A stretch of DNA of 64,000 bases from Prevotella sp. (GTDB lineage: Bacteria > Bacteroidota > Bacteroidia > Bacteroidales > Bacteroidaceae): positions 1-64,000 of the forward strand of contig JAFUVB010000041.1 in NCBI GenBank assembly GCA_017471245.1, written 5' to 3'. A program made the translations under genes and the position numbers. How positions within the stretch are numbered: the stretch's first letter is position 1; each line of letters starts with the position of its first letter. Under the pieces are notes generated by a model that did no database searches, was not told where the DNA came from, and worked only from the letters and a program-made list of their open reading frames with translations. Shown here one piece after another: positions 1 to 64,000 of this stretch.

Positions 1-99
1 ATCTCTGCTTTGGAAAAGACCTCGCTCAGAGAACTTGTTACCAAGCCGAGAGACTCTGTCAATCTCAATCAATCTGTCAAAGAACTCACTCTATTTTGA
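1..99 (+). other. Possible 3' end of an upstream gene cut by the window edge
   Basis: Frame 1 is open from the first base to a TGA at 97-99 (32 codons), with a polar, lysine- and leucine-containing translation. It may be the tail of a gene that starts outside the window, but the stretch is too short to identify and an open frame this long can occur by chance. Positions 100-188 hold no clear promoter; a small hairpin GCGAT-TTT-ATCGC lies near 114-127. Confidence 0.22.
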
Positions 100-188
100 A
101 TATTTATACCTAACGCGATTTTATCGCATCAGTAGTAATTTTCAACAGCAATTCAGCCCCCTGGACTCTGTGGCTACTCATTGCTATC

Positions 189-1136
189 ATGGTCATTGCA
201 TGCATCACTTCGGCAACCATCTACATCTACCCACGTCAAGGAAACGGGAGAATGCCAAAACTGCTGGCATCACTCTATGGTCAGACACTATCGATGATGC
301 TGTTCAACATGGTATTACCCATCCTCATCACCCCGCTCCCACCCGTTATCGTCTCTGCCAACCTACTCAAAGAATGCAACAGCATTGCCATGAAGCGAGA
401 CGGGAAAACGAAAAGAATCCTGAACGTGGTTACCATAGCCATCGTGACACCCATGTTGTCATTTCTCATCTGCATGATCATGAGCTGGCTCTACTCACAT
501 CCATATTTTTTCTGGGTATTAGTGCTATTTGTGATTCTGGCATGCATCTTGGTGAGAGTCTCCTACACCCAATATAAAAAAGGTAAGTACTTCAGTCGCA
601 TGCTTAATGACGAGAAGAAGCACAGTTATGAAGTGAGCAACGAGTTCAACCGTCTCGGCGTGATGGCTGTTACCTCACAGTTCGACAGTATGTCACGAGA
701 AATTGATTTCAAGCATAAAGAACTGATTGACTTGTCGCTCTATGTTCAACAACAACGGGAATACATGACAAGTGTGGGCGACCAATTACGCGAATTGTCA
801 AAGGATGCAGACACTGAAAACATTAAGAAGTCACTTGTGGAGATCGACAAAGACCTGCAAGAAACTCTCAGATATCCGCCAGAAATGGATAAGATATACC
901 AAATGGTTGAGAAAATGCATCATGACTTTGTATGTAGACTACAAATGCGATGTCCTAATCTCACAAAGCGAGAGTGCCGCTTAGCTGTGTTGCTACGCTT
1001 AGGGTTCTCCAGTAAGGAAATAGCCAATATGGTGAATCTTGAGACGAAAAGCGTAGAGATTAACCGCTACCGGCTGCGCAAGAAGCTACGACTCGACAGG
1101 AGCGAGAACTTGGTAAGCTATCTGAAGTTGCTGTAG
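189..1136 (+). CDS. Membrane-anchored LuxR-type transcriptional regulator, N-terminus uncertain
   Basis: A predicted inner-membrane regulator. Hydrophobic segments lie at about residues 34-58, 77-101 and 106-122. They are followed by a charged, probably coiled-coil region (about 125-245) and a C-terminal LuxR/GerE-type helix-turn-helix (about 256-312, containing LTKRECRLAVLLRLG and SSKEIANM). This architecture implies that a membrane or envelope signal is passed to DNA binding. The start is doubtful: the reading frame stays open upstream to a TAA at 111-113, and the upstream codons encode the first half of another hydrophobic helix (WTLWLLIAI) cut by the ATG at 189. No ATG, GTG or TTG lies upstream in frame, so either an ATT near 138 is used or the gene has lost its normal 5' end. 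It lies 56 bp upstream of the porin gene on the same strand and may control that operon (inference). Confidence 0.7.
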   Translation: MVIACITSATIYIYPRQGNGRMPKLLASLYGQTLSMMLFNMVLPILITPLPPVIVSANLLKECNSIAMKRDGKTKRILNVVTIAIVTPMLSFLICMIMSWLYSHPYFFWVLVLFVILACILVRVSYTQYKKGKYFSRMLNDEKKHSYEVSNEFNRLGVMAVTSQFDSMSREIDFKHKELIDLSLYVQQQREYMTSVGDQLRELSKDADTENIKKSLVEIDKDLQETLRYPPEMDKIYQMVEKMHHDFVCRLQMRCPNLTKRECRLAVLLRLGFSSKEIANMVNLETKSVEINRYRLRKKLRLDRSENLVSYLKLL

Positions 1137-1192
1137 CCAGTACAGAATGAATCCTATTACTAACATATTTATAGATTAATCCAACAACAATT

Positions 1193-2554
1193 ATGAAAAA
1201 AACAGCAATTCTTACCTTAGGAGCTTTCCTGCTGATTGGAGGCAGGGCAACAGCTCAGGAAAACGAGGAAGTACGCTACAACCAGTATGGCGTAGCAGTT
1301 GACCGACAGGAGTTGAAAGCTGAAGCAAGAAACAACATCCTGGTTTTAGAGTCGAAAGATCAGAGTTACAAGGTGTGGTTCGACAATCGTGTACAGGTTG
1401 ACGGTGCCACTTTCTGGGGTAAAAACCCGGATTACAACCCTATTGGCAACGGTGCATCCCTTCGCCGTGTACGTTTCGCCGTAAAGACCCAGTTAACCAA
1501 AGACTGGTATGGAGAGGTGGATATGGATATGGCAGACGGAACCTTCGAGCTGAAAGATGCTATTATCGAGTATGACGGCTTAAAGAACTGGGAGTTTAAA
1601 ATGGGTAATTTCAAAGAGGAATTCTCTATGGAACGAACAAGCAGTTCACGTTATCTGGCACTCATTGAACGCCCAATGGTAACGCAGGCACTGGCACCCT
1701 CACGCCATCTTGGTGTGCAGGCAGCCTTCCTTACCGAGTATTTCCGTTGGTCGGGCGGAATGTTCTTCCAGACAGTAGCTGGTTCTGAGGAAATCACCAA
1801 TGTGCAGGACAACAACAAGGACTTCGGCCGTAGCCAGGGTTATTCGTTCACCACGAAGGCTGGCTGGATGCCTCATACCAAAGACCGCACGAAGGGCTTC
1901 TACATTGGAGGTAAGGCATCTTACCGTACTCCTAAGACAGACGAGGCTCCCGGCGATTACGGAGGTGTACGGTTCTCTACCCGTAACTCAACCAGCATCA
2001 ACAGAAAGAAGTATATTGATACTGATGTGATTCGAGACGTAGACCACAATTGGCTATACGGTGTTGAAGGAGCAGCCTACTACAAAGGATTCAAGTTCCA
2101 AAGCGAATGGATCGGTACGCATGTAACAGCCAAGGATGCCAGTTATAATTTCGGCGGACACTACTTCACGCTGGGATACTTGCTTCTGGGTGGTAACCAG
2201 CACTTCAACGTTGCCGAAGGTGAGTTTACGCAACCTGGGCGTGGAAAGAAATGGGGCGACATCGAGTTGTGTTTGCGCTATGACTACCTCGACCTGAACG
2301 ATAATGGTATCTGGGGAGGCAGCGGCAACAACTACACAGCCGGCTTGAACTTCTACATCAACAACTTCTTCAAGTTTGCCATCAACTTCCAGCACAGCGA
2401 CAACGACCGCTATGCCAATGGCAAGGGCAAGTTGCTGATCGGTCATGATGCATCAGGTAAGCCTACTGCCGATTACAAGCAGGCTGTTGAAAAGAAAGGA
2501 AAGGGCGGTGTCAGCTACAACATGTTGGCCGTACGCTTCGAGATTGATTTCTAA
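1193..2554 (+). CDS. Phosphate-selective porin O/P family outer-membrane protein
   Basis: A predicted 453-residue outer-membrane beta-barrel of the OprO/OprP porin family. Residues 1-21 form a signal peptide ending ATA before Q22. The mature protein has alternating amphipathic strands rich in Tyr, Trp and Gly, the pattern LRRVRFAVKTQLTKDWYGEV typical of the family, and it ends in a hydrophobic strand with terminal Phe (RFEIDF), the usual barrel-assembly signal. In Pseudomonas the family forms anion channels for phosphate or pyrophosphate; in Bacteroidota it is broad and substrates are mostly untested. It heads a run of plus-strand genes: a lipoprotein 56 bp downstream, then a possible tunnel-fold protein, a CYTH enzyme and an SLC13 transporter. 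Phosphate or polyphosphate as substrate is inferred from family and context only. Confidence 0.85.
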   Translation: MKKTAILTLGAFLLIGGRATAQENEEVRYNQYGVAVDRQELKAEARNNILVLESKDQSYKVWFDNRVQVDGATFWGKNPDYNPIGNGASLRRVRFAVKTQLTKDWYGEVDMDMADGTFELKDAIIEYDGLKNWEFKMGNFKEEFSMERTSSSRYLALIERPMVTQALAPSRHLGVQAAFLTEYFRWSGGMFFQTVAGSEEITNVQDNNKDFGRSQGYSFTTKAGWMPHTKDRTKGFYIGGKASYRTPKTDEAPGDYGGVRFSTRNSTSINRKKYIDTDVIRDVDHNWLYGVEGAAYYKGFKFQSEWIGTHVTAKDASYNFGGHYFTLGYLLLGGNQHFNVAEGEFTQPGRGKKWGDIELCLRYDYLDLNDNGIWGGSGNNYTAGLNFYINNFFKFAINFQHSDNDRYANGKGKLLIGHDASGKPTADYKQAVEKKGKGGVSYNMLAVRFEIDF

Positions 2555-2610
2555 TCATGTAAAGAGTTAAGTGTTAGAGCTAAAAGTAAAACGTTAATAC
2601 AGAATAAGAT

Positions 2611-3447
2611 ATGAAAACGATTAAGAGTATATTCATGATGGCAGCGGCAATGCTATTCGTCGCTTGCGTAGAAGACAGTCCCTACGAGGGACCATCAACA
2701 ATCGTATCAGTGACTCCCGACATCACGGCTCCTACCTCAGAAACACCCGTAACCATCACGGCTGAAGTTTCTGGCTTGCAGGCTGTGGAGTCGGCAACCC
2801 TTTCATATATGATTGGTGGCAACAAAACTGACGTGCAAATGACAGGAAGCGGGAATATCTGGAAAGGAGTCATTCCGCCACAACCCGATAAAACAACTGT
2901 CAAATACTCGGTTACTGTAGTGAACACCGCAAAGTTCTCCACCACTTCCAACGAGTTGGAATATGTAGTCGGTGACCCGCCAATCGAGTACGACAAGCTG
3001 AGACTGAACGAACTCTTTGGAGCCGCTGCTACTGATGATGGTAAATTCATTGAACTTTACAACAACAGCGATAATCCTATCAAGCTGAAGGATGTTGTGC
3101 TGCGCAAGGACGAGGCTGTTACCTGGACAGGCATCGACGGTGAGGTAATACCCGCACATGGTGTCTTTGCAATCATCGGAGCAAAAAACACCACACCTCG
3201 TGGCATCTCCAGCGGATTCTCAGCCAAGAAGTCGGTTCTCGTAGAGTTGGTTGACCCGAATGGTAATGTGATTGACAAGTTCCAACGTGGAGAAAAGGCC
3301 GACGGTTGGGGTAACCAGTCGCTTGCCAATGTAAAAGTATCATGGGGTCGTGTTCCTGATGGAACTGGTAAGTGGATGCAAACCGATCCTACACCAGGTG
3401 CTCCGAATGCAAAATCTGGTACTGAGGATGATACGGTGGTGCAATAA
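2611..3447 (+). CDS. Lipoprotein with C-terminal lamin-tail domain
   Basis: A 278-residue predicted lipoprotein. The signal peptide ends in the lipobox FVAC with the modified cysteine at position 19. Residues about 30-120 look like an immunoglobulin-like beta domain (TPDITAPTSETPVTITAEV). From about residue 127 to 262 there is a lamin-tail (LTD) domain: LRLNELFGAA, KFIELYNNSDNPIKLKDVVL, and the closing WGRVPDGTGKW with TPGAPN are its usual signatures. LTD domains in bacteria are surface-exposed and often accompany nucleases, phosphatases or CotH-type kinases, probably as adhesion modules. No catalytic domain is present here. Its position directly after the porin gene suggests that it works at the cell surface with the porin (inference). 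Confidence 0.8.
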   Translation: MKTIKSIFMMAAAMLFVACVEDSPYEGPSTIVSVTPDITAPTSETPVTITAEVSGLQAVESATLSYMIGGNKTDVQMTGSGNIWKGVIPPQPDKTTVKYSVTVVNTAKFSTTSNELEYVVGDPPIEYDKLRLNELFGAAATDDGKFIELYNNSDNPIKLKDVVLRKDEAVTWTGIDGEVIPAHGVFAIIGAKNTTPRGISSGFSAKKSVLVELVDPNGNVIDKFQRGEKADGWGNQSLANVKVSWGRVPDGTGKWMQTDPTPGAPNAKSGTEDDTVVQ

Positions 3448-3514
3448 AGATGAGAAATGAGAGATGTAATCATACATTCCAAACAATAATAACATATATA
3501 ATTAGTTATCTACA

Positions 3515-4159
3515 ATGGAAAAAGAGAAAATGAAAATCGGCGAGATTTCAAAACCACGTTTTGAGTTTCGCAGCTTCGGCCGCTGTTTCTGTGATGCAGC
3601 AAAGCGTATGGCCCGCTTAAGTGTGCCAGTTCCCGAGAAAGTATGGGAACGCCATAGTACAGAAACCTACATCGTCAGTCGCACGAATGATGTGAACAAC
3701 ACGAAGATCCGCGATGGTAAGATGGACATCAAGACCTTCGTTCAGAGCGTTGATGGCTTGGAGCAGTGGAATCCGCTGATGAAAGGCGAGTTCCCCATCT
3801 CCAAGGAAGTGCTCGAGAACGATGTATTCCCAGCCTTCAAGGTGGAGGGGATGCCCAAGTTGGATAAGCCAACCTACACACTGGAAGAGTTCCTCGCCAT
3901 GATTGACGAGCACCCAGACCTGCAGGCAGTGAAAGTGGAAAAGGTTCGTTTCGGCTACATGGTGAACGACACCATCTGTGAGACCGGTGATGTGTATATC
4001 AACGGAGCATTGGTGAAGACCATCAATTCTGAATCCACAGAGATTGAAGACATCAAGAAGACCATCGCCGATGTGGGTCTTGAAGGTGTAGAGAACATCA
4101 ACTACCTCCAAGCCATCAAGAGAGTGATTGGAATGATTAATAAACCTTTAGCAAACTGA
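3515..4159 (+). CDS. Conserved protein next to a CYTH gene, possible diverged triphosphate-tunnel fold
   Basis: A 214-residue soluble protein without signal peptide or membrane segment. I do not recognise an experimentally characterised member. The N-terminal half contains FEFRSFGRCF, TETYIVSR, TKIRDGKMDIKTF and GLEQWNPLMKGEFP. Alternating basic and hydrophobic residues (KIRDGKMDIK) recall the strand pattern of triphosphate-tunnel enzymes such as CYTH or VTC domains, but this is an inference from pattern only. The C-terminal part (about 95-214) is mixed and ends in a helical tail. The gene stops 6 bp before a clear CYTH-domain gene, so the two are almost surely co-translated and probably act in one pathway. 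Confidence 0.6.
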   Translation: MEKEKMKIGEISKPRFEFRSFGRCFCDAAKRMARLSVPVPEKVWERHSTETYIVSRTNDVNNTKIRDGKMDIKTFVQSVDGLEQWNPLMKGEFPISKEVLENDVFPAFKVEGMPKLDKPTYTLEEFLAMIDEHPDLQAVKVEKVRFGYMVNDTICETGDVYINGALVKTINSESTEIEDIKKTIADVGLEGVENINYLQAIKRVIGMINKPLAN

Positions 4160-4165
4160 CGGATT

Positions 4166-4636
4166 ATGGCACAGGAAATAGAACGTAAGTTTCTCGTAAA
4201 AGGAGACTTTAAGAACGAAGTATTCAAAAGCACTCGGATCACACAAGGTTATCTATGCTCTGTTCCGGAGCGAACCGTGCGTGTAAGAGTGAAAGGCGAC
4301 AAGGGGTTCATTACCATCAAAGGCATTGGCAACGAAAGCGGTGCCAGCCGTTTCGAATGGGAGAAGGAGATTCCCGTAGAAGAGGTACAAGAACTGCTGA
4401 AAATCTGCGAGCCGGGAGTAATCGACAAGACTCGCTATTTAGTAAAGAACGGTGACTTCACCTTCGAAGTTGACGAGTTCTATGGCGACAACGACGGTCT
4501 GACCGTTGCAGAAATAGAACTCCCCGACGAGGAAGCACAGTTCGAGCATCCTGCATGGCTGGGAGAGGAAGTGACGGGCGATGTCCGCTACTACAATTCC
4601 ATGCTTATGAAGAACCCCTATAAGAACTGGAAGTAA
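4166..4636 (+). CDS. CYTH-domain phosphohydrolase (inorganic triphosphatase-like)
   Basis: A 156-residue single-domain CYTH protein of the triphosphate tunnel metalloenzyme group. It opens with the signature EIERKFLVKG (residues 4-13). It carries the tunnel strands RTVRVRVKGDKGFITIKG, RFEWEKEIP, KTRYLVKNG, FTFEVDEFYG and TVAEIELPD, with the paired Glu residues that bind the metal and the Lys/Arg residues that bind phosphate. Family members cleave tripolyphosphate or other organic triphosphates; some relatives are class IV adenylate cyclases or thiamine triphosphatases. The short length and EIERKF start resemble the bacterial tripolyphosphatases most. Cytoplasmic. It follows the preceding gene by 6 bp, and a short inverted-repeat element separates it from the transporter downstream. 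Confidence 0.85.
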   Translation: MAQEIERKFLVKGDFKNEVFKSTRITQGYLCSVPERTVRVRVKGDKGFITIKGIGNESGASRFEWEKEIPVEEVQELLKICEPGVIDKTRYLVKNGDFTFEVDEFYGDNDGLTVAEIELPDEEAQFEHPAWLGEEVTGDVRYYNSMLMKNPYKNWK

Positions 4637-4664
4637 CAATACAAAAGAACTTACATGAGTCAAT

Positions 4665-4740
4665 AAGAGACTGTGTCATCGTGTTGTTTTATTTAGCGCC
4701 AAGCAAAATATAATAAGATTTCATTTTAACACAGTCTCTT
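4665..4740. mobile_element. 76-bp element with perfect 12-bp terminal inverted repeats, MITE-like
   Basis: AAGAGACTGTGT at 4665-4676 is repeated in perfect inverted orientation at 4729-4740 (ACACAGTCTCTT), with 52 AT-rich bases between. The ends resemble the GAGACTGTGTCA-type termini of some insertion sequences in this phylum, which suggests a transposase-less remnant. No T-run follows the right arm, so it does not look like an ordinary terminator. No convincing target-site duplication beyond a possible TA was seen. It occupies most of the gap between the CYTH and SLC13 genes. Confidence 0.45.
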
Positions 4741-4758
4741 TATACAATCCAACAGAAT

Positions 4759-6528
4759 ATGATGAACAACGAAAACAAACCTGCTCAGGCATTCGATCCA
4801 CTCGATATGAACAACTATCGTATCGAAAAACTGCCCAAGATGAAGAAATCTGGGTTTGAGCGCGTGCTGCAGCGCATAGGAGCACCATTGGCCATTATTG
4901 CCTTTATACTGCTATATTGGGTGATAGACATCCCTTTCATAAACAGGATAGACACCAATCAAGAAACCACAACGCTAACTGCTTCTGCAATCAAACGCTA
5001 TGATCAGCTGACGGAGACTGCCATCAAACAGATGAAAGCGGGTGAAAGCAATCAGCAGGCTGTGCAGTCAACCCAAGCAAACAAGCAGGCAAAGCCTTCA
5101 CTCCAAGCAGACAAGAAGGCAGAACAGGCAACCCAGGCAGAGAAACAGGCAGAGGCAACTGCTCATAACAAGTTTATCAGGATCAACTATGCCATGCTCG
5201 CCATCTTCGTTGCGGCTATCATATTATGGATTACGGAAGCTATTCCCAACTATCTCACCTCACTGATGGTCATTCTGGGGATTGTATTAACAGGAATCAC
5301 GACAGACAAGACAGCCTATGCACAGCTGGGACATCCTGTGATGTGGCTGAACATTCTCTCTTTCATTCTTGCCAGCATGCTTGTCAAGACACAAGTAGCC
5401 AAACGATTCGCACTATGGTTCGTGCTCAAGTTCGGAAGGAATGCCGGCGGAATTATGATCAGCTTCATCATTATCAATCTTGTATTATCAGCCTTTATTT
5501 CTGCCACAACAGCGAAAGCAGCAATCCTGCTCCCCATCTTCATGGTGGTGGCAGCGATTTATGGAGCCACAGGCGGAGAGCATCGAAACAATTTCGGACG
5601 AAATCTTATTCTTCAGAATCTTTTCCAAATCAACTTAGGTGCCAATGCATTCTTAACAGGATCTGGCGCAACATTGCTGGCAGGATCGCTCATTGCCGGA
5701 GCCATGGGTATAGGTTCATTTAGCTACCAAGATTGGTTCAAGGCAGCATTTCCTATGAATGTGTTGCTGATTTTGATAGCATGGTTCGTTGGAACCAAAA
5801 TCTTCTTCCCACTGAAAAAAGAGGAGCGTGTGCCGCAGATAGCCGGTGGCATGGAACGACTGCGCGAGGAACTCAACAAATTGGGGAAAATGAAAGCCGA
5901 CGAATGGAAGTCTGTTGCCATCTTCGTAGCAGTGCTGATCTTGTGGGCCACAGACAAACAGCACGGCATCAACCAAACGGCAGTTGCTTTCATGGGAGCT
6001 GCTGTTGCACTGTTGCCGGGCATCGGTGTGGTGAAGTGGAACGACGTTGACATACCATGGCACCTACTGCTGTTCTCAGCAGGTGCATATACATTAGGTG
6101 CCGGTCTTGATGCGACGGGCCTCCCCGGCACACTGATTGACGCTTTGTTCAACAATATCGGCATCACGCCAGAAACACCATTCTGGATATTATATATGAT
6201 ACTGACGGCTGGCATGCTGCTATTCTCGCTGGTATTCCAATCGAAAACCATGTTGACACTGATATTCGTGCCAATAGCAATCGGTGTGGCACAAAAGAAC
6301 GGATACCCCATCATGAGCCTTGCCTTCCCGGTTGCCATGCTCGTTGGACATGTATATGTACTGCCGTTCAACAGTAAGCCAGCCGCACTGCTATATACAA
6401 CAAACCAATATAGCTGGAGCGACACCTTTAAGTTTGGCATCACCATGATGTTCATCAGCTGGCTCACCATCATTCTATGGGGTGAAACGGTGTTGAAGTG
6501 GTTCGGATACACCAATGGAGTCTTCTGA
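4759..6528 (+). CDS. SLC13/DASS-family anion symporter with Gln/Ala/Lys-rich insertion
   Basis: A 589-residue inner-membrane transporter of the SLC13 (divalent anion:sodium symporter) family with a dozen or so membrane helices. Family members carry dicarboxylates, sulfate or, in fungi, phosphate. Two things are odd. First, between helix 1 (about 40-60) and helix 2 (about 140-160) there is a hydrophilic insertion with repeats of the type QADKKAEQATQAEKQAEA. Second, the two SNT motifs that bind sodium and substrate in the well-studied members appear here as SAT (in AFISATTAKAAILLP) and SKT (in FQSKTMLTLIFVP). The C-terminal segment PVAMLVGHVYVLPFNSKPA is also divergent. The substrate may therefore differ from C4-dicarboxylates. 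Location after the porin and CYTH genes would suit phosphate, but that is inference. Confidence 0.8.
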   Translation: MMNNENKPAQAFDPLDMNNYRIEKLPKMKKSGFERVLQRIGAPLAIIAFILLYWVIDIPFINRIDTNQETTTLTASAIKRYDQLTETAIKQMKAGESNQQAVQSTQANKQAKPSLQADKKAEQATQAEKQAEATAHNKFIRINYAMLAIFVAAIILWITEAIPNYLTSLMVILGIVLTGITTDKTAYAQLGHPVMWLNILSFILASMLVKTQVAKRFALWFVLKFGRNAGGIMISFIIINLVLSAFISATTAKAAILLPIFMVVAAIYGATGGEHRNNFGRNLILQNLFQINLGANAFLTGSGATLLAGSLIAGAMGIGSFSYQDWFKAAFPMNVLLILIAWFVGTKIFFPLKKEERVPQIAGGMERLREELNKLGKMKADEWKSVAIFVAVLILWATDKQHGINQTAVAFMGAAVALLPGIGVVKWNDVDIPWHLLLFSAGAYTLGAGLDATGLPGTLIDALFNNIGITPETPFWILYMILTAGMLLFSLVFQSKTMLTLIFVPIAIGVAQKNGYPIMSLAFPVAMLVGHVYVLPFNSKPAALLYTTNQYSWSDTFKFGITMMFISWLTIILWGETVLKWFGYTNGVF

Positions 6529-6570
6529 TGGTGTGACAGAAAAGTATAAACAGAAAAGCAATTCATTGTT

Positions 6571-8025
6571 ATGATAGATATTCTCCCTAAGATTCACGAC
6601 CGAAACACATTGGAGTTGAAGGTAGGCTACAAGGCACCCGACGGCACTGCCTATCATGACTTTGAGATGAATACGTGGATATTCATCCCTGAGACTCTTG
6701 ATGTGAACAAGCACACATATCTGAAGGACACTTTCTATCGTGACATTTTGTCATATATAAGATTAATCACACCGCTCTACCAACTTGAGGAACTGGCATC
6801 AACCACTTGCCTGCCCTATCAGCGCCTGAGCGAAGCATGCCTTTCACTCGACAAGGAAACGACGGACAGCCAGCAGGAGAATTATGAGAGGGAGATTAAA
6901 ATGTATGCCTCCATATTCAAGAGCAGCATACGCGACACATTCCGTGCTGCCCTCAACGACAACGGATCGGTTAACCCGGAACGTTGCAAAAGGGCATTGG
7001 AAAGCATACCGCAGATATTCAGTATTTATCGGTCGTTGGGCAAACGGATGGAGGAAAAAAGCATTGCAGATGATGTTCTGCAATATTATCGATATGGAGA
7101 CGAGTTCATGTCAAACGTGGTTGAACAGCATGTTTCCCGCATGATTAACCATCTTCGCAGCCAGACGCCCCAATGCTACAGCACCCTGGAACCCGCAATC
7201 AGGCAGATTCTCGACAACGAACATGACTACCGGCTACAAATGGGATATGCATGTGTAGAGGACGGTTCCGTTGACAGCAACACACAATTCGTATACCATG
7301 CCGGGCAACTCAAGAAGTATATTGAGAGCAATCTCTATCTGCCCACTCACAAACGACGCAACGCCGTGTTTCTCGAACAAGTGGTATTCAGTTTGGCTGC
7401 CGGCCTGTCCATGATCTTTGCAACGGTGATTTCCTTTGCGTTTCAGCAGACCTACGGAAACTTCACCCTGCCATTCTTTATCGCACTGGTCATCAGCTAT
7501 ATGTTCAAGGACAGGATCAAAGAGCTCGTCCGGGTGTATTTCGCCACCCGACTGAGCAGCCGCCTCTTTGATTACAAGATTGAGATACGGGTTGACAACA
7601 TGAATGTAGGCTGGTGCAAGGAGGGATTCGACTTCGTAATGCCCGAGAAAATAACACCGCTCGTCAGGAAAATGCGGAACCGCCACTCACCTCTCGTTAT
7701 TGGAAGAGGTGTGGAAGAGCAGGTGATGCAATATAGAAAACGAATCCACCTCAACAGGAAATCCATCAGCAAACTGTCGCCCTATCCGCTCAGCGGCATA
7801 AACGACATTGTGCGCTACAATCTTTCCGAGTTCATGAGGAAGATGGATAATGCGAAAGTTCCCCTGTGTGCCAACAAGGGAAACGGGCAATACATTCAAG
7901 TGGAAGGGCAGAAAGTCTACTACTTGAACTTCATCATCCAGCTGAAATATGAAAAGACCACGCGTTACCGACGGTATCGCATTTGCCTGAGCAGAAAAGG
8001 AATACAAGACATTCAAGAAATGTAA
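6571..8025 (+). CDS. Unknown protein with a central pair of membrane helices
   Basis: A 484-residue protein that I do not recognise. It has no signal peptide. The N-terminal two thirds are predicted to be soluble and rich in charged helices. Two hydrophobic segments near residues 268-315 (VVFSLAAGLSMIFATVISFAF and LPFFIALVISYMFK) form a hairpin, and the C-terminal 160 residues are again soluble and strongly basic (VRKMRNRHSP, MQYRKRIHLNRK). Both soluble parts should therefore lie on the same, probably cytoplasmic, side. The gene begins 42 bp after the transporter and ends 2 bp before a small lipoprotein gene, so it is likely part of the same operon. Confidence 0.65.
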   Translation: MIDILPKIHDRNTLELKVGYKAPDGTAYHDFEMNTWIFIPETLDVNKHTYLKDTFYRDILSYIRLITPLYQLEELASTTCLPYQRLSEACLSLDKETTDSQQENYEREIKMYASIFKSSIRDTFRAALNDNGSVNPERCKRALESIPQIFSIYRSLGKRMEEKSIADDVLQYYRYGDEFMSNVVEQHVSRMINHLRSQTPQCYSTLEPAIRQILDNEHDYRLQMGYACVEDGSVDSNTQFVYHAGQLKKYIESNLYLPTHKRRNAVFLEQVVFSLAAGLSMIFATVISFAFQQTYGNFTLPFFIALVISYMFKDRIKELVRVYFATRLSSRLFDYKIEIRVDNMNVGWCKEGFDFVMPEKITPLVRKMRNRHSPLVIGRGVEEQVMQYRKRIHLNRKSISKLSPYPLSGINDIVRYNLSEFMRKMDNAKVPLCANKGNGQYIQVEGQKVYYLNFIIQLKYEKTTRYRRYRICLSRKGIQDIQEM

Positions 8026-8027
8026 TT

Positions 8028-8399
8028 ATGAAGAACAAGCTAATACCGATCATATTGCTGATGGCTTTCCTGCTCACAGCATGTGAAAACAACAATTCCG
8101 TGAACATTCTAATTGCCAACACCGGCAACAAGGTGCTGGTTCAAAAGATGGTAACCATACCTCTCGACACTGTACGCCAATGGCTTGGAACCACTGACAG
8201 CGACACGCTTATCCTCCTCAACGAGAAGAACGAACCATTGGATTATCAATACACGGAGGGAGGTAAGGCCATTATCTTTGCCATGCCTGTGATTCAACGA
8301 CATTCGCAGAAGAACTTCACTATCAACAAATCTGACATCCGGCTCAGACAGAATCTGTTCGCATTCCGCAAGAAAAAGATCAGAATAGACCTCGATTAA
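8028..8399 (+). CDS. Small lipoprotein resembling the N-terminal part of DUF4861 proteins
   Basis: A 123-residue predicted lipoprotein: the signal peptide ends in LLTAC, with the lipid cysteine near residue 19. The ATG at 8028 gives a proper signal peptide; an earlier in-frame ATG lies inside the upstream gene. The mature part (VNILIANTGNKVLVQKMV, then PLDYQYTEGGKAIIFAMPV) looks like the beta-sandwich N-terminus of DUF4861 proteins, which in full-length form are around three times longer; here only that part remains. The TAA stop shares the bases TTAA with the stop codon of the converging minus-strand gene. Function unknown. Confidence 0.65.
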   Translation: MKNKLIPIILLMAFLLTACENNNSVNILIANTGNKVLVQKMVTIPLDTVRQWLGTTDSDTLILLNEKNEPLDYQYTEGGKAIIFAMPVIQRHSQKNFTINKSDIRLRQNLFAFRKKKIRIDLD

Positions 8400-9145
8400 C
8401 GGGGCGATTGCCCGAAAAGGAATTCCTCTGCACGATGGAGCGTATCTAATTTACCCACATCAATCATCTGCAAATGATCGGCAACATAGCCGGAAACGAT
8501 ATGCGTGGCACATACACTGAGGTAAAAATCGATGATAGAAAAGCGCTCCGGCCATTGCTCCATCTGCGAAAACAACGAAGTGTTGAAGACATGCACACCG
8601 GAGAAAGCCAGCATCTGCAACGTTGAGTCATCGCGCACCCACTCGTATGGCGACTTCACTTCGCCCGTCTCAATGTTTTTCCAACCGACCAACCGATTGG
8701 CTTCGTTAAACAGAAGATAGCGCTTTGTGTTTCTCTCGCTCACCAAAAGCACGGCATCGGAGCCCGTTTTTATGGAATGGTCATAAAACGATGCAAGGTC
8801 GATATCACTGAGAATATCCACATTATGAATCAAAACAGGCCACTGCGGGTCAAACAGATGGCGCGCTTTCTTTATGCCACCTCCTGTTTCCAACAGTTCA
8901 GCCGTTTCATCAGATATCCTGATGTCGAGCCCAAAATAATGATTCTCTTCGAGATAGTCTATAATCTGATAGGCAAAATGGTGCACATTGATGACTATTC
9001 GTTGAAAACCGGCATTCTTCAGTCGGAAGATAACGTGCTTCAGCAAAGGCTCTCCCCCCACCCTCACCAGTGCTTTCGGCATCGTATCGGTGAGCGGTTT
9101 CAGTCGGGTACCCAAGCCTGCGGCGAAAATCATGGCTTGCTTCAT
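8396..9145 (-). CDS. murU: MurU-like sugar-1-phosphate nucleotidyltransferase
   Basis: A 249-residue cytoplasmic nucleotidyltransferase. It carries the pyrophosphorylase signature GLGTRLKPLTDTMPKALVRV (residues 10-29), the metal- and sugar-binding elements ETGGGIKKA and HNVDILSDID, and no C-terminal left-handed-helix acyltransferase domain, so it is the short MurU/RmlA-like form. MurU makes UDP-MurNAc from MurNAc-1-phosphate during cell-wall sugar recycling. Mannose-1-phosphate guanylyltransferases look alike, so specificity rests on context. The gene upstream on the same strand (9921-11495) encodes an AmgK-like sugar kinase, the usual partner of MurU. A -7 box lies 5 bp before the start codon, and a repeat island of about 775 bp separates the two genes. 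Confidence 0.75.
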   Translation of the reverse strand: MKQAMIFAAGLGTRLKPLTDTMPKALVRVGGEPLLKHVIFRLKNAGFQRIVINVHHFAYQIIDYLEENHYFGLDIRISDETAELLETGGGIKKARHLFDPQWPVLIHNVDILSDIDLASFYDHSIKTGSDAVLLVSERNTKRYLLFNEANRLVGWKNIETGEVKSPYEWVRDDSTLQMLAFSGVHVFNTSLFSQMEQWPERFSIIDFYLSVCATHIVSGYVADHLQMIDVGKLDTLHRAEEFLFGQSPR

Positions 9146-9150
9146 GTGTG

Positions 9151-9158
9151 CAAAATTA
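9151..9158 (-). promoter_or_regulatory. -7 box TAATTTTG in front of the MurU-like gene
   Basis: The minus strand reads TAATTTTG, a full match to the Bacteroidota TAnnTTTG box, only 5 bases before the ATG. Transcription would begin at or within a base or two of the start codon, giving a nearly leaderless mRNA. No TTG -33 element is seen at the right distance. The 22-bp repeat array begins about 43 bp upstream. Confidence 0.5.
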
Positions 9159-9198
9159 CATAAAAAGCGCGAATTATGCGCCAGCAGACGAAAGAAAT

Positions 9199-9320
9199 TT
9201 AGGTTTCAGCATGCAAAAACATAGGTTTCAGCATGCAAAAGCATAGGTTTCAGCACGTAAAAACATAGGTTTCAACATGCAAAAGCACAGATTTCTGCAG
9301 TCAGGAACCTATGTTTCACC
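9199..9320. repeat. 22-bp tandem array, island 1 (CATAGGTTT units)
   Basis: Units of the form ACATAGGTTTCAGCATGCAAA recur with AGGTTT (or AGATTT) at 9201, 9223, 9245, 9267 and 9289, a period of exactly 22 bp. An inverted variant (CCTATGTTT) follows at 9308. The core is a partial interrupted palindrome around ATA. The array lies directly upstream of the MurU promoter. Positions 9321-9495 hold nothing that I can assign. Confidence 0.85.
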
Positions 9321-9495
9321 GCATCAGGCATTGGTATGGGTACAAAGGAGCATTAGTTTGCATCATGATGCATGGTAATTGTCACCAAAAGCGCTTCATG
9401 CCATATACAACAGCAACCTCCTATACTATAGAAAAAAAGAATTTTTGCGATGATGAGCATAAAGTGCTGACTATTAGCCACTTCCTTGATTTTAT

Positions 9496-9834
9496 GCGGC
9501 ACCTGCTGCGTTACTTGCTGCGTTACCCGCTGCGTAAGGAAATGAAGATTTTTGGAAAGTGAAGAGTGAAGAGTGACGAGTGAAGAATTAAGAGTTGGAA
9601 GTTAAGAATTAAGAATTAAGAGTTAAGAAAAAAATGAGTTTAGGAGTGTAGGAGTGTAGACTAATGTCTTGCTACAGACCACTTGCAGACGAATGTATTC
9701 TCTAATCTTCTAATCCTCTCACTTCTCACTTCTCTCGTCTCAATTCATTTTTTCTTAACTCTTAATTCTTAACTCTTAACTTCCTTCAGGTGCCGCAGCG
9801 GGTAACGCAGCAAGTAACGCAGCGGGTAACGCAT
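9496..9834. repeat. Inverted pair of 12-bp GCTGCG-TTACYY arrays around a nested inverted low-complexity core
   Basis: Left arm 9496-9537 and right arm 9787-9834 consist of 12-bp units: GCTGCG followed by TTACCC, TTACTT or GCACCT. The right arm is in inverted orientation. Inside, a second inverted repeat pairs GGAAGTTAAGAATTAAG (from 9597) with CTTAATTCTTAACTCTTAACTTCC (ending 9783, shown here in two parts by composition only). The whole could fold as one imperfect hairpin of about 340 bases with the single-stranded centre near 9640-9740. No gene is supported in 9146-9920. Confidence 0.75.
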
Positions 9835-9920
9835 GATTTTTGCTAAATGATTGACAATAAGGAAGATATGCTCAAGTACCGTTCTTTTCTGTTTTTCCAC
9901 TCAGTAGAGTGATGCCACGC

Positions 9921-11495
9921 TCACTTTTCTGTTCGTGGGAGCACCTGAGAGATGTTCTGCTCACGATGACATACCCGCACTTCAATGCCATATCTGCTGT
10001 TCAGATATTCCGCAAGGTGCTGAGCACAATAAACACTGCGGTGCTGACCGCCCGTGCAACCAAATGAAAACATCAGGTTCGTGAATCCGCGTTGGATATA
10101 TCGTGCCACGTGAGCATCTGCCAACTTGTATACATTATCGAGAAAAGTGAGAATCTCGCCGTCGTCTTCCAGAAAACGGATAACAGGCTCATCCAATCCA
10201 GTGAGTTTTTTATACGGTTCATAACGGCCGGGGTTATGCGTACTCCGGCAATCAAACACATAGCCACCGCCATTTCCGCTCTCGTCATCGGGAATTCCCT
10301 TTCGATAAGAAAAACTGAACACACGCACCACAAGCGGTCCCTTGTTGTCGTATTTTGAGAAAGTGGCTGGTCCGTCAAGCGGATGAGCCTGATATGGATT
10401 GTTGTCGGTGATCTTATATCCATCTGCCCTACTCACTGCGGGGTGCTCTTTCTCTGCAAACTGCGGCAGCTCGGTCAACCTGCGCAGCATCTCCATCATG
10501 TATGGATACTGATTCAGCAGATTTGTAGTGAGTGGTGACATTTCTGAATCCGACACACCGGTCAACTCGCGCAGGTTTTGGATGGCTGGCGGAATACTGT
10601 CGATGAAGTGTTTCTTCCTCTCAAAATAGCCGCGGAATCCGTAAGCGCCCAATACTTGCAAAGTGCGAAACAGCACAAACAACGACAATCGGTCTACAAA
10701 ATGACGCTTGGAAGGCACTTCCGTATAGTTGCTCAGCGACTGATAGTATTCATATATCAACTGTCTGCGCAGCTTGTCGGGATATTTTGCAGATGCCTGC
10801 CACAGAAAAGATGCCAGATCATAGTAGAACGGTCCTTTGCGCCCTCCCTGGAAGTCAATAAAATACGGATTCCCGTTTTCATCTAACATTATATTGCGCG
10901 CCTGAAAATCACGGTAAAGGAAACTGTCAATGTGCTCAGCGGTCAAATCCTTCGCAAACAAGCGGAAGTTGGCTTCCAACTTCAACTCATGGAAATCCAA
11001 GTCGGTAGGTTTCAAGAAACAATACTTGAAATAATTCAGATCGAAGAGCACGCCATCCACATCAAACTCAGGCTGCGGATAGCAGTTAGACCAATCAAGC
11101 CCTCGGGCACCTCTGATCTGGATATTCGGCAATTCCCGGATCGTGCGGAGCAACAATTCCTTTTCTTTTTGGTTATACCTTCCACCTGCATCACGCCCTC
11201 CACGAATGGCATCGAATAGAGAAACGCTGCCCAGGTCTTCTTGTATATAGCGCAGTTCGTCATCATCCACTGCCAGCACCTTAGGAACGGGAAGTTGCCG
11301 CTTGGCAAAATGATTTGCAAGATACACAAATGCATGGTCTTCATCGCGACTTGTGCCTACCACGCCAACTACAGTTTTTCCCTTCGCACCCTTCATGCGG
11401 TAATAGGAACGGTTGCTACCCGCGCCCTGCAATTTCTCAACTTCTTGAGGTTCTTGCCCGCACCACCTTTTATATAATGCAATTAATCTCTGCAT
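9921..11495 (-). CDS. AmgK-like amino-sugar kinase fused to a RapZ C-terminal domain
   Basis: A 524-residue two-domain cytoplasmic protein. Residues about 1-330 are an aminoglycoside-phosphotransferase fold like AmgK, the anomeric kinase that turns MurNAc or GlcNAc into the 1-phosphate. The catalytic motif YRDFQARN is near 197 and the metal-binding IDFQGGRKGP near 213. Residues about 380-520 are a RapZ C-terminal domain: VRVFSFSYRKGIP, VFDCRSTHNPG, LTGLDEPVIRFLE and FGCTGGQHRSVYCAQHLAEY match it clearly. In E. coli RapZ this domain binds glucosamine-6-phosphate and controls GlmS through small RNAs; the RapZ N-terminal P-loop domain is absent here. The fusion suggests a kinase that senses amino-sugar phosphate (inference). 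It is 11 bp downstream of the small membrane gene and upstream of the MurU-like gene. Confidence 0.85.
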   Translation of the reverse strand: MQRLIALYKRWCGQEPQEVEKLQGAGSNRSYYRMKGAKGKTVVGVVGTSRDEDHAFVYLANHFAKRQLPVPKVLAVDDDELRYIQEDLGSVSLFDAIRGGRDAGGRYNQKEKELLLRTIRELPNIQIRGARGLDWSNCYPQPEFDVDGVLFDLNYFKYCFLKPTDLDFHELKLEANFRLFAKDLTAEHIDSFLYRDFQARNIMLDENGNPYFIDFQGGRKGPFYYDLASFLWQASAKYPDKLRRQLIYEYYQSLSNYTEVPSKRHFVDRLSLFVLFRTLQVLGAYGFRGYFERKKHFIDSIPPAIQNLRELTGVSDSEMSPLTTNLLNQYPYMMEMLRRLTELPQFAEKEHPAVSRADGYKITDNNPYQAHPLDGPATFSKYDNKGPLVVRVFSFSYRKGIPDDESGNGGGYVFDCRSTHNPGRYEPYKKLTGLDEPVIRFLEDDGEILTFLDNVYKLADAHVARYIQRGFTNLMFSFGCTGGQHRSVYCAQHLAEYLNSRYGIEVRVCHREQNISQVLPRTEK

Positions 11496-11506
11496 AGTAG
11501 TCTTGA

Positions 11507-11692
11507 TTATTCGTCTTCTTTCTGAGCTCTTCTGTCAACAATCCATGATGCCAGCAGATTCACACCGAGAATCAACAGAAGCATTATGCCAAGCGACATA
11601 AAGAAAGAACCGGTGAGATAATACAATCCTGCACCAATCACCATGAAAGCAACTATCTGTGATTTCCTTATTTTAAAGTCGTCAGCATCCAT
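11507..11692 (-). CDS. Small membrane protein
   Basis: A 61-residue protein with two predicted membrane helices (about 12-28 and 31-50) and a charged C-terminal tail (VDRRAQKEDE). I do not recognise a functional family. It is the first gene of the unit that continues into the AmgK-RapZ fusion 11 bp later. A TACCTTTG box lies 17 bp before its start, which supports it as a real gene despite its size. Confidence 0.65.
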   Translation of the reverse strand: MDADDFKIRKSQIVAFMVIGAGLYYLTGSFFMSLGIMLLLILGVNLLASWIVDRRAQKEDE

Positions 11693-11709
11693 ATTCTTCT
11701 ATTTTCCGA

Positions 11710-11738
11710 CAAAGGTACGAAAAATATTTCACCCCCAA
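11710..11738 (-). promoter_or_regulatory. Promoter of the small membrane protein and kinase unit
   Basis: On the minus strand TTG (11738-11736), 18 bases, then TACCTTTG (11717-11710). Both elements fit the Bacteroidota housekeeping consensus. Transcription should begin near 11705, leaving a leader of about 12 bases. Confidence 0.55.
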
Positions 11739-11811
11739 AAAGAATGAAGCAACATTTTGTTTCTACTGATCAAGATTGCTTGTCCATATATTGCTTATCC
11801 ATACATACAAA

Positions 11812-11842
11812 AAAATCGGATGTCGTCACGACGCCCGATTTT
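11812..11842 (-). terminator. Intrinsic terminator of the candidate small RNA
   Basis: Outer stem AATCGG/CCGATT and inner stem GTCGT/ACGAC around a 1-3 base loop, followed on the minus strand by TTTTTTT. On the plus strand only four T residues follow, so it should work mainly for leftward transcription. Confidence 0.75.
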
Positions 11843-11929
11843 CAAAAACAAACTACTTAAAAACTAATCTACTAAAACAAATCAAAAAAATATCTTTTGC
11901 CGGGAAAACCCGATACAATTCTTATTCGC
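11812..11929 (-). ncRNA. Candidate small RNA of about 118 nt between groEL and the kinase unit
   Basis: A minus-strand promoter with both elements (TTG at 11962-11960, 19 bases, TATCTTTG at 11940-11933) is followed by about 118 bases without a reading frame. These end in a strong intrinsic terminator: AAAATCGG, an inner GTCGT/ACGAC helix, CCGATTTT, then seven T residues. The body has a small hairpin (CGGGTTTTCCCGG) and AU-rich linkers with TAGTAGATTAG-like repeats. It could be an independent small RNA or a terminated leader of the gene at 11692, but that gene has its own promoter. Family unknown. Confidence 0.5.
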
Positions 11930-11932
11930 ATG

Positions 11933-11962
11933 CAAAGATAAGCACTTTCTGAATATCTTCAA
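11933..11962 (-). promoter_or_regulatory. Promoter of the candidate small RNA
   Basis: TTG at 11962-11960 and TATCTTTG at 11940-11933 on the minus strand, separated by 19 bases. This is one of the two best matches to the Bacteroidota promoter consensus in the window that precede no protein start. Confidence 0.6.
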
Positions 11963-12003
11963 AACTTTTTTGCATTTTTTTTGCATGTAGAAACAAAATA
12001 TAA

Positions 12004-12042
12004 AGAAAAAGAGACTTGCAGATAAGCAAGCCTCTTCTTTTT
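12004..12042 (-). terminator. Intrinsic terminator of groES-groEL
   Basis: GAGACTTGC (12011-12019) and GCAAGCCTC (12026-12034) pair around the loop AGATAA with one mismatch. On the minus strand the hairpin is followed by a T-rich run. It lies about 30 bases after the groEL stop codon. Confidence 0.8.
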
Positions 12043-12071
12043 GATATGTAAACTTAGCAATTTCGCTCTTT

Positions 12072-13709
<1,638 letters not shown>

Positions 13710-13735
13710 TTACCTTATTATTATATATTAAGAAT

Positions 13736-13781
13736 CTTGTTATTTAAGAACTGCGAATTCCTTGTTATTTAAGAACTGCGA
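13736..13781. repeat. 21-bp direct repeat duplicating the 3' end of groES
   Basis: CTTGTTATTTAAGAACTGCGA occurs at 13736-13756 and again at 13761-13781. The second copy contains the last codons and stop of groES; the first lies in the groES-groEL gap. The offset is 25 bp. Confidence 0.85.
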
Positions 13782-14034
13782 GCACATCACTCTGGCGCAT
13801 CATCAGATACTTCTCGCCCTCGTATTCCAGTTCAGTACCGGCATACTTGCCATAAAGCACCTCATCGCCTTCTTTCAGAATCATTTCCTCGTCTTTTGTT
13901 CCATTACCGGTGGCTACCACCTTGCCACGCAATGGTTTTTCCTTGGCTGTATCAGGAATAATAATACCGCCGATTTTCTCTTCTGCCTGTGCAGGAAGAA
14001 TCAGAACTCTGTCTGCTAATGGTTGAATTTTCAT
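13765..14034 (-). CDS. groS: Co-chaperonin GroES (10 kDa)
   Basis: An 89-residue co-chaperonin that caps the GroEL ring. It shows [19 protein letters not shown] at the start, the mobile-loop region [13 protein letters not shown], and the end [12 protein letters not shown]. The start codon follows a sigma-54-like promoter by about 45 bases. The last codons and stop are duplicated 25 bp further downstream, which does not alter the protein. Confidence 0.97.
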
Positions 14035-14077
14035 AATTATGTTTATTAAGTTGTTATTAAATTTCTACCCACCACAT

Positions 14078-14095
14078 AGCAAAGAGCGTGCCAAA
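14078..14095 (-). promoter_or_regulatory. Sigma-54-type promoter in front of groES
   Basis: The minus strand reads TTTGGCACG-CTCT-TTGCT. GG (14092-14091) and GC (14080-14079) are separated by exactly 10 bases, as required for -24/-12 recognition by RpoN, and the sequence matches TGGCACG-N4-TTGCW. No TAnnTTTG box is seen in the 55 bases before groES, and no CIRCE-type repeat. Transcription would start near 14067. Confidence 0.55.
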
Positions 14096-14213
14096 CTGAC
14101 ACAACGCACATTTTGTCACCAACCAACTGAAAAAATGGCAGTAACATACAACTATGCACATATATATAAACTGAGAAGAAAAACACCTACACATTATACT
14201 ATTGATGTAAATA

Positions 14214-14245
14214 TTTGGTGATTTACAAGATAATGATTACCTTTG
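14214..14245 (+). promoter_or_regulatory. Promoter of the GH29 gene at 14320
   Basis: TTTG at 14214-14217 and TACCTTTG at 14238-14245, 20 bases apart, match both elements of the Bacteroidota consensus. Transcription should start near 14250, so the mRNA includes all three copies of the duplicated start region. Confidence 0.65.
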
Positions 14246-14254
14246 TCGCAAGAT

Positions 14255-14338
14255 ACTTGCATCATGAAAAGAATCATATATTACTTGCATCATGAAAAGA
14301 ATCATATATTACTTGCATCATGAAAAGAATCGTATATC
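14255..14338 (+). repeat. Three tandem 28-bp copies of a translation-start region
   Basis: Copies at 14255-14282, 14283-14310 and 14311-14338 each contain GCATCATGAAAAGAATC. Because 28 is not a multiple of three, their ATG codons (14264, 14292, 14320) lie in three different frames; only the third opens the fucosidase gene. Confidence 0.9.
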
Positions 14339-15762
14339 ATTTGATCATTGCTGTACCTTGCATTATATTGTCGATGAAGGTGCAAGCCCAAACATTGCCA
14401 ACCGCTTGCGGACCCGTTCCCAACGAAAATCAATTGCGATGGCAAGCAATGGAAATGTATGCTTTCATCCACTATTCGCTCAACACATATACAGATCAAG
14501 AATGGGGTTTCGGAAATGAAGATCCCAAACTATTCAACCCATCCCATCTTGATTGCCGCCAATGGGCAAAGGTTTGCAAACAGGCTGGCATGAAAGGCAT
14601 TATCTTTACAGCCAAGCATCATTGCGGTTTCTGTATGTGGCCATCAAAATACACAGATTATTCCGTGAAAAGCTCTCCATGGAAAGAAGGAAAAGGAGAT
14701 GTGGTTCGAGAACTCGCTGAAGCCTGCCGTGATGAAGGATTGGAGTTTGCTGTCTACCTCTCACCTTGGGATCGCAACCATCCCGCCTACGGACGTAAGG
14801 AATATGTTACATATTTTCGCAATCAGCTTCGTGAGCTGTTGACTAACTACGGTGACATTTTTGAGGTATGGTTTGATGGTGCCAATGGCGGTGATGGGTG
14901 GTATGGCGGTGCGAATGAGACTCGCAAGATAGACCGAACAACCTATTATGAATGGCCAGAAACCTACAAAATGATCCGCAAACTGCAGCCGAAGTGCCTG
15001 ATATGGAATGATGGAGGCGACCGAGGTGACCTTAGATGGGTAGGCACTGAGGCAGGCTATGTAGGTGAAACGAACTGGAGTCTACTGAATCATGATGGAG
15101 AAGTTGACAGAGGAATGCTACACTACGGGGTGGAGAATGGAGATTCATGGGTTCCTGGCGAAACAAACACCAGCATACGCCCAGGGTGGTTCTACCACGA
15201 CACCGAGAATGATCAAGTGAAGAGTCTCTCAAAACTAATGGACACATATTATAAATCAGTAGGCAGGAATTCTTGTCTATTGCTTAACTTCCCCGTCGCG
15301 CCCAACGGACGCATACATCCAACGGACAGTCTGCGGGGCATCGCCTTCCACAAGATGGTTCAGGAAGTGTTTAAAGACAATCTCGCCCGTCATGCAACCG
15401 TCACTAAAACCGCTGATGGCGGTATGATACTAAGCTTTAAGCATCCCACATCTTTCAACCGTTTTTTAGCAGAAGAAGACATTGCACTCGGACAGCGCGT
15501 TAAGAGATTCTCCCTCGAAGCAATGGTGAATGGCAAATGGCAGTCATTGAAAGATTCTCTCGTACAGTTTGGGGATGGACTAACAACCATCGGACATCGT
15601 CGGATCATCTGCTTCCCCACTATAACAGCAACACAGCTACGCTTTACCATACTCGACAGTAAGGCAGAACCCATTATCTCTAACGTAGGACTCTACCTTG
15701 CACCAGAACTAACACCCGACAATGTCAATGTGCATCCCGATGCCACTATGGCAAACCACTAA
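14320..15762 (+). CDS. GH29 alpha-L-fucosidase, secreted
   Basis: A 480-residue glycoside hydrolase of family 29, a retaining exo-alpha-L-fucosidase. Residues 1-23 form a signal peptide ending VQA. The GH29 barrel motifs are clear: GIIFTAKHHCGFCMWPSKYT (near 90-110) and EVWFDGANGGDGW (near 181-193), whose first Asp is the expected nucleophile. A C-terminal beta domain follows. Length is normal. It has its own good promoter and no SusC/SusD neighbours, so it acts apart from the locus at 36-64 kb, which has a second, distantly similar GH29. The start codon is the third of three duplicated ATGs, so translation may be damped by out-of-frame initiation at the first two. The next gene begins 17 bp downstream. 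Confidence 0.9.
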   Translation: MKRIVYHLIIAVPCIILSMKVQAQTLPTACGPVPNENQLRWQAMEMYAFIHYSLNTYTDQEWGFGNEDPKLFNPSHLDCRQWAKVCKQAGMKGIIFTAKHHCGFCMWPSKYTDYSVKSSPWKEGKGDVVRELAEACRDEGLEFAVYLSPWDRNHPAYGRKEYVTYFRNQLRELLTNYGDIFEVWFDGANGGDGWYGGANETRKIDRTTYYEWPETYKMIRKLQPKCLIWNDGGDRGDLRWVGTEAGYVGETNWSLLNHDGEVDRGMLHYGVENGDSWVPGETNTSIRPGWFYHDTENDQVKSLSKLMDTYYKSVGRNSCLLLNFPVAPNGRIHPTDSLRGIAFHKMVQEVFKDNLARHATVTKTADGGMILSFKHPTSFNRFLAEEDIALGQRVKRFSLEAMVNGKWQSLKDSLVQFGDGLTTIGHRRIICFPTITATQLRFTILDSKAEPIISNVGLYLAPELTPDNVNVHPDATMANH

Positions 15763-15779
15763 AAAGAACGAAACAACTT

Positions 15780-16664
15780 ATGAGCAGAGAACGAGACATC
15801 TACAAGGTGACACTAATAGGTAGTGCCGGAAACATGGCGCTGCTGATCTTTAAGTTTATAGCTGCTATTATAGGACACAGTTCTGCCATGATGGCAGATG
15901 CCGTACACTCCCTGTCTGATTTCATTACAGACATTGTTGTTCTGTTCTTTGTCAGGATCAGTGCAAAACCGCAAGATATATCTCACGACTACGGCCATGG
16001 GAAATATGAAACCTTTGCCACTTTCATCATTGGTCTTGCCCTGTTAGCTGCTGCCATAGGAATCATCATCTCTGCCATCATGAAAATCATACAATGGGCT
16101 GGCGGAGAGCAATTGGAAGCCCCCGGAATGCTTGCTTTATGGGCAGCTCTTTTGTCTATCATCATCAAAGAACTCCTGTTCCGCTATACAGTAATTCGCG
16201 GAAAAGCTCTCGACTCTCAGGTGATGATTGCCAATGCCTGGCATCATCGCAGCGATGCCATGTCATCCATAGGCGCAGCAATCGGCATTGGAGGTGCCAT
16301 CCTGCTTGGCAATCGCTGGACAGTTCTTGACCCGATGGCATCTGTAGTGGTAGGACTGATGTTAGTGAAAGTTGCCTTTGACTTATTGAAGGGAAGCGTT
16401 GCCGAACTGACAGAAAGCTCATTACCTGAAGAAATAGAACAAGAAATCACCGATATCATCTGTTCACAAAGCAACGTAAAAGAGCCACACAACCTACGAA
16501 CCCGCCGTATCGGCAACCGCATTGCCATAGAGGCGCATATCCGAATGAATGGTGATTTGCCTTTGCGTGAGGCACATGACCAAGCAACCATTATAGAAAG
16601 AAAGCTGAAAAAGCGTTTTGGAGAGTCAACACACGTCAGCATTCACATGGAACCAATGAAATAA
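15780..16664 (+). CDS. Cation diffusion facilitator (metal efflux)
   Basis: A 294-residue inner-membrane transporter of the cation diffusion facilitator family, which exports zinc or related divalent metals in exchange for protons. Six membrane helices cover about residues 10-205. The metal site is visible as MADAVHSLSDFITD in helix 2 (with the HxxxD pattern) and SDAMSS with HHRSDAM in helix 5. The C-terminal cytoplasmic domain (about 210-294) has the usual ferredoxin-like strands and ends THVSIHMEP. It lies 17 bp after the fucosidase gene; a functional link is doubtful. Confidence 0.93.
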   Translation: MSRERDIYKVTLIGSAGNMALLIFKFIAAIIGHSSAMMADAVHSLSDFITDIVVLFFVRISAKPQDISHDYGHGKYETFATFIIGLALLAAAIGIIISAIMKIIQWAGGEQLEAPGMLALWAALLSIIIKELLFRYTVIRGKALDSQVMIANAWHHRSDAMSSIGAAIGIGGAILLGNRWTVLDPMASVVVGLMLVKVAFDLLKGSVAELTESSLPEEIEQEITDIICSQSNVKEPHNLRTRRIGNRIAIEAHIRMNGDLPLREAHDQATIIERKLKKRFGESTHVSIHMEPMK

Positions 16665-16692
16665 ACTTGTGAATGCTGAGTGTTTTCGGGTG

Positions 16693-16766
16693 AGCCTCTT
16701 GTCGGATTCGAACCAACGACCCCGAGATTACAAATCACGTGCTCTGGCCAACTGAGCTAAAGAGGC
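16693..16766 (-). tRNA. tRNA-Thr (anticodon TGT)
   Basis: The minus strand folds as a full cloverleaf: acceptor GCCTCTT/AAGAGGC, D-stem GCTC/GAGC, T-arm GTTGG-TTCGAAT-CCGAC and discriminator T. The anticodon loop TTTGTAA gives TGT, reading ACA. One T-T mismatch lies in the anticodon stem. CCA is not encoded. The gene begins 4 bases after the SRP RNA and is probably cut from the same transcript. Confidence 0.95.
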
Positions 16767-16770
16767 GGGT

Positions 16771-16866
16771 GGGCAAGCTACCCGTATCGCGCCGCTACAA
16801 CCAACTACCTTTGCTACGTTCCCGTCCTGGAGGATTCGAAGGGAGCTGGCCGTACGGGACTTACCC
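16771..16866 (-). ncRNA. ffs: Signal recognition particle RNA, small bacterial type
   Basis: About 96 bases on the minus strand from GGGTAAG (16866) to CTTGCCC (16771), which pair with each other as the closing stem. The apical part contains CCAGGACGGGAACGTAGCA, the conserved domain IV region that binds the Ffh protein and its GNAR-type loop. The RNA is part of the particle that targets nascent membrane proteins. A TACCTTTG box lies 12 bases upstream and a tRNA-Thr follows 4 bases downstream. Confidence 0.88.
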
Positions 16867-16878
16867 ATTTTGCGGCTG

Positions 16879-16886
16879 CAAAGGTA
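16879..16886 (-). promoter_or_regulatory. -7 box of the SRP RNA-tRNA-Thr unit
   Basis: TACCTTTG on the minus strand, 12 bases before the first paired base of the SRP RNA. No clear -33 TTG is seen. It probably drives both RNA genes. Positions 16887-17071 hold nothing else that I can assign. Confidence 0.6.
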
Positions 16887-17071
16887 ATCATTTTAATCAG
16901 AAATTGAGAAATTATGAATTAGAAATTATGATTTGGCGAGTGTTTTTATCAGTTTTTAACAAATAGATAATGGCGGATTCATGTTGGATTCATGTTGGTT
17001 CCATGTAGGTTCCATTTATTAAGTAATCATAATTCTTCCGTCTTCATTCGTCATTCTTCATTTTTTATTTG

Positions 17072-17079
17072 TAACTTTG
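17072..17079 (+). promoter_or_regulatory. -7 box TAACTTTG of the DUF4199 gene
   Basis: TAACTTTG ends 8 bases before the ATG at 17088, so the transcript should carry a leader of only a few bases. This supports the ATG at 17088 over an upstream in-frame start that would lie before the promoter. Confidence 0.6.
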
Positions 17080-17087
17080 CACTCGAT

Positions 17088-17636
17088 ATGGCTACACCTC
17101 AGGAATATGAACAAGTAAAGGCTTTTGCCCGCATTGATGGCGCTCTCGTTGCCTTAATGTGGACTGGGAGTTTTGCATGCTTCGTGGGTAATTTCTACAA
17201 CCCCATGTTTGGCATGCTGTTTTTCATCATCGGCGCCATGTCGCTGGTGTTTGCCGCAATGCGCCTGAAACGTTTCCGTGACCATATACTTGATGGAATC
17301 ATCTCTTTCCGGCGAGCTTTCACATACAGCATATTGACCTATCTATACGCATCCCTGCTGTTTGCAATGGTGCAATATCTCTATTTTCAGTTTTTGGATC
17401 ATGGATATCTGATGGGACAATACCTGAATGTGGCATCATCGCCGGAGTTCAATGAGATGATGAAAGTGTATGGATTAAACCCCGGCGAACTGAAACTGGC
17501 AATGGAAAACATCGCATCGCTGCGCCCCATTGAGATTGCCCTGCAGTTCTTTACTACGGACATCATGATGGGTTTCTTCATCAGCCTGCCTGTAGCAATG
17601 ATTATGACAAAGAAAAATGTTAGGAAAAGAGCATAA
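17088..17636 (+). CDS. DUF4199 family membrane protein
   Basis: A 182-residue inner-membrane protein of the DUF4199 family with about four membrane helices (near residues 20-38, 42-58, 82-105 and 150-172). Function is unknown. The N-terminal MATPQEYEQVKAFARIDG precedes helix 1. In Bacteroidota this gene is commonly followed by a GT2 glycosyltransferase, as here (4 bp gap), so it may be a partner in moving or anchoring a lipid-linked sugar (inference). The start was chosen from the promoter position. Confidence 0.8.
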   Translation: MATPQEYEQVKAFARIDGALVALMWTGSFACFVGNFYNPMFGMLFFIIGAMSLVFAAMRLKRFRDHILDGIISFRRAFTYSILTYLYASLLFAMVQYLYFQFLDHGYLMGQYLNVASSPEFNEMMKVYGLNPGELKLAMENIASLRPIEIALQFFTTDIMMGFFISLPVAMIMTKKNVRKRA

Positions 17637-17640
17637 AAAC

Positions 17641-18621
17641 ATGGATATATCAGTAGTAATACCATTATATAATGAGGATGAGTCGATAGAAGAACTATAC
17701 AGCTGGATCGACCGTGTGATGAACGAGAATCATTTCTCCTACGAAGTAATCTTCGTTAACGACGGAAGCACCGACCATTCGTGGGATGTGATCAGCAAAC
17801 TGAGCAACGAACACAAATGCGTAAAAGGCATCAAGTTCCGTCGCAACTACGGCAAGAGCCCTGCTCTCTATTGCGGATTCAAGGAGGCGAAAGGCGACGT
17901 GGTGATAACGATGGATGCCGACCTGCAAGACTCGCCCGACGAGATTCCGGGATTGTATGCCATGATTATGAACGACGGATACGATCTCGTCTCCGGATAC
18001 AAGCAGAAACGCTATGATCCACTCTCAAAGACCATCCCCACCAAGCTGTTCAATGCCACTGCGCGCAAGGTTAGCGGCATCAGCAACCTGCACGATTTCA
18101 ACTGCGGACTGAAGGCATATCGCCGCGACGTGGTGAAGAACATAGAGGTTTACGGCGAGATGCACCGCTTCATCCCCTACTTGGCCAAGAATGCGGGTTT
18201 CGACAAGATCGGAGAGAAGGTGGTTCACCATCAGGCTCGCAAATACGGAAAGTCGAAGTTCATGGGACTGAACCGCTTCGTGAATGGCTATCTCGACCTG
18301 ATGACGCTCTGGTTCCTAAGCACTTTCGGTCGCAAACCCATGCACGTGTTCGGATTTCTTGGCACCATTGTTTTCTTCATCGGGTTCATCGCTGCCTTTA
18401 TCATAGGTGCCGACAAGCTATGGGCCGTTGCTCACGGCATTCCACAACGATTAGTCACCGACTCACCGTATTTTTACATTTCGCTCACCATGATGATGAT
18501 CGGCACCCAGCTGTTCCTTGCAGGATTCCTCGGTGACCTTATCAGCCGCAATTCAGCAGGAAGAAACGACTACCAGATTGAGCAGGAACTGAATATCAGT
18601 GACAGCAAACAGCAGCTATGA
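17641..18621 (+). CDS. GT2 glycosyltransferase, polyprenyl-phosphate type (GtrB/ArnC/DPM-like)
   Basis: A 326-residue membrane-attached glycosyltransferase that probably moves a sugar from a nucleotide donor to undecaprenyl phosphate. The GT-A domain (residues 1-220) shows VVIPLYNEDESI, FVNDGSTDHSWD and the metal-binding MDADLQDSPDEI. Two C-terminal membrane helices follow (about 237-262 and 275-300), as in GtrB and ArnC proteins. The ATG at 17641 directly precedes the conserved first strand; an in-frame ATG 24 bases earlier overlaps the previous gene. The stop overlaps the start of the next gene by 4 bp. The acceptor glycan is unknown. Confidence 0.88.
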   Translation: MDISVVIPLYNEDESIEELYSWIDRVMNENHFSYEVIFVNDGSTDHSWDVISKLSNEHKCVKGIKFRRNYGKSPALYCGFKEAKGDVVITMDADLQDSPDEIPGLYAMIMNDGYDLVSGYKQKRYDPLSKTIPTKLFNATARKVSGISNLHDFNCGLKAYRRDVVKNIEVYGEMHRFIPYLAKNAGFDKIGEKVVHHQARKYGKSKFMGLNRFVNGYLDLMTLWFLSTFGRKPMHVFGFLGTIVFFIGFIAAFIIGADKLWAVAHGIPQRLVTDSPYFYISLTMMMIGTQLFLAGFLGDLISRNSAGRNDYQIEQELNISDSKQQL

Positions 18622-19226
18622 GTAGATATCACGAGACAAAGACAAATTTACATAAGAACAAGAAGACGGCAGGTCGGCTCACGGCGGCATTCCTCTGCTT
18701 GTTTTTCATCCTTTGCGCCGCATCATGCTCATCCATCGACTGCGTGCTGAGCAACACCGTGCACACCATTTATGGATTCTATCAGGCTGACGGTAAGCAA
18801 TATACGCTCACCGACACGCTCTATATCATCACCACCAAGCATGCACCCGAATCACGCGACACGCTGATCAACCGCGACCTCAACGTCGAGAGCATCAATG
18901 TGCCTATCAGCTATGAATCGCCTGAAGACGTGTTCTACTTCGTGAGAACATTTCCATACACCATCACCCGAGACGTGACCGATGAAGAGGGAAATACCAC
19001 ACAGGTAACAAACACCTACACTGCCATGATCGCAGACACGGTGCGAGTGATGAAGGAAGACTTCAAACACTTTGAGTCAATCGACTGTAACCCAGCCTAT
19101 TTCCACAAGATAAAAGGTGTGGAATACACCCGCAACGGTATCGACTCCATCGTTATCAACAATTCACAAGTAAACTACGATGTCACCAAAGAACATTTCC
19201 ATCTTTATTTCAAGTCTCACGATTAG
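18618..19226 (+). CDS. Lipoprotein of a Bacteroidales-specific family (DUF6452-like)
   Basis: A 202-residue predicted lipoprotein. After a charged N-terminus, the hydrophobic segment ends ILCAASC, giving a lipid cysteine near residue 37. The mature part is beta-rich with two conserved cysteines (SSIDCVLS and SIDCNPAYF). I place it tentatively with DUF6452 because of the combination with the next gene. It overlaps the glycosyltransferase gene by 4 bp and the next gene by 47 bp, so it is strongly coupled to both. Function unknown. Confidence 0.65.
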   Translation: MSRYHETKTNLHKNKKTAGRLTAAFLCLFFILCAASCSSIDCVLSNTVHTIYGFYQADGKQYTLTDTLYIITTKHAPESRDTLINRDLNVESINVPISYESPEDVFYFVRTFPYTITRDVTDEEGNTTQVTNTYTAMIADTVRVMKEDFKHFESIDCNPAYFHKIKGVEYTRNGIDSIVINNSQVNYDVTKEHFHLYFKSHD

Positions 19227-19875
19227 CCTTCTGATGCTGATGCCCGTCACGGCTTCAGCCCAGTTCGGGAAAAAGAAGCCGAAGATCATACAAGAGCCTG
19301 ACACGGTTCCGCTGTTCAACGGGGTGGCTGTTTCTGCCGACCTGATGGGCGCAGGAATGAAAATGCTTGGCGACTACGGACAATATGAGGCAGCTGTTCG
19401 TGTTAATCTGCGCGACAGATATTTCCCCATATTGGAGCTTGGCATCGGACAGGCAGAAAAAACCGACGTTGCCACGCGTACCTATTATAAAACGAAAGCT
19501 CCTTATGCCAGGCTCGGCGTTGATTATAATCTTCTGAAAGACAAGCACGACATCTATCGGCTCTACGGAGGAGTGAGATACGGATACACTAACTTCAAGT
19601 TCGACTTGATGAATCCCACCGTTCACGATCCCGTATGGGGCGGCAATGTGGACTATTCCGCCTTCGAGGTGAAGAGCCACTACCACTGGGCGGAAGTCGT
19701 TTTCGGGGTGGATGTCACCATCGCCAGTCCCTTCCACCTCGGTTGGAGCGTGAGATACCGCAACCGTCTCTTCCACGATACGGGCGAGATGGACAACGCA
19801 TGGTATGTGCCTGGCTATGGAAAAGCAGGGAAATCGGTCATCGGAGGTACGTTCAACCTCATCTTTGAATTCTGA
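19180..19875 (+). CDS. Outer-membrane beta-barrel protein (DUF6048-like)
   Basis: A 231-residue secreted protein with a signal peptide (cleavage after TASA, residue 27) and a C-terminal Phe after alternating strands (GGTFNLIFEF), as expected of a small outer-membrane barrel. KAPYARLGVDYNLL and YRLYGGVRYGYTNFKF look like barrel strands. It overlaps the lipoprotein gene by 47 bp. The two probably form an envelope pair (inference); function is unknown. The family name is tentative. Confidence 0.65.
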   Translation: MSPKNISIFISSLTISLLMLMPVTASAQFGKKKPKIIQEPDTVPLFNGVAVSADLMGAGMKMLGDYGQYEAAVRVNLRDRYFPILELGIGQAEKTDVATRTYYKTKAPYARLGVDYNLLKDKHDIYRLYGGVRYGYTNFKFDLMNPTVHDPVWGGNVDYSAFEVKSHYHWAEVVFGVDVTIASPFHLGWSVRYRNRLFHDTGEMDNAWYVPGYGKAGKSVIGGTFNLIFEF

Positions 19876-19917
19876 GCCGAAGCCCCGGCAGCAGTTTTCC
19901 ACCATCGCCCATACCCA

Positions 19918-20048
19918 GAAGACAGCTAAAAGACGCTCGTTTGAATAGCGGACAAAGACATACAATAGCGAAAAGACGCTCCTTCAAAAAGCGACAAAGA
20001 CATCAGACAGCTAAAAGCCTCTCCTTCAAAAAGTAGACAAAGACATGG
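19918..20048 (+). repeat. Three degenerate 42-43 bp tandem repeats running into the apbE start
   Basis: The segment GACAAAGACAT recurs at 19951, 19993 and 20036, with CTAAAAG and CTCCTTCAAAAAG-like sequence between. The ATG of the next gene (20045) lies within the third copy. No promoter box is visible here. Confidence 0.8.
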
Positions 20049-21067
20049 ATAAGAAACGAAAAAACATGTGGCAGCTGGCGTTCCTCGCCTTTCTCATCAT
20101 TGCCACCGTGCTCATTATCAGGCACCAACAGGACATGCCCTATCAGCAAGACTCCGGTATGGTGTTCGGAACCGTCTACCACATCACCTATCAAAGTGAC
20201 CGGAGCCTGAAAAAAGAGATAGAAGCAGAACTGCAGAAGGTGGACGACGCCCTGTCGCCCTTCAACAGCCAGTCGATCATCTCGCACATCAACCGCAACG
20301 AAGACACCCAGCTCAACAACATGTTTATCGATGTGTTTGAGATGGCACGGCAGATTTCGGAAGAAACCGACGGCGCTTTCGACATCACCGTGGCACCTCT
20401 CGTGAATGCGTGGGGGTTCGGATTCAAGGCGGGAACAGCCCCAACACAGCATGCCATCGACAGTCTGAAAAGCACCGTGGGATACAAGAAGGTGAGCCTT
20501 TCGTCGGGACGCATCCATAAAACCGACCCGCGGGTGATGCTCGACTGCTCTGCCATCGCCAAAGGCTACGGCAGCGACGTGGTGGCACGCCTGCTGAAGA
20601 AGGAAGGAATACAGAACTACATGGTGGAGATTGGCGGTGAGATCGTCACGAGCGGCATCAACCAGAAACGGGAACGATGGAGAATCGGAGTGACAAAGCC
20701 CAGCGACGACTCGCTCAGCGTGAACCAGGAGCTGCAAACCGTGCTCAACGTAACCGACAAAGCCATGGCAACAAGCGGAAACTACCGCAACTTCTACTAC
20801 AAAAACGGACGAAAATACGCCCACACCATAGACCCCAAGACGGGCTACCCCGTGCAGCACAGCATTCTTTCTGCCACGGTGATCGCCCCCTCATGCGCCA
20901 TCGCCGATGCCTACGCCACCTCGTTCATGGTGATGGGGATGGAGCGCGCCCGCCAAGTGCTCGAAAAGCATCCCGAGCTGATGGCATATCTGATCTACAC
21001 CGACGAGAAGGGCGACTATGCCGTGTGGTATTCGCCCAAACTGGAACCCGCAATAGGAGGAGACTAA
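20045..21067 (+). CDS. apbE: FAD:protein FMN transferase (ApbE family)
   Basis: A 340-residue envelope enzyme that attaches FMN covalently to threonine of target flavoproteins such as RnfG or NqrC, using FAD. Residues about 9-27 form a single membrane anchor or uncleaved signal; there is no lipid cysteine. ApbE landmarks are MVFGTVYHITY, FDITVAPLVNAWGFG, VMLDCSAIAKGYGSDVV, EIGGEIVTSG, MATSGNYRNF and HTIDPKTGYPVQHS. Length fits the family. It is followed 1 bp later by a Crp-family regulator. The start lies inside a tandem repeat that has grown into the leader. Confidence 0.92.
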   Translation: MDKKRKNMWQLAFLAFLIIATVLIIRHQQDMPYQQDSGMVFGTVYHITYQSDRSLKKEIEAELQKVDDALSPFNSQSIISHINRNEDTQLNNMFIDVFEMARQISEETDGAFDITVAPLVNAWGFGFKAGTAPTQHAIDSLKSTVGYKKVSLSSGRIHKTDPRVMLDCSAIAKGYGSDVVARLLKKEGIQNYMVEIGGEIVTSGINQKRERWRIGVTKPSDDSLSVNQELQTVLNVTDKAMATSGNYRNFYYKNGRKYAHTIDPKTGYPVQHSILSATVIAPSCAIADAYATSFMVMGMERARQVLEKHPELMAYLIYTDEKGDYAVWYSPKLEPAIGGD

Positions 21068-21068
21068 C

Positions 21069-21740
21069 ATGCCCATCGGTCTGGTATTCGAGAAACTGCT
21101 TGAGCTGCCTTTGTTCCAAGGCATGAGCCGAAACGACCTGAACGACGTGGTGGCGCAGACGCGCTTCGGCTTCAACCGCTTGCCTAAAGGGAATACGGTG
21201 GTAAGCGACGGCGAAGCATGCAACCGCCTGATATTCCTCACCGAAGGCACTCTCAGCGTGGAAAGCCGCGCCGACGACGGCAGCTACAGCCTCGTTGAAC
21301 AGCTGAATGCCCCCAACATTCTGCAGCCGGAGCGGTTGTTCGGCCTCACACAGTGCTTCACCAAGACCTTCACCACCCTGTCGCCCTGCCGCTTTCTTAT
21401 CCTCGACAAGGCGGAAGCAGTGCGCCTGAGCGACAAACATCAGATATTCCGCATCAACCTGCTGAACATCATCAGCACACAGAGCCAGCGCATTGCCCAC
21501 CAGCCATGGCGCACGCTGCCAACGGGCATCCGACAGAAGGTGGCAAGGTTCATCGAGATGCACAGCATGCGGCCTGCCGGTCCCAAGATTCTGCACATCA
21601 AAATGCAGACGCTTGCCAACGAGATTGCCGAGAGCCGCCTGAACCTCTCGCGAGAGCTGAACCGCATGCACGCCGAAGGGCTCATCATCCTGTCGCGCGG
21701 CGAGATTTCTGTGCCTGCCCTGGAACGGCTGATGCAGTGA
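21069..21740 (+). CDS. Crp/Fnr-family transcriptional regulator
   Basis: A 223-residue cytoplasmic regulator. Residues about 15-130 are a cyclic-nucleotide-binding-type beta-roll (LPKGNTVVSDGEACNRLIFL, TEGTLSVES). Residues about 150-220 are a winged helix with recognition region TLANEIAESRLNLSREL. The cysteine pattern of an Fnr iron-sulfur sensor is absent, and so is the full cAMP site, so the ligand is unknown. It starts 1 bp after apbE and is probably co-transcribed with it. Downstream lies a long repeat island. Confidence 0.85.
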   Translation: MPIGLVFEKLLELPLFQGMSRNDLNDVVAQTRFGFNRLPKGNTVVSDGEACNRLIFLTEGTLSVESRADDGSYSLVEQLNAPNILQPERLFGLTQCFTKTFTTLSPCRFLILDKAEAVRLSDKHQIFRINLLNIISTQSQRIAHQPWRTLPTGIRQKVARFIEMHSMRPAGPKILHIKMQTLANEIAESRLNLSRELNRMHAEGLIILSRGEISVPALERLMQ

Positions 21741-21805
21741 AAGCCACAACAATAAGGCGCAAAACCGCCGCAAACCGCGTGAAGCGGCGATGATTTCAAC
21801 CGAAA

Positions 21806-22020
21806 GAGCATAGGCACTGAAAGCAAGAGCATAGCTTTTTTTTGACAGCAAAAACTTATAGGTCTTATAAGACTTATAGGGCCTATAGGTCTTATAAGAC
21901 TGACATGGTGGGAAAAGCAGAGCTCTTGAAGAGAAAAGCATAGCTTTTGATGCTCGAAAGCATATCTTTTGATGCTTGTAACCATAGCTTTTTATGATTG
22001 AAACCATAGCTTTCATCAAA
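21806..22020. repeat. 22-bp tandem array, island 2 (AAAGC-ATA-GCTTT units)
   Basis: The clearest units begin at 21937, 21959, 21981 and 22003 with a period of 22 bp; weaker units lie at 21806-21845 and 21916. The core is an interrupted palindrome with arms AAAGC/GCTTT, differing from AAACC/GGTTT in island 4 by matched changes in both arms. Between the weaker and stronger units sits the 39-bp palindrome at 21862-21900. Confidence 0.8.
21862..21900. repeat. 39-bp near-perfect palindrome inside island 2
   Basis: GTCTTATAAGACTTATAGG (21862-21880) and CCTATAGGTCTTATAAGAC (21882-21900) pair at 18 of 19 positions around one base. Each arm itself contains the palindrome GTCTTATAAGAC. Confidence 0.85.
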
Positions 22021-22135
22021 AGAGCACAAATGCTGAATGCCCCATAACAGCCATCTCTCCCTTAGCAAAAAATAACAAAGAAGTGTCACTTGAGCCTAAA
22101 ACGCTGTATGTCAACAGTTTACGCAAATTTATCTG

Positions 22136-22433
22136 TTACCCGCTGCGCCACCTGATGCCGCACCTGATGCGACACCTACTGACCATTTTCGGCTCCTCAA
22201 TCGTCGTTTTTGTTCGACTTTTCCACAGAACTGTCCGATTTGTGAATTCGGTTTCGGTTTTGTGCACGCAAACAACGACGGAAATACATTACTTTGAAAT
22301 GTCGTGGATTTTTACTTTGCACACTCAAACGACTGAATATCAGACGTTTAGCAATTGAAAAATATTAACAAAATGGGCGTTTCGTCAACAAAGTTCCACA
22401 AAAATACGCATCAGGTGCCGCATCAGGTGCTAC
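22136..22433. repeat. Inverted pair of 12-bp arrays, island 2 (GATGCG-GCACCT units)
   Basis: Left arm 22136-22178 (TTACCC-GCTGCG-CCACCT-GATGCC and further 12-bp units) and right arm 22407-22433 in inverted orientation, about 228 bp apart. The units are variants of those in islands 1 and 3. The AT-rich segment between the arms holds no gene that I can support. Confidence 0.7.
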
Positions 22434-22564
22434 TTAAAAATTTGCAAACCGTTGGTTTTCAGCAGATTACGCACATATACAGATAAAAAATTTTTTACGT
22501 AAGGTAGTGGAACGGGGTATTGGCCGATACAGCACCTCGGCGGAAAGACTTAGAAGGCAAATCT

Positions 22565-22735
22565 AAAAGTCTGCGACAATAAAACAAAAAGCCTGGGACA
22601 ATAAAACAAAAAGTCTGGGACAATAAAACAAAAAGTCTGCAACAGTAATAACAAAAAACCTGGGAAGCAAAATCTAAAAGTCTGGGACAATAAAACATAA
22701 AGTCTGAAACGGAAAACCTCAAAACTCAGCGACGG
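22565..22735. repeat. 22-bp tandem array of an unrelated unit (AAAGTCTGGGACAATAAAAC)
   Basis: CTG of the unit falls at 22571, 22593, 22615, 22637, 22660, 22682 and 22704, a period of 22 bp with a single 23; a weaker copy follows near 22726. The sequence is unrelated to the CATAGG arrays but has the same period. The array ends about 105 bp before the -7 box of the peptidase operon. Positions 22434-22564 hold nothing that I can assign. Confidence 0.85.
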
Positions 22736-22839
22736 CAAACAAGAAGCAACAATCGCACTGCCGCTGGCACGATTAACGAAAATAAAGACTGCGAAAACGG
22801 ATTTTTCAAGAAAAGTTTCTGTTTTCTGATAGGATTTTG

Positions 22840-22847
22840 TATCTTTG
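22840..22847 (+). promoter_or_regulatory. -7 box TATCTTTG of the peptidase operon
   Basis: A full match to TAnnTTTG 25 bases before the ATG at 22873. A TTG start codon at 22837 would overlap this box and is therefore rejected. Confidence 0.65.
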
Positions 22848-22872
22848 CACTCTGATTAGAAACGACATTAGT

Positions 22873-24969
22873 ATGAGTGAAAACAGCATAGAGAAAACAG
22901 CGAGGAAGAATCCCTTTTTTGAAGACTACGGGACACCGCACGACACGGTGCCTTTCAACCGTATCACCGTGGAAGACTTCGAGGAAGCCTTCATGGAAGG
23001 CATCCGACGCGACAACGAACAGATTGAAAAAACCATCAACAACCCCGAAAAGCCCACCTTCGACAACACCATCATTAATGCCGAGGAAGACAAGGACGGC
23101 TATTACGACCTGTTAGGCAGGGTGAGCACCGTGTTTTTCAATCTGATGAGCGCCGAGACAAACGACGAAATCGATGCGCTGGCACAAAAGATCCAGCCCA
23201 TACTCACGCAGCATGCCAACGACGTGAGGCTCAACAAGAAACTCTTCGAAAGAGTGAAATACGTTCACCTGCACCACCGCCGACTGACAGCCGAAGAGAA
23301 AATGCTGTTAGACAACTGCTACGACGGATTCGTGCGCAGCGGTGCCACGCTCGACGACATGGGAAAGGAACGCCTGCGCATGCTCACCGAAGAGGCATCA
23401 ATGCTCTCGCTGCAGTTCTCACAGAATCTTCTGAAAGAAAACAAGGCTTTCATCCTTCACATCACCGACGAGAAACAGCTCGACGGACTGCCCGACACTG
23501 CCCGCGAAGCAGCACTGCAGGCAGCCAAAGAGCGCGATATGGAGGGATGGGTGTTCACGCTCGACATGCCAAGCTATAGCCCTTTCATGACCTACAGCAC
23601 CCAGCGCGACCTGCGCGAACAGATGTATATGGCAAGAAACACTGTGTGTACGCACGACAATACGGAAAACAACCTTGACATTTGCAAGCGCTTGGTGAAC
23701 CTCAGAAGAGAAATAGCACAACTCTTGGGCTACAAGACCTATGCCGACTATGTGCTGAAACACCGCATGGCAAGCAAGGTGAAGAATGTCTATAAGCTGC
23801 TCGACAACCTCATCGTGGCGTATAAGCCCGCCGCACTGAAAGAGTATGCAGAGATAGAGAAGCTTGCCCGCAAGACAGAAGGCAAGGATTTCAAGATGGA
23901 AGCATGGGATCAGGGATTCTATGCCCATAAGCTACAACTGAAAAAATACAATATCGATGCTGAAATGCTGCGCCCATACTTCGAACTCTCCAAGGTGATC
24001 GACGGGGTGTTCGGCCTGGCAAACCGCCTCTACGGCATCACATTCAAGGAAAACAAGGACATTCCCGTGTATCATCCCGACGTGAAGGCATACGAAGTAT
24101 TCGACAAAGACGGCTCTTATCTTGCCGTGTTCTATGCCGATTTCCATCCGCGAAAAGGGAAACAGGGCGGCGCATGGATGACGGAATTCCAGGGACAGTG
24201 GATCGACCGCAAAGGTGAGAATGTGCGTCCTCACGTCAGCGTGGTGATGAACCTGACAAAGCCCACTGAAGAAAAGCCGGCACTGCTCACACTGGGCGAA
24301 GTGGAGACATTCTTGCACGAGTTCGGCCATTCACTCCACGGCATGTTTGCCAACAGCCGTTTCGAGAGCCTGAGCGGAACAAATGTATGGTGGGATTTCG
24401 TTGAACTGCCGTCACAGTTCATGGAGAACTACGCCATTGAAAAGGATTTCCTGCGCACATTTGCCTATCACTATGAGACGGGCGAACCCATACCCGACGA
24501 TCTGATACGCCGCATTGTGAAAAGCCGCAACTTCAACGTTGCCATGGGATGCCTGCGGCAAGTGAGTTTCGGACTTCTCGACATGGCATACTACACGAAG
24601 AAAGACGAGTTCACCGACGACATCATCCCCTTCGAGAAAAAGGCATGGGCCAAAGCAAGCATCGTGAAAGCCAAAAAGAACCCCACCACCTGCATGACAA
24701 CGCAGTTCTCGCACATCATGGCGGGAGGGTATGCCGCAGGGTACTACAGCTACAAATGGGCAGAAGTGCTCGATGCCGATGCATTCAGCGTGTTCAAGAA
24801 GCACGGAATATTCAACCAAGCCACAGCCCAGCGCTTCCGCGACTGCATTCTGAGCAAAGGCGGCACAGAACACCCGATGACGCTCTACAAGCGTTTCAGG
24901 GGACAGGAACCTACAATAGAAGCATTACTAAAGCGAAATGGAATTAAACGAAAAACAGAAAAATCTTGA
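22873..24969 (+). CDS. M3-family metallopeptidase (peptidyl-dipeptidase/oligopeptidase)
   Basis: A 698-residue zinc peptidase of family M3, close in layout to Dcp. The catalytic site is FLHEFGHSLHGMF (near residue 478-490) with the HExxH zinc motif and the downstream Glu in FESLSGTNVWWDFVELPSQF. No signal peptide is visible, so it is probably cytoplasmic and degrades short peptides; some Dcp relatives are exported. The ATG at 22873 follows the promoter by 25 bases. The gene overlaps the next by 32 bp, which suggests translational coupling. Confidence 0.9.
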   Translation: MSENSIEKTARKNPFFEDYGTPHDTVPFNRITVEDFEEAFMEGIRRDNEQIEKTINNPEKPTFDNTIINAEEDKDGYYDLLGRVSTVFFNLMSAETNDEIDALAQKIQPILTQHANDVRLNKKLFERVKYVHLHHRRLTAEEKMLLDNCYDGFVRSGATLDDMGKERLRMLTEEASMLSLQFSQNLLKENKAFILHITDEKQLDGLPDTAREAALQAAKERDMEGWVFTLDMPSYSPFMTYSTQRDLREQMYMARNTVCTHDNTENNLDICKRLVNLRREIAQLLGYKTYADYVLKHRMASKVKNVYKLLDNLIVAYKPAALKEYAEIEKLARKTEGKDFKMEAWDQGFYAHKLQLKKYNIDAEMLRPYFELSKVIDGVFGLANRLYGITFKENKDIPVYHPDVKAYEVFDKDGSYLAVFYADFHPRKGKQGGAWMTEFQGQWIDRKGENVRPHVSVVMNLTKPTEEKPALLTLGEVETFLHEFGHSLHGMFANSRFESLSGTNVWWDFVELPSQFMENYAIEKDFLRTFAYHYETGEPIPDDLIRRIVKSRNFNVAMGCLRQVSFGLLDMAYYTKKDEFTDDIIPFEKKAWAKASIVKAKKNPTTCMTTQFSHIMAGGYAAGYYSYKWAEVLDADAFSVFKKHGIFNQATAQRFRDCILSKGGTEHPMTLYKRFRGQEPTIEALLKRNGIKRKTEKS

Positions 24970-25372
24970 CTGCCGCTACCTGCGGATGGCGCGCATCTGG
25001 TCGGAAAACAGCTACTGTCAGCGCCGCAAAGTGGGTGCATTGGTGGTGAAAGACAAGATGATTATCAGCGATGGATACAACGGAACTCCCAGCGGATTCG
25101 AGAATATCTGCGAGGATGACAACAACGTGACCAAGCCTTACGTGCTGCATGCAGAGGCAAATGCCATCACCAAACTTGCCCGAAGCAGCAACAACAGCGA
25201 CGGAAGCACGCTCTATGTCACGGCATCACCATGCATCGAATGTGCCAAGCTGATCATCCAGGCAGGCATCAGGCGCGTGGTTTATGGCGAGCAATACCGG
25301 CTCGACGATGGCATCAAGCTGCTGAAACGTGCCGGAATCGACGTGGAATTCATCGACGTGAGCACCATTTAA
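24938..25372 (+). CDS. dCMP deaminase (cytidine/deoxycytidylate deaminase family)
   Basis: A 144-residue zinc-dependent deaminase that converts dCMP to dUMP for thymidylate synthesis. The zinc site is complete: HAEANAI provides His and the catalytic Glu, and ASPCIECAKLI provides the two Cys. The substrate-region motif GYNGTPSGFENI and NSYCQRRKVGALVVKD are typical of the dCMP type. It overlaps the M3 peptidase gene by 32 bp and is 37 bp before the S41 peptidase gene. Confidence 0.92.
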   Translation: MELNEKQKNLDCRYLRMARIWSENSYCQRRKVGALVVKDKMIISDGYNGTPSGFENICEDDNNVTKPYVLHAEANAITKLARSSNNSDGSTLYVTASPCIECAKLIIQAGIRRVVYGEQYRLDDGIKLLKRAGIDVEFIDVSTI

Positions 25373-25409
25373 CATAGATAACAGTCACAAACAAACATAA
25401 GCATTCAGT

Positions 25410-27125
25410 ATGAAATCAAACAGATATATGCCATTGATGCTGGCTTTGTGCGTAATAATCGGCATCGTGATAGGTACATTCTTTGCCAAGCACTTCTCCA
25501 GCAACCGACTGAACATCATCAACAGCGGCAGCAACAGGCTGAACAACCTGCTGCAACTCATCGACGATCAATATGTGGATGCCGTGAACATCGACTCGCT
25601 TGTGGAAAAGGCGATACCTCAGATTCTCTCAGATCTCGACCCGCACTCCGTATACATCAGTGCCAAAGACGTGCAGATTGCAACCGACGACCTGAAAGGT
25701 TCGTTCTCGGGTGTCGGCATCGAGTTCGTCATTCGCGAAGATACCATTCACATTCAAGGAGTCATCAAGAACAGTCCTGCTGAACGTGCCGGTCTGCTTG
25801 CCGGTGACAAGATTATCAGTGTCGACGGCAAACCTTTTGTGGGGAAGACTGTTACCAACGAGGAGGCGCAGCATCGTTTGAAAGGGCCGAAAGATACGAA
25901 GGTGACTATTGGCGTGATGCGCTATGGAGAGAAAAAAGAACTGAAGTTCACCGTTACACGTGGCGAAATCCCCACGCGAAGCGTAACCGCCACCTACATG
26001 CTTGACGAAACAACGGGATACATCCGCATCAAGAATTTCGGAGAAAACACTTATCCGGAGATGCTTATCTCGCTCGCACGCCTGTCGCAGGAAGGTTTCG
26101 GCAACCTGATCATCGACCTTCGCGACAATACAGGCGGCTATCTCACTTCGGCAGTGCAGATTGCCAACGAATTCCTCGCCACAAACAAGCTGATAGTATA
26201 TACCGAGGGACGCAAGTCACCAAGGCAGGAATACCGCAGCGACGGCAGAGGAAGCTACCAGAAAATACCGCTTATCGTGCTCATCAACGAAAGCAGCGCT
26301 TCTGCTTCAGAGATTTTTGCCGGTGCCATGCAGGATAACGACCGGGCAACGATCATCGGCCGCCGTTCATTTGGCAAAGGACTCGTTCAGCAGCAGTTGG
26401 CTTTCCGCGACGGTTCCATGATCCGCCTCACCATAGCACGCTACTATACTCCCTCGGGCAGATGCATTCAGAAACCGTATTCATTAGGAGATGTCAACGG
26501 ATATGAGGAGGATCTGCTTGCAAGATATGAGCACGGGGAGTTCTTCTCGCAAGACAGTATCAAGCATACCGGCCCTGCTTATCACACAAGCAATGGCCGC
26601 GAGGTTTATGGCGGCGGCGGTATCACACCTGATATCTTCGTTCCAGAAGATACGTTGGGCATGACTTCATACTACAAACGGGCAAGTATGAGTGGATTGA
26701 TATTGCAGTTCGCATTCGTTTACACAGATGATAACCGCGTGAAACTCAACACTTTCAAGGATATGATGGAACTTTCGGATTATCTTGTGAAGCAAAACAC
26801 GGTCGACATGTTTGCCACCTATGCCGACAAGCATGGATTGCAGCGGCGAAACCTGATGATCCAGAAGAGCCATTCACTATTGGAAAGGTATATCAACAGC
26901 AGGATTATCTACAACATCATGGACGAAGATGCATGGGTGCAGTATCTGAACATTGGCGATCCTGTGATCAAGGCTGCCCAAGATGTGTTCAACAAGAACG
27001 AAGCATTCCCCAAAAAGCCGGAAAAAGTGGAGGAAAAAGAGGGTAAGGGAGAGAAAGTGGCTTCGCTTACCCCATATTTCCTCAGGAATGTGACGAGAAG
27101 ATATAATGTGGTTGCCGTGTGCTGA
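25410..27125 (+). CDS. S41-family C-terminal processing peptidase with PDZ domain
   Basis: A 571-residue serine protease of the CtpA group, anchored in the inner membrane by an N-terminal helix (about residues 8-25) and acting in the periplasm on C-termini of substrates. A PDZ domain spans about residues 85-180 (FSGVGIEFVI, SPAERAGLLAGDKIISVDG). The catalytic serine lies in NESSASASEIFAGAMQD (near 297) and the lysine in RRSFGKGLVQQQ (near 322). The C-terminal 200 residues are a family-typical extension, ending in a Lys/Glu-rich stretch. It is the third gene of the operon and is followed 30 bp later by the cyclo-ligase. Confidence 0.92.
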   Translation: MKSNRYMPLMLALCVIIGIVIGTFFAKHFSSNRLNIINSGSNRLNNLLQLIDDQYVDAVNIDSLVEKAIPQILSDLDPHSVYISAKDVQIATDDLKGSFSGVGIEFVIREDTIHIQGVIKNSPAERAGLLAGDKIISVDGKPFVGKTVTNEEAQHRLKGPKDTKVTIGVMRYGEKKELKFTVTRGEIPTRSVTATYMLDETTGYIRIKNFGENTYPEMLISLARLSQEGFGNLIIDLRDNTGGYLTSAVQIANEFLATNKLIVYTEGRKSPRQEYRSDGRGSYQKIPLIVLINESSASASEIFAGAMQDNDRATIIGRRSFGKGLVQQQLAFRDGSMIRLTIARYYTPSGRCIQKPYSLGDVNGYEEDLLARYEHGEFFSQDSIKHTGPAYHTSNGREVYGGGGITPDIFVPEDTLGMTSYYKRASMSGLILQFAFVYTDDNRVKLNTFKDMMELSDYLVKQNTVDMFATYADKHGLQRRNLMIQKSHSLLERYINSRIIYNIMDEDAWVQYLNIGDPVIKAAQDVFNKNEAFPKKPEKVEEKEGKGEKVASLTPYFLRNVTRRYNVVAVC

Positions 27126-27155
27126 TCGTCAATTAGTAATACAGACTATTCGGAA

Positions 27156-27686
27156 ATGGACAAGAAAGATCTGCGGAAGTTCATCCGCATGCAGAAATCA
27201 ATGTTCTCTAACGAGAAACTGGATGAGCTGTCGCAGCCAATTATCAAGCGGTTGCTCGCTCATCCTCGCGTGAAAAATGCCCATACGATATTGATGTATT
27301 ATTCGCTTCAGGATGAGGTGAACACCCATGATGTAATCAACCAATTAGTGAAGGATGGAAAAACCGTGCTGCTACCAGCAGTATTAAGCGATACGGAGAT
27401 GGAATTGCGCATTTATGAGAGTGCCAAGGACCTGGTGGGAGGGTTCTTCAACATCATGGAACCCGTTGGAAAACTCTTCAGCCAATATGAAAAGATTGAT
27501 ACGGCAGTGGTTCCCGGCATGGCTTTCGATTCGCGTTGCAACCGACTTGGAAGAGGAAAAGGCTATTACGACCGGCTGTTGCCCAAACTGCCCGATGCCT
27601 ACAAGATTGGCGTTTGCTTCGATTTTCAGAAACTGCCTGGCATTCCTGCCGATGAAAACGATGTGAAAATGGATGAGGTTTTATAG
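27156..27686 (+). CDS. 5-formyltetrahydrofolate cyclo-ligase
   Basis: A 176-residue cytoplasmic enzyme that uses ATP to convert 5-formyltetrahydrofolate to 5,10-methenyltetrahydrofolate. The diagnostic motif RLGRGKGYYDRLLPKLP lies near residues 129-145, preceded by VVPGMAFDSRCN. The N-terminal basic helix (RKFIRMQKSMF) is typical. It is the last gene of the plus-strand operon and converges on the DUF721-recF unit; no clear terminator lies between. Confidence 0.93.
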   Translation: MDKKDLRKFIRMQKSMFSNEKLDELSQPIIKRLLAHPRVKNAHTILMYYSLQDEVNTHDVINQLVKDGKTVLLPAVLSDTEMELRIYESAKDLVGGFFNIMEPVGKLFSQYEKIDTAVVPGMAFDSRCNRLGRGKGYYDRLLPKLPDAYKIGVCFDFQKLPGIPADENDVKMDEVL

Positions 27687-27710
27687 GAGAAACATGTATC
27701 AGGATTAGGC

Positions 27711-27781
27711 TTGTGTGAGCATTAATAGAATCTGAGGTGTCACAGAATTATGATTGTGTGAACATCAATAGAATCTGATAT
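27711..27781. repeat. 28-bp direct repeat duplicating the 3' end of the DUF721 gene
   Basis: Sequence from TTGTGTGAGCATTAATAGAA at 27711 recurs with few changes at 27754, offset 43 bp. The second copy includes the last codons and stop of the minus-strand DUF721 gene; the first lies in the convergent gap. Confidence 0.75.
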
Positions 27782-28055
27782 CAACAATAATCCGTGCTCC
27801 GACATACTTGTTAAGCTTGTTCACCAACTGAGTACGCATCATCGACAAGTCGGAACGCAATGCAGGACTTGCGATCTTTACGAACAACACCTGGTTGCGG
27901 ATGTATTTCTCCTCAGTATAACGGGCAATCACATTTCCGGCTACCGTATCCCAAGCATCCACCAACCTGTTCTGCAGCAACGGTGTTTCCAACCCGTTTT
28001 GCCGCAGAAACATGCTTACCACTTCGTCGACAGACAGTACCTTGCGCTTAAACAT
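27765..28055 (-). CDS. DUF721 (DciA-like) protein
   Basis: A 96-residue basic protein of the DUF721 family, related to DciA, which helps load the replicative helicase in bacteria without DnaC. Features are RKVLSVDEVVSMFLRQNG, LLQNRLVDAWDTVAG and the closing MRTQLVNKLNKYVG. It starts 8 bp inside the end of recF, an arrangement common in several phyla. The 3' end is duplicated in the intergenic region. Confidence 0.85.
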   Translation of the reverse strand: MFKRKVLSVDEVVSMFLRQNGLETPLLQNRLVDAWDTVAGNVIARYTEEKYIRNQVLFVKIASPALRSDLSMMRTQLVNKLNKYVGARIIVDIRFY

Positions 28056-29157
28056 AGCTCTTTTCCTTTATTTCTCCACCGTCAACAGAAAAAATCTTAT
28101 AGTCAAACCCAGTGCGCTGAAGTATCTTGTCAAGATGATCACGATTGGTATCGGTGATGAAAATCTGCCCATACTCCTCGCTCGACACAAGACGAATGAT
28201 CTGCTCAACCCTGCCGGCATCGAGCTTGTCGAATATATCATCAAGAAGCAACAATGGTGTGGTATTGCCCGGCGTGCGTTTCAGGAAGCTGAATTGTGCC
28301 AGTTTCAAGGCAATCACATAGGTCTTGTTCTGTCCCTGACTACCTTCTTTCTTCATGGAGTAGCCTCCCAGCGTCATTTCAAGTTCGTCACGGTGGATGC
28401 CGTGGAGCGAATATCCCACTGCCCTGTCCTTAAATCTGTCACGGCGTATCACATCCAGCAACGCTCCACGCTGGCAATGGGAAATATAATTGAGCGAAAC
28501 CTCTTCTCGTTCCTCTGATATGCTTTGATAGATATGCTGAAAAAGCGGTATCAGTTCTTTCACGAAGGCGTCGCGTTTCTGATATACCACTTCTCCCTCC
28601 ATAGCCATCTGCTCCTCACAGATAGCCATGAGCGTTTCATCAGGTTCTTCTTCCTGTTTGAGCAGTACGTTCCGCTGCTGCAGCGCCTTGTTATATCGGT
28701 TGAGCGCTTCGATGTAGCCACGGTCATACTGTGAAATCACCACATCCATCAAGCGCCTGCGCTCCTCACTTCCGCCTTCAATGAGCAACGTGTCGGAGGG
28801 AGAAACGAAGATAAGAGGTATCATTCCGATATGTTCTGACAACCGCTTATACTCTTTCTTGTTCCTTTTGAAGTGCTTTTTCGCCCCAACTTTCATTCCG
28901 CAATACACCTGCATGGGGTCACCGAGGTCGTTGTCATAAGATGCTTCCAGCACGAAAAACGGCTCGCCGTGGCAGATTACCTGCGAATCAATGCTATTAT
29001 ATGCACTCCGGCAGAACGACAGATAATATACAGCATCAAGGAAATTCGTCTTCCCCACCCCGTTCCTGCCGATCAGACAATTCATTTTCGGAGACAAGTC
29101 GAGCGATGCCTCTTTGATGTTCTTAAAGTTAATAATTGAGATTTTCTTCAGTATCAT
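28048..29157 (-). CDS. recF: DNA replication and repair protein RecF
   Basis: A 369-residue SMC-like ATPase that guides RecA loading at single-stranded gaps. Walker A is GRNGVGKTNFLDAV (near residue 31-44), the ABC signature is around GSQGQNKTYVIAL, and Walker B is TPLLLLDDIFDKLD. The ATG at 29157 begins MILKKISIINFKN, the normal RecF start; a start 36 bases upstream would overlap the promoter box. It overlaps the DUF721 gene by 8 bp. Confidence 0.95.
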   Translation of the reverse strand: MILKKISIINFKNIKEASLDLSPKMNCLIGRNGVGKTNFLDAVYYLSFCRSAYNSIDSQVICHGEPFFVLEASYDNDLGDPMQVYCGMKVGAKKHFKRNKKEYKRLSEHIGMIPLIFVSPSDTLLIEGGSEERRRLMDVVISQYDRGYIEALNRYNKALQQRNVLLKQEEEPDETLMAICEEQMAMEGEVVYQKRDAFVKELIPLFQHIYQSISEEREEVSLNYISHCQRGALLDVIRRDRFKDRAVGYSLHGIHRDELEMTLGGYSMKKEGSQGQNKTYVIALKLAQFSFLKRTPGNTTPLLLLDDIFDKLDAGRVEQIIRLVSSEEYGQIFITDTNRDHLDKILQRTGFDYKIFSVDGGEIKEKSYV

Positions 29158-29182
29158 TCGCCTCTTTCGTCTTTTCAGTAGG

Positions 29183-29190
29183 CAAAGATA
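29183..29190 (-). promoter_or_regulatory. -7 box TATCTTTG of recF-DUF721
   Basis: A full match to TAnnTTTG on the minus strand, 25 bases before the recF ATG at 29157. Confidence 0.6.
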
Positions 29191-29254
29191 CACCTTTTAT
29201 TACTGAAAAACGAAAAAAGTCACGGATAAATTTCAATATGTGAATTAAATTCCT

Positions 29255-29262
29255 TAATTTTG
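29255..29262 (+). promoter_or_regulatory. -7 box TAATTTTG of the TPR-ribH unit
   Basis: TAATTTTG, 32 bases before the ATG at 29295, in the divergent region with recF. No clear -33 TTG. Confidence 0.5.
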
Positions 29263-29294
29263 CAGCCCAAAAGAGAAAAATAAAAAACAATAAA

Positions 29295-29984
29295 ATGGCA
29301 AAAGTAAAAGAACAACAGAACGTTGAGAATCTCAACAAGAAAGAAGCTTTCTTCATGAAATACAGGAAAGCTATCATCTATGCAGTGATTGCACTGATCG
29401 TGATTATTGCAGGTATTATTCTCTACAACAGCTATGTAAAGGTTCCACGCGAGACAAAGGCAAGCACGGAACTTGCTAAAGGGCAGGAACTCTTTGCAGA
29501 CCGTATGTTTGAAAAAGCACTCAATGGCGACAGCACCAAGTATGCTGGTTTCCTGAAGATTGCTTCCGACTACAGTAGCACAGCAGCCGGAAACCTGGCA
29601 AACCTGTATGCCGGACTTTGCTACGCTAACATGGGCAAGTGGGAAGACGCAGTGAAATTCCTTGACAAGTACTCCCCTGCCAACGATATTATGGTGAGCC
29701 CGGCTGCATTGTCTGCATTAGGCGATGCCTATGCCAACGTGAATCAGCTCGACAAGGCTGTTTCTGCATTCAAGAAGGCTGCAAGCATGGCCGACAGCAA
29801 TGCTGAAGACAACACCAACAACAGCCTTTCACCCACATTCCTCATCAAGGCTGCTCAGATTCTTGAGAGCCAGAAAAAGAACGATGAGGCACTGAAAATC
29901 TATCAGGACATCAAGAAGAAGTATGTCAACTCAGCCGTTTGGTCCGAGATTGACAAGTATATTGAACGTGTTTCTGCAAAATAA
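29295..29984 (+). CDS. Membrane-anchored tetratricopeptide-repeat protein (YfgM-like)
   Basis: A 229-residue protein with one N-terminal membrane helix (about 26-45), so the rest faces the periplasm. The remainder is helical with tetratricopeptide-like units ([56 protein letters not shown]). The layout resembles YfgM, a partner of secretion and folding factors, but partners here are unknown. Its stop and the ribH start share one base (TAATG), so translation is coupled. Confidence 0.82.
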
Positions 29985-30460
29985 TGGCAACAGCACTTCA
30001 CAATTTGTCTGACTACGACTTCGCTAAAGTACCCGATGCCAGCAACATGTGCTTCGGCATAGTGGTGGCAGAATGGAATCCGGAGATAACGGGAGCACTG
30101 CTCAATGGGGCTGTATCCACATTAGAGAAGCATGGAGCACTTCCAGAAAACATCCACGTGAAAACCGTTCCCGGCTCTTTCGAGCTGATTTACGGTGCAC
30201 ACCAGATGACGCTCAATGGCGGTTATGATGCCATTATCATTCTCGGCAGTGTCATTCGCGGCGAGACTCCTCACTTCGACTATATCTGCCAAGGTGTAAC
30301 TGCCGGCATTGCAAGGCTGAATGCCACAAGCGAGATACCCGTTGTCTATGGTCTTCTCACGACAAACGACCTTCAACAGGCAAAGGACAGAGCGGGCGGA
30401 CGACTTGGAAACAAGGGTGACGAGTGTGCAATCGTAGCAATTAAAATGGCAAAGTTCTGA
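29984..30460 (+). CDS. ribH: 6,7-dimethyl-8-ribityllumazine synthase
   Basis: A 158-residue cytoplasmic enzyme, the penultimate step of riboflavin synthesis, joining the ribityl-pyrimidine and the four-carbon phosphate; it usually forms hollow 60-mers. Signatures are [44 protein letters not shown] and [19 protein letters not shown]. It is coupled to the TPR gene by TAATG and followed by a strong terminator. No riboflavin riboswitch is seen upstream. Confidence 0.96.
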
Positions 30461-30483
30461 TTATTCGATCATTTAGATATCAA

Positions 30484-30530
30484 GGAAGGTGTAAATGGAC
30501 ATGTTCATTTGCACCTTCCTACTTTTTATT
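30484..30530 (+). terminator. Intrinsic terminator after ribH
   Basis: GGAAGGTGTAAATG (30484-30497) and CATTTGCACCTTCC (30506-30519) pair with one wobble around an 8-base loop, followed by TACTTTTTATT. Confidence 0.88.
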
Positions 30531-30617
30531 CGCCAAGCCACATAAGGCGCGCGGGCATTCTAAGGCCATGATTATGCCCACATTATACGGAATCATTGGA
30601 AAAAAACAGCCTAATAA

Positions 30618-30648
30618 TTGGAGATTCAGGAAAAAGTAAGTATCTTTG
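30618..30648 (+). promoter_or_regulatory. Promoter of the exonuclease III gene
   Basis: TTG at 30618-30620 and TATCTTTG at 30641-30648, 20 bases apart, matching both consensus elements. The ATG is 23 bases downstream. An in-frame start at 30618 would overlap the promoter and is rejected. Confidence 0.65.
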
Positions 30649-30671
30649 CCACCGAAAAAAACAAGATTAAC

Positions 30672-31430
30672 ATGAAGTTTATCAGTTGGAATGTGAACGG
30701 CTTGAGGGCTTGCGAGGGCAAAGGCTGTTTCAGTGAAGCATTTAAATCATTGGATGCAGATTTCTTCTGTCTGCAAGAAACAAAGATGCAGGCCGGTCAG
30801 CTCGACCTGTCATTCGACGGATATGAGTCGTTTTGGAACTATGCCGATAAGAAAGGATATAGCGGAACTGCCATTTTCTCCCGTCACAAACCGCTGAACG
30901 TCACCTACGGCATGGGTATTGACGAGCACGACCATGAAGGAAGGGTGATCACTCTTGAGATGAGCGACTTCTTTCTGGTAACTGTCTATACGCCAAACTC
31001 CCAAGACGGGTTGAGAAGGCTCAGCTATCGGATGCAGTGGGAAGATGATTTCCGCAACTATCTGAAGAAACTGGATGCCCAAAAGCCCGTGATTGTCTGC
31101 GGAGACATGAATGTTGCCCATCAGGAGATTGATTTGAAGAACCCGAAGACTAACCGGAAAAATGCCGGCTTTACTGATGAGGAGCGGGAAAAGTTCACCA
31201 TTCTGCTCGCCAACGGATTCACCGACTCGTTCAGATACTTCTATCCCGACAAGACAGATATCTATTCCTGGTGGAGCTATCGCTTCAAGGCGAGAGAAAA
31301 GAACGCAGGGTGGCGCATCGACTACTTCGTGGTTTCCGAAAGACTCAACCCGAAAATGGAGGATGCCAAGATACATACAGACATCTTCGGCAGCGACCAT
31401 TGCCCGGTGGAACTCACCATCTCCATATAA
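30672..31430 (+). CDS. xth: Exodeoxyribonuclease III (ExoA/Xth type)
   Basis: A 252-residue DNA repair enzyme that cuts at abasic sites and removes 3' blocking groups. The endonuclease/exonuclease/phosphatase fold is complete: FISWNVNGLRA, FCLQETKMQ (metal Glu), YTPNSQDGLRRL, CGDMNVAHQEIDLKNP, YSWWSYRFKAREKNAGWRID and the final GSDHCPVELTI with the catalytic Asp-His. Cytoplasmic, own promoter. Confidence 0.96.
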   Translation: MKFISWNVNGLRACEGKGCFSEAFKSLDADFFCLQETKMQAGQLDLSFDGYESFWNYADKKGYSGTAIFSRHKPLNVTYGMGIDEHDHEGRVITLEMSDFFLVTVYTPNSQDGLRRLSYRMQWEDDFRNYLKKLDAQKPVIVCGDMNVAHQEIDLKNPKTNRKNAGFTDEEREKFTILLANGFTDSFRYFYPDKTDIYSWWSYRFKAREKNAGWRIDYFVVSERLNPKMEDAKIHTDIFGSDHCPVELTISI

Positions 31431-31462
31431 TTTTAAAGAACAAAAACATCAATTATTGAACC

Positions 31463-31855
31463 ATGAATCTGCAATTGCTCTTACGATCATTCGAGTTCGA
31501 TGAACTTTTCCCGACAGTGGCAAAGATGTACCCAAACGCCAAACGCCACAGAAAGGAGTTCAAAACAGCATACGACCTGCTGACAACCCTCACTCCCGTC
31601 AATTCGAAAAAGAACATCAGGTATCAGGTCATTGAGTCACCCTACTCCAATGACTATTTCTTCGGCGCACAGGACAGCAGTTTCAAAGCCACGTGGCATG
31701 AAATTGCTGGAAAGAACATCATCAAGGAACATTCCGTGGAACTATCCGATGAAGAAATAGCAGCCAACTGCCTCATTAACACCATCTTCATCGGACAGCA
31801 TCCGGAACAGTATGCTGACAGCTACTCGTCACTGGTAGGAAGAAAGAAAAAATAA
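31463..31855 (+). CDS. Conserved Bacteroidales protein of unknown function
   Basis: A 130-residue soluble protein without signal peptide. It is rich in charged and aromatic residues (FDELFPTVAKMYPNAKRHRK, FKATWHEIAGKNI, NCLINTIFIGQHPEQYAD). I do not recognise a characterised family. It lies 32 bp after the exonuclease gene and may be co-transcribed. It ends 23 bp from the converging DUF4738 gene with a shared hairpin terminator between. Confidence 0.6.
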   Translation: MNLQLLLRSFEFDELFPTVAKMYPNAKRHRKEFKTAYDLLTTLTPVNSKKNIRYQVIESPYSNDYFFGAQDSSFKATWHEIAGKNIIKEHSVELSDEEIAANCLINTIFIGQHPEQYADSYSSLVGRKKK

Positions 31856-31867
31856 GACTTTCAGGCA

Positions 31868-31891
31868 AGAAGGGGTGCCTAAACCCCTTCT
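31868..31891. terminator. Hairpin between convergent genes
   Basis: AGAAGGGG (31868-31875) pairs with CCCCTTCT (31884-31891). The right arm lies inside the last codons of the minus-strand gene, so its C-terminal Glu-rich codons double as terminator. T-runs are short on both sides. Confidence 0.55.
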
Positions 31892-32469
31892 TCCTCATCT
31901 TCAGCATTTGCGTCGAGAGGCTCTATTGAATCCAATTGAGTATCACGTGCGATGCTCACATTACCCATTCTGCTCAAAGTGACAATCATCGGAATATACT
32001 CATCGCTCAACTTGTCGGCCGAACCCACGCTTGCACCGAACAGCAGATTGTCTCCTTCGGCACGATCGAACACGATTCCCAATAACACACCATTGTCACG
32101 CGTGTTCGCATCTAAATAATCGTTGAAGGCTTTCTTTGAAAAAAGACGGTTGAAAAATTCTGTGCCATCGGGACGGATCACCTTTATTCGGATGAGGTTA
32201 TCATAGTATTTCGTTCCCTGCTCATCCTTTACCATCGGCAGGCTGTCAGCAACAAAACGGTGAACTTCCACCTTATAGGTCTTGCCGATCCACTCCACAT
32301 CATCCCGATGAGTATATTCGCTCATCCTGACAGGAGCCGATGGTTTGGGAGTCTCTGCCTTCGGAACGATGATTACATTGGGCTTTTTCTTCTCACTGCA
32401 TGATGCCATCGCCGCCACTGCTAACACGGCAAGCACGCATTTAGCTATTTTGCTCGTCATTTGTCTCAT
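31879..32469 (-). CDS. DUF4738 lipoprotein
   Basis: A 196-residue predicted lipoprotein of the DUF4738 family. The signal peptide ends AAMASC, with lipid Cys at about residue 24, followed by a Pro/Lys-rich linker (PKAETPKPSAPVRM). The domain shows DVEWIGKTYKVEVHRFVADS and RIKVIRPDGTEFFNRLFSKK. It ends in an acidic tail. Function unknown. An in-frame ATG three codons later is an equally good start. It is divergent from the DUF4230 pair. Confidence 0.75.
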   Translation of the reverse strand: MRQMTSKIAKCVLAVLAVAAMASCSEKKKPNVIIVPKAETPKPSAPVRMSEYTHRDDVEWIGKTYKVEVHRFVADSLPMVKDEQGTKYYDNLIRIKVIRPDGTEFFNRLFSKKAFNDYLDANTRDNGVLLGIVFDRAEGDNLLFGASVGSADKLSDEYIPMIVTLSRMGNVSIARDTQLDSIEPLDANAEDEEEGV

Positions 32470-32499
32470 TTCTTTCGGTATCTTACGTTAAAGAATGTA

Positions 32500-32507
32500 C
32501 AAAATTA
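32500..32507 (-). promoter_or_regulatory. -7 box TAATTTTG of the DUF4738 gene
   Basis: Full match to TAnnTTTG on the minus strand, 30 bases before the start codon. Confidence 0.5.
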
Positions 32508-32591
32508 AAACATTTTGCCGAAATTAGAGATATATGTTTAGCAAAAAATGAAAAATTTAATTCAATTATATCCATAATGACATTTTTTTAC

Positions 32592-32599
32592 TATCTTTG
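32592..32599 (+). promoter_or_regulatory. -7 box TATCTTTG of the DUF4230 pair
   Basis: Full match to TAnnTTTG, 27 bases before the ATG at 32627; the upstream region is very AT-rich. Confidence 0.6.
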
Positions 32600-32626
32600 C
32601 AGTAAGAAAAAGCTCCACTCAGGATT

Positions 32627-33304
32627 ATGAAGAAGAATATCACAGCAATGCTCTGCGCAGCCGCATCCACGCTGGTTCTATATGCATGCAACGCGCAGAC
32701 GGAAACCAGACAGGAACAGCAGCCAGTAGACACGATTCCCATGATGATCATGCAGATACAGAAATGCGCAAAACTCTATACAGCAGAATATCATGTGCAT
32801 AAAATCGTGACGCACGACGACCAGATGAAGCTCAAAGGCAGCATCCTGGCTCAGGATTTCAACATCACCCTGCCCATCGGCAACCGAAAAATCGCCATTC
32901 CCATGGATGCCACGCTGAAGGCATACGTGGATTTCAGCGGTTTCTCTGAGAAAAACATCCAGCGCAGCGGCAACCGCATTGAGATTATCCTGCCCGATCC
33001 GAAGGTGGAACTCACCAGCAGCAAGATCAACCATGCAGAAATCAAGAAACAGGTATCCATCCTCCGCTCCAACTTCAATGATGAGGAGATGACCAACTAC
33101 GAGAATCAGGGCAGGGCATCCATCATCAACGACATTCCGAAAATGGGCATTATCAACATGGCGCAGGAAAATGCAGCCAACACAATCATACCGATGATTG
33201 TTGCGTTGGGATATCCTGAAGAAAGCATTAAAGTAACATTCCGTAAACAGTTTACATCCAACGACATACATTCTCTGTTTGACGCAAAATCAATTGCAAA
33301 ATGA
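32627..33304 (+). CDS. DUF4230 protein, first of two, probable lipoprotein
   Basis: A 225-residue secreted protein; the signal peptide ends LVLYAC, giving a likely lipid Cys near residue 22. The DUF4230 domain shows CAKLYTAEYHVHKIV, NRKIAIPMDATLKAYVDFSG and NRIEIILPDPKVELTSSKIN. Function unknown. It overlaps the second DUF4230 gene by 4 bp (ATGA), so the two are translationally coupled and their products may pair. Confidence 0.8.
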   Translation: MKKNITAMLCAAASTLVLYACNAQTETRQEQQPVDTIPMMIMQIQKCAKLYTAEYHVHKIVTHDDQMKLKGSILAQDFNITLPIGNRKIAIPMDATLKAYVDFSGFSEKNIQRSGNRIEIILPDPKVELTSSKINHAEIKKQVSILRSNFNDEEMTNYENQGRASIINDIPKMGIINMAQENAANTIIPMIVALGYPEESIKVTFRKQFTSNDIHSLFDAKSIAK

Positions 33305-34017
33305 CCAAGAAGAAAACCAACAAGACAGCGAAGCAAGAACAATTGAACGATGCCATCCAGAGCGGCATTGAAGTGATACTGACAGCACTTCTCCAAATGG
33401 TGGGAAAGCTGGGGAAATGGTCCATCATTGCCCTTCTCGTGATCGTTCTCGCCATCGTGGGCATCGGTTATTTCGCCTTGCAGAAAATGACCGACACCAA
33501 TGCCTCCATCGAAATCGACCAGCGCATCGGCGTGACACCCACGCAGATAGAATCGATGAAGGCCATCGGCGAATGGGAATTCCTGTCGATTGCCGACGAA
33601 GAACTCACCGACACCGTGCGCAACGGGTTCTTCAAGGACGACGAACTGATACGCATCTACTATGGAACCCTGCGGTTAGGCATCGACATGAGTGAGGTGA
33701 AAGACGGCTGGATAACGAAAGACCACGACACCATCGACGTTCTGCTGCCTCCCGTGAAGCTTCTCGACGAGAAAATCATAGACGAGGCACGTACCAAGTC
33801 GTTCTTTGAATCAGGAAAATGGAGCGACCAGGATCGCGAGAACCTCTATCAGCGCGCCTACCAGCGCATGAAGCAGCGCTGCCTCACCAAGGAGAACATT
33901 GCCAGTGCTGAGCAGAACGCCACCAAACAGTTCTACCAGCTCATGCGGTCGATGGGCTTTGAGAACGTAAGAGTGAGGATGGAACAGCCCGTTGACACCG
34001 AAAAACAGAGCCGATAA
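33301..34017 (+). CDS. DUF4230 protein, second of two, membrane-anchored
   Basis: A 238-residue protein with one membrane helix (about residues 38-58, IIALLVIVLAIVGIGYFAL) after a basic Lys/Thr-rich cytoplasmic N-terminus. The outer part is a DUF4230 domain (RIGVTPTQIESMKAIGEWEF, TIDVLLPPVKLLDEKIID). It differs from the first copy in its anchor: the first is a lipoprotein, this one an inner-membrane protein. Together they could bridge compartments (inference). Function unknown. Confidence 0.8.
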   Translation: MTKKKTNKTAKQEQLNDAIQSGIEVILTALLQMVGKLGKWSIIALLVIVLAIVGIGYFALQKMTDTNASIEIDQRIGVTPTQIESMKAIGEWEFLSIADEELTDTVRNGFFKDDELIRIYYGTLRLGIDMSEVKDGWITKDHDTIDVLLPPVKLLDEKIIDEARTKSFFESGKWSDQDRENLYQRAYQRMKQRCLTKENIASAEQNATKQFYQLMRSMGFENVRVRMEQPVDTEKQSR

Positions 34018-34048
34018 CCACATCAAACAATATCACCCGCTTCTACAC

Positions 34049-35401
34049 ATGGATCAAATCAACCAGATACTCACCGATCTCTCCTCCCTGCTTTGGGGAT
34101 GGCCGATGATCATCCTGCTGTTAGGAACCCACCTGTTTCTGACCATCCGACTGCGCTTTCCGCAACGACACCTATGGACAGCCATCCGACTAAGCTTCAG
34201 AAAAGACAAGGATGCCAGCGGCGATGTGTCGCAGTTCGGCGCACTTGCCACCGCACTCGCTGCCACTATCGGCACGGGAAACATCATCGGTGTGGCCACC
34301 GCTGTGGCATTGGGCGGTCCGGGAGCCGTGCTGTGGTGCTGGCTAACGGGACTTTTCGGCATCTCCACAAAATATGCCGAAGGACTGCTTGCCGTGAAAT
34401 ACCGTGTGAAGACCGAAGGCGGGCGCACGCTGGGCGGCCCCATGTATGCCCTGGAACGCGGTTTGGGATGGAAATGGCTGGCTGTGCTCTTCGCCTTGTT
34501 CACCGCGATAGCCTCATTCGGCATAGGAAATACCGTTCAGGCAAATGCCATTGCCACGCTCACATACGAGACCTACAACATCTCGCCCTACATAACAGGC
34601 ACGCTCATCATGCTGCTTGCGGGTGCAGTGGTGCTGGGCGGCATCAAGAGCATTGCCCGTGTATGCACCATGCTCGTACCTTTCATGGCTGTGTTCTACA
34701 TCATCGGCTGCATCGTCATTCTCTTTATTAACGGCAGTTATGTGTGGCCGGCCATCAAACTGATATGTGAAGCAGCGTTCAACCCCGAAGCTGCCGGCGG
34801 CGGATTTGTGGGAAGCACGGTGATGATGGCAGCCCGCTTCGGTATTGCGCGCGGTCTGTTCTCCAACGAGTCAGGTATGGGCAGTGCACCCATCGTTGCT
34901 TCAGCCGCACAAACGCGCAATCCGGTGCGCCAGGCATTGGTTTCGAGCAGCGGAACCTTCTGGGACACGGTGGTGATCTGTGCGCTTACGGGACTCGTCA
35001 TCGTGAGCAGCATCATTGCCTACCCCGATATTTCCTACGAAAACGGGGCAACGCTCACGAAGATGGCATTCAGCAAGATACCTTACATCGGTGCTCCACT
35101 GCTCACATTCGGTCTGCTCACCTTCGCCTTCTCCACCATTCTCGGCTGGGAACTCTATGGAGAGCGCGCCGTGGAATACTTAGACAGCCGATTGCGCCGT
35201 CCTTACCGCATCCTCTACATCCTCATTTTGTTCGTCGGAGCGGTGATGAACCTCGGCATCGTGTGGAATCTTGCCGACTGCATGAATGCGCTGATGGCGA
35301 TACCAAACCTCATTTCGCTGCTCTTCCTCAGCGGTGTCATCGTCCATGAGACACGTCAATATTTGTGGAAAGATCAGTTGGACAAGGATATGGAGATATA
35401 A
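34049..35401 (+). CDS. Sodium:alanine/glycine symporter (AGCS family)
   Basis: A 450-residue inner-membrane amino-acid transporter of the AGCS family with about eleven helices. Family motifs are FGALATALAATIGTGNIIGV near the start, GGPGAVLWCWLTGLFGISTK, SNESGMGSAPIVASAAQT in the middle and FAFSTILGWELYGERAVEYL near the end. The ATG at 34049 begins MDQINQIL and gives a normal N-terminus; an earlier in-frame ATG overlaps the DUF4230 gene. A long palindrome lies about 100 bp downstream. Confidence 0.9.
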   Translation: MDQINQILTDLSSLLWGWPMIILLLGTHLFLTIRLRFPQRHLWTAIRLSFRKDKDASGDVSQFGALATALAATIGTGNIIGVATAVALGGPGAVLWCWLTGLFGISTKYAEGLLAVKYRVKTEGGRTLGGPMYALERGLGWKWLAVLFALFTAIASFGIGNTVQANAIATLTYETYNISPYITGTLIMLLAGAVVLGGIKSIARVCTMLVPFMAVFYIIGCIVILFINGSYVWPAIKLICEAAFNPEAAGGGFVGSTVMMAARFGIARGLFSNESGMGSAPIVASAAQTRNPVRQALVSSSGTFWDTVVICALTGLVIVSSIIAYPDISYENGATLTKMAFSKIPYIGAPLLTFGLLTFAFSTILGWELYGERAVEYLDSRLRRPYRILYILILFVGAVMNLGIVWNLADCMNALMAIPNLISLLFLSGVIVHETRQYLWKDQLDKDMEI

Positions 35402-35495
35402 TCATCTTGGCAATTCCGCGCATTCTCTACACGTAAAAAACAGTATTGTTGTGTAGATGCGTACAACTTCATGATAACCAGGATGTTAGAAGAAA

Positions 35496-35570
35496 TGCTG
35501 CGTTACTCGCTGCGTTACCTGCTGCGTTACCCGCAGCGGGTAACGCAGCAGGTAACGCAGCAGGTAACGG
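35496..35570. repeat. 69-bp near-perfect palindrome of 12-bp GCTGCG-TTACYY units, island 3
   Basis: Left arm 35501-35534 and right arm 35536-35569 pair at 32 of 34 positions around a single central base (35535). Each arm is three 12-bp units of the same family as the inverted pairs in islands 1 and 2. It lies between convergent genes and may act as a terminator or extrude as a cruciform. A weak hairpin CTACAC/GTGTAG lies at 35427-35456. Confidence 0.9.
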
Positions 35571-35696
35571 ATAGAACTTAATAACCTATTGATAATCAGC
35601 GCGTTTATACGCAGCCAATTATCTTTATGGAATCCACCATAGGGAGAGAACCTCCATGCAATCAGAAGGATGCCATTTTCACGATGGATGCGTGAA

Positions 35697-35844
35697 GACA
35701 TAGGCTTCAAAGTTCAAAAGCATAGATTTTAAAGCTCAAAAGTATAGGTTTTGAGGCATGAAAGCATAGGTTTTGAAGTTCAAAAACATAGGTTTTGGCG
35801 CATGAAAGCATAGATTTCACAGCACGAAAACATAGGTATTGGCT
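35697..35844. repeat. 22-bp tandem array, island 3 (GCATAGGTTTTGAAG units)
   Basis: TAG of the core falls at 35701, 35723, 35745, 35767, 35789, 35811 and 35833, seven units with an invariant 22-bp spacing although the 9-bp linkers vary. The array ends at the stop codon of the minus-strand permease gene. Positions 35571-35696 hold no gene that I can support. Confidence 0.92.
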
Positions 35845-36549
35845 TTAATAGACCATGCAGAACACTCCCGCAAGAATGAAGAGCACGGCAACAATACGCG
35901 TGAGCCACACCTGAACCTGATGCATGCCGCGGCTGATGCGCTCAAACGACTGGATGCTATAGGCAAAAACGTATGCCATGAGAAGAACAGGCAGGGCGGT
36001 GCCGATGGCAAAACCAACGGGAATGAGATAGCCTGCTGACGATTCAACCGACATGGGGATGATCATTCCGAAATAAACAATGCCACTCTCTGGGCAGAAT
36101 GCCATGGCAAAAACGATGCCGAGCAGCATACTGCCCCACGCCCCATGGAACCAACCCTTGGGGTCTTTCGTGGAAGGAACATGATCGTGATGATGAAGCA
36201 GGTCGGTATACAGCAGATAAAGCCCGATGGCAATCAGCAGCGGGGCAAGCAATCGCTCGCCCCACTCACTCATTTGCTCACCGATGTGCATCACCTGGGC
36301 ACCTCCTTTGATGACAATAATCATCACGATGCCTAAAAGAGAATAGGAAATGGTGCGTCCCAAGGTGTAGAGCAGGCCGTTGGCAAGCAGCGAAAAGCGC
36401 GATTCTCCGCTCTTGGCTTTCACGATATACCCCATGGCAGCAATGTTGGTGGCAAGCGGACAGGGATGTATCGCCACGAGCAGCCCCATGAGAAAGGCTG
36501 TGAGCAGGGGGAATTGGCTGTTTGCAAACAGCTGCTGCATGAGTTCCAT
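35845..36549 (-). CDS. ArsG-like/CcdA-fold permease (TauE/DsbD-type)
   Basis: A 234-residue inner-membrane protein with about six helices. The conserved AIHPCPLATNIAAMGYIV in the first helix and MAFCPESGIVYFGMIIPM in the fourth place it in the DsbD/CcdA-related group, and overall it resembles the ArsG-type permeases annotated as aromatic arsenical exporters. A His-rich loop (LLHHHDHVP) could bind metal. In other genomes such genes sit with a thioredoxin and nitroreductase; none is here. It begins 21 bp after the GH28 gene on the same strand. Confidence 0.72.
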   Translation of the reverse strand: MELMQQLFANSQFPLLTAFLMGLLVAIHPCPLATNIAAMGYIVKAKSGESRFSLLANGLLYTLGRTISYSLLGIVMIIVIKGGAQVMHIGEQMSEWGERLLAPLLIAIGLYLLYTDLLHHHDHVPSTKDPKGWFHGAWGSMLLGIVFAMAFCPESGIVYFGMIIPMSVESSAGYLIPVGFAIGTALPVLLMAYVFAYSIQSFERISRGMHQVQVWLTRIVAVLFILAGVFCMVY

Positions 36550-36570
36550 CTGTAACCGTTTTGATGCTTT

Positions 36571-37953
36571 TTATTTCAAGACAAACTTCTTTCCGTTGAT
36601 TTTCACGTTCTTGAACTGCACGTTCTTGGCACCTTCGAGCACATTGAGCCGGTTGTCGGTAACACCTTTTATGTCGCAGTTGGAAAGATAAATGTCTTGC
36701 GCCTGATGATAGCCGGGCAGCCCGTCCACATGAACGGCGAAGCGGCTCTTCTGACTGTTCACCCTGTCGATGTGGATATTGCGGAACAGTGGCAGATAAT
36801 CGCCTTTCTCGGTGTGCCAATATCGCAGTTCGATGCCCAAGATAGCCAAGTCGCACACGCCCACTTCAATATTGCGCACATACACATTCTCCACCACTCC
36901 GCCGCGCAGCGGGTTCGACTTGATGCGGATGATGCGCTGCAGATGCGGACTGTCCATCTTGCAGTTTTCCACCCACACATTGCGGCATCCGCCGGTCATC
37001 TCGCTGCCGATGGCAACACCTGCATGCCCGTCTTTCATCAAACAGTTGCGCACGATGAGATTTTCGCTGGGGATATTCCACTTGCGCCCGTCGCCGTTCT
37101 TGCCCGATTTGATGGCTATGCAATCATCGCCTGTATCGAAATAGCAGTCTTCTATCAGCACGTTCTTGCATGATTCCGGGTCGCAACCGTCATTGTTACC
37201 TCCGTGACTGTTCATCTTCACGCGGCGCAGGATTATATTTTCCGACAATAGCGGATGGATGAGCCAGAAGGGAGAATGGTTGAGTTCGATATCTTCGAGC
37301 AGGATATTCTTGCACTTATAGAAATTAATGAACTGCGGGCGCATGCCGTATTTGCCCGTGAAAACGCGCTGCTCCATGGGCAGGTCGTTGTCAAGGGCGC
37401 GGTTCAACAGCTCTTTCTCGTTGCCGATGCTCCCGTCGGGCAGCGTGATGTTGCGCACACGTGCGGCATTGAACCAGTTGTCGTGGCTCGCCTGACCGTC
37501 GAGGATTCCCTTTCCTGTAACTGCGATGTTCTCTTCACCGTATGCATAGATCAGCGGCGAGAGGTTATAGCAGTCGATACCTTCGATACGGGTGAGCACG
37601 ACGGGAAACTGAGCTACGTCGGTGATGAACTTCAGCACCGCTCCTTCTGAAAGATGCAAGTTCACATTCGACTTCATGCGGATGGGACCTGTATAGAACG
37701 TTCCGGCAGGTACCACCACCTTGCCGCCGCCAGCCTGAGAACACACCTCAATAGCACGGTTGATGGCTTTCGTGAACAGGGTGTCGCCCTGCTGCTGATA
37801 GTCGAGAATACTATAAGAACGGTCGGCAAAAGCGGGCTGTCTGATCTCTGCCAACACTTGCTTCATCCTTTTCCAATCTTTGTTCCCTGCACAAACTGCC
37901 AGTGATATCAGGCAGACGAGAACCAATGCTGATACTTTTTTCATAAGATTCAA
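36571..37953 (-). CDS. GH28 glycoside hydrolase (polygalacturonase family)
   Basis: A 460-residue secreted right-handed beta-helix enzyme of family 28, which cleaves galacturonosyl or related bonds of pectin. A signal peptide covers about residues 1-22. Catalytic elements are visible: NNDGCDPESC, TGDDCIAIKSG (near 275, paired Asp), DGHAGVAIGSEM (GHA in place of the usual GHG) and RIIRIKS. It may start at the ATG three codons later. It has its own -7 box 24 bases upstream, so it may be regulated apart from the xyloglucan genes. Pectin and xyloglucan occur together in plant walls. Confidence 0.9.
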   Translation of the reverse strand: MNLMKKVSALVLVCLISLAVCAGNKDWKRMKQVLAEIRQPAFADRSYSILDYQQQGDTLFTKAINRAIEVCSQAGGGKVVVPAGTFYTGPIRMKSNVNLHLSEGAVLKFITDVAQFPVVLTRIEGIDCYNLSPLIYAYGEENIAVTGKGILDGQASHDNWFNAARVRNITLPDGSIGNEKELLNRALDNDLPMEQRVFTGKYGMRPQFINFYKCKNILLEDIELNHSPFWLIHPLLSENIILRRVKMNSHGGNNDGCDPESCKNVLIEDCYFDTGDDCIAIKSGKNGDGRKWNIPSENLIVRNCLMKDGHAGVAIGSEMTGGCRNVWVENCKMDSPHLQRIIRIKSNPLRGGVVENVYVRNIEVGVCDLAILGIELRYWHTEKGDYLPLFRNIHIDRVNSQKSRFAVHVDGLPGYHQAQDIYLSNCDIKGVTDNRLNVLEGAKNVQFKNVKINGKKFVLK

Positions 37954-37977
37954 TTAGTTTTAGTTTGTTTTCGTGTG

Positions 37978-37985
37978 CAAAGATA
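37978..37985 (-). promoter_or_regulatory. -7 box TATCTTTG of the GH28 gene
   Basis: Full match on the minus strand, 24 bases before the start codon, within the 75-bp gap after the GH29 gene. Confidence 0.6.
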
Positions 37986-38028
37986 CTATTTTTTTTCGTA
38001 TTCCGAGCGTCATGGCATGATTTTCTTA

Positions 38029-39399
38029 TCAGTTGATTTCCATAGCAAAAGATTGGTTTGCCATACCCTTCGGGAGCGTCACCGTAACAGTTGCGTTTCT
38101 CACATGCCATTTCAGTTTCTTCCCGTTGGATACAAGTCGGATGCTCTTACTTGGAAGATTCACCGTCCAAGATAATGTTTCGGGAACTTTCTCGCCATCT
38201 TGCAGCACATAGATAGCATACAGCCGGCCGTCTTTTGAAGAGGTGAACCACACATTGCCCTCATGATAATGGGGAGTGATTATTGTTCCGTAAATCGCCT
38301 TTCCGTTTGTTTCCAGCCATTTTCCTATGGTATGCAGCCGTTCAACAGCCTCATCCTGAATGATTCCCTCAGGAGTCGGTCCTACACCAAGAACCAAATT
38401 TCCGCCCTTGGCAACAACCTCAACGAGCGTGTTGATAACTCTCCCGACAGTTTTCCAGTTCGGATGAGGCACATACCCCCAATCGTCGCTCAGCGGAATA
38501 CAGCTTTCCCACGGATACGGCAGCTGCTCTTCAGGAATGGAGCGCTCGGGTGTCTGATAGTTTTCATAGGGACCGCGTATTGTCCTGTCCACCATGATGA
38601 GTCCCGGCTGGTGTTTCCGTGCCATCCGAGCAATCTCGGGCATGCGGATGTCTTGATTGTTTTCCTTGCACACCCATCCTCCGTCGAGCCAAAGGATATC
38701 CACTTTGCCATAGCGAGAGAGTATTTCCTCTATCTGCCGATAGGTGAAGCGGCAGAATTGCTCCCAACGCCACGGGTATTTCTTGATGGAATAGTTCACG
38801 TTGCGCCCCTTGTTGGGATATACATCCCACCAATAATACTGGCTGTGCCAGTCGGGTTTTGAGAAATAAGTGCCTATCATGAACTGCTTCTGACGGAATG
38901 CGTCGAGCACATACCTCAGCACATCGCTGCGCGAATCGTCGCGGAAGGCATGGCGGGCGATGGTGAAATCGGTCTCATGACTATCAAACATGCAGAAACC
39001 GTCATGGTGCTTCGTCGTGAAAATCATGTATTTCATTCCTGCATCCTGCATCACCGAAGCCCATTGCTGTGGGTTAAACTGGCGCGGATTGAACTGGTCT
39101 GCCAAGCCGAAATACCAGTCGCGATACTGCTGGAAGGTCAGAGTGGTGTCTCTTGTTATCCAGTTTTCATCGCAGATTGACCACGACTCCACGATTCCAG
39201 GCACCGAATAGATGCCCCAATGGAGCAACACGCCGAATTTCAAATCCTGCCATTGATGGAGTTTCTGCACAACGGCTTGATCGGTAGGCCATTCGTATGA
39301 TGATGATTGCTGATGGATATTGCCCTGCGGATACACATGAATGCATGCGCATGCCATCAACAGCAACAACAATAATATAGGTTTCTTTCTCATATACAA
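38029..39399 (-). CDS. GH29 alpha-L-fucosidase of the glycan locus
   Basis: A 456-residue exported GH29 enzyme. The signal sequence contains LLLMACAC, so it may be a lipoprotein. Barrel motifs are KYMIFTTKHHDGFCMFDS (near 120-137), DILWLDGGWV (nucleophile Asp near 236) and ENYQTPERSIPEEQLP, whose Glu is a likely acid/base. In this setting it would remove alpha-1,2-fucose from galactose of xyloglucan side chains (inference from neighbours). It differs clearly from the GH29 at 14320, which lacks the YQTPE element. It is 51 bp after the GH31 gene. Confidence 0.9.
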   Translation of the reverse strand: MYMRKKPILLLLLLMACACIHVYPQGNIHQQSSSYEWPTDQAVVQKLHQWQDLKFGVLLHWGIYSVPGIVESWSICDENWITRDTTLTFQQYRDWYFGLADQFNPRQFNPQQWASVMQDAGMKYMIFTTKHHDGFCMFDSHETDFTIARHAFRDDSRSDVLRYVLDAFRQKQFMIGTYFSKPDWHSQYYWWDVYPNKGRNVNYSIKKYPWRWEQFCRFTYRQIEEILSRYGKVDILWLDGGWVCKENNQDIRMPEIARMARKHQPGLIMVDRTIRGPYENYQTPERSIPEEQLPYPWESCIPLSDDWGYVPHPNWKTVGRVINTLVEVVAKGGNLVLGVGPTPEGIIQDEAVERLHTIGKWLETNGKAIYGTIITPHYHEGNVWFTSSKDGRLYAIYVLQDGEKVPETLSWTVNLPSKSIRLVSNGKKLKWHVRNATVTVTLPKGMANQSFAMEIN

Positions 39400-39450
39400 T
39401 AGTCTTGAAATACCAACAAACAGCTTACATACGCTGTTGCATCAGATTCT

Positions 39451-41796
39451 TCACCGCTCAACTACCTGAACACCAGCATCTCCAGGCATGAACGATAATC
39501 CGGTGCACTTTGCTGCATCTACCTGATATGACTTCCACTCCACCTTGCTCCAATCTATCTGATCGGTTCGCTGTGCCACAGGTACGTGCGGAATAAGGGA
39601 ACCATCTCTTACAAGAACAACTGCGGGTATCTTTCCTGCCTTAATCTCCTGATAGCCACCATCGTAAACTTTGCCATCCTGATAGTCAATCCATTTCCCT
39701 TTGGGCAGATAGCATGTACGTGAAGAAGCGCTTTCAAGCATCGGCGCCACTAATATCTGACTACCAAACATATACTCGTCTTCAACAAGCCATGCACCCG
39801 GATCGTGCGGAAACTCCACAAAGAGAGCGCGAACCATAGGCAAGCCCTTGTCGGAACACTCTTTTGCCTGCGCATACACATACGGCATCAGCCGATATTT
39901 CATCTCAGCACACTCTCGGAATGCCTGTGTGAACGACTCACTGATAAGCCATGGCTCGGTGGGAGGTGCACCATGGGCACGGGTATGACTGCTTAAGAAA
40001 CCAAAAGGCAGCCAACGACGATAGATGTCTTCTGGAGAAGCTGTTACGAAACCGCCCATGTCGTGGCTCCAAAACGAAAAACCGCTCAGTCCGAATGACA
40101 GTCCACCGCGCAGATCGCCCAGCATTCCGGTGTTCGTAGTAGCAGCATCACCGCCCCAGTGCAACGGGTATCGCTGGCTTCCTGCCCATGCAGAACGCGC
40201 CCATATCACACCTTCTCCCGGCTTTTCACGCTCAATCACTTCCCATAGAGCTTTGTTGTAGCGCAGCGGATATAGGTTATGTTCATACATACCTCCTTTT
40301 CCATTGAAATAGAAACCATTATAAGGTGCTGCTTCACCAAAGTCGCACTTGATAACATCTACGCCCTGACGAATCAATCCCGCAATTTTCTCCTGATACC
40401 AACTTACAGTTTTCGGATTGGAAAGATCAAGAACAGCATCTTCGTATGGCATGCTTCCATCGGCATTTCTCACATGCATGTTGTTATCTACCAATTCTTG
40501 GAAGTAACGATTCTTGGGAGTGAAGTATGGCAACTGCCACAGACAGGTGTGAAACCCCATGTCTTCCATCAGTCGAAGCATCTTTACCGGGTTCTTGAAA
40601 CGGTTTTTCGAGAACTCATAGTCGCACTGCCAATCCACATCGAACCATCCTGTATCGAAATGAATCACATCTGAAGGAATGCGGTTTTCGCGCAGTTTAT
40701 GCGCGATATCCAGTCCTTCTTCTTGAGAGAAATATGTGATACGGCTCATCCAAGTTCCAAATGTCCACAGCGGAAGCATCGGACTCTTGCCGGTCACATT
40801 GGTATATTCATCAAGAATCTCTTTTGGTTCGCCAAGAAAAACGAAGTAATCCATCTTCTCGTCACCCATAAACAGGCGGTCGGCACCTATATAGCTCTGT
40901 CCGAAATCGCAGGTAACAGGCGCTGAAGTGTGCATGAAGATGCCATAGCCACGGTTTGAGAAGAAAAAGGGAACGGGCTTATACTGTCCGTCAGACTCAG
41001 GTCCTTGCGGATCGGTAACGAAAAGATGCACCTTCTGCCCTACTTTATCCAGCTTCGTGAACGACTCTCCACAACCATAGATACGCTCACCGGGAGCTAT
41101 CGAAAACACAGGATTGATGCTCCGGGAATTGTCAGAACCACGCTTAATGAATGAGAATGGCAATAGCTTGATCTGTGTGGAATCGTTGTCGATGATATGG
41201 CGAGTCTGCGTGAGAATCTTTCCTTGTGAGTTTTTTACGACGATTCGCCAGGGGTATTTGCGGAATTCCACCATGCCGTAGGCACTCTTATACACAATGG
41301 CATCGGCAGTCTGCGACACGCTCCATCCTTGTTTTTCAGCACTTGAGCCGCCATCTGGATAATTGGCAACGAATGATGGAGAGAACATTACATCCTCTTT
41401 ATCAGCATCTTTCTGCTCTATGGGAGTGGTAAGCATTGTAATACGAACCGTTCTTGGTGAAAGGAAACGTATCTGTAGTTTCAAATCCGGGTCGTTTTCG
41501 TATGCAGCATCGGGAAAATCAAGCATCTTCATACGCACAGGCCAATAGCCGTTGGTGTTAAATGCCTGACGTGGTGACAGGCGATAGCGCTTCCAATTCA
41601 CCATTCCCGTGCCTTTCATGACATCAAAAGACGAAAGACTGTCGGCGAGAAAATACGTATTCGACAGATCGGAAAAATCTGTAGACATGTCTTTCTGTGC
41701 ATTCATAAGATACTGAACGCCCGCATTTGTCTGAATCTGCGCCTTCACTGTATTGAACAATCCCAATACGCACAGTATGCATAATTGTCTCTTCAC
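39451..41796 (-). CDS. GH31 alpha-xylosidase, YicI-like
   Basis: A 781-residue exported GH31 enzyme with signal peptide (cleavage after KAQ, near residue 20). The nucleophile is in VIKCDFGEAAPYN (near residue 482), matching the KxDFGE motif of YicI-type alpha-xylosidases, and the acid/base is in LHWGGDAATTN (near 548). It should remove alpha-1,6-xylose from the non-reducing end of xyloglucan oligosaccharides. This is the second GH31 in the locus; the other (46675-49659) has a PA14 insertion. They probably differ in preferred oligosaccharide length or location. 26 bp after the GH3 gene. Confidence 0.9.
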   Translation of the reverse strand: MKRQLCILCVLGLFNTVKAQIQTNAGVQYLMNAQKDMSTDFSDLSNTYFLADSLSSFDVMKGTGMVNWKRYRLSPRQAFNTNGYWPVRMKMLDFPDAAYENDPDLKLQIRFLSPRTVRITMLTTPIEQKDADKEDVMFSPSFVANYPDGGSSAEKQGWSVSQTADAIVYKSAYGMVEFRKYPWRIVVKNSQGKILTQTRHIIDNDSTQIKLLPFSFIKRGSDNSRSINPVFSIAPGERIYGCGESFTKLDKVGQKVHLFVTDPQGPESDGQYKPVPFFFSNRGYGIFMHTSAPVTCDFGQSYIGADRLFMGDEKMDYFVFLGEPKEILDEYTNVTGKSPMLPLWTFGTWMSRITYFSQEEGLDIAHKLRENRIPSDVIHFDTGWFDVDWQCDYEFSKNRFKNPVKMLRLMEDMGFHTCLWQLPYFTPKNRYFQELVDNNMHVRNADGSMPYEDAVLDLSNPKTVSWYQEKIAGLIRQGVDVIKCDFGEAAPYNGFYFNGKGGMYEHNLYPLRYNKALWEVIEREKPGEGVIWARSAWAGSQRYPLHWGGDAATTNTGMLGDLRGGLSFGLSGFSFWSHDMGGFVTASPEDIYRRWLPFGFLSSHTRAHGAPPTEPWLISESFTQAFRECAEMKYRLMPYVYAQAKECSDKGLPMVRALFVEFPHDPGAWLVEDEYMFGSQILVAPMLESASSRTCYLPKGKWIDYQDGKVYDGGYQEIKAGKIPAVVLVRDGSLIPHVPVAQRTDQIDWSKVEWKSYQVDAAKCTGLSFMPGDAGVQVVER

Positions 41797-41822
41797 GGTG
41801 TTTCCTTATTATTTCTGTTATG

Positions 41823-44042
41823 CTATTTCAACTCAAACTCTGCTACACCGCGCACGTCGGTCTCGCTTGAGCAGATATAAACCTTGAACTTGCCAGACTC
41901 TGCAATCCAAGAATGAGTGTTTTCATCAAAGAAGCGCAAGGAATGGTTGGTGAAAGTGAACGTAACGTTCTTGGTCTCACCAGGACTTAATGCTATTTTC
42001 CTGAATCCCTTCAGCTCTTTAAGTGGGCGGTCAACGCTGCATTCCACATCACCGATGTAAAGCTGAACCACCTCCTTGCCAGACACTTTCCCCGTATTGG
42101 TGACGGGAACGGTAACAGTGATTCTGCCGTCAGATACCATCTCCTTTGAAGAAAGAACTGGTTTGCCATACTTGAACGTAGTGTAGCTGAGTCCATGACC
42201 GAAGGCAAACTGTGGCTGAATCTTCTTTGTGTTGAAGTGGCGATATCCCACATAAATGCTTTCCTTATAATATACCTGCTTGTCAACGCCGGGATAAGCC
42301 TCCTGTCCATACTGGAAATAGGCATAATCATCCAGTTTCTTGGCAAAAGTAACGGGCAGCTTACCGCTCGGATTCACCTTGCCGCTAAGCACATTTCCCA
42401 ATGCTTCGCCACTCATGCTGCCGAGATACCAACAGTGAAGCAGCGAGGGAACCTGCTCAATCCACGGTGTGGCGTAGGCATTACCTCCAAACGTAACCAC
42501 GATGATGTTCTTTTGAATCTTCGCCAGATCACTGATCAGCGCATCCTGACCGAATGACAGATGATAGTCTTCACGGTCGTTGGCTTCACAATCCTGTTTC
42601 GTGTTCTTGTTCAAGCCACCGATAAAGATGATCAAATCGGCCGTTTTTGCCTTTTCCAAAGCCTCATCACGGAGAGCCTTCTGCTTGGCGGGGTCGAGTT
42701 CTTCCACTTTATCATACATCGGGCGTCCGCTGTAATAGCCCTGTGCATAATCAATCTTGTCGCCATAAAGTGCTATCAGTGCCTCCAATGGCATGATGTC
42801 GCACTTTGTTTTCAGTTCAGAAGAACCGCCACCCTCGCTCAAATTGCGGGTGGCATTCTCACCAACCACAAGGATTCGTTGATACTTTGTGCCATCAATT
42901 GGCAAGAGAGCCGACTTCGATTTCTTCACTACGGCATTCTTCAACAGCACGATTCCCTCTTCACCAATGGCACGACAAGCGTCATAATGAGCTTCAGAAC
43001 ATTGTGACCCAATGGCTTTCTGCGAGTTCATTGATGTGCGGAAGATGGTACGAAGCACGCGTGCTGCCTTGTCGTTGAGCACTTCCATCGGTATTTTTCC
43101 CTCGTTGATGAGTTTTTCAAACGGGTCGGCGAGATTGTATGTGTTATAGCCCATACTGTGGTCTTCTGTCTTTCCGTTGGTAAACGACCCCATCTCAATG
43201 TCCATACCGCCAAGAGCAGCCTGCCATGTATCTGTTACGCCACCCCAGTCTGACACTACTGCACCATCGAATCCCCACTGTTTCTTGAGGATTTTGTTCA
43301 GCAAAGAGTCGTTCTGGCAGCAATGCACGTTGTTCCAGAGATTATATGAACCCATGATTGTCCATAGGTTTGCTTTCTGCACAGCCTTCTTGAACGCAGG
43401 CAAATAGATTTCATTCACAGCACGCTCACTGACATTTACATTCACCGTGAAGCGGTCGGTCTCCTGATTATTCAGGAAAAAATGCTTCAGGCAACATGCC
43501 ACTCCGTTCTCCTGAGCTGCCTGAATATAAGGCACGACCATCTCTCCTGCAAGGTAGGGATCCTCGCCCATGTACTCAAAACTGCGCCCGTTGAGAGGCA
43601 GACGGGCAATTGTCGTGCCCGGTCCCAAAAGAATATCCTTGCCGCGGAACGCAAATTCCTCGCTGATAGCATTGCCGTAAATCCGTGAAATATCCTTATT
43701 CCATGTGGCAGCAAGACAAGTAAGCGACGGGAACGCTACGATACTGTCATTCGTCCAGTTGGCACTGCCCCAGCTATTCCAGTCTACTTCGGCACGAACT
43801 CCGTGCGGGCCATCGCTATGATGGAGCTCGCGAATGCCCAAACGAGGCACACCTGGCGATGTGAACTTACTCTGTGCATGGAGAATCTGCACCTTTTCAT
43901 GGGTCGTCATACGTCTCAAAGCATCCTGAACACGCGATTCTAACGGAGCGTCAGGATTGAGATAAACAGGCGTTTTCTGTGCATGGGATGCCATGCCAAT
44001 AGTTAATGCGACTGCAAATAATACTTGTTTTTTCATATACAT
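41823..44042 (-). CDS. GH3 beta-glucosidase
   Basis: A 739-residue exported GH3 enzyme with signal peptide (about residues 1-21, ending SHA). The nucleophile Asp lies in GAVVSDWGGVTDTW (near 265). The second domain contains ILVVGENATRNLSEGGGSSE, and a C-terminal fibronectin-like domain runs from about 625 (VPVTNTGKVSGKEVVQLYIG). It should release glucose from cello-oligosaccharides left after side chains are removed. Full length, periplasmic by inference. 88 bp after GH2. Confidence 0.92.
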   Translation of the reverse strand: MYMKKQVLFAVALTIGMASHAQKTPVYLNPDAPLESRVQDALRRMTTHEKVQILHAQSKFTSPGVPRLGIRELHHSDGPHGVRAEVDWNSWGSANWTNDSIVAFPSLTCLAATWNKDISRIYGNAISEEFAFRGKDILLGPGTTIARLPLNGRSFEYMGEDPYLAGEMVVPYIQAAQENGVACCLKHFFLNNQETDRFTVNVNVSERAVNEIYLPAFKKAVQKANLWTIMGSYNLWNNVHCCQNDSLLNKILKKQWGFDGAVVSDWGGVTDTWQAALGGMDIEMGSFTNGKTEDHSMGYNTYNLADPFEKLINEGKIPMEVLNDKAARVLRTIFRTSMNSQKAIGSQCSEAHYDACRAIGEEGIVLLKNAVVKKSKSALLPIDGTKYQRILVVGENATRNLSEGGGSSELKTKCDIMPLEALIALYGDKIDYAQGYYSGRPMYDKVEELDPAKQKALRDEALEKAKTADLIIFIGGLNKNTKQDCEANDREDYHLSFGQDALISDLAKIQKNIIVVTFGGNAYATPWIEQVPSLLHCWYLGSMSGEALGNVLSGKVNPSGKLPVTFAKKLDDYAYFQYGQEAYPGVDKQVYYKESIYVGYRHFNTKKIQPQFAFGHGLSYTTFKYGKPVLSSKEMVSDGRITVTVPVTNTGKVSGKEVVQLYIGDVECSVDRPLKELKGFRKIALSPGETKNVTFTFTNHSLRFFDENTHSWIAESGKFKVYICSSETDVRGVAEFELK

Positions 44043-44130
44043 TATTTCTTCTATATTATCTAATCATGAACTATCTATTCTCTTATCATGAAATCTCTTC
44101 TGAAAGAAGCCAAGACACAAGCCAAATTGG

Positions 44131-46623
44131 TCATGGAATGAGGATGGATGCAGGATGCAAGCCAATAGATTGTGCTTTCAGCTGCCCTTTTCCCTTTACA
44201 ACGACAAGGCACTTGCCAAAGAAAGCTTTCCGCTTATTATCCTTGAAGCGCTCCATTGATGTCTGACAGCCATTGTCAACGCCAATGATTTCGGCACCTT
44301 CCACATCGAAATACACCTGATTTTCAGCATTCGGACAGAGATTTCCATCCTTGTCTACCACTTCGACAGCTATGAACGAGGTGTTCTTTCCTGCATAATC
44401 AACCGTCAGGCGGAGATGATCAGGCGATCCGGCAGTGCAGATGGTCTTCTCCCCCACTTGCTTTCCGTTCTTCCGCGCAACAACCTTCACCTCACCAGGC
44501 TCGTATTGAACGCGCCATGCCACATGGAATTCAGTACACAGAGGATACTTGCCGTCGGTGCATTTCCGCCTCACGCCCTGGCTTTTTCCATTGACAAATA
44601 GCTCCACTTCATCAGCATGATTGTAATAACACCACATATCTATCTCTTGACCAGGCAGCCAGTTCCAATGTGGAAACAGATGCAACACGTTGCTGTCTGT
44701 CCACTCACTTTGATACATATAATATGTGTCTTTGGGGAATCCTGCCAGATCGATGATGCCGAAATAGCTGCTTCGCGCCGGAAAACTATAGGGCGTGGGC
44801 TCACCGATATAGTCGAAGCCTGTCCAAATATATTGTCCGCAGACAAAGGGATTGTACTTCACCACTGCCCAAGTGTCTTCATGGGTGCTGCTCCACGATG
44901 CATGCATGTTGTCATAAGATGAACACATGAAGGATGGATCTGTGTAAGGCAGCCACCATTCTTTAGGAGCCACATACACACTGTCGGAAGGCATCATGTA
45001 GAAACCACGCGTTTGCAAGGCAGAAACACTCTCGCTCATCAAGAAAGGCTTGTCGGGGAAATTCGAGGGAACGTCTTTCACCCACTGATGATGATAGTTG
45101 AAGCCTATGATATCAATGGCTCCACTCTTGAAGAGATGATTTTTTGGATCAGGTTCGTTGCATCCCGAAGTGATAGGTCTTGACTTATCGTATCGTCTCA
45201 CAATCTCTGCCAGATGACGAGTCAGCAATGAGTTCACGCTCATTTCACCCTCAGTGGCAAGCGTTGAAGCATCATGCCCGGCATTTAGTATCAGGTTTGC
45301 CTGCTCCAACGTCAGCGTATCAGCTTCAGCCGATGACCATTGCTCCAGCACTTCATTACCAATCGACCACATCAATACTGAAGGATGATTACGATCTCGC
45401 TTGATCAAGTCAGCCAAATCGCGCTCATGCCATTCGTCAAAATAGCGGGCATAGTCGTTTTGGGTCTTTTTGCGGCGCCACATGTCGAAGCTCTCATCCA
45501 TTACAATCAGTCCCATCGTGTCACACATATTCAACAGTTCGGGGGCAGGTGGATTGTGAGAGCAACGAATGGAATTAACGCCCATCGCTTTCAGCTTTGT
45601 CAGTTTGCGATGCATGGCATCTTCATTGAATGCAGCTCCGAGACAGCCTAAATCATGATGCTCGCAGACTCCGTTAATCTTCATGTTTTTCGAATTGAGT
45701 GAGAAGCCCGCCTTGGAATCAAAGCGGAAACTCCTCACTCCCGTATTGGTTTCATTTACATCAACAATTCTATTACCAATACGTATTTCTGTCTTTATGC
45801 GATAGATATATGGATTCTCCAATGTCCACAAATGAGGATTACTGATTGCAAGCCGGCTTTTGGCAACAGCCGTGCCGGAGCTTTTCAGTTTCACCTCTCC
45901 ACTTTTCACTACATTGCCTTGAGCATCAATCAGAGTGTTTTTTACCTTTGTACCAGCCACGGCATCTTCCACTTCCACCTCGATGTTGAATATTGCTTTC
46001 CGATAGTTGGCGCTTGGAGTTGCAGTAACATAAGTTCCCCAATGAGCCACATGCGTTTTTGCCGTTTTTGTTAGCCACACATGGCGGTAAATACCGCAAC
46101 CGCTATACCAGCGGCTATTAGGCTGATCGCTATTATCCACCTTCACAACCACCTGATTCTCACCTTCGGTCAGAAACGGAGTAATGTCATACTCAAACGA
46201 ACTATAGCCATACGGCCTGAATCCCACCAACCTGCCGTTCACAAAAACGGAAGAATTCATGTAAACACCATCAAATTCAAGATAGTATTTCTCTCCCGAC
46301 AGTCGACCGATACTGAAATTCTTTTTATACCAACCTATTCCGCCGGGAAGAGCACCGCCACCTGCTCCCGACGGATTACTGGCATGGAAGTCTCCCTCTA
46401 TTGCCCAGTCATGCGGCAAATCGAGCTTTCGCCATCCAGAAAAACGATCTACATCATCAACAGTCATCTTGTCGTTTAAGAGGAAGTGCCATCCTTGATC
46501 AAAGCAAATGCGCTCGCGTGCCTCGGCAGCTGTTGCGAAGGCGGTGAAAAGCAGCACCGACAATAGCGTCTTGATGCTGAAAAGGCGGTTTCCCATTACT
46601 CTATGGCTCATCATAGGCTCCAA
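44131..46623 (-). CDS. GH2 beta-galactosidase
   Basis: An 830-residue exported GH2 enzyme with the usual sugar-binding, immunoglobulin-like and barrel domains. Acid/base Glu is in LMWSIGNEVLEQW (near 422), nucleophile Glu in KPFLMSESVSALQTRGF (near 530), and SRWYSGCGIYRHVW is a family landmark. A C-terminal domain of unknown type (DUF4982-like) and a further beta domain follow. In this locus it would take galactose off xylose in xyloglucan side chains. The true start may be the ATG at residue 5 or 10, which gives a cleaner signal peptide. Confidence 0.9.
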   Translation of the reverse strand: MEPMMSHRVMGNRLFSIKTLLSVLLFTAFATAAEARERICFDQGWHFLLNDKMTVDDVDRFSGWRKLDLPHDWAIEGDFHASNPSGAGGGALPGGIGWYKKNFSIGRLSGEKYYLEFDGVYMNSSVFVNGRLVGFRPYGYSSFEYDITPFLTEGENQVVVKVDNSDQPNSRWYSGCGIYRHVWLTKTAKTHVAHWGTYVTATPSANYRKAIFNIEVEVEDAVAGTKVKNTLIDAQGNVVKSGEVKLKSSGTAVAKSRLAISNPHLWTLENPYIYRIKTEIRIGNRIVDVNETNTGVRSFRFDSKAGFSLNSKNMKINGVCEHHDLGCLGAAFNEDAMHRKLTKLKAMGVNSIRCSHNPPAPELLNMCDTMGLIVMDESFDMWRRKKTQNDYARYFDEWHERDLADLIKRDRNHPSVLMWSIGNEVLEQWSSAEADTLTLEQANLILNAGHDASTLATEGEMSVNSLLTRHLAEIVRRYDKSRPITSGCNEPDPKNHLFKSGAIDIIGFNYHHQWVKDVPSNFPDKPFLMSESVSALQTRGFYMMPSDSVYVAPKEWWLPYTDPSFMCSSYDNMHASWSSTHEDTWAVVKYNPFVCGQYIWTGFDYIGEPTPYSFPARSSYFGIIDLAGFPKDTYYMYQSEWTDSNVLHLFPHWNWLPGQEIDMWCYYNHADEVELFVNGKSQGVRRKCTDGKYPLCTEFHVAWRVQYEPGEVKVVARKNGKQVGEKTICTAGSPDHLRLTVDYAGKNTSFIAVEVVDKDGNLCPNAENQVYFDVEGAEIIGVDNGCQTSMERFKDNKRKAFFGKCLVVVKGKGQLKAQSIGLHPASILIP

Positions 46624-46674
46624 ATACTCACGATCTGTTTATGTTATGTTCCTTCAATCTGCTACGTCATGTTC

Positions 46675-49659
46675 CTAAAGCTTCACACTTACAGCCTTGC
46701 CGTTATACTGAACCATCTTTCCTTCCGGGGCTTCCAGATTCAGCGGTGTGGCTTTCTCTTTGCCGACAAGAACCACATTGAACCTGCGATTCTTCAGCAT
46801 TCCGCTGAACGAACCTTCTCTTTTGCCTATGGTCAGCATTCTTTCGGCATCGTTGTATGTAATGTCTATCGTTGCAAACTTTCCTTTCTCATAATTATAG
46901 TTTGTACCTTCATCCTCATAGAGTTGGAATGAGGCATCTGCGCCTGCATAGACATACAGGTTGATAAGCTCAGCCGGTTTCTCGTCGCAATACTGGATTT
47001 CGGGACCGAAAGGAATGATGCTGCCCTCGCGAACATATACAGGTATTCGCTCGTATGGTGCATCCACGATGAGTCTCTGTCCGCCTTCAATGAAATCTCC
47101 CGTATAGAAATCATACCATCCGCACTGCTTCGGGAAATAGACGCTGCGGTTGCGCGCCTTGTAATATCCCACAGGACAAGCCATCAGCGCAGGTCCGAAC
47201 ATCCACTGATCAGGAATGTTCAACACGTTTTCATCACCGTTGAAATCCATAACCAGTCCGCGCATCAACGTATAGTCCTTGAAATGAGCCCATCCTGCCA
47301 TTGAATAGAGGTAAGGCATCATGCGATAGCGCAGCTTGTCATACCATACGATGCTCTGAAAAGCTGGATGATTATCAGGAGCAATGTTCCAAACTTCACG
47401 CAACGGCCACTGTCCGTGAGCACGATAAAGAGGAATAAAACAGCCAAACTGATTCCAGCGAGCCTGCAATTCGCGCCATTCCTTCAGGTCGCTGTTCTCT
47501 ACTCCGGTCTTGTCGAACACTTGCTGAGCTGCAACATAACGATTTTCCACACAGAAACCGCCCTGATCCATGCCCCAGAAAGGTATTCCACTCATGGAAT
47601 AGTTCATTCCGGCTGTCATCTGAGCGCGCATATCCTCCCAACGAGTGCCGATATCACCACTCCATGTTGCGGTGCTGAAGCGCTGTTCGCCTGCAAATCC
47701 GCTTCGTGTGAGCAGAAATACGCGTGGTTCGTTGCTGGCGCCCTTGAACACAGAGCGCTGTCCGTTGTATATGGCATCAGCATTCACCGTTGAATAGGCA
47801 TTGAAAAACTCTGTGGAAGTGCCGAGTGCAGTCGGACCACATAACGCCTTGCGGTACCACATAGGGGTACAGTCGCGCACATTCGGCTCAGATGCGTCCA
47901 TCCACCATGCGTCTATTCCGTGATTATATTTGGTATAAAGGTTCTCATCCATCTGCCTCCAGAACATCTTCCGTGCTCCTGCATCATAAGCATCATAGAA
48001 AGAGCCACGGAAACCCAACCAGTCGTGAATGTCATCCTTCACTGCCTGATGATAAATCCAGCCTTTTGCATCCAGTTCTTTGTAGTTGTCAACGGTATCA
48101 TAGAATTTCGGCCATACTGAAATCATGAAACGACCGCCCAGCTGATGCACATAGTCGAGCATGGCTTGTGGGTTTGGATAGCGGCTTGCCTCAAATGTGT
48201 GGTCGCCCCAACTGTCAAGTTGCCAGTAGTTCCAGTCTTGCACGATGTTGTCTACAGGTATTTTCCTGTCGCGGAACTCTTTCAGCGTTTCTTCAATCTC
48301 AGCTTGTGTCTTGTAACGTTCACGGCTTTGCCAGAATCCAAGCACCCATTTGGGATAGATGGGAGCCTTTCCAGTGAGCGTGCGATAGCCCGAAATGATT
48401 TCATCGAAACTGTTTCCGGCAATGAAATAATAATCCATATCGCGCGACATCTCGCTCCAGATGCTCAGTCTGCCACGTTCTTCGGCTGAACGAGGTGCTG
48501 CCACGCGCAAGCTGCAATAGCTTTCACCGCCGTCGGGCTGCCATTCTATGCGCAATTGTACCTTTCGTCCTTTGGTAAGTTCTGTGCTGAACTTATACGT
48601 ATTGGGGTTCCATGCCGTGCGCCAGCGCTCTGCCACCACCTCTTTTCCATCGATATACACCTTGATATAGCCAGCGTAATAGAGTATAAACTGATAGAGT
48701 TGCTGTTCGCCGGCACACTTTCCACAACACTCAGGCTCGATGAAACCTTCGAAAACCACATTTGCACCTTGCAGATTGAAGCCCTTTGGGAGGTTCTTGA
48801 TGCCGCCATTGTCGGTCTTGCAGGCTATTTCAGAAGTAGCGGGATAGGCATATTCATAGTAGAGAGAATCCTCGTCGCGCACCAGTTTCTTGCCGTCTTT
48901 GCCAACATAAGTGCCGGTGAGATGACCTTCCTTTCCGTTCTTGTCGTAGAGTTTGAAGGCTCTGTTCAGCTGCAAATAGTCGCCGGGATTACCAAAACGG
49001 CAGTATGAATAAGAGTCCCACAGAATTCCGTAGTTCTTGTTTGACAGCACAAACGGAATACTCACTTTGGTATTATACTGGAAAAGGTCTTCATTCTTTC
49101 CCTTCATGTTATATTCTTCCGACTGATGTTGCCCTAAACCATAGAAAGCTTCATCGTCAGGGCTGTCGAATTCCATGTGCCACTGCAGGCCGTGCTTCAT
49201 TTCTTCGGTGAGTGCAGGGCCTCCTTTCAGTCCATATTCGCGCTCTGGCACTGTGAAATGGCTGAAAGTCTTTCCTTTTTCGGTCTCCTTGAGCAGCAGC
49301 TTGCCGTTTGCGTCGAAGAAGGAAATAGCTCCTGTCACCTTATTCACTATTGCCGACACTTGGCGAGCCTTCACCGTCACATCATTACCGCGCTCTGTTA
49401 CATCGAAAGCCACGTTCTTGCTGTTTTGCGGCACAATCATCAGGCTGTTTTTCTGCGGTAACGACTCCTCGCACGTGGCTTGCACGCGGATAATACGGTC
49501 GTTCATCACCTGCAAACGCACCATTTTGGCTCCATCCTTCTGTGGATGCTCCACCAAAACCGTAACACTGTTGCCGTTTCTCACTATGTCGGCGGCTCCG
49601 GCATGGCATACCGGCGACGCTGCCAACAAGAATAATCCTACAAATCTTGAGATTTTCAT
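46675..49659 (-). CDS. GH31 alpha-xylosidase with inserted PA14 domain
   Basis: A 994-residue exported GH31 enzyme; signal peptide about 1-22. A PA14-like domain is inserted at about residues 285-400 (GFIEPECCGKCAGEQQLYQF, YYAGYIKVYIDGKEVV, RIEWQPDGGESYCSLRV). The nucleophile is in IDAWWMDASEPN (near 587) and acid/base in TWSGDIGTRWEDMRAQ (near 668). The layout matches the alpha-xylosidase of the Bacteroides ovatus xyloglucan locus, where PA14 extends the active site for long oligosaccharides. It heads the GH31-GH2-GH3-GH31-GH29 run and has its own -7 box. Confidence 0.92.
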   Translation of the reverse strand: MKISRFVGLFLLAASPVCHAGAADIVRNGNSVTVLVEHPQKDGAKMVRLQVMNDRIIRVQATCEESLPQKNSLMIVPQNSKNVAFDVTERGNDVTVKARQVSAIVNKVTGAISFFDANGKLLLKETEKGKTFSHFTVPEREYGLKGGPALTEEMKHGLQWHMEFDSPDDEAFYGLGQHQSEEYNMKGKNEDLFQYNTKVSIPFVLSNKNYGILWDSYSYCRFGNPGDYLQLNRAFKLYDKNGKEGHLTGTYVGKDGKKLVRDEDSLYYEYAYPATSEIACKTDNGGIKNLPKGFNLQGANVVFEGFIEPECCGKCAGEQQLYQFILYYAGYIKVYIDGKEVVAERWRTAWNPNTYKFSTELTKGRKVQLRIEWQPDGGESYCSLRVAAPRSAEERGRLSIWSEMSRDMDYYFIAGNSFDEIISGYRTLTGKAPIYPKWVLGFWQSRERYKTQAEIEETLKEFRDRKIPVDNIVQDWNYWQLDSWGDHTFEASRYPNPQAMLDYVHQLGGRFMISVWPKFYDTVDNYKELDAKGWIYHQAVKDDIHDWLGFRGSFYDAYDAGARKMFWRQMDENLYTKYNHGIDAWWMDASEPNVRDCTPMWYRKALCGPTALGTSTEFFNAYSTVNADAIYNGQRSVFKGASNEPRVFLLTRSGFAGEQRFSTATWSGDIGTRWEDMRAQMTAGMNYSMSGIPFWGMDQGGFCVENRYVAAQQVFDKTGVENSDLKEWRELQARWNQFGCFIPLYRAHGQWPLREVWNIAPDNHPAFQSIVWYDKLRYRMMPYLYSMAGWAHFKDYTLMRGLVMDFNGDENVLNIPDQWMFGPALMACPVGYYKARNRSVYFPKQCGWYDFYTGDFIEGGQRLIVDAPYERIPVYVREGSIIPFGPEIQYCDEKPAELINLYVYAGADASFQLYEDEGTNYNYEKGKFATIDITYNDAERMLTIGKREGSFSGMLKNRRFNVVLVGKEKATPLNLEAPEGKMVQYNGKAVSVKL

Positions 49660-49756
49660 ATTTTCGTATTTTATTTATTTTGATCGTTCAACCTATGTGA
49701 TGAATACATGTCTTCTTGCTTCTGGCATTATGCTTCCTTCGCATTCGACTTGCATG

Positions 49757-49783
49757 CAAAGATAAACATTTACCTTAATACAA
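49757..49783 (-). promoter_or_regulatory. Promoter of the GH31-GH2-GH3-GH31-GH29 run
   Basis: TATCTTTG at 49764-49757 on the minus strand with TTG at 49783-49781, 16 bases apart (shorter than ideal). About 98 bases before the GH31 start, so the leader is long enough to hold regulatory structure, though none was seen. Confidence 0.5.
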
Positions 49784-49818
49784 TGACTTTGAAATGTTAC
49801 AAATACATATACCAAATG

Positions 49819-52800
49819 TTAACTCGTGGCTTCCTTATACTGTGAAGGCATCATTCCATACTGATCCTTGAAGTATTTTGAGAAATAACGCGGGTTGTTG
49901 AATCCCACTTTGTATGCTATTTCTGCCACTGTCATACCACTTTGCCTGAGCAACTGCTCTGCCCGTTGCAGGCGAATGGTGCGAATGAACTCCGATGGCG
50001 TGCTTCCCGTGATTGAAAGCAGCTTTTTATAAAGGTTCACGCGCGACATTCCGAGCTCATAGCTCAGCATTTCCACTGAGAAATCTGCGTTGGCGATGTT
50101 CTTTTCCACCAACAGCGTGGCTTTTTTCACCATTTTCTCGTCTTCAGATGTCACTTCTATCTCCTTGGCGAGCGGTTTCAGCTTATCCTTGCTGCCAGCC
50201 TTTCTCCATTTCAGGAGGTTCTGGATGCGCAGATTCAGAAGATCGATGTTGAAAGGCTTTGTGATATAGTCGTCGGCACCGCCCTCCATGCCCTCTATTT
50301 TCTGCTCCTGCGCCATGCGCGCAGTGAGCATGACAAACGGAATAGACTGTGTTGCGGGATTGTGTTTCAGTGTTTTGCAAAGCTCAAGACCATCCATCAC
50401 GGGCATCATTACGTCGCTCAGGATCAGGTCGGGATGCTTTTCGAGCACCATCATCAATGCTTCTTTGCCGTTGTGGGCCACTCTTACGTTGTAATCAGTG
50501 GACAACACCTCGGTCATAAATGCGAGGAAGTCGGCACTGTCGTCAACAATCATCACCTCATAGTTCGCTTTCGCACCGCCCTTCGAGCCGTCTGCAGGTG
50601 CTTGAGTGCCATCCGAAGATGGTGAAGCGCCGTCTGCTGTTACAAGAATTCCCTCCTCGGACTGTGCGTTAGAACTTTCGCCGGCAGACAATGTGAGGTT
50701 TTCCTGCTGCAGAGGCAGCTGCCTGAGAGCAGAATCATGCCTAACGGGGATGGAAACACAGAACACAGTTCCGCATTCCTCACCATCGCTCACGGTAATG
50801 GTGCCGTCGTGAAGCTCAACAAAGTCTTTCACAAGGCTCAACCCTACTCCGCTGCTGCCATAAAGCCCACCGTTAACATCCTGGCTGCCACCTTCTTGCC
50901 TGCGAATTCTATAGAAACGGTCGAAGATGTGCAGCTTCTCGTCGTCGCTCACGCCGATGCCCGTGTCAGAAACCTGCATGCGCAACATTGCTTCTTGCCC
51001 GTTTGCGCCTTCGTCGACACTGATTTTCACGTCTACATGCCCTCCCTCTTTGGTGTATTTATACGCATTCGAGAGCAGATTGTTCATCACTTTACGGATT
51101 TTATCATCGTCGAAAGACATGAGCTGATGCTCAACCGATGAGGAGAAACTCAGTTCAATGTTCTTGTCTTGCACCAGTCGGAATGCGTTGCAGATGGTTC
51201 TCACAAAGTCAACCATATCGCCCGTCACGAGATTCAGCCGCTCCATGTTCTCGTCAATCTTCCTGAAGTCGAGCAATTGGTTCACTTGCGCGAGCAGATG
51301 ACTGGCATTTCGGTGGATCATTTCGAGCATTCCGCGCTTCTTTTCATCCTCCTCGCGCTTCACCATCTGTGAAAGCGGAGAGATGATCAGTGTGAGCGGT
51401 GTGCGCAATTCGTGGCTGGCATTGGTGTAGAACTGCATTTTCATCTCGTCGATCTCGCGTTCCTTCTCAGCGTTCTTGCGCAGTTGCTCCATTTCAAGGC
51501 GCTCGCGCTCGCGCTCCAGCATCTCTCTTTCGCGCTGAAGTTTCAGCTTTTGCCTGTGGTCGTACCACCAGAAGGCTCCGAACAGGAGCATTCCGCCCAG
51601 CAGGACATAGAGAATCACTGCCCATGCAGAGGCATAGAAAGGCGGATGGATGGTGATTTGCAGTTCACTGACTTCATCAAACGGACTGCCGTAGCGGTCG
51701 AGCACCTGCACCTGCAGGCGGTATCTGCCGGGCGAAAGGTTGGTGAATGTCACCTCGCTACGGTCAATGTTGGTGAGCATCCAGTGCTCGCTGAGTTCCA
51801 AAAGACGGTATCTGAACTGATGGCGCGACGGGTATGCCACATCGTTTACTGCCAGCTGAATGGTGAAAGTGTTCTCAGAATACTCCAGTTCGAGCTGTCT
51901 GCTCTCGTTGATTGCATCTTTAAGCACCACTTTGCCGTTGTATTTCTCGCCCACCGACAGCGGATGATCGAAGAGAATAATGCCGCTGAACACGGCTTTT
52001 GCTGCCTTCTGGCTGCCGGAGTCGTGGTTGAACGGCACGATGTTGATGCCGTCTTGCCCTCCAATCAATACGTCGCCGTTGCGGGCAAGCATCACACTGC
52101 GATAGTTGAACTGCCTTTCCTGCAGACCGTCCACCTCGTTATAGTTCATCACATATAGCTGCCAGCTGCCGTTTTCCTGAGAAACGGTGACGCGAGAGAG
52201 CCCAAAATCAGACACAACCCACACATCGTGCCTCGTGTCTTCTATCACTGAGCATGCCGAACTGCCCACCAGCCCGTTGTCTTCGCCCAATATGGAGAGC
52301 TGATCAGTTACCGGATCATACACGTTAACGCCCGAAGAGGTGGCTGTCCAGATAAGTCCGCGGCTGTCTTGCATGATATGGTTGACCGCAGGACTGGAGA
52401 ATGGCGCGCCGCTGCGGGTGGTATTATAGTTGACAACCTCAGCAGGTGCAGCCCCGGAGCGGGCTTTCGCGCCGCCTTTGAGCACACTGAAGTTCTGCGA
52501 ATGCCCCACCAGCAAGTCGCCGTCCTTACATACAAAGAGCGAAGCAATATAGTCTGACTGAAGGCCGGCGCTTTCCACCGTATAGGAAGCGCTGAACTCG
52601 CCGGTCTTCGTGTTGAGTATCTGCAGTCCTCCGCCAAGGGTTCCCACGATGATATTTCCGTTTTTGTCTTCGGCAAGGCTCCACACATTGTTGTTGCAAA
52701 GCCCGTTTTTCGTGCTGAAAACTGTCCACGAGCCGCCCTGATAGTGAGCCATTCCACCGCTGTAAGTGCCAAACCACAGCGAACCGTCGCTGGCACAGAG

Positions 52801-54048
52801 CGAGCTAACCACGATATTTGAGCCGAGACGACTTACGGAACTGTCGAAAGAATGCATGGTTCCCGTGAGCGGGTCATAGCAGATGATGCCCTTGTCGTTG
52901 GTTCCTATCCAGTAGTTGCCAAGCCGGTCTTCGGCAATAGTGCACACATCGCCCACTCCGATCAGCGGAAACCTGACACCATTCTCATTATAATAAGCCG
53001 CGCCATTCTTGTATGTACCGATCCAAAGCGCACCGTTGTCGTCGAGAAACAGGCTCTGCAGCGTGTTGTCGGGCAGCGACGACTCGTCGTTCTTGGCGTT
53101 TTTATACTGTCGGAACACCATTCCGTTCACGTCAACCTCCAGTAATCCGGCATGGTCGGTGGCTATCCAGATGCGGCCTTTGCCGTCTTCAACAACGTCT
53201 TTCACCAGAATGTTTTCCTTCTGATAAGCTATGCCGCGGGCATTGAGCCACTCTCCCACCGTGGAATACCACTTCTGGTCTTGCGCGGAATACACCATCG
53301 ACACGCCGTCGCCCGCTATCCAGTAGTTGTGCATGTGGTCTGCGTGCACCGAATATTCCACATCCGACGGCAATCCGTGCTCTGGCAGATAGCGGTTCAC
53401 CCACTTCACGCTCTGATTGTCACCGTCGACGCGCACCAGAGTGCCGTCGTTGTAAGCCATGACAACCGTTTTGTCTATCTCATCGATACTCGTTACAACG
53501 CCGCGAGGTATCTCGTTGCGACCTCCGCCAAAGGCTATCAGCCGCGCTTTCGGCATCTTTTCGTTGTAGAAATACAGCCCCTCACCGCTGACAACCACAT
53601 AGAGATTCTTGCGGGAATCGACAAACACAAACGACGGACTGCCGTTCATGCCCACCTGCCTCATCCATTTCTCAGGATGCTGATCAAACAATTCGGTGCG
53701 CGGATCATACAGGCAGTAACCCGTCATCGTGCCAACCCATATCCTTCCGCTGCCGTCTTCATAGAGCGAATTCACCACATCGTTGACCAACGACTGAGCA
53801 TTGCCGGGGCGGGAATAGAACTTCTTGAACCTCACACCATCGAAACGGTTGAGCCCAGAGGCAGTTCCGAACCATACAAAGCCGCGTGAATCTTTCATAA
53901 TGCAGTTCACCTGACCATTGGAAAGCCCCTGACGGTTGCCAATATAGTGGAAATCGGGCGCCAAGACCTGCTTTGCCGCGCCTTGACTCGCCGCAGAAAC
54001 AGACAATGCCATGGATATGGCTACCACGAATGACAGAAAACTCCTCAT
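49819..54048 (-). CDS. Hybrid two-component system regulator (HTCS) of the glycan locus
   Basis: A 1409-residue one-protein sensor-regulator in the inner membrane. Order: signal peptide (1-21); periplasmic two-component propeller repeats (about 30-690, many blades such as GRIWVGTMTGYCLYD and ALWIGTYKNGAAYY); Y_Y_Y domain (about 720-795); one membrane helix (about 803-823); coiled coil; histidine kinase with NASHELRTPLTLI (His near 876) and ATPase motifs; a Ser/Ala/Gly-rich linker (about 1120-1160); receiver with phospho-Asp in LILSDVMMPVMDG (near 1210); C-terminal AraC helix-turn-helix (about 1320-1405). Such proteins bind an oligosaccharide in the periplasm and switch on their own locus. It has a separate promoter and a 22-bp repeat array upstream. 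Confidence 0.95.
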   Translation of the reverse strand: MRSFLSFVVAISMALSVSAASQGAAKQVLAPDFHYIGNRQGLSNGQVNCIMKDSRGFVWFGTASGLNRFDGVRFKKFYSRPGNAQSLVNDVVNSLYEDGSGRIWVGTMTGYCLYDPRTELFDQHPEKWMRQVGMNGSPSFVFVDSRKNLYVVVSGEGLYFYNEKMPKARLIAFGGGRNEIPRGVVTSIDEIDKTVVMAYNDGTLVRVDGDNQSVKWVNRYLPEHGLPSDVEYSVHADHMHNYWIAGDGVSMVYSAQDQKWYSTVGEWLNARGIAYQKENILVKDVVEDGKGRIWIATDHAGLLEVDVNGMVFRQYKNAKNDESSLPDNTLQSLFLDDNGALWIGTYKNGAAYYNENGVRFPLIGVGDVCTIAEDRLGNYWIGTNDKGIICYDPLTGTMHSFDSSVSRLGSNIVVSSLCASDGSLWFGTYSGGMAHYQGGSWTVFSTKNGLCNNNVWSLAEDKNGNIIVGTLGGGLQILNTKTGEFSASYTVESAGLQSDYIASLFVCKDGDLLVGHSQNFSVLKGGAKARSGAAPAEVVNYNTTRSGAPFSSPAVNHIMQDSRGLIWTATSSGVNVYDPVTDQLSILGEDNGLVGSSACSVIEDTRHDVWVVSDFGLSRVTVSQENGSWQLYVMNYNEVDGLQERQFNYRSVMLARNGDVLIGGQDGINIVPFNHDSGSQKAAKAVFSGIILFDHPLSVGEKYNGKVVLKDAINESRQLELEYSENTFTIQLAVNDVAYPSRHQFRYRLLELSEHWMLTNIDRSEVTFTNLSPGRYRLQVQVLDRYGSPFDEVSELQITIHPPFYASAWAVILYVLLGGMLLFGAFWWYDHRQKLKLQREREMLERERERLEMEQLRKNAEKEREIDEMKMQFYTNASHELRTPLTLIISPLSQMVKREEDEKKRGMLEMIHRNASHLLAQVNQLLDFRKIDENMERLNLVTGDMVDFVRTICNAFRLVQDKNIELSFSSSVEHQLMSFDDDKIRKVMNNLLSNAYKYTKEGGHVDVKISVDEGANGQEAMLRMQVSDTGIGVSDDEKLHIFDRFYRIRRQEGGSQDVNGGLYGSSGVGLSLVKDFVELHDGTITVSDGEECGTVFCVSIPVRHDSALRQLPLQQENLTLSAGESSNAQSEEGILVTADGASPSSDGTQAPADGSKGGAKANYEVMIVDDSADFLAFMTEVLSTDYNVRVAHNGKEALMMVLEKHPDLILSDVMMPVMDGLELCKTLKHNPATQSIPFVMLTARMAQEQKIEGMEGGADDYITKPFNIDLLNLRIQNLLKWRKAGSKDKLKPLAKEIEVTSEDEKMVKKATLLVEKNIANADFSVEMLSYELGMSRVNLYKKLLSITGSTPSEFIRTIRLQRAEQLLRQSGMTVAEIAYKVGFNNPRYFSKYFKDQYGMMPSQYKEATS

Positions 54049-54135
54049 TGAAAGCTAAGATTTGTTCCGTTCAAGTTAGTAGATGCATGGTTCCTCCCAT
54101 GCCTGCCCATGCAGAAAGCATGCGCTTTGATGGTG

Positions 54136-54143
54136 CAAATTTA
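54136..54143 (-). promoter_or_regulatory. -7 box TAAATTTG of the HTCS gene
   Basis: Full match on the minus strand, about 87 bases before the HTCS start. The nearest unit of the 22-bp array lies about 60 bp further upstream. Confidence 0.5.
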
Positions 54144-54197
54144 ACAAAAAGAATTGGGAAATCACTATATTTTTTGTTAAAACAGATGCACTCTTTT

Positions 54198-54326
54198 TCA
54201 AAACCTATGGTTTCACCCCGCAAAACCTATGCTTTTGGGCTGCAAAACCTATGGTTTCAGACCTCAAAACCTATGGTTTTGCGCCCTGAAACCTATGCTT
54301 TTGAAGGGTGAAACCATAGGTTTTGA
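54198..54326. repeat. 22-bp tandem array, island 4 (AAACC-TAT-GGTTT units)
   Basis: CCTATG falls at 54204, 54226, 54248, 54270 and 54292, and an inverted CCATAGG at 54314, all 22 bp apart. The core AAACC-TAT-GGTTT is an interrupted palindrome with perfect 5-bp arms in several units. It sits between the HTCS promoter and the end of the GH5 gene. From about 54375 to 54435 the sequence is a GGAAAAACAC-rich low-complexity run. Confidence 0.9.
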
Positions 54327-54435
54327 AAAAGCACGCCTGAAATTCCGTTTTTCCATACGTTTCTGCCTGCTTTTCAATAACGCGGAAAAACACGGAAAAA
54401 ACACTGGGAAAAACAAAGGAAACATGGAAAAACAC

Positions 54436-54461
54436 GAAAAAAGGGGTGGAAAAACCACCCC
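54436..54461 (-). terminator. Intrinsic terminator of the susC-to-GH5 operon
   Basis: GGGGTGG (54443-54449) pairs with CCACCCC (54455-54461) around AAAAA; on the minus strand it is followed by TTTTTTC. It lies 22 bases after the GH5 stop codon and separates the binding-protein operon from the HTCS gene. Confidence 0.88.
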
Positions 54462-54482
54462 CCTAAAAATCCTAAACTTGAA

Positions 54483-55844
54483 TTAATTCTGCATGTATTT
54501 CTTCCCGCCGACGATGATAATGCCTTTCGAATCGCGACGTACGCGCTGGCCAGACAGGTTATAGGCTGGAGCATTTTCGGCTCCGGCCTTCTCCACGAAA
54601 GGGATTTCAGCAATGCCCGTTGTAGGTCCGCCCCACTTGGAAGCCGCTTCCACGCCCTCGGTGATGCCTTCCATGGCACAAGAACAATAGATCGACTTCG
54701 CCGATCGGTTGATTATGCTCATGATTCCTTTTAGCCCATTCTGGTTCTGAACGTTGATATCCCACACGAAAGGTATCAATCCGTTCTCTATTGCCTGCTG
54801 GTTCACCGTCTTGTGGAACAGTTTCACGCTGGCATCATGCTTCTTCTGAGCTGAAGAATTGGCCACATTGCGCCACTGACAGCCATATTCGCCGATGATT
54901 ACGGGTATCCCCTTGTCAACAAACTGTGTTTTCATTTTCTGGAACTGGCTTTTCACGAAGTTCTCTTCGTTGCTCGAACTGGAGTTTCTCGCAGACCAAG
55001 TGCCGCCGGACACATGGTTCGCCGAGCCCCAGAAATACCACATGCTGCCCCAGCTGGCATCTTCCTCAAGGCCGCAGAACTGCCAAGGAGAATAGAAATG
55101 CACCTCCACCATGAGCCGGTTGGCAGTAGGGTCGGTGGGCAATGTAGTGTAATACCGGTTCGTATTGTCGATATCGGTTGATGGTCCCTGCACCACGAGC
55201 GTGCGGGTTGTATTGTTTCCGCCTGTTGAACGCACGGCATCAATGAACGCCTGCTCGTATTTCACCAGCGCATTGGTCTTATTCTGGTTGTCACAGTTAG
55301 GTTCGTTCAGACCGCCAAACAGCAAATGCTCGTCGTAATCTTTGAAAGCATTGGCAATTTGTGTCCATATCGCCTTCATCACCGCGCTGTTCTTCTCTAT
55401 CGTGGCATTGCTCACGTCGGTAAAGCTGGTCTCCACCCAACCGCCGTCGTAGTGATCGTTGAGCAAGACATAAAGTCCGGCGTTGATACAATAGTCTACA
55501 ACTTCCTTCACACGGCTCATCCAGGCGGCATCAATCGTGTTGTCTGAGGCGTTACTGATATGTCCGCACACCCAGTTACAGGGAATTCGCACCGACTTGA
55601 AGCCTTGCGACTTCACGTAGTCTATCACTTCCTGCGTGGTTTTCGTGCCTTGCCATTGCGTTTCGCCAGCCAATCCGATGTTGTTTTCAAAGTTTTTGCC
55701 GCTGTTATTCGCCTCCATGGTGTTGCCGAGGTTCCATCCTGGATACATCTTGGCAGCTATGGCAGCCGCATCAGGCAGTTGCGCAAAGCTGGCAGTGCCC
55801 GAAAGCACCGCCAGACTTATGAACATGTTTCTGAGACTTATCAT
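54483..55844 (-). CDS. GH5 endo-beta-glucanase, probable endo-xyloglucanase
   Basis: A 453-residue exported GH5 enzyme with signal peptide (about 1-21) but no lipid cysteine. The catalytic domain (about 30-390) shows MYPGWNLGNTME, SVRIPCNWVCGH, the acid/base Glu in FGGLNEPNCDN (near 180) and the nucleophile Glu in PVIIGEYGCQWRN (near 317). This pattern fits subfamily 4, which includes xyloglucanases. The C-terminus ends YNLSGQRVRRDSKGIIIV, a motif often seen at the end of Prevotella secreted proteins and perhaps a sorting or anchoring signal. Its ATG overlaps the stop of the previous gene (ATGA). Confidence 0.9.
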   Translation of the reverse strand: MISLRNMFISLAVLSGTASFAQLPDAAAIAAKMYPGWNLGNTMEANNSGKNFENNIGLAGETQWQGTKTTQEVIDYVKSQGFKSVRIPCNWVCGHISNASDNTIDAAWMSRVKEVVDYCINAGLYVLLNDHYDGGWVETSFTDVSNATIEKNSAVMKAIWTQIANAFKDYDEHLLFGGLNEPNCDNQNKTNALVKYEQAFIDAVRSTGGNNTTRTLVVQGPSTDIDNTNRYYTTLPTDPTANRLMVEVHFYSPWQFCGLEEDASWGSMWYFWGSANHVSGGTWSARNSSSSNEENFVKSQFQKMKTQFVDKGIPVIIGEYGCQWRNVANSSAQKKHDASVKLFHKTVNQQAIENGLIPFVWDINVQNQNGLKGIMSIINRSAKSIYCSCAMEGITEGVEAASKWGGPTTGIAEIPFVEKAGAENAPAYNLSGQRVRRDSKGIIIVGGKKYMQN

Positions 55845-57964
55845 TTCTTACCTGGAATTGTGATTTTGTCGATGCTTACCTGCACCTTGGAAGTGTCCAA
55901 AAGATCCTTCCACAAGCCAATAAGCTCTATAGTCCAAACAACAGCACCTTCGCAATCGCCTGGCAGATAGGCAAATACCTGATAGCTTCCATCGCCTGTC
56001 ACATTGGCAAAACCATAGGGAGCACCGCCCCAATAGCCCGGATCCCAGCTGGAATCAGCAAAAGAAAGCTCAGTAAGATAGTTGCCTGACGCTCCGCTAA
56101 CGAGGTTATTGTCGATGCCTTTGATAGTAAAGTCAACCAGGCAAATGCCGTTGAACGCCATATCGTTGTAGCATCCGGGCGCAACACCGCCGCCATTGCC
56201 ATACTCATTGTATATTTCGATGCGGCCGTCAACACCTTTTCCGTCCTTGTTTTGGAAGCTAACGGGTGCAGGATTTACGACTTGGTCAACGTCGGCATCC
56301 AGTTTGATGCTCAAAACCTCAGCTTTGATCTTTGAAACATCTATGGCATCGGCTGCCAGATTACCGATGTCGATGCAGAAAACGATGGCGCCGTTGGCCT
56401 TTTCTTCAGTTTCCATCCATACGGTGTAAGTTCCGTCGCCCTGAACAGGTGCTTCATACTTGCCCATTTCGAGAGCTGACCAGTAGCCTACAGCCCATGA
56501 GGGATCTGAATACTCCAATCCGGCAACGTGGAACTCTGGTGCGCCCTCCTTCATATTGTCGTTTATGCCGGAAATCTGGAAGGTTACAACCATGTTTTTG
56601 CTGAATCTGATGGCATCAGGACTAATACAACTGTTGCCGGCAGTGCTTCCGTACTCATTGTAAATCTCGATACGGAAGGTGCCATGACCCTCAATGTCGC
56701 CCACTTTCACCTTTCCTGCCACGGGATAGATAACTGCATACGGGCGCACAGAGCGCAATCCTAAGCCATAAGCGAGGTTTGACAGTTCAACAGAGGCACC
56801 ATTCTTCAGGCGGAGAGACTTTCCGTAAGCCTCGTCCACATCGCTCACCGTACTCGTCCAGTAATATCCGCAGCCGTCGGCAGTCACTTCATTGCCTTTG
56901 CGATAGCTGTTCAAGGGAATGAAAATGCTGTTTCCGTTGGATGCAGTGAAGCGAATTCCCTTCACGCCATTCACTTCTTCCTCTGTCTGAGTGGTCTTTG
57001 AGATGAGTTCTTCCATCTGTTCCACGGATGGGATGTAGCTTTTCATCGGGCTGTCACCATCAATACTCAAGTTATAGATGAAGTCTTCGTCAGAGTTTGT
57101 GATACTCCACGGAGTGTAGTCGTTGCTGTTTGTAGAGCGATTGGAGAAAGACTGGTCGCCGAAACCTACGAGCACGCCCTGCTCCGACTCCACTTCTGCA
57201 CCAATATTGGTCTTTGCCCACAGCACGGAAAGGCCGAGATCTACATATTCCATCACCTGACTCTCGGTGGTGAAACTCTGAATGTTGCCAAGTATAACGC
57301 CATCGCCCACTTTCGTATATGCCGCATAGTAATACGTGGAGCCGGGCAGCAAGCCTGAAACCACTGTTGAGAATGAAGCAGACGGCTCGTCCAAGGCTAC
57401 ATCTTCGCCTGCTGCCACGCCGTCGGCGGTGGTTGCATATCTGAAACCTACGGTTGTTGAAGCCAGGATGTCACTTACTCCCGAAGCCTGACCACTCAGC
57501 GTGGCCTTGCAAGCAGAGACTGAAGTGGCTGCTGCCGTAGCTACATCGGCATCGGTAGCAATGAACGATTTCACTTCACCGTATTTTGTGACTTTCCCCT
57601 GAAGCGTTACGTAAGTTGCATAATAGTAAGTTGTGCCTTCGGTGAGATTGCTCATCGTCGTCGTAACATTACCATTCTCGTCGATGGAACCGATCTGCTT
57701 GGTGCCCATATTGACGGGATCGTTGCTGGTTCCATAAGCTGTACCCACTTGATAACGGCTTGCATCCAACTTTGAAAGGTCTTGCACCGTACCGTAAGCA
57801 GTGGCAGATATTGCAGTCACGACAGCATCTCCCGTTGTGATTTCTGTCACTACGGCGCTGTTGCTGATGCTGTAATCCTCGCTATCGCTGCATGCAGCGG
57901 TGAAAAACCCCGCTGCCAGCAGCAACATACCTGATATTATCTTATTTTTCATTGTTGTTTTCAT
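55841..57964 (-). CDS. Surface glycan-binding lipoprotein with paralogous-type central domain and duplicated C-terminal modules
   Basis: A 707-residue predicted surface lipoprotein; the signal peptide ends FFTAAC (Cys near 25). Two fibronectin-like domains occupy about 30-235. A central domain (about 240-412, beginning YVDLGLSVLWAKTNIGAEVE and ending LGLRSVRPY) resembles the 'Fibrobacter paralogous' domain found in many secreted proteins of this phylum. Two similar modules follow (about 415-555 and 565-705), each with RIEIYNEYG and SDPSWAVGYW or DSSWDPGYW; they may be carbohydrate-binding domains. It occupies the place of SGBP-B in known xyloglucan loci. 10 bp after the preceding lipoprotein gene; its stop overlaps the GH5 start. 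Confidence 0.78.
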   Translation of the reverse strand: MKTTMKNKIISGMLLLAAGFFTAACSDSEDYSISNSAVVTEITTGDAVVTAISATAYGTVQDLSKLDASRYQVGTAYGTSNDPVNMGTKQIGSIDENGNVTTTMSNLTEGTTYYYATYVTLQGKVTKYGEVKSFIATDADVATAAATSVSACKATLSGQASGVSDILASTTVGFRYATTADGVAAGEDVALDEPSASFSTVVSGLLPGSTYYYAAYTKVGDGVILGNIQSFTTESQVMEYVDLGLSVLWAKTNIGAEVESEQGVLVGFGDQSFSNRSTNSNDYTPWSITNSDEDFIYNLSIDGDSPMKSYIPSVEQMEELISKTTQTEEEVNGVKGIRFTASNGNSIFIPLNSYRKGNEVTADGCGYYWTSTVSDVDEAYGKSLRLKNGASVELSNLAYGLGLRSVRPYAVIYPVAGKVKVGDIEGHGTFRIEIYNEYGSTAGNSCISPDAIRFSKNMVVTFQISGINDNMKEGAPEFHVAGLEYSDPSWAVGYWSALEMGKYEAPVQGDGTYTVWMETEEKANGAIVFCIDIGNLAADAIDVSKIKAEVLSIKLDADVDQVVNPAPVSFQNKDGKGVDGRIEIYNEYGNGGGVAPGCYNDMAFNGICLVDFTIKGIDNNLVSGASGNYLTELSFADSSWDPGYWGGAPYGFANVTGDGSYQVFAYLPGDCEGAVVWTIELIGLWKDLLDTSKVQVSIDKITIPGKK

Positions 57965-57974
57965 TTAGAATTTA

Positions 57975-59858
57975 TTATTGCAGAACAACACCACCTGTGT
58001 CAAACTTGATGCTGACAGTGACTTCAATTGTTGTGCTAAACTTGAACAAATGCGTATGAGTGGCAGATTCTTCGTTCCAAGGATTAAGGATATAACGGCG
58101 GCCTGTTGTGGCATCATCGCCCACTCCGCGCGATACCGTTGCATCGTCCATACCTTCTTCTGAGCCGAGAACCTCATTTCCGTCCACCTTAATGCTCTTC
58201 AGAACGATGTCTGCATTGGGATGGCTCTTCAAAAGCTTATATACATCGAGATACATCAGGTATGGATCCTGAGTATTTGATGAGTTCGGATAGAGCGTAT
58301 AGGTGTAATCGCCGTCGCCGGTGATATATACATCCTCACTGTTGGTAAAGGTCCAGCCCGTGTCACTGTAGTTCAGATTCGACTTCAAGCGCTCAACTTC
58401 TGCACCACCGGTCTGCTTCTTGAGGTGATAACCCAGATAGCAATAAGCATTTCCTTGTGCATCATACTGGCGTGAACCTATCCAAAGGTCGGAAATATCA
58501 CCCGAATAGTCATCCATTTCATACTTGATAATCTGCAAGGTATTATCTGTTGAGCCAAACTTAATATCGTTGTTGTTCGAGCAAATCACAAACGACGGAA
58601 GTGCTGACTGCAAAGAGAACTGTCCGCCATCTGAGAGCGTGTAGGCGATTTCTGTGCCGTCGCCAGCCAAATTGGTAACAACCATCTTGCCAGTGGGCGC
58701 TCCGACAGCATCCTGACGCAGTTCCAGCTTGAATTCGCTCAGGTCTCCGTGAGGTTCAAAGCCGTTGCGGGCAATCTCTTCACCAGCAAGTGTGAACCAT
58801 GTGAATGGTGTGTCGTCGCTGAACTTGTAGGAAGTATTCTTCTGATTCTTGGGTTGAATGTAGTCTTTCCAGTCCTCAGGAAGCGTGATGGTTGTGATCA
58901 CTGGCGGAACATAGTTGTCTTTATACTCCTTGGAGACATAATTCATCGTGAAAGGAGTCTCTGAATCGCCGTCGAAAAGTATCTGCATGGCATTCTCTGT
59001 CAGATAAATAATCTTGTAAGTGCCGGCAGGACACTGGGCAGCAATGTTGCTTTCAACACCACAACTCAAAGGAATAGCACCTGTGAACGAGATTGTGTGA
59101 GCATCAACATCAAGATTGTAAGCGCCTTTTGTGCCGTTTACGTCAACATTAGCACCGCCAATGAGGTCGAAAGTCATCTCACCGTAGTCGGCAGCACCAC
59201 AAATCCATCCGTTTCCAGCCCAATCAGCTGCCCAATACCACTCACCAGAGTAAGTAGGATCGATGGCAGTTGAAGCATCCCACGACTTAGAATCAATATA
59301 ATTCTCGCCCTTTGCATTGTGGAAACTATCCCACGACTGACCAGAAGTATAGAACCACTTGGGTCCGCCGAACTTGATTGCATTGCCATCAGCATCGATA
59401 TCGAGCACCCAAGTCTTAGAATTGCCGATGCCACCGGATAGAAGATTCCACAGAGGATCTGACAGCAGTTCGGGGTTCATCTCATTAATCCTGAAGTTTG
59501 CAGGCTCACTATAGACAATGCCACCACGTGTCTGGGCAGCCATGCGCACATAATACTCACCGTCGAATGCAATGCCTACCTGATAGACACTGTTGTTGCT
59601 GGTGCCTGAAATGCTGCGTTCTGCATCGTTGGCAGGCTTGGGACCGTACTCCCAATACACAGAATAGCTACTTGGCAGAAGACTTCTGAACACCACCTGA
59701 TTGGTATTCTGGTCCACATCAACTGTGAATCCAGTACCTTCTGCCAGCTGAGCTGCAGTCAGATCGACTGCTCCCAGGCTGTCACTTTCTGGAGAACAGG
59801 CCACCATTATAGCCATGAAGCCTGCCAGAACTGTATATAAAAGATTTTTTAATTTCAT
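57975..59858 (-). CDS. SusE/SusF-position surface lipoprotein
   Basis: A 627-residue predicted lipoprotein; the signal peptide ends MAIMVAC (Cys near 21). The N-terminal domain (about 30-125) is immunoglobulin-like. The middle part (about 135-310) begins LWNLLSGGIGNSKTWVLDI and has many aromatic residues, as in proteins that stack on glycans. The C-terminal part is also beta-rich. It follows susD by 45 bp, the position of SusE/SusF or SGBP genes, so it most likely binds the target polysaccharide at the cell surface. Ligand not shown by sequence. Confidence 0.75.
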   Translation of the reverse strand: MKLKNLLYTVLAGFMAIMVACSPESDSLGAVDLTAAQLAEGTGFTVDVDQNTNQVVFRSLLPSSYSVYWEYGPKPANDAERSISGTSNNSVYQVGIAFDGEYYVRMAAQTRGGIVYSEPANFRINEMNPELLSDPLWNLLSGGIGNSKTWVLDIDADGNAIKFGGPKWFYTSGQSWDSFHNAKGENYIDSKSWDASTAIDPTYSGEWYWAADWAGNGWICGAADYGEMTFDLIGGANVDVNGTKGAYNLDVDAHTISFTGAIPLSCGVESNIAAQCPAGTYKIIYLTENAMQILFDGDSETPFTMNYVSKEYKDNYVPPVITTITLPEDWKDYIQPKNQKNTSYKFSDDTPFTWFTLAGEEIARNGFEPHGDLSEFKLELRQDAVGAPTGKMVVTNLAGDGTEIAYTLSDGGQFSLQSALPSFVICSNNNDIKFGSTDNTLQIIKYEMDDYSGDISDLWIGSRQYDAQGNAYCYLGYHLKKQTGGAEVERLKSNLNYSDTGWTFTNSEDVYITGDGDYTYTLYPNSSNTQDPYLMYLDVYKLLKSHPNADIVLKSIKVDGNEVLGSEEGMDDATVSRGVGDDATTGRRYILNPWNEESATHTHLFKFSTTIEVTVSIKFDTGGVVLQ

Positions 59859-59903
59859 ATTCTCTTGTTCTTTATTCTTGTTTTGTTTGAACTGTCATCA
59901 GCA

Positions 59904-61550
59904 TCACCAGCCTGCATTCTGCTTGAGAACTCCATTAGAAAGTGTGATCTGATTCTGAGGAATCTGAGAGAGTCCCTGCTTGTTGATAATATTCTGGGCA
60001 GAGATCACGACGATATCATCAATGCCGCCCGACATTACGTGAATGCCGTTTGTGGCAATCTGGCTTGCTGCATAGTCAACACCCTGGCGCAGCAAGTCCC
60101 AATAGTTGATAGCTTCGAATGCAAACTCATACTTGCGCTCCTTCATAATGTTTGCCTGAGTGACAGCTACCGACTGCAGTCCGGCACGGTTGCGCACCTG
60201 ATCAAGATACTTCTGAGCGTTGCCGCTTCCAAGTTCAGCAGCCATCAACAGTACATCTGCGTAGCGCACAATTACCCAGTCCTGATGGTTTTGTGTCTGG
60301 AAGTCACCGCTTCCGTCTATCTTTGAAGCACTGGTTCCGTCGGCAAAACAGATGGGAGAATACTTCTTCACGCAATAGCCGGTATATTCACGCCAGTCAG
60401 AATAGCTGGCATCAAATCCATCAACAGAAGCAACACCCTCGTTTACAATATCTATAATGGATGCTTCCTTGCGCAGGTCGCCGGCTTCGTATGAGTTGAC
60501 AAACTGCGGATTCACGGTCATGGCACCCCATCCTTTTCCATAAGGAGCAGCGTTCAGTGAGCGCATACCAACCATTACCTGCCAACGGTTAGAGTCAGCA
60601 TTGCCGTTATAGTCTTGCGTGTTGGTGAACTTCAACGAGAGAACAGTCTCTGAGTTGCCGTCACCTGCATAAGTTCCCAGCAAAGTAGCAGCATCGCCCT
60701 TCTCAGCAATACCAGCAGAGGCTGCCGGCCATAGGTTCTTGTATTCAGGAACGAGTGAATATTCACCGCTGTTGATGACATCTTCACAGCAGGCAAGTGC
60801 TTTTTCTTTGGTCACTCCTTCGATATTCTTTCCGTAATAGCCATTATAATAGAGGTACGCGCGAGCATACAAAGCCTCTGCTGCATATTTTGTGATACGG
60901 CCATCGTTGTTTTCGGCATCTGCCTTGGGATATGCATTGGCGGGAATATTGTCGATGGCATATTGCAAATCATCGAAAATCACCTGATAAACCTCAGCCG
61001 GATCTGCCTGTGGAACGTTGTCCTGAGTGGCGACAGTGAGCAGAGGAATGTTGCCAAACCACCTGACCAAGTCGAAATAGAGTATTGCGCGCAGTGCATG
61101 GCACTCGCCCATATATGTGGAATGGATGGTTTCGTCTGTCCATTCAATCTGATCCTCGTATTTGATGAGTTCATTACAACGGTAGATACCTTCATAATAG
61201 CGAGCCCAGTCGGCCTCATACAGATTCAGGTCGGATGAAGACTGACTGATATCAAAGCGGTCGGTCACCTGATAACCACGGCCGTCGGTGTTTCCTGTAG
61301 CCCCGAAACACTCGGCTCCCATCACTTCTGATGCCACGAAGAAGCCGTAGCCAGGATTCGAAGAAGTCTGTCGCCAACCGTCATAGCATCCTATCAAGGC
61401 ACGATTGGCATCATTCTGTGTCTTATAGAAGCTTTCAGTATTGGATTCCGTTTTAGATGATGTGTCGAGGAAACTGTCACTACACGATGCCAATGCCATG
61501 GAAAACAGCCCCAGAACAGCGATACTTTTTGTTAAATATTTCATATTCAT
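59904..61550 (-). CDS. SusD/RagB-family nutrient-binding lipoprotein
   Basis: A 548-residue outer-membrane lipoprotein of the SusD family, which lids the SusC pore and binds glycans. The signal peptide ends MALASC (Cys near 23), followed by SDSFLDTSSKTESN, the usual N-terminus. Helical repeats contain ANRALIGCYDGWRQ, ECHALRAILYFDLVRWFGNI, YAAEALYARAYLYYNG and, near the end, RKYEFAFEAINYWDLLRQG, all family hallmarks. It is 10 bp after susC. Confidence 0.95.
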   Translation of the reverse strand: MNMKYLTKSIAVLGLFSMALASCSDSFLDTSSKTESNTESFYKTQNDANRALIGCYDGWRQTSSNPGYGFFVASEVMGAECFGATGNTDGRGYQVTDRFDISQSSSDLNLYEADWARYYEGIYRCNELIKYEDQIEWTDETIHSTYMGECHALRAILYFDLVRWFGNIPLLTVATQDNVPQADPAEVYQVIFDDLQYAIDNIPANAYPKADAENNDGRITKYAAEALYARAYLYYNGYYGKNIEGVTKEKALACCEDVINSGEYSLVPEYKNLWPAASAGIAEKGDAATLLGTYAGDGNSETVLSLKFTNTQDYNGNADSNRWQVMVGMRSLNAAPYGKGWGAMTVNPQFVNSYEAGDLRKEASIIDIVNEGVASVDGFDASYSDWREYTGYCVKKYSPICFADGTSASKIDGSGDFQTQNHQDWVIVRYADVLLMAAELGSGNAQKYLDQVRNRAGLQSVAVTQANIMKERKYEFAFEAINYWDLLRQGVDYAASQIATNGIHVMSGGIDDIVVISAQNIINKQGLSQIPQNQITLSNGVLKQNAGW

Positions 61551-61560
61551 TCCTCCTTAT

Positions 61561-64000
61561 TTAGAATTTAATGTTAGCTCCTACAAGGAAAGTTCTTGGA
61601 CGCGGATAATAACCTACGTCAACACCTGATACCCAACCGTCGGTACCGTAACCGATTTCCGGATCCATTCCCTTGTATTTTGTGAAAGTAAAGAGATTCT
61701 GAGCCTGAACGTAAACGCGCAGCTGCTTGCAATACTTGCTCTTCCAGATGCGCGATACATCATAACCAAGCGTTACGTTGCTGATACGCAGGAAGTCGGC
61801 ATCATGCACATAGAGGTCGGAGAACTGCCAGTTAATGTTCGTTGTTGTTACACGCGGAATCCTGTTACTGGTGCCTTCACCTGTCCAACGGTTCAATATT
61901 TCAGTGGTATAATTAGCCTGTGCATTGGCGTGATTGCGGTAAGTCTGCACAATTTGCTGCCCGAAAGCACCGTTTGCTTGTACGGAGAAGTCGAGACCCT
62001 TATAGTCAAAGCCAAAATTAAAACCAAGTAAGAAATCAGGAACACCATTGCCAAGGTCCACCTTATCTGCATCGTTGATCTGCCCATCATGGTTTACATC
62101 ATAGTATTTCACGTCTCCCGGCTTCACGGAAGCACCCTGCAGCACACCGTTTCCATTAGCAATCCAATCGTTGATTTCCTGTTCGTTCTGGAAAAGACCT
62201 GCAGTCTTGTAACCCCAGAAGTAGCCGATGGCGTGACCGTTTTCTGCACGGTAGAACTCAGGAGCATTGTCGTACAGCTGATTTGTGGAACCATGAATGA
62301 TGCCATCTTCTGTAGGAATACTGCCCACTTCGTTCTTGTTCACGGCTCCGTTCACACCTATATTATAATGGAAGTCGCTGCCAATGTTGTCGTTCCAGGC
62401 TAAATTGAACTCAAAACCTTTGTTTTTCACATCACCGCCGTTGATATACGGGGCACCAGTACCTACTGTTGCCAATATCGGGGCAGCCACCAACCAGTCT
62501 TTCGTAGTTTTGATATAGTAGTCGAGATTGACATTCAAACGTCCGCCAATCATACGTGCATCAATACCAACATTCAGCTGTTCAGAAGTCTCCCATGTAA
62601 CATCCGGATTGGCAACACGGCTTGGGAATGCACCCCAGTTCCTGCCAAGTGCAGCAGCAGATGCGGCATCGTCATATCCGGTAGTGCCGAAGAGATAGTG
62701 CGTGTTGGTGGTTTTGATAGGAGCAACATATTGATAATTGCTGATGTTCTGGTTACCTACTTGTCCCCAGCTGGCACGCAGTTTCAAGAAATCAAGCCAT
62801 GGTTCAACCGATTTCATGAAGCTTTCGTTGGATATTGTCCATCCTGCAGAGATTGAGGGGAAGTATCCGAAGCGCTTTCCGCTTGCGAATTTGCTTGATC
62901 CGTCAGCGCGCAAGGTGGCGTTTACCATATATGTTTCCTTCCAGTTCCATCCCAGACGACCGAAATATGACACAGTACGCGTATCGTCGTTGGGGCTTCC
63001 GCTGGCACTGAGTCCCTCAGCAGTGGTTGATGACGTGCCATTGCTGACGTATGCATGTGTCCAATCGTCGAATCCTTCTTTCAGCGAACCATTGCTGGCA
63101 CCCACATACGTACCTTCGTAACGGCTGGCTTCCATACCAATCAATGCATTGAAGGCATGTTCATTGATATTCCAATCGTATTGAACCGTATTGGTCCAAG
63201 TCATGGTAAGACCATGATTCATATTCTGGTTTGCAGAAGTGCGCGTATCGTTATAGCTGTATGGACTGAAATGATACAGCTTGCTGAGTCCCCGATAGTC
63301 ACTTGTTCCGTAAACGGCACCGAAGACTGTACGGAATTTCAGACCCTTGAGCGGCGTGAGTTCAGCATACACATTGCCACTGAATGTGGCATTTTTGCTC
63401 AGGTTGTTGGTATTGGTCATCATGTTTCCGTAGGGGTTGCCGTCATAAGCATACCAATCGCTGTAATCGGTGGCATTGTATGGACTGCCATAGAATCCGT
63501 TATAGTCCTTGGCAGCGTCGCCTGCCTGTTCAATACTGCCATCATAGATGCTTGTGGCATAGACAGGAGCCAGTGGAGAAGTGGCGAATGCACCACGGAG
63601 CGTGTTGTTATACTGGTTGCCAACGCCGATACCGGTTGACTTTGTATAGATAAAGCTCACTTGCTCACCAATTTTCACGAGGTTGTCAATCACCTTGTGC
63701 TCGGAATTAATGCGGAAGTTGTAGCGCTCGTAGTTGGAAACATCCTTTCCACCCACAATACCTTCTTGATCCATATAGCCTAACGAGAGCGCATAAGTAG
63801 AGATTTTGTTACCGCCGGTAACGCCTAAGCTGTAGCTCTGCACATTGGCTCCGTCCTTGAACATCTCGTTCACCCAGTCGGTATCATAGAGATTTCCGTT
63901 GGGATCATAAATGCTCTTCATTGTCGAGAAGTCATAAGGCTGGTTGCCAGAGTTGATTTGCTGCTCATTCATGATAGTCATGTATTCATTTGAATTCAGC
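61561..64000 (-). CDS. SusC/RagA TonB-dependent transporter, N-terminus beyond the window
   Basis: The C-terminal 813 or so residues of an outer-membrane TonB-dependent transporter that imports oligosaccharides with SusD. The open frame runs off the right edge, so the signal peptide, carboxypeptidase-like domain, TonB box and most of the plug lie outside. The part seen is the barrel: YLSGV-type strands such as YALSLGYMDQEGIVGG, RNRHS-free loops, FGYFPSISAGWTISNESFM, SEQLNVGIDARMIGGRLNVN, and the end YPRPRTFLVGANIKF with terminal Phe. The promoter of this operon is not in the window. Confidence 0.95.
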   Translation of the reverse strand, partial: LNSNEYMTIMNEQQINSGNQPYDFSTMKSIYDPNGNLYDTDWVNEMFKDGANVQSYSLGVTGGNKISTYALSLGYMDQEGIVGGKDVSNYERYNFRINSEHKVIDNLVKIGEQVSFIYTKSTGIGVGNQYNNTLRGAFATSPLAPVYATSIYDGSIEQAGDAAKDYNGFYGSPYNATDYSDWYAYDGNPYGNMMTNTNNLSKNATFSGNVYAELTPLKGLKFRTVFGAVYGTSDYRGLSKLYHFSPYSYNDTRTSANQNMNHGLTMTWTNTVQYDWNINEHAFNALIGMEASRYEGTYVGASNGSLKEGFDDWTHAYVSNGTSSTTAEGLSASGSPNDDTRTVSYFGRLGWNWKETYMVNATLRADGSSKFASGKRFGYFPSISAGWTISNESFMKSVEPWLDFLKLRASWGQVGNQNISNYQYVAPIKTTNTHYLFGTTGYDDAASAAALGRNWGAFPSRVANPDVTWETSEQLNVGIDARMIGGRLNVNLDYYIKTTKDWLVAAPILATVGTGAPYINGGDVKNKGFEFNLAWNDNIGSDFHYNIGVNGAVNKNEVGSIPTEDGIIHGSTNQLYDNAPEFYRAENGHAIGYFWGYKTAGLFQNEQEINDWIANGNGVLQGASVKPGDVKYYDVNHDGQINDADKVDLGNGVPDFLLGFNFGFDYKGLDFSVQANGAFGQQIVQTYRNHANAQANYTTEILNRWTGEGTSNRIPRVTTTNINWQFSDLYVHDADFLRISNVTLGYDVSRIWKSKYCKQLRVYVQAQNLFTFTKYKGMDPEIGYGTDGWVSGVDVGYYPRPRTFLVGANIKF

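Follow-up and report, generated by a model that had tools for sequence, protein, structure and literature searches.

Intergenic 22-bp arrays with a phased AAA/TTT frame and species-specific central words in a Prevotella-like genus

What keeps short tandem arrays between bacterial genes at a spacing of 22 bp while much of their sequence varies? The question is raised by a 64,000-nucleotide stretch of Prevotella DNA, referred to below as the window, in which a first-pass annotation had described four intergenic arrays of 22-bp period with a core around CATAGG, as well as a further array of unrelated sequence, and had proposed that proteins line up on one face of the DNA. The 22-bp arrays are confirmed, and the interpretation is supported in part. 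The repeated unit of the four arrays is quasi-palindromic and 22 bp long; it consists of AAA-N7-TTT and a 9-bp linker of variable sequence, an arrangement that places an A or T tract roughly every 11 bp (Table 1). In one of them the claim has to be narrowed, as the strict period within 21806-22020 is confined to 21935-22014; two outlying units lie at about 21805 and 21826, and other repeats intervene before the phased array. The 22565-22735 array does have a different unit, and its spacings (22, 22, 22, 23, 22, 22, 22) match the others except for one 23. Because it is without the AAA-N7-TTT frame, we rejected it as a member of the same family and kept it apart.

Table 1. Arrays, boxes and related sites in the window.
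Feature	Position	Strand	Remark
22-bp phased array, 6 units (+++++-), last inverted	9194..9317	+	
22-bp phased array, 4 units (++++)	21935..22014	+	
Two outlying CATAG units, spacing 21 bp, out of phase with the 21935 array	21805..21843	+	
22-bp phased array, 7 units if a weaker first one is included; 6 by matrix scan	35695..35840	+	
22-bp phased array of 6 units, the one nearest 54324 inverted and the other five on -	54200..54324	-	
Separate tandem repeat, unit about AAAAGTCTGGGACAATAAAACA, 8 units	22565..22735	+	no AAA-N7-TTT frame
-7-like box TAATTTTG, downstream of the 9194 array	9151..9158	-	
-7-like box TATCTTTG, downstream of the 22565 repeat	22840..22847	+	
-7-like box TAAATTTG, downstream of the 54200 array	54136..54143	-	
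TATCAATAGGTTA, matches IHF-like consensus WATCAANNNNTTR, about 113 bp from the 35695 array	35582..35594	-	

The array at 9194 precedes the start of a nucleotidyltransferase gene (8396-9145, minus strand; Pfam PF00483) by about 49 bp, that at 21935-22014 is flanked by genes for a Crp-type regulator and an M3 peptidase (Pfam), and that at 35695 sits between convergent symporter and DsbD-like genes. The -7 boxes that had been noted near 9199, 22565 and 54198 are present, as TANNTTTG at 9158(-), 22840(+) and 54143(-). At gathering scores, Rfam matched only SRP RNA and tRNA in the window and left the arrays unmatched.

The exact core AAARCATAGGTTTY has 222 matches in the 3.7-Mb Prevotella-like genome that holds the window, compared with none for the reversed pattern, which excludes chance; periods do not spread widely, and a looser core pattern searched at 21-bp spacing as a control matched once in the whole genome. 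In a 456-kb sample of this genome, whose densities are biased upwards because it was selected partly for its matches, 119 of 127 gaps from centre to centre measure exactly 22 bp, as do the distances between 20 opposite-strand neighbours, so that inverted units keep phase. The pairing of constant spacing with variable linkers, as first described, thus holds well. Linker positions differ at 399 of 792 sites in 99 adjacent same-strand pairs; with an indel/substitution ratio of 0.106, taken from another species pair, about 42 length changes would be expected, and three were seen (21, 23 and 23 bp), or six if gaps of 30, 64 and 89 bp are counted. Around 72 seed cores, the core identity of unconditioned neighbours is 0.81 at 22 bp to either side, against 0.17-0.46 at all other distances from 16 to 28 bp, and is 0.69 at 44 bp and 0.57 at 66 bp. 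The sequences thus indicate that the 22-bp spacing is under strong constraint. Counted in four species, most arrays have 4-6 units.

Comparison across species separates the frame from the word it encloses. Three frames at 22 bp found matches in 86 of 150 same-genus genomes, the window's own included, and at least 10 places in 33 of them; places are overlapping matches rather than arrays, and many of the 86 genomes have only one to three. What these relatives share is the 22-bp frame and not the words, which differ by species: CATAGG is well conserved within the window's species and is that species' own word, and congeners carry other words in the same AAA/TTT frame. The genus can do without the element, since 64 of the 150 congeners gave no match. 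A 21-bp version reaches 10 places in only two of the 150 (G021 and G063), which have 0 and 4 places at 22 bp. Across the order, 19 of 148 genomes matched (own genome excluded) in a set that held only one genome from another genus of the same family; most of the matches listed are A+T-rich low complexity, and that of one genome (G046, 4 places) resembles a real repeat.

Three element pairs of two congeners, G107 and G016, allow the changes to be apportioned, with synteny on one side only in one pair and, in two, a degenerate edge unit counted first and the last canonical unit omitted. Substitutions affect 1 of 72 frame positions, 22 of 84 in the word, 8 of 81 in the linker and 155 of 1112 outside (frame versus outside, Fisher p=0.0005); there are no indels within the arrays, and word changes often come as blocks. 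Elements are also gained and lost between related species. Judged by these alignments, frame and phase are constrained, and the central words and linkers are not in the same way, so CATAGG falls as the conserved feature. Because frame and period are kept while the word changes, a shape signal is favoured over sites for a CATAGG-reading protein. The proposal of proteins on one face of the DNA keeps the strongly constrained spacing and the in-phase inverted units on its side, and loses favour as a string of CATAGG-reading sites.

The explanation we prefer, to which we would give nearly an even chance, is that the arrays are BIME-like intergenic elements in which phased A/T tracts bend the DNA for a putative shape-reading protein, while recombination reshuffles the words. 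The window arrays would be one species-specific form of a dispersed intergenic family that extends across much of one Prevotella-like genus. Selection would keep a bent or wrapped segment between genes, and an architectural or topological protein reading its shape, probably of the HU/IHF family or gyrase, would use it; the words within a genome would be made alike as its many copies recombine or serve as templates for one another. The window's genome contains six PF00216 matches.

Predicted curvature is in keeping with bending. In a wedge model, group means for arrays are 0.89-1.21, compared with 0.42-0.46 for dinucleotide shuffles, a height that is partly built in because the scored arrays were preselected by an AAA/TTT detector; the lowest mean (0.89) falls under the genome's 99th percentile of 1.04. 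The frame filled with random words gives 1.09 at period 22, 1.73 at 21 and 0.35 at 23, and random DNA gives 0.33; by this computation, the frame alone makes DNA strongly curved. As a point against the reading, curvature is predicted to be more planar at 21 bp than at 22 bp, the period of most array-rich species. Like phased A-tracts, the arrays, preselected by their tracts, have tracts at 10-11 bp and high predicted curvature.

The genomic setting is that of elements between genes. In G000 (the window's species), G016 and G107, a crude caller places 7 of 64 arrays over an open reading frame of 110 codons or more, and the others lie outside. With these 7 and a further 9 at stretch ends dropped, 22 of 48 arrays are in convergent context, against 44 of 164 intergenic stretches (p=0.02; three genomes). 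Over all ten genomes, with 7 further arrays dropped, the figures are 24 of 62 and 56 of 231 (p=0.036); divergent contexts are in deficit (6 of 62 versus 50 of 231, p=0.044), which is not significant in the three genomes (p=0.14). The over-representation of convergent genes is evidence against a pure operator role, as had been argued from the array at 35697, and since some arrays lie just upstream of promoters there is possibly more than one role.

Matches to an IHF-like consensus number 23 close to arrays, against a mean of 2.8 and a maximum of 9 for shuffled consensuses. They are clear in G016 and in the array-rich Xylanibacter caecicola and not clear in the window's own species, with 3 matches near arrays and 32 far from them; motifs resembling TATCAATAGGTTA directly adjoin some arrays of other species. 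Mainly in those two genomes, this consensus is a better signal than the flank motif CTGATTATCAA, which occurs near some arrays and is insufficiently enriched in G000, and which we rejected as a universal companion.

Several known systems resemble the arrays in part. Like BIME, REP and RIB elements of enterobacteria, they are dispersed intergenic copies of regularly spaced quasi-palindromic units in either orientation. Those elements often lie between convergent or co-directional genes, RIBs are bound by IHF, and the REP palindrome has a fixed sequence with 5' GTAG. The Prevotella elements are likewise extragenic, dispersed and present in many copies (222 exact cores, many contigs); by contrast, they repeat every 22 bp around an AAA/TTT frame, have neither a fixed sequence nor a constant GTAG, and carry words that are species-specific and swap. 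Alternating orientations have been described for enterobacterial 'regularly spaced REPs' (PMC2817692), and gyrase has been reported at BIME-2 (PMC6379681). BrickBuilt of Porphyromonas gingivalis is also an intergenic tandem repeat of similar period in the Bacteroidales, a 23-nt repeat inside an element with leader and tail; it is reported as 19 copies of one sequence in a strain with 1 to 22.8 repeats, within-element mismatches of 0-11% and indels of 0-6%, and its printed consensus has no AAA/TTT frame (PMC4596501), whereas the Prevotella family is genus-wide, fixed in phase and free in sequence. A-tract clusters share the helically phased A/T tracts and the expected curvature, and their 10-11 bp periodicity is described as a genome-wide periodic signal in bacteria (PMC3940949); the Prevotella arrays are instead discrete, tandem and strictly phased, and their number differs greatly between species. 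The gyrase wrapping motif of E. coli, about 130 bp with phased G+C variation fitted to wrapping, is described as degenerate with a separate 36-bp central part (PMC6379681), in contrast to arrays that are periodic throughout and variable in length. We rejected plasmid iterons: the arrays occur on many contigs, no initiator gene was found beside those in the window, and none of 10 window proteins scanned, most of them array neighbours, matched a replication initiator family.

Less probable than the shape-reading element, yet a serious competitor, is a selfish dispersed repeat of MITE or REP type, in which a transposase acting in trans copies whole elements and the minisatellite is carried along with no host function. 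BrickBuilt, a MITE that carries a 23-nt minisatellite, offers a precedent (PMC4596501). Flanks close to TTTTGTAAAGATAATTC ... GAAAAATATTTACA are conserved in 11 of 12 sampled G107 elements, one of these 11 having variant ends; these TGTAAA-type ends are in inverse orientation, and by eye no clean target-site duplication was evident in the cases examined. G016 lacks one element of G107, G107 in turn lacks one of G016, and a sister of the window's species has no counterpart of the stretch with the 35695 array, 12 bp separating the aligned ends of the symporter and DsbD-like genes. In each of the four species examined, different arrays also share more linkers than column shuffles do (77 versus 12-17, 382 versus 125-166, 212 versus 67-111 and 17 versus 5-9). 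Hitch-hiking alone, however, predicts neither a frame ten times more conserved than outside DNA nor the near absence of length changes, and 9-mer enrichment in the window's species gave no conserved flank like that of G016.

We consider it rather doubtful that the arrays amount to a 'shape code', that is, discrete, genome-wide DNA-wrapping or supercoil-pinning sites with AAA/TTT every 11 bp (10.5 in a few species), free in sequence and with a period tuned to supercoiling or to a wrapping protein; if true, the arrays would parallel nucleosome-positioning sequences in function. We think it unlikely that the arrays are operators for a dedicated dimeric protein that binds a specific sequence, its recognition word co-evolving in each species. 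Operators would fit the quasi-palindromic vocabulary common to many arrays in each of four genomes, the identity of unconditioned neighbours in G000 (0.81 in the core versus 0.49 in linkers) and the position of three window arrays or repeats upstream of -7 boxes, but element pairs swap whole words with the frame and most linker letters unchanged, unrelated words coexist in one genome (40 distinct words among 89 units in X. caecicola), and convergent regions are favoured.

That transcribed units fold into long hairpins which stabilise or terminate transcripts is improbable. Among five arrays folded on both strands, four reach z-scores of -4 or lower: 54190-54330, a single hairpin (-11.8 and -12.1), 9190-9325 (-7.8 and -6.6), a G107 element (-4.3 and -5.1) and a G081 array (-4.5 and -5.1); six of 12 G107 elements are preceded within 200 bp by a terminator-like hairpin and T run, four of them with stems of at least 13 pairs. 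Against this, 35700-35845 gives only -1.7 and -2.9, the palindromic frame accounts for much of the low folding energy, and permuting linkers over 82 arrays does not make folding clearly worse (mean ranks on the two strands 0.45 and 0.47, with t-test p of 0.048 and 0.41; unit permutation 0.48 and 0.47), so we rejected an RNA hairpin as the general function. A mutational artefact, in which slippage and template switching regenerate 22-mers with no function, is very improbable: runs of identical units exist (L033, L204) and words are seen, and replace one another, in either orientation, as expected from hairpin template switching, but about half of adjacent linker positions differ at a fixed length and corresponding elements of different species keep the frame.

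If selection does keep the frame, the arrays are natural replicated experiments on shape reading in the bacterial nucleoid, in a host genus that is dominant in gut and rumen; with species of 21 and 22 bp, many copies, and sites with and without the element, a role for helical phasing is directly testable. Two of six mapped elements lie at synteny breakpoints. Several genomes are metagenome bins, so breakpoints and absences at repeats are possibly assembly errors; unless they are, the family may shape genome rearrangement.

The frame itself may also vary. A loose detector threshold does not distinguish 21, 22 and 23 bp (12 arrays each in G107), and exact patterns resolve them. The reversed-pattern control of the genus survey reads AAA-N9-TTT and, with 216 places in G107, is not independent, because arrays with four-base tracts match it too; the proper controls are periods 16-30 and the 21-bp search. 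In seven of 150 genomes (G003, G007, G025, G069, G117, G148 and G171), AAA-N9-TTT exceeds the forward count with 7 to 31 places, a pattern suggesting that some species may use a 12-bp A-to-T offset.

The first-pass annotation had described four CATAGG arrays in the window, and these are present at about the positions it gave, with some coordinates corrected (Table). The host genome (3.73 Mb in 114 contigs, the window being contig C106) has Prevotella from rumen and gut as its nearest named relatives, and the M3 peptidase of the window is 93% identical to its counterpart in Prevotella sp. UBA4268. A whole-genome search for the CATAGG-type consensus, as that annotation had proposed, found the exact 14-mer AAARCATAGGTTTY at 222 places (123 + 99) and its reversed form at none. 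The CATAGG arrays are neither a product of chance nor confined to the window. In a 456-kb sample comprising the window and 20 further stretches of this genome, many chosen because they contain matches, there are 27 arrays with 154 units, six units being the commonest size (11 of 27 arrays).

The strict 22-bp period suggested earlier, as opposed to a wide scatter, is borne out in this sample: 119 of 127 centre-to-centre distances are 22 bp, 20 of them between neighbours in opposite orientation, and the others are 21 (once), 23 (twice), 30, 44, 64, 88 and 89 bp (once each). When the sequence 22 bp to each side of 72 seed cores was compared blind, with no preselection, identity was 0.81 for the core and 0.49 for the linker; core identity was 0.17-0.33 at offsets of 16-20 and 24-28 bp. 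Adjacent 8-bp linkers on the same strand, compared in 99 pairs, are mismatched at 399 of 792 positions. At the indel/substitution ratio found in intergenic alignments of two related species (0.106, 42/397), about 42 linker length changes would be expected, versus 3 observed among all 127 gaps, or 6 when the 30-, 64- and 89-bp gaps are included. Because the linkers have diverged and yet so rarely changed in length, the 22-bp spacing must, as judged from these sequence comparisons, matter.

The 22-bp arrays are a genuine and unusual family within one genus. CATAGG is scarce in congeners, where at many of the loci read it lies within a 22-bp array whose remaining units have other centres. A centre-free detector (AAA at positions 1-3, TTT at 11-13, periods 16 to 30) peaks at 22 in the window's genome (30 arrays), G016 (24 in 140 kb) and G026 (5 in 120 kb), counts at 21 and 23 being at least partly shadows of 22, and genome G063 has period 21 instead (3 arrays versus 0 in 60 kb). 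Applied to 912 kb of sequence surrounding 80 peptidase loci, the detector yielded 8 arrays with period 22 bp, from 7 loci, along with 2 at 21 and 1 at 23; it found none at other periods of 16-30 and none in block shuffles. Three AAA-N7-TTT frames at 22 bp occur in 86 of 150 same-genus genomes, the window's own included, and at 10 or more places in 33 (503 in G107, 491 in G016, 293 in G143, 260 in the window's genome); 27 of the 35 genomes behind the 80 named peptidase loci match, and Xylanibacter caecicola PCHR has 62 places. At 21 bp, 49 of the 150 match, with at least 10 places only in G021 (41) and G063 (12), whose counts at 22 bp are 0 and 4. Since the order-wide matches (19 of 148 genomes besides the window's own) lie chiefly in A+T-rich low-complexity sequence, G046 perhaps holding a genuine repeat, a strong signal is seen only in this genus, other genera of the family being sampled once. 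The central words differ by species, for example GGTGCCC, GGTGGCA and GCATAGC in X. caecicola; CCTACG, CAGCCG and CAATAGG in G016 and G107.

The best-supported reading, to which we tentatively give almost even weight, is that phased A/T tracts bend the DNA into a shape selected for a shape-reading architectural or topological protein (HU/IHF family or gyrase). The main rival, that the elements spread selfishly, we consider rather unlikely as the explanation, and it and the selected bend can both be true together. Curvature predicted by a wedge model has array group means of 0.89-1.21, versus 0.42-0.46 for dinucleotide shuffles and a genome 99th percentile of 1.04, and is partly built in because the arrays were selected by their tracts. 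Within this model frame and period suffice for the predicted bend, since in simulations that combine four-base tracts with random words the curvature is 1.09, 1.73 and 1.28 at periods 22, 21 and 20, and 0.29-0.38 at 23, 24, 26 and 28 (random DNA, 0.33). A spacing of 11 bp per tract, not 10.5, may fit DNA that is underwound or that follows a right-handed superhelical path. Over all genomes scanned, matches to an IHF-like consensus (from E. coli) number 23 next to arrays, whereas shuffled versions of the consensus average 2.8 and never exceed 9. Most of the 23 are in G016 (10), where their distance from the array is often fixed, and X. caecicola (7); no enrichment was found near arrays of the window's genome, which has six PF00216 (HU/IHF family) matches. 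A gyrase motif of about 130 bp with phased G+C, and gyrase at BIME-2, are described in PMC6379681; A-tract periodicity (PMC3940949) and the BrickBuilt MITE (PMC4596501) offer comparison, with related work in PMC12393610, PMC5771137 and PMC12306157. BIMEs and BrickBuilt are nearest in kind to the arrays, which differ in being defined by a phased A/T frame, not by sequence. Searches of the open-access literature (subscription papers being outside their scope) for Prevotella 22-bp, interspersed, dispersed or curved repeats returned no description of the family.

In G107, sampling of 12 elements showed 11 with a length of about 230 bp and conserved ends flanking the array. Three elements beside the same DNA in G107 and G016, one flanked on one side only, could be aligned: changed sites number 1/72 in AAA/TTT, 8/81 in linkers, 22/84 in words and 155/1112 in outside DNA, with no indels within the three arrays. 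Word changes include block swaps, such as GAGC to CCTA, with neighbouring sequence nearly intact. One element is present only in G107 and one only in G016; of six in two mapped G107 stretches, 2 are syntenic, 2 lie at synteny breakpoints, 1 is absent and 1 falls in an unaligned stretch. The breakpoints suggest, from the alignments, ectopic recombination between copies or misassembly, which at repeats could mimic such breaks. In place of window 35396-35841, a sister genome has 12 bp separating the two aligned gene ends, and its M3 peptidase is preceded by about 190 bp, versus about 1.1 kb in the window.

Arrays lie disproportionately often between convergent genes (22/48 arrays versus 44/164 regions in three genomes, p=0.02; 24/62 versus 56/231 in ten, p=0.036) and are rarer between divergent genes (5/48 versus 33/164, p=0.14; 6/62 versus 50/231, p=0.044). 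Terminator-like hairpins precede 6 of the 12 G107 elements, so these often lie behind a transcription end. Four of five arrays folded as RNA have z <= -4 on both strands and one is weak; an RNA hairpin as their general role is not supported, linker permutation over 82 arrays giving no clear general folding effect (mean ranks 0.45 and 0.47; p 0.048 and 0.41).

Table. Positions of arrays, breakpoints and other repeats
Feature	Stretch	Positions	Detail
CATAGG arrays	window	9194-9317, 21935-22014, 35695-35840, 54200-54324	
Lowest folding z	window	54190-54330	-11.8 and -12.1 on the two strands
Synteny breakpoint, G107 vs G016	L182	~15806-16158	at array
Synteny breakpoint, G107 vs G016	L183	~10117-10151	at array
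12-bp repeats	window	9501-9535, 9794-9833, 22144-22177, 22407-22430, 35497-35569	units like GCAGCGGGTAAC, GCAGGTAACGCA, CGCATCAGGTGC
Heptamer-based repeats	window	9558-9781	
Heptamer-based repeats	L037, L043, L045, L048		
22-mer ATTGATAATCAGCACAATTCTG	L032	12007-12074	three exact copies
AAAAGATACCGAGC(N8) repeats, G016	L084	7915-8094	
AAAAGATACCGAGC(N8) repeats, G016	L083	9563-9690	
CATAGG array, then directly another 22/44-bp array	L036	9407-9607	second unit AAAGTATCGAAAATCAATAGCA
tRNA-Thr adjoining Bacteroidales small SRP RNA	window	16693-16873	

Several other repeats were noticed. The reversed frame AAA-N9-TTT (three units, 22 bp) exceeds the forward frame in G003, G007, G025, G069, G117, G148 and G171 (7-31 places each); a 12-bp A-to-T offset may thus be in use in some species. 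G016 carries a second 22-bp family, with one array of 8.2 copies at 94%, and the first half of ATTGATAATCAGCACAATTCTG is a flank motif beside some arrays in other species. A 12-bp family lies near the 22-bp arrays, and among all tandem repeats surveyed in the sample 12 is the commonest period, with 36 of 193 non-overlapping rows. Heptamer-based repeats (CATTGAC, TCTTGCT/C, AGAGGTG, TTAAGAA; periods 7, 14, 21) are frequent in the window's genome and resemble the heptamer repeats known in cyanobacteria.
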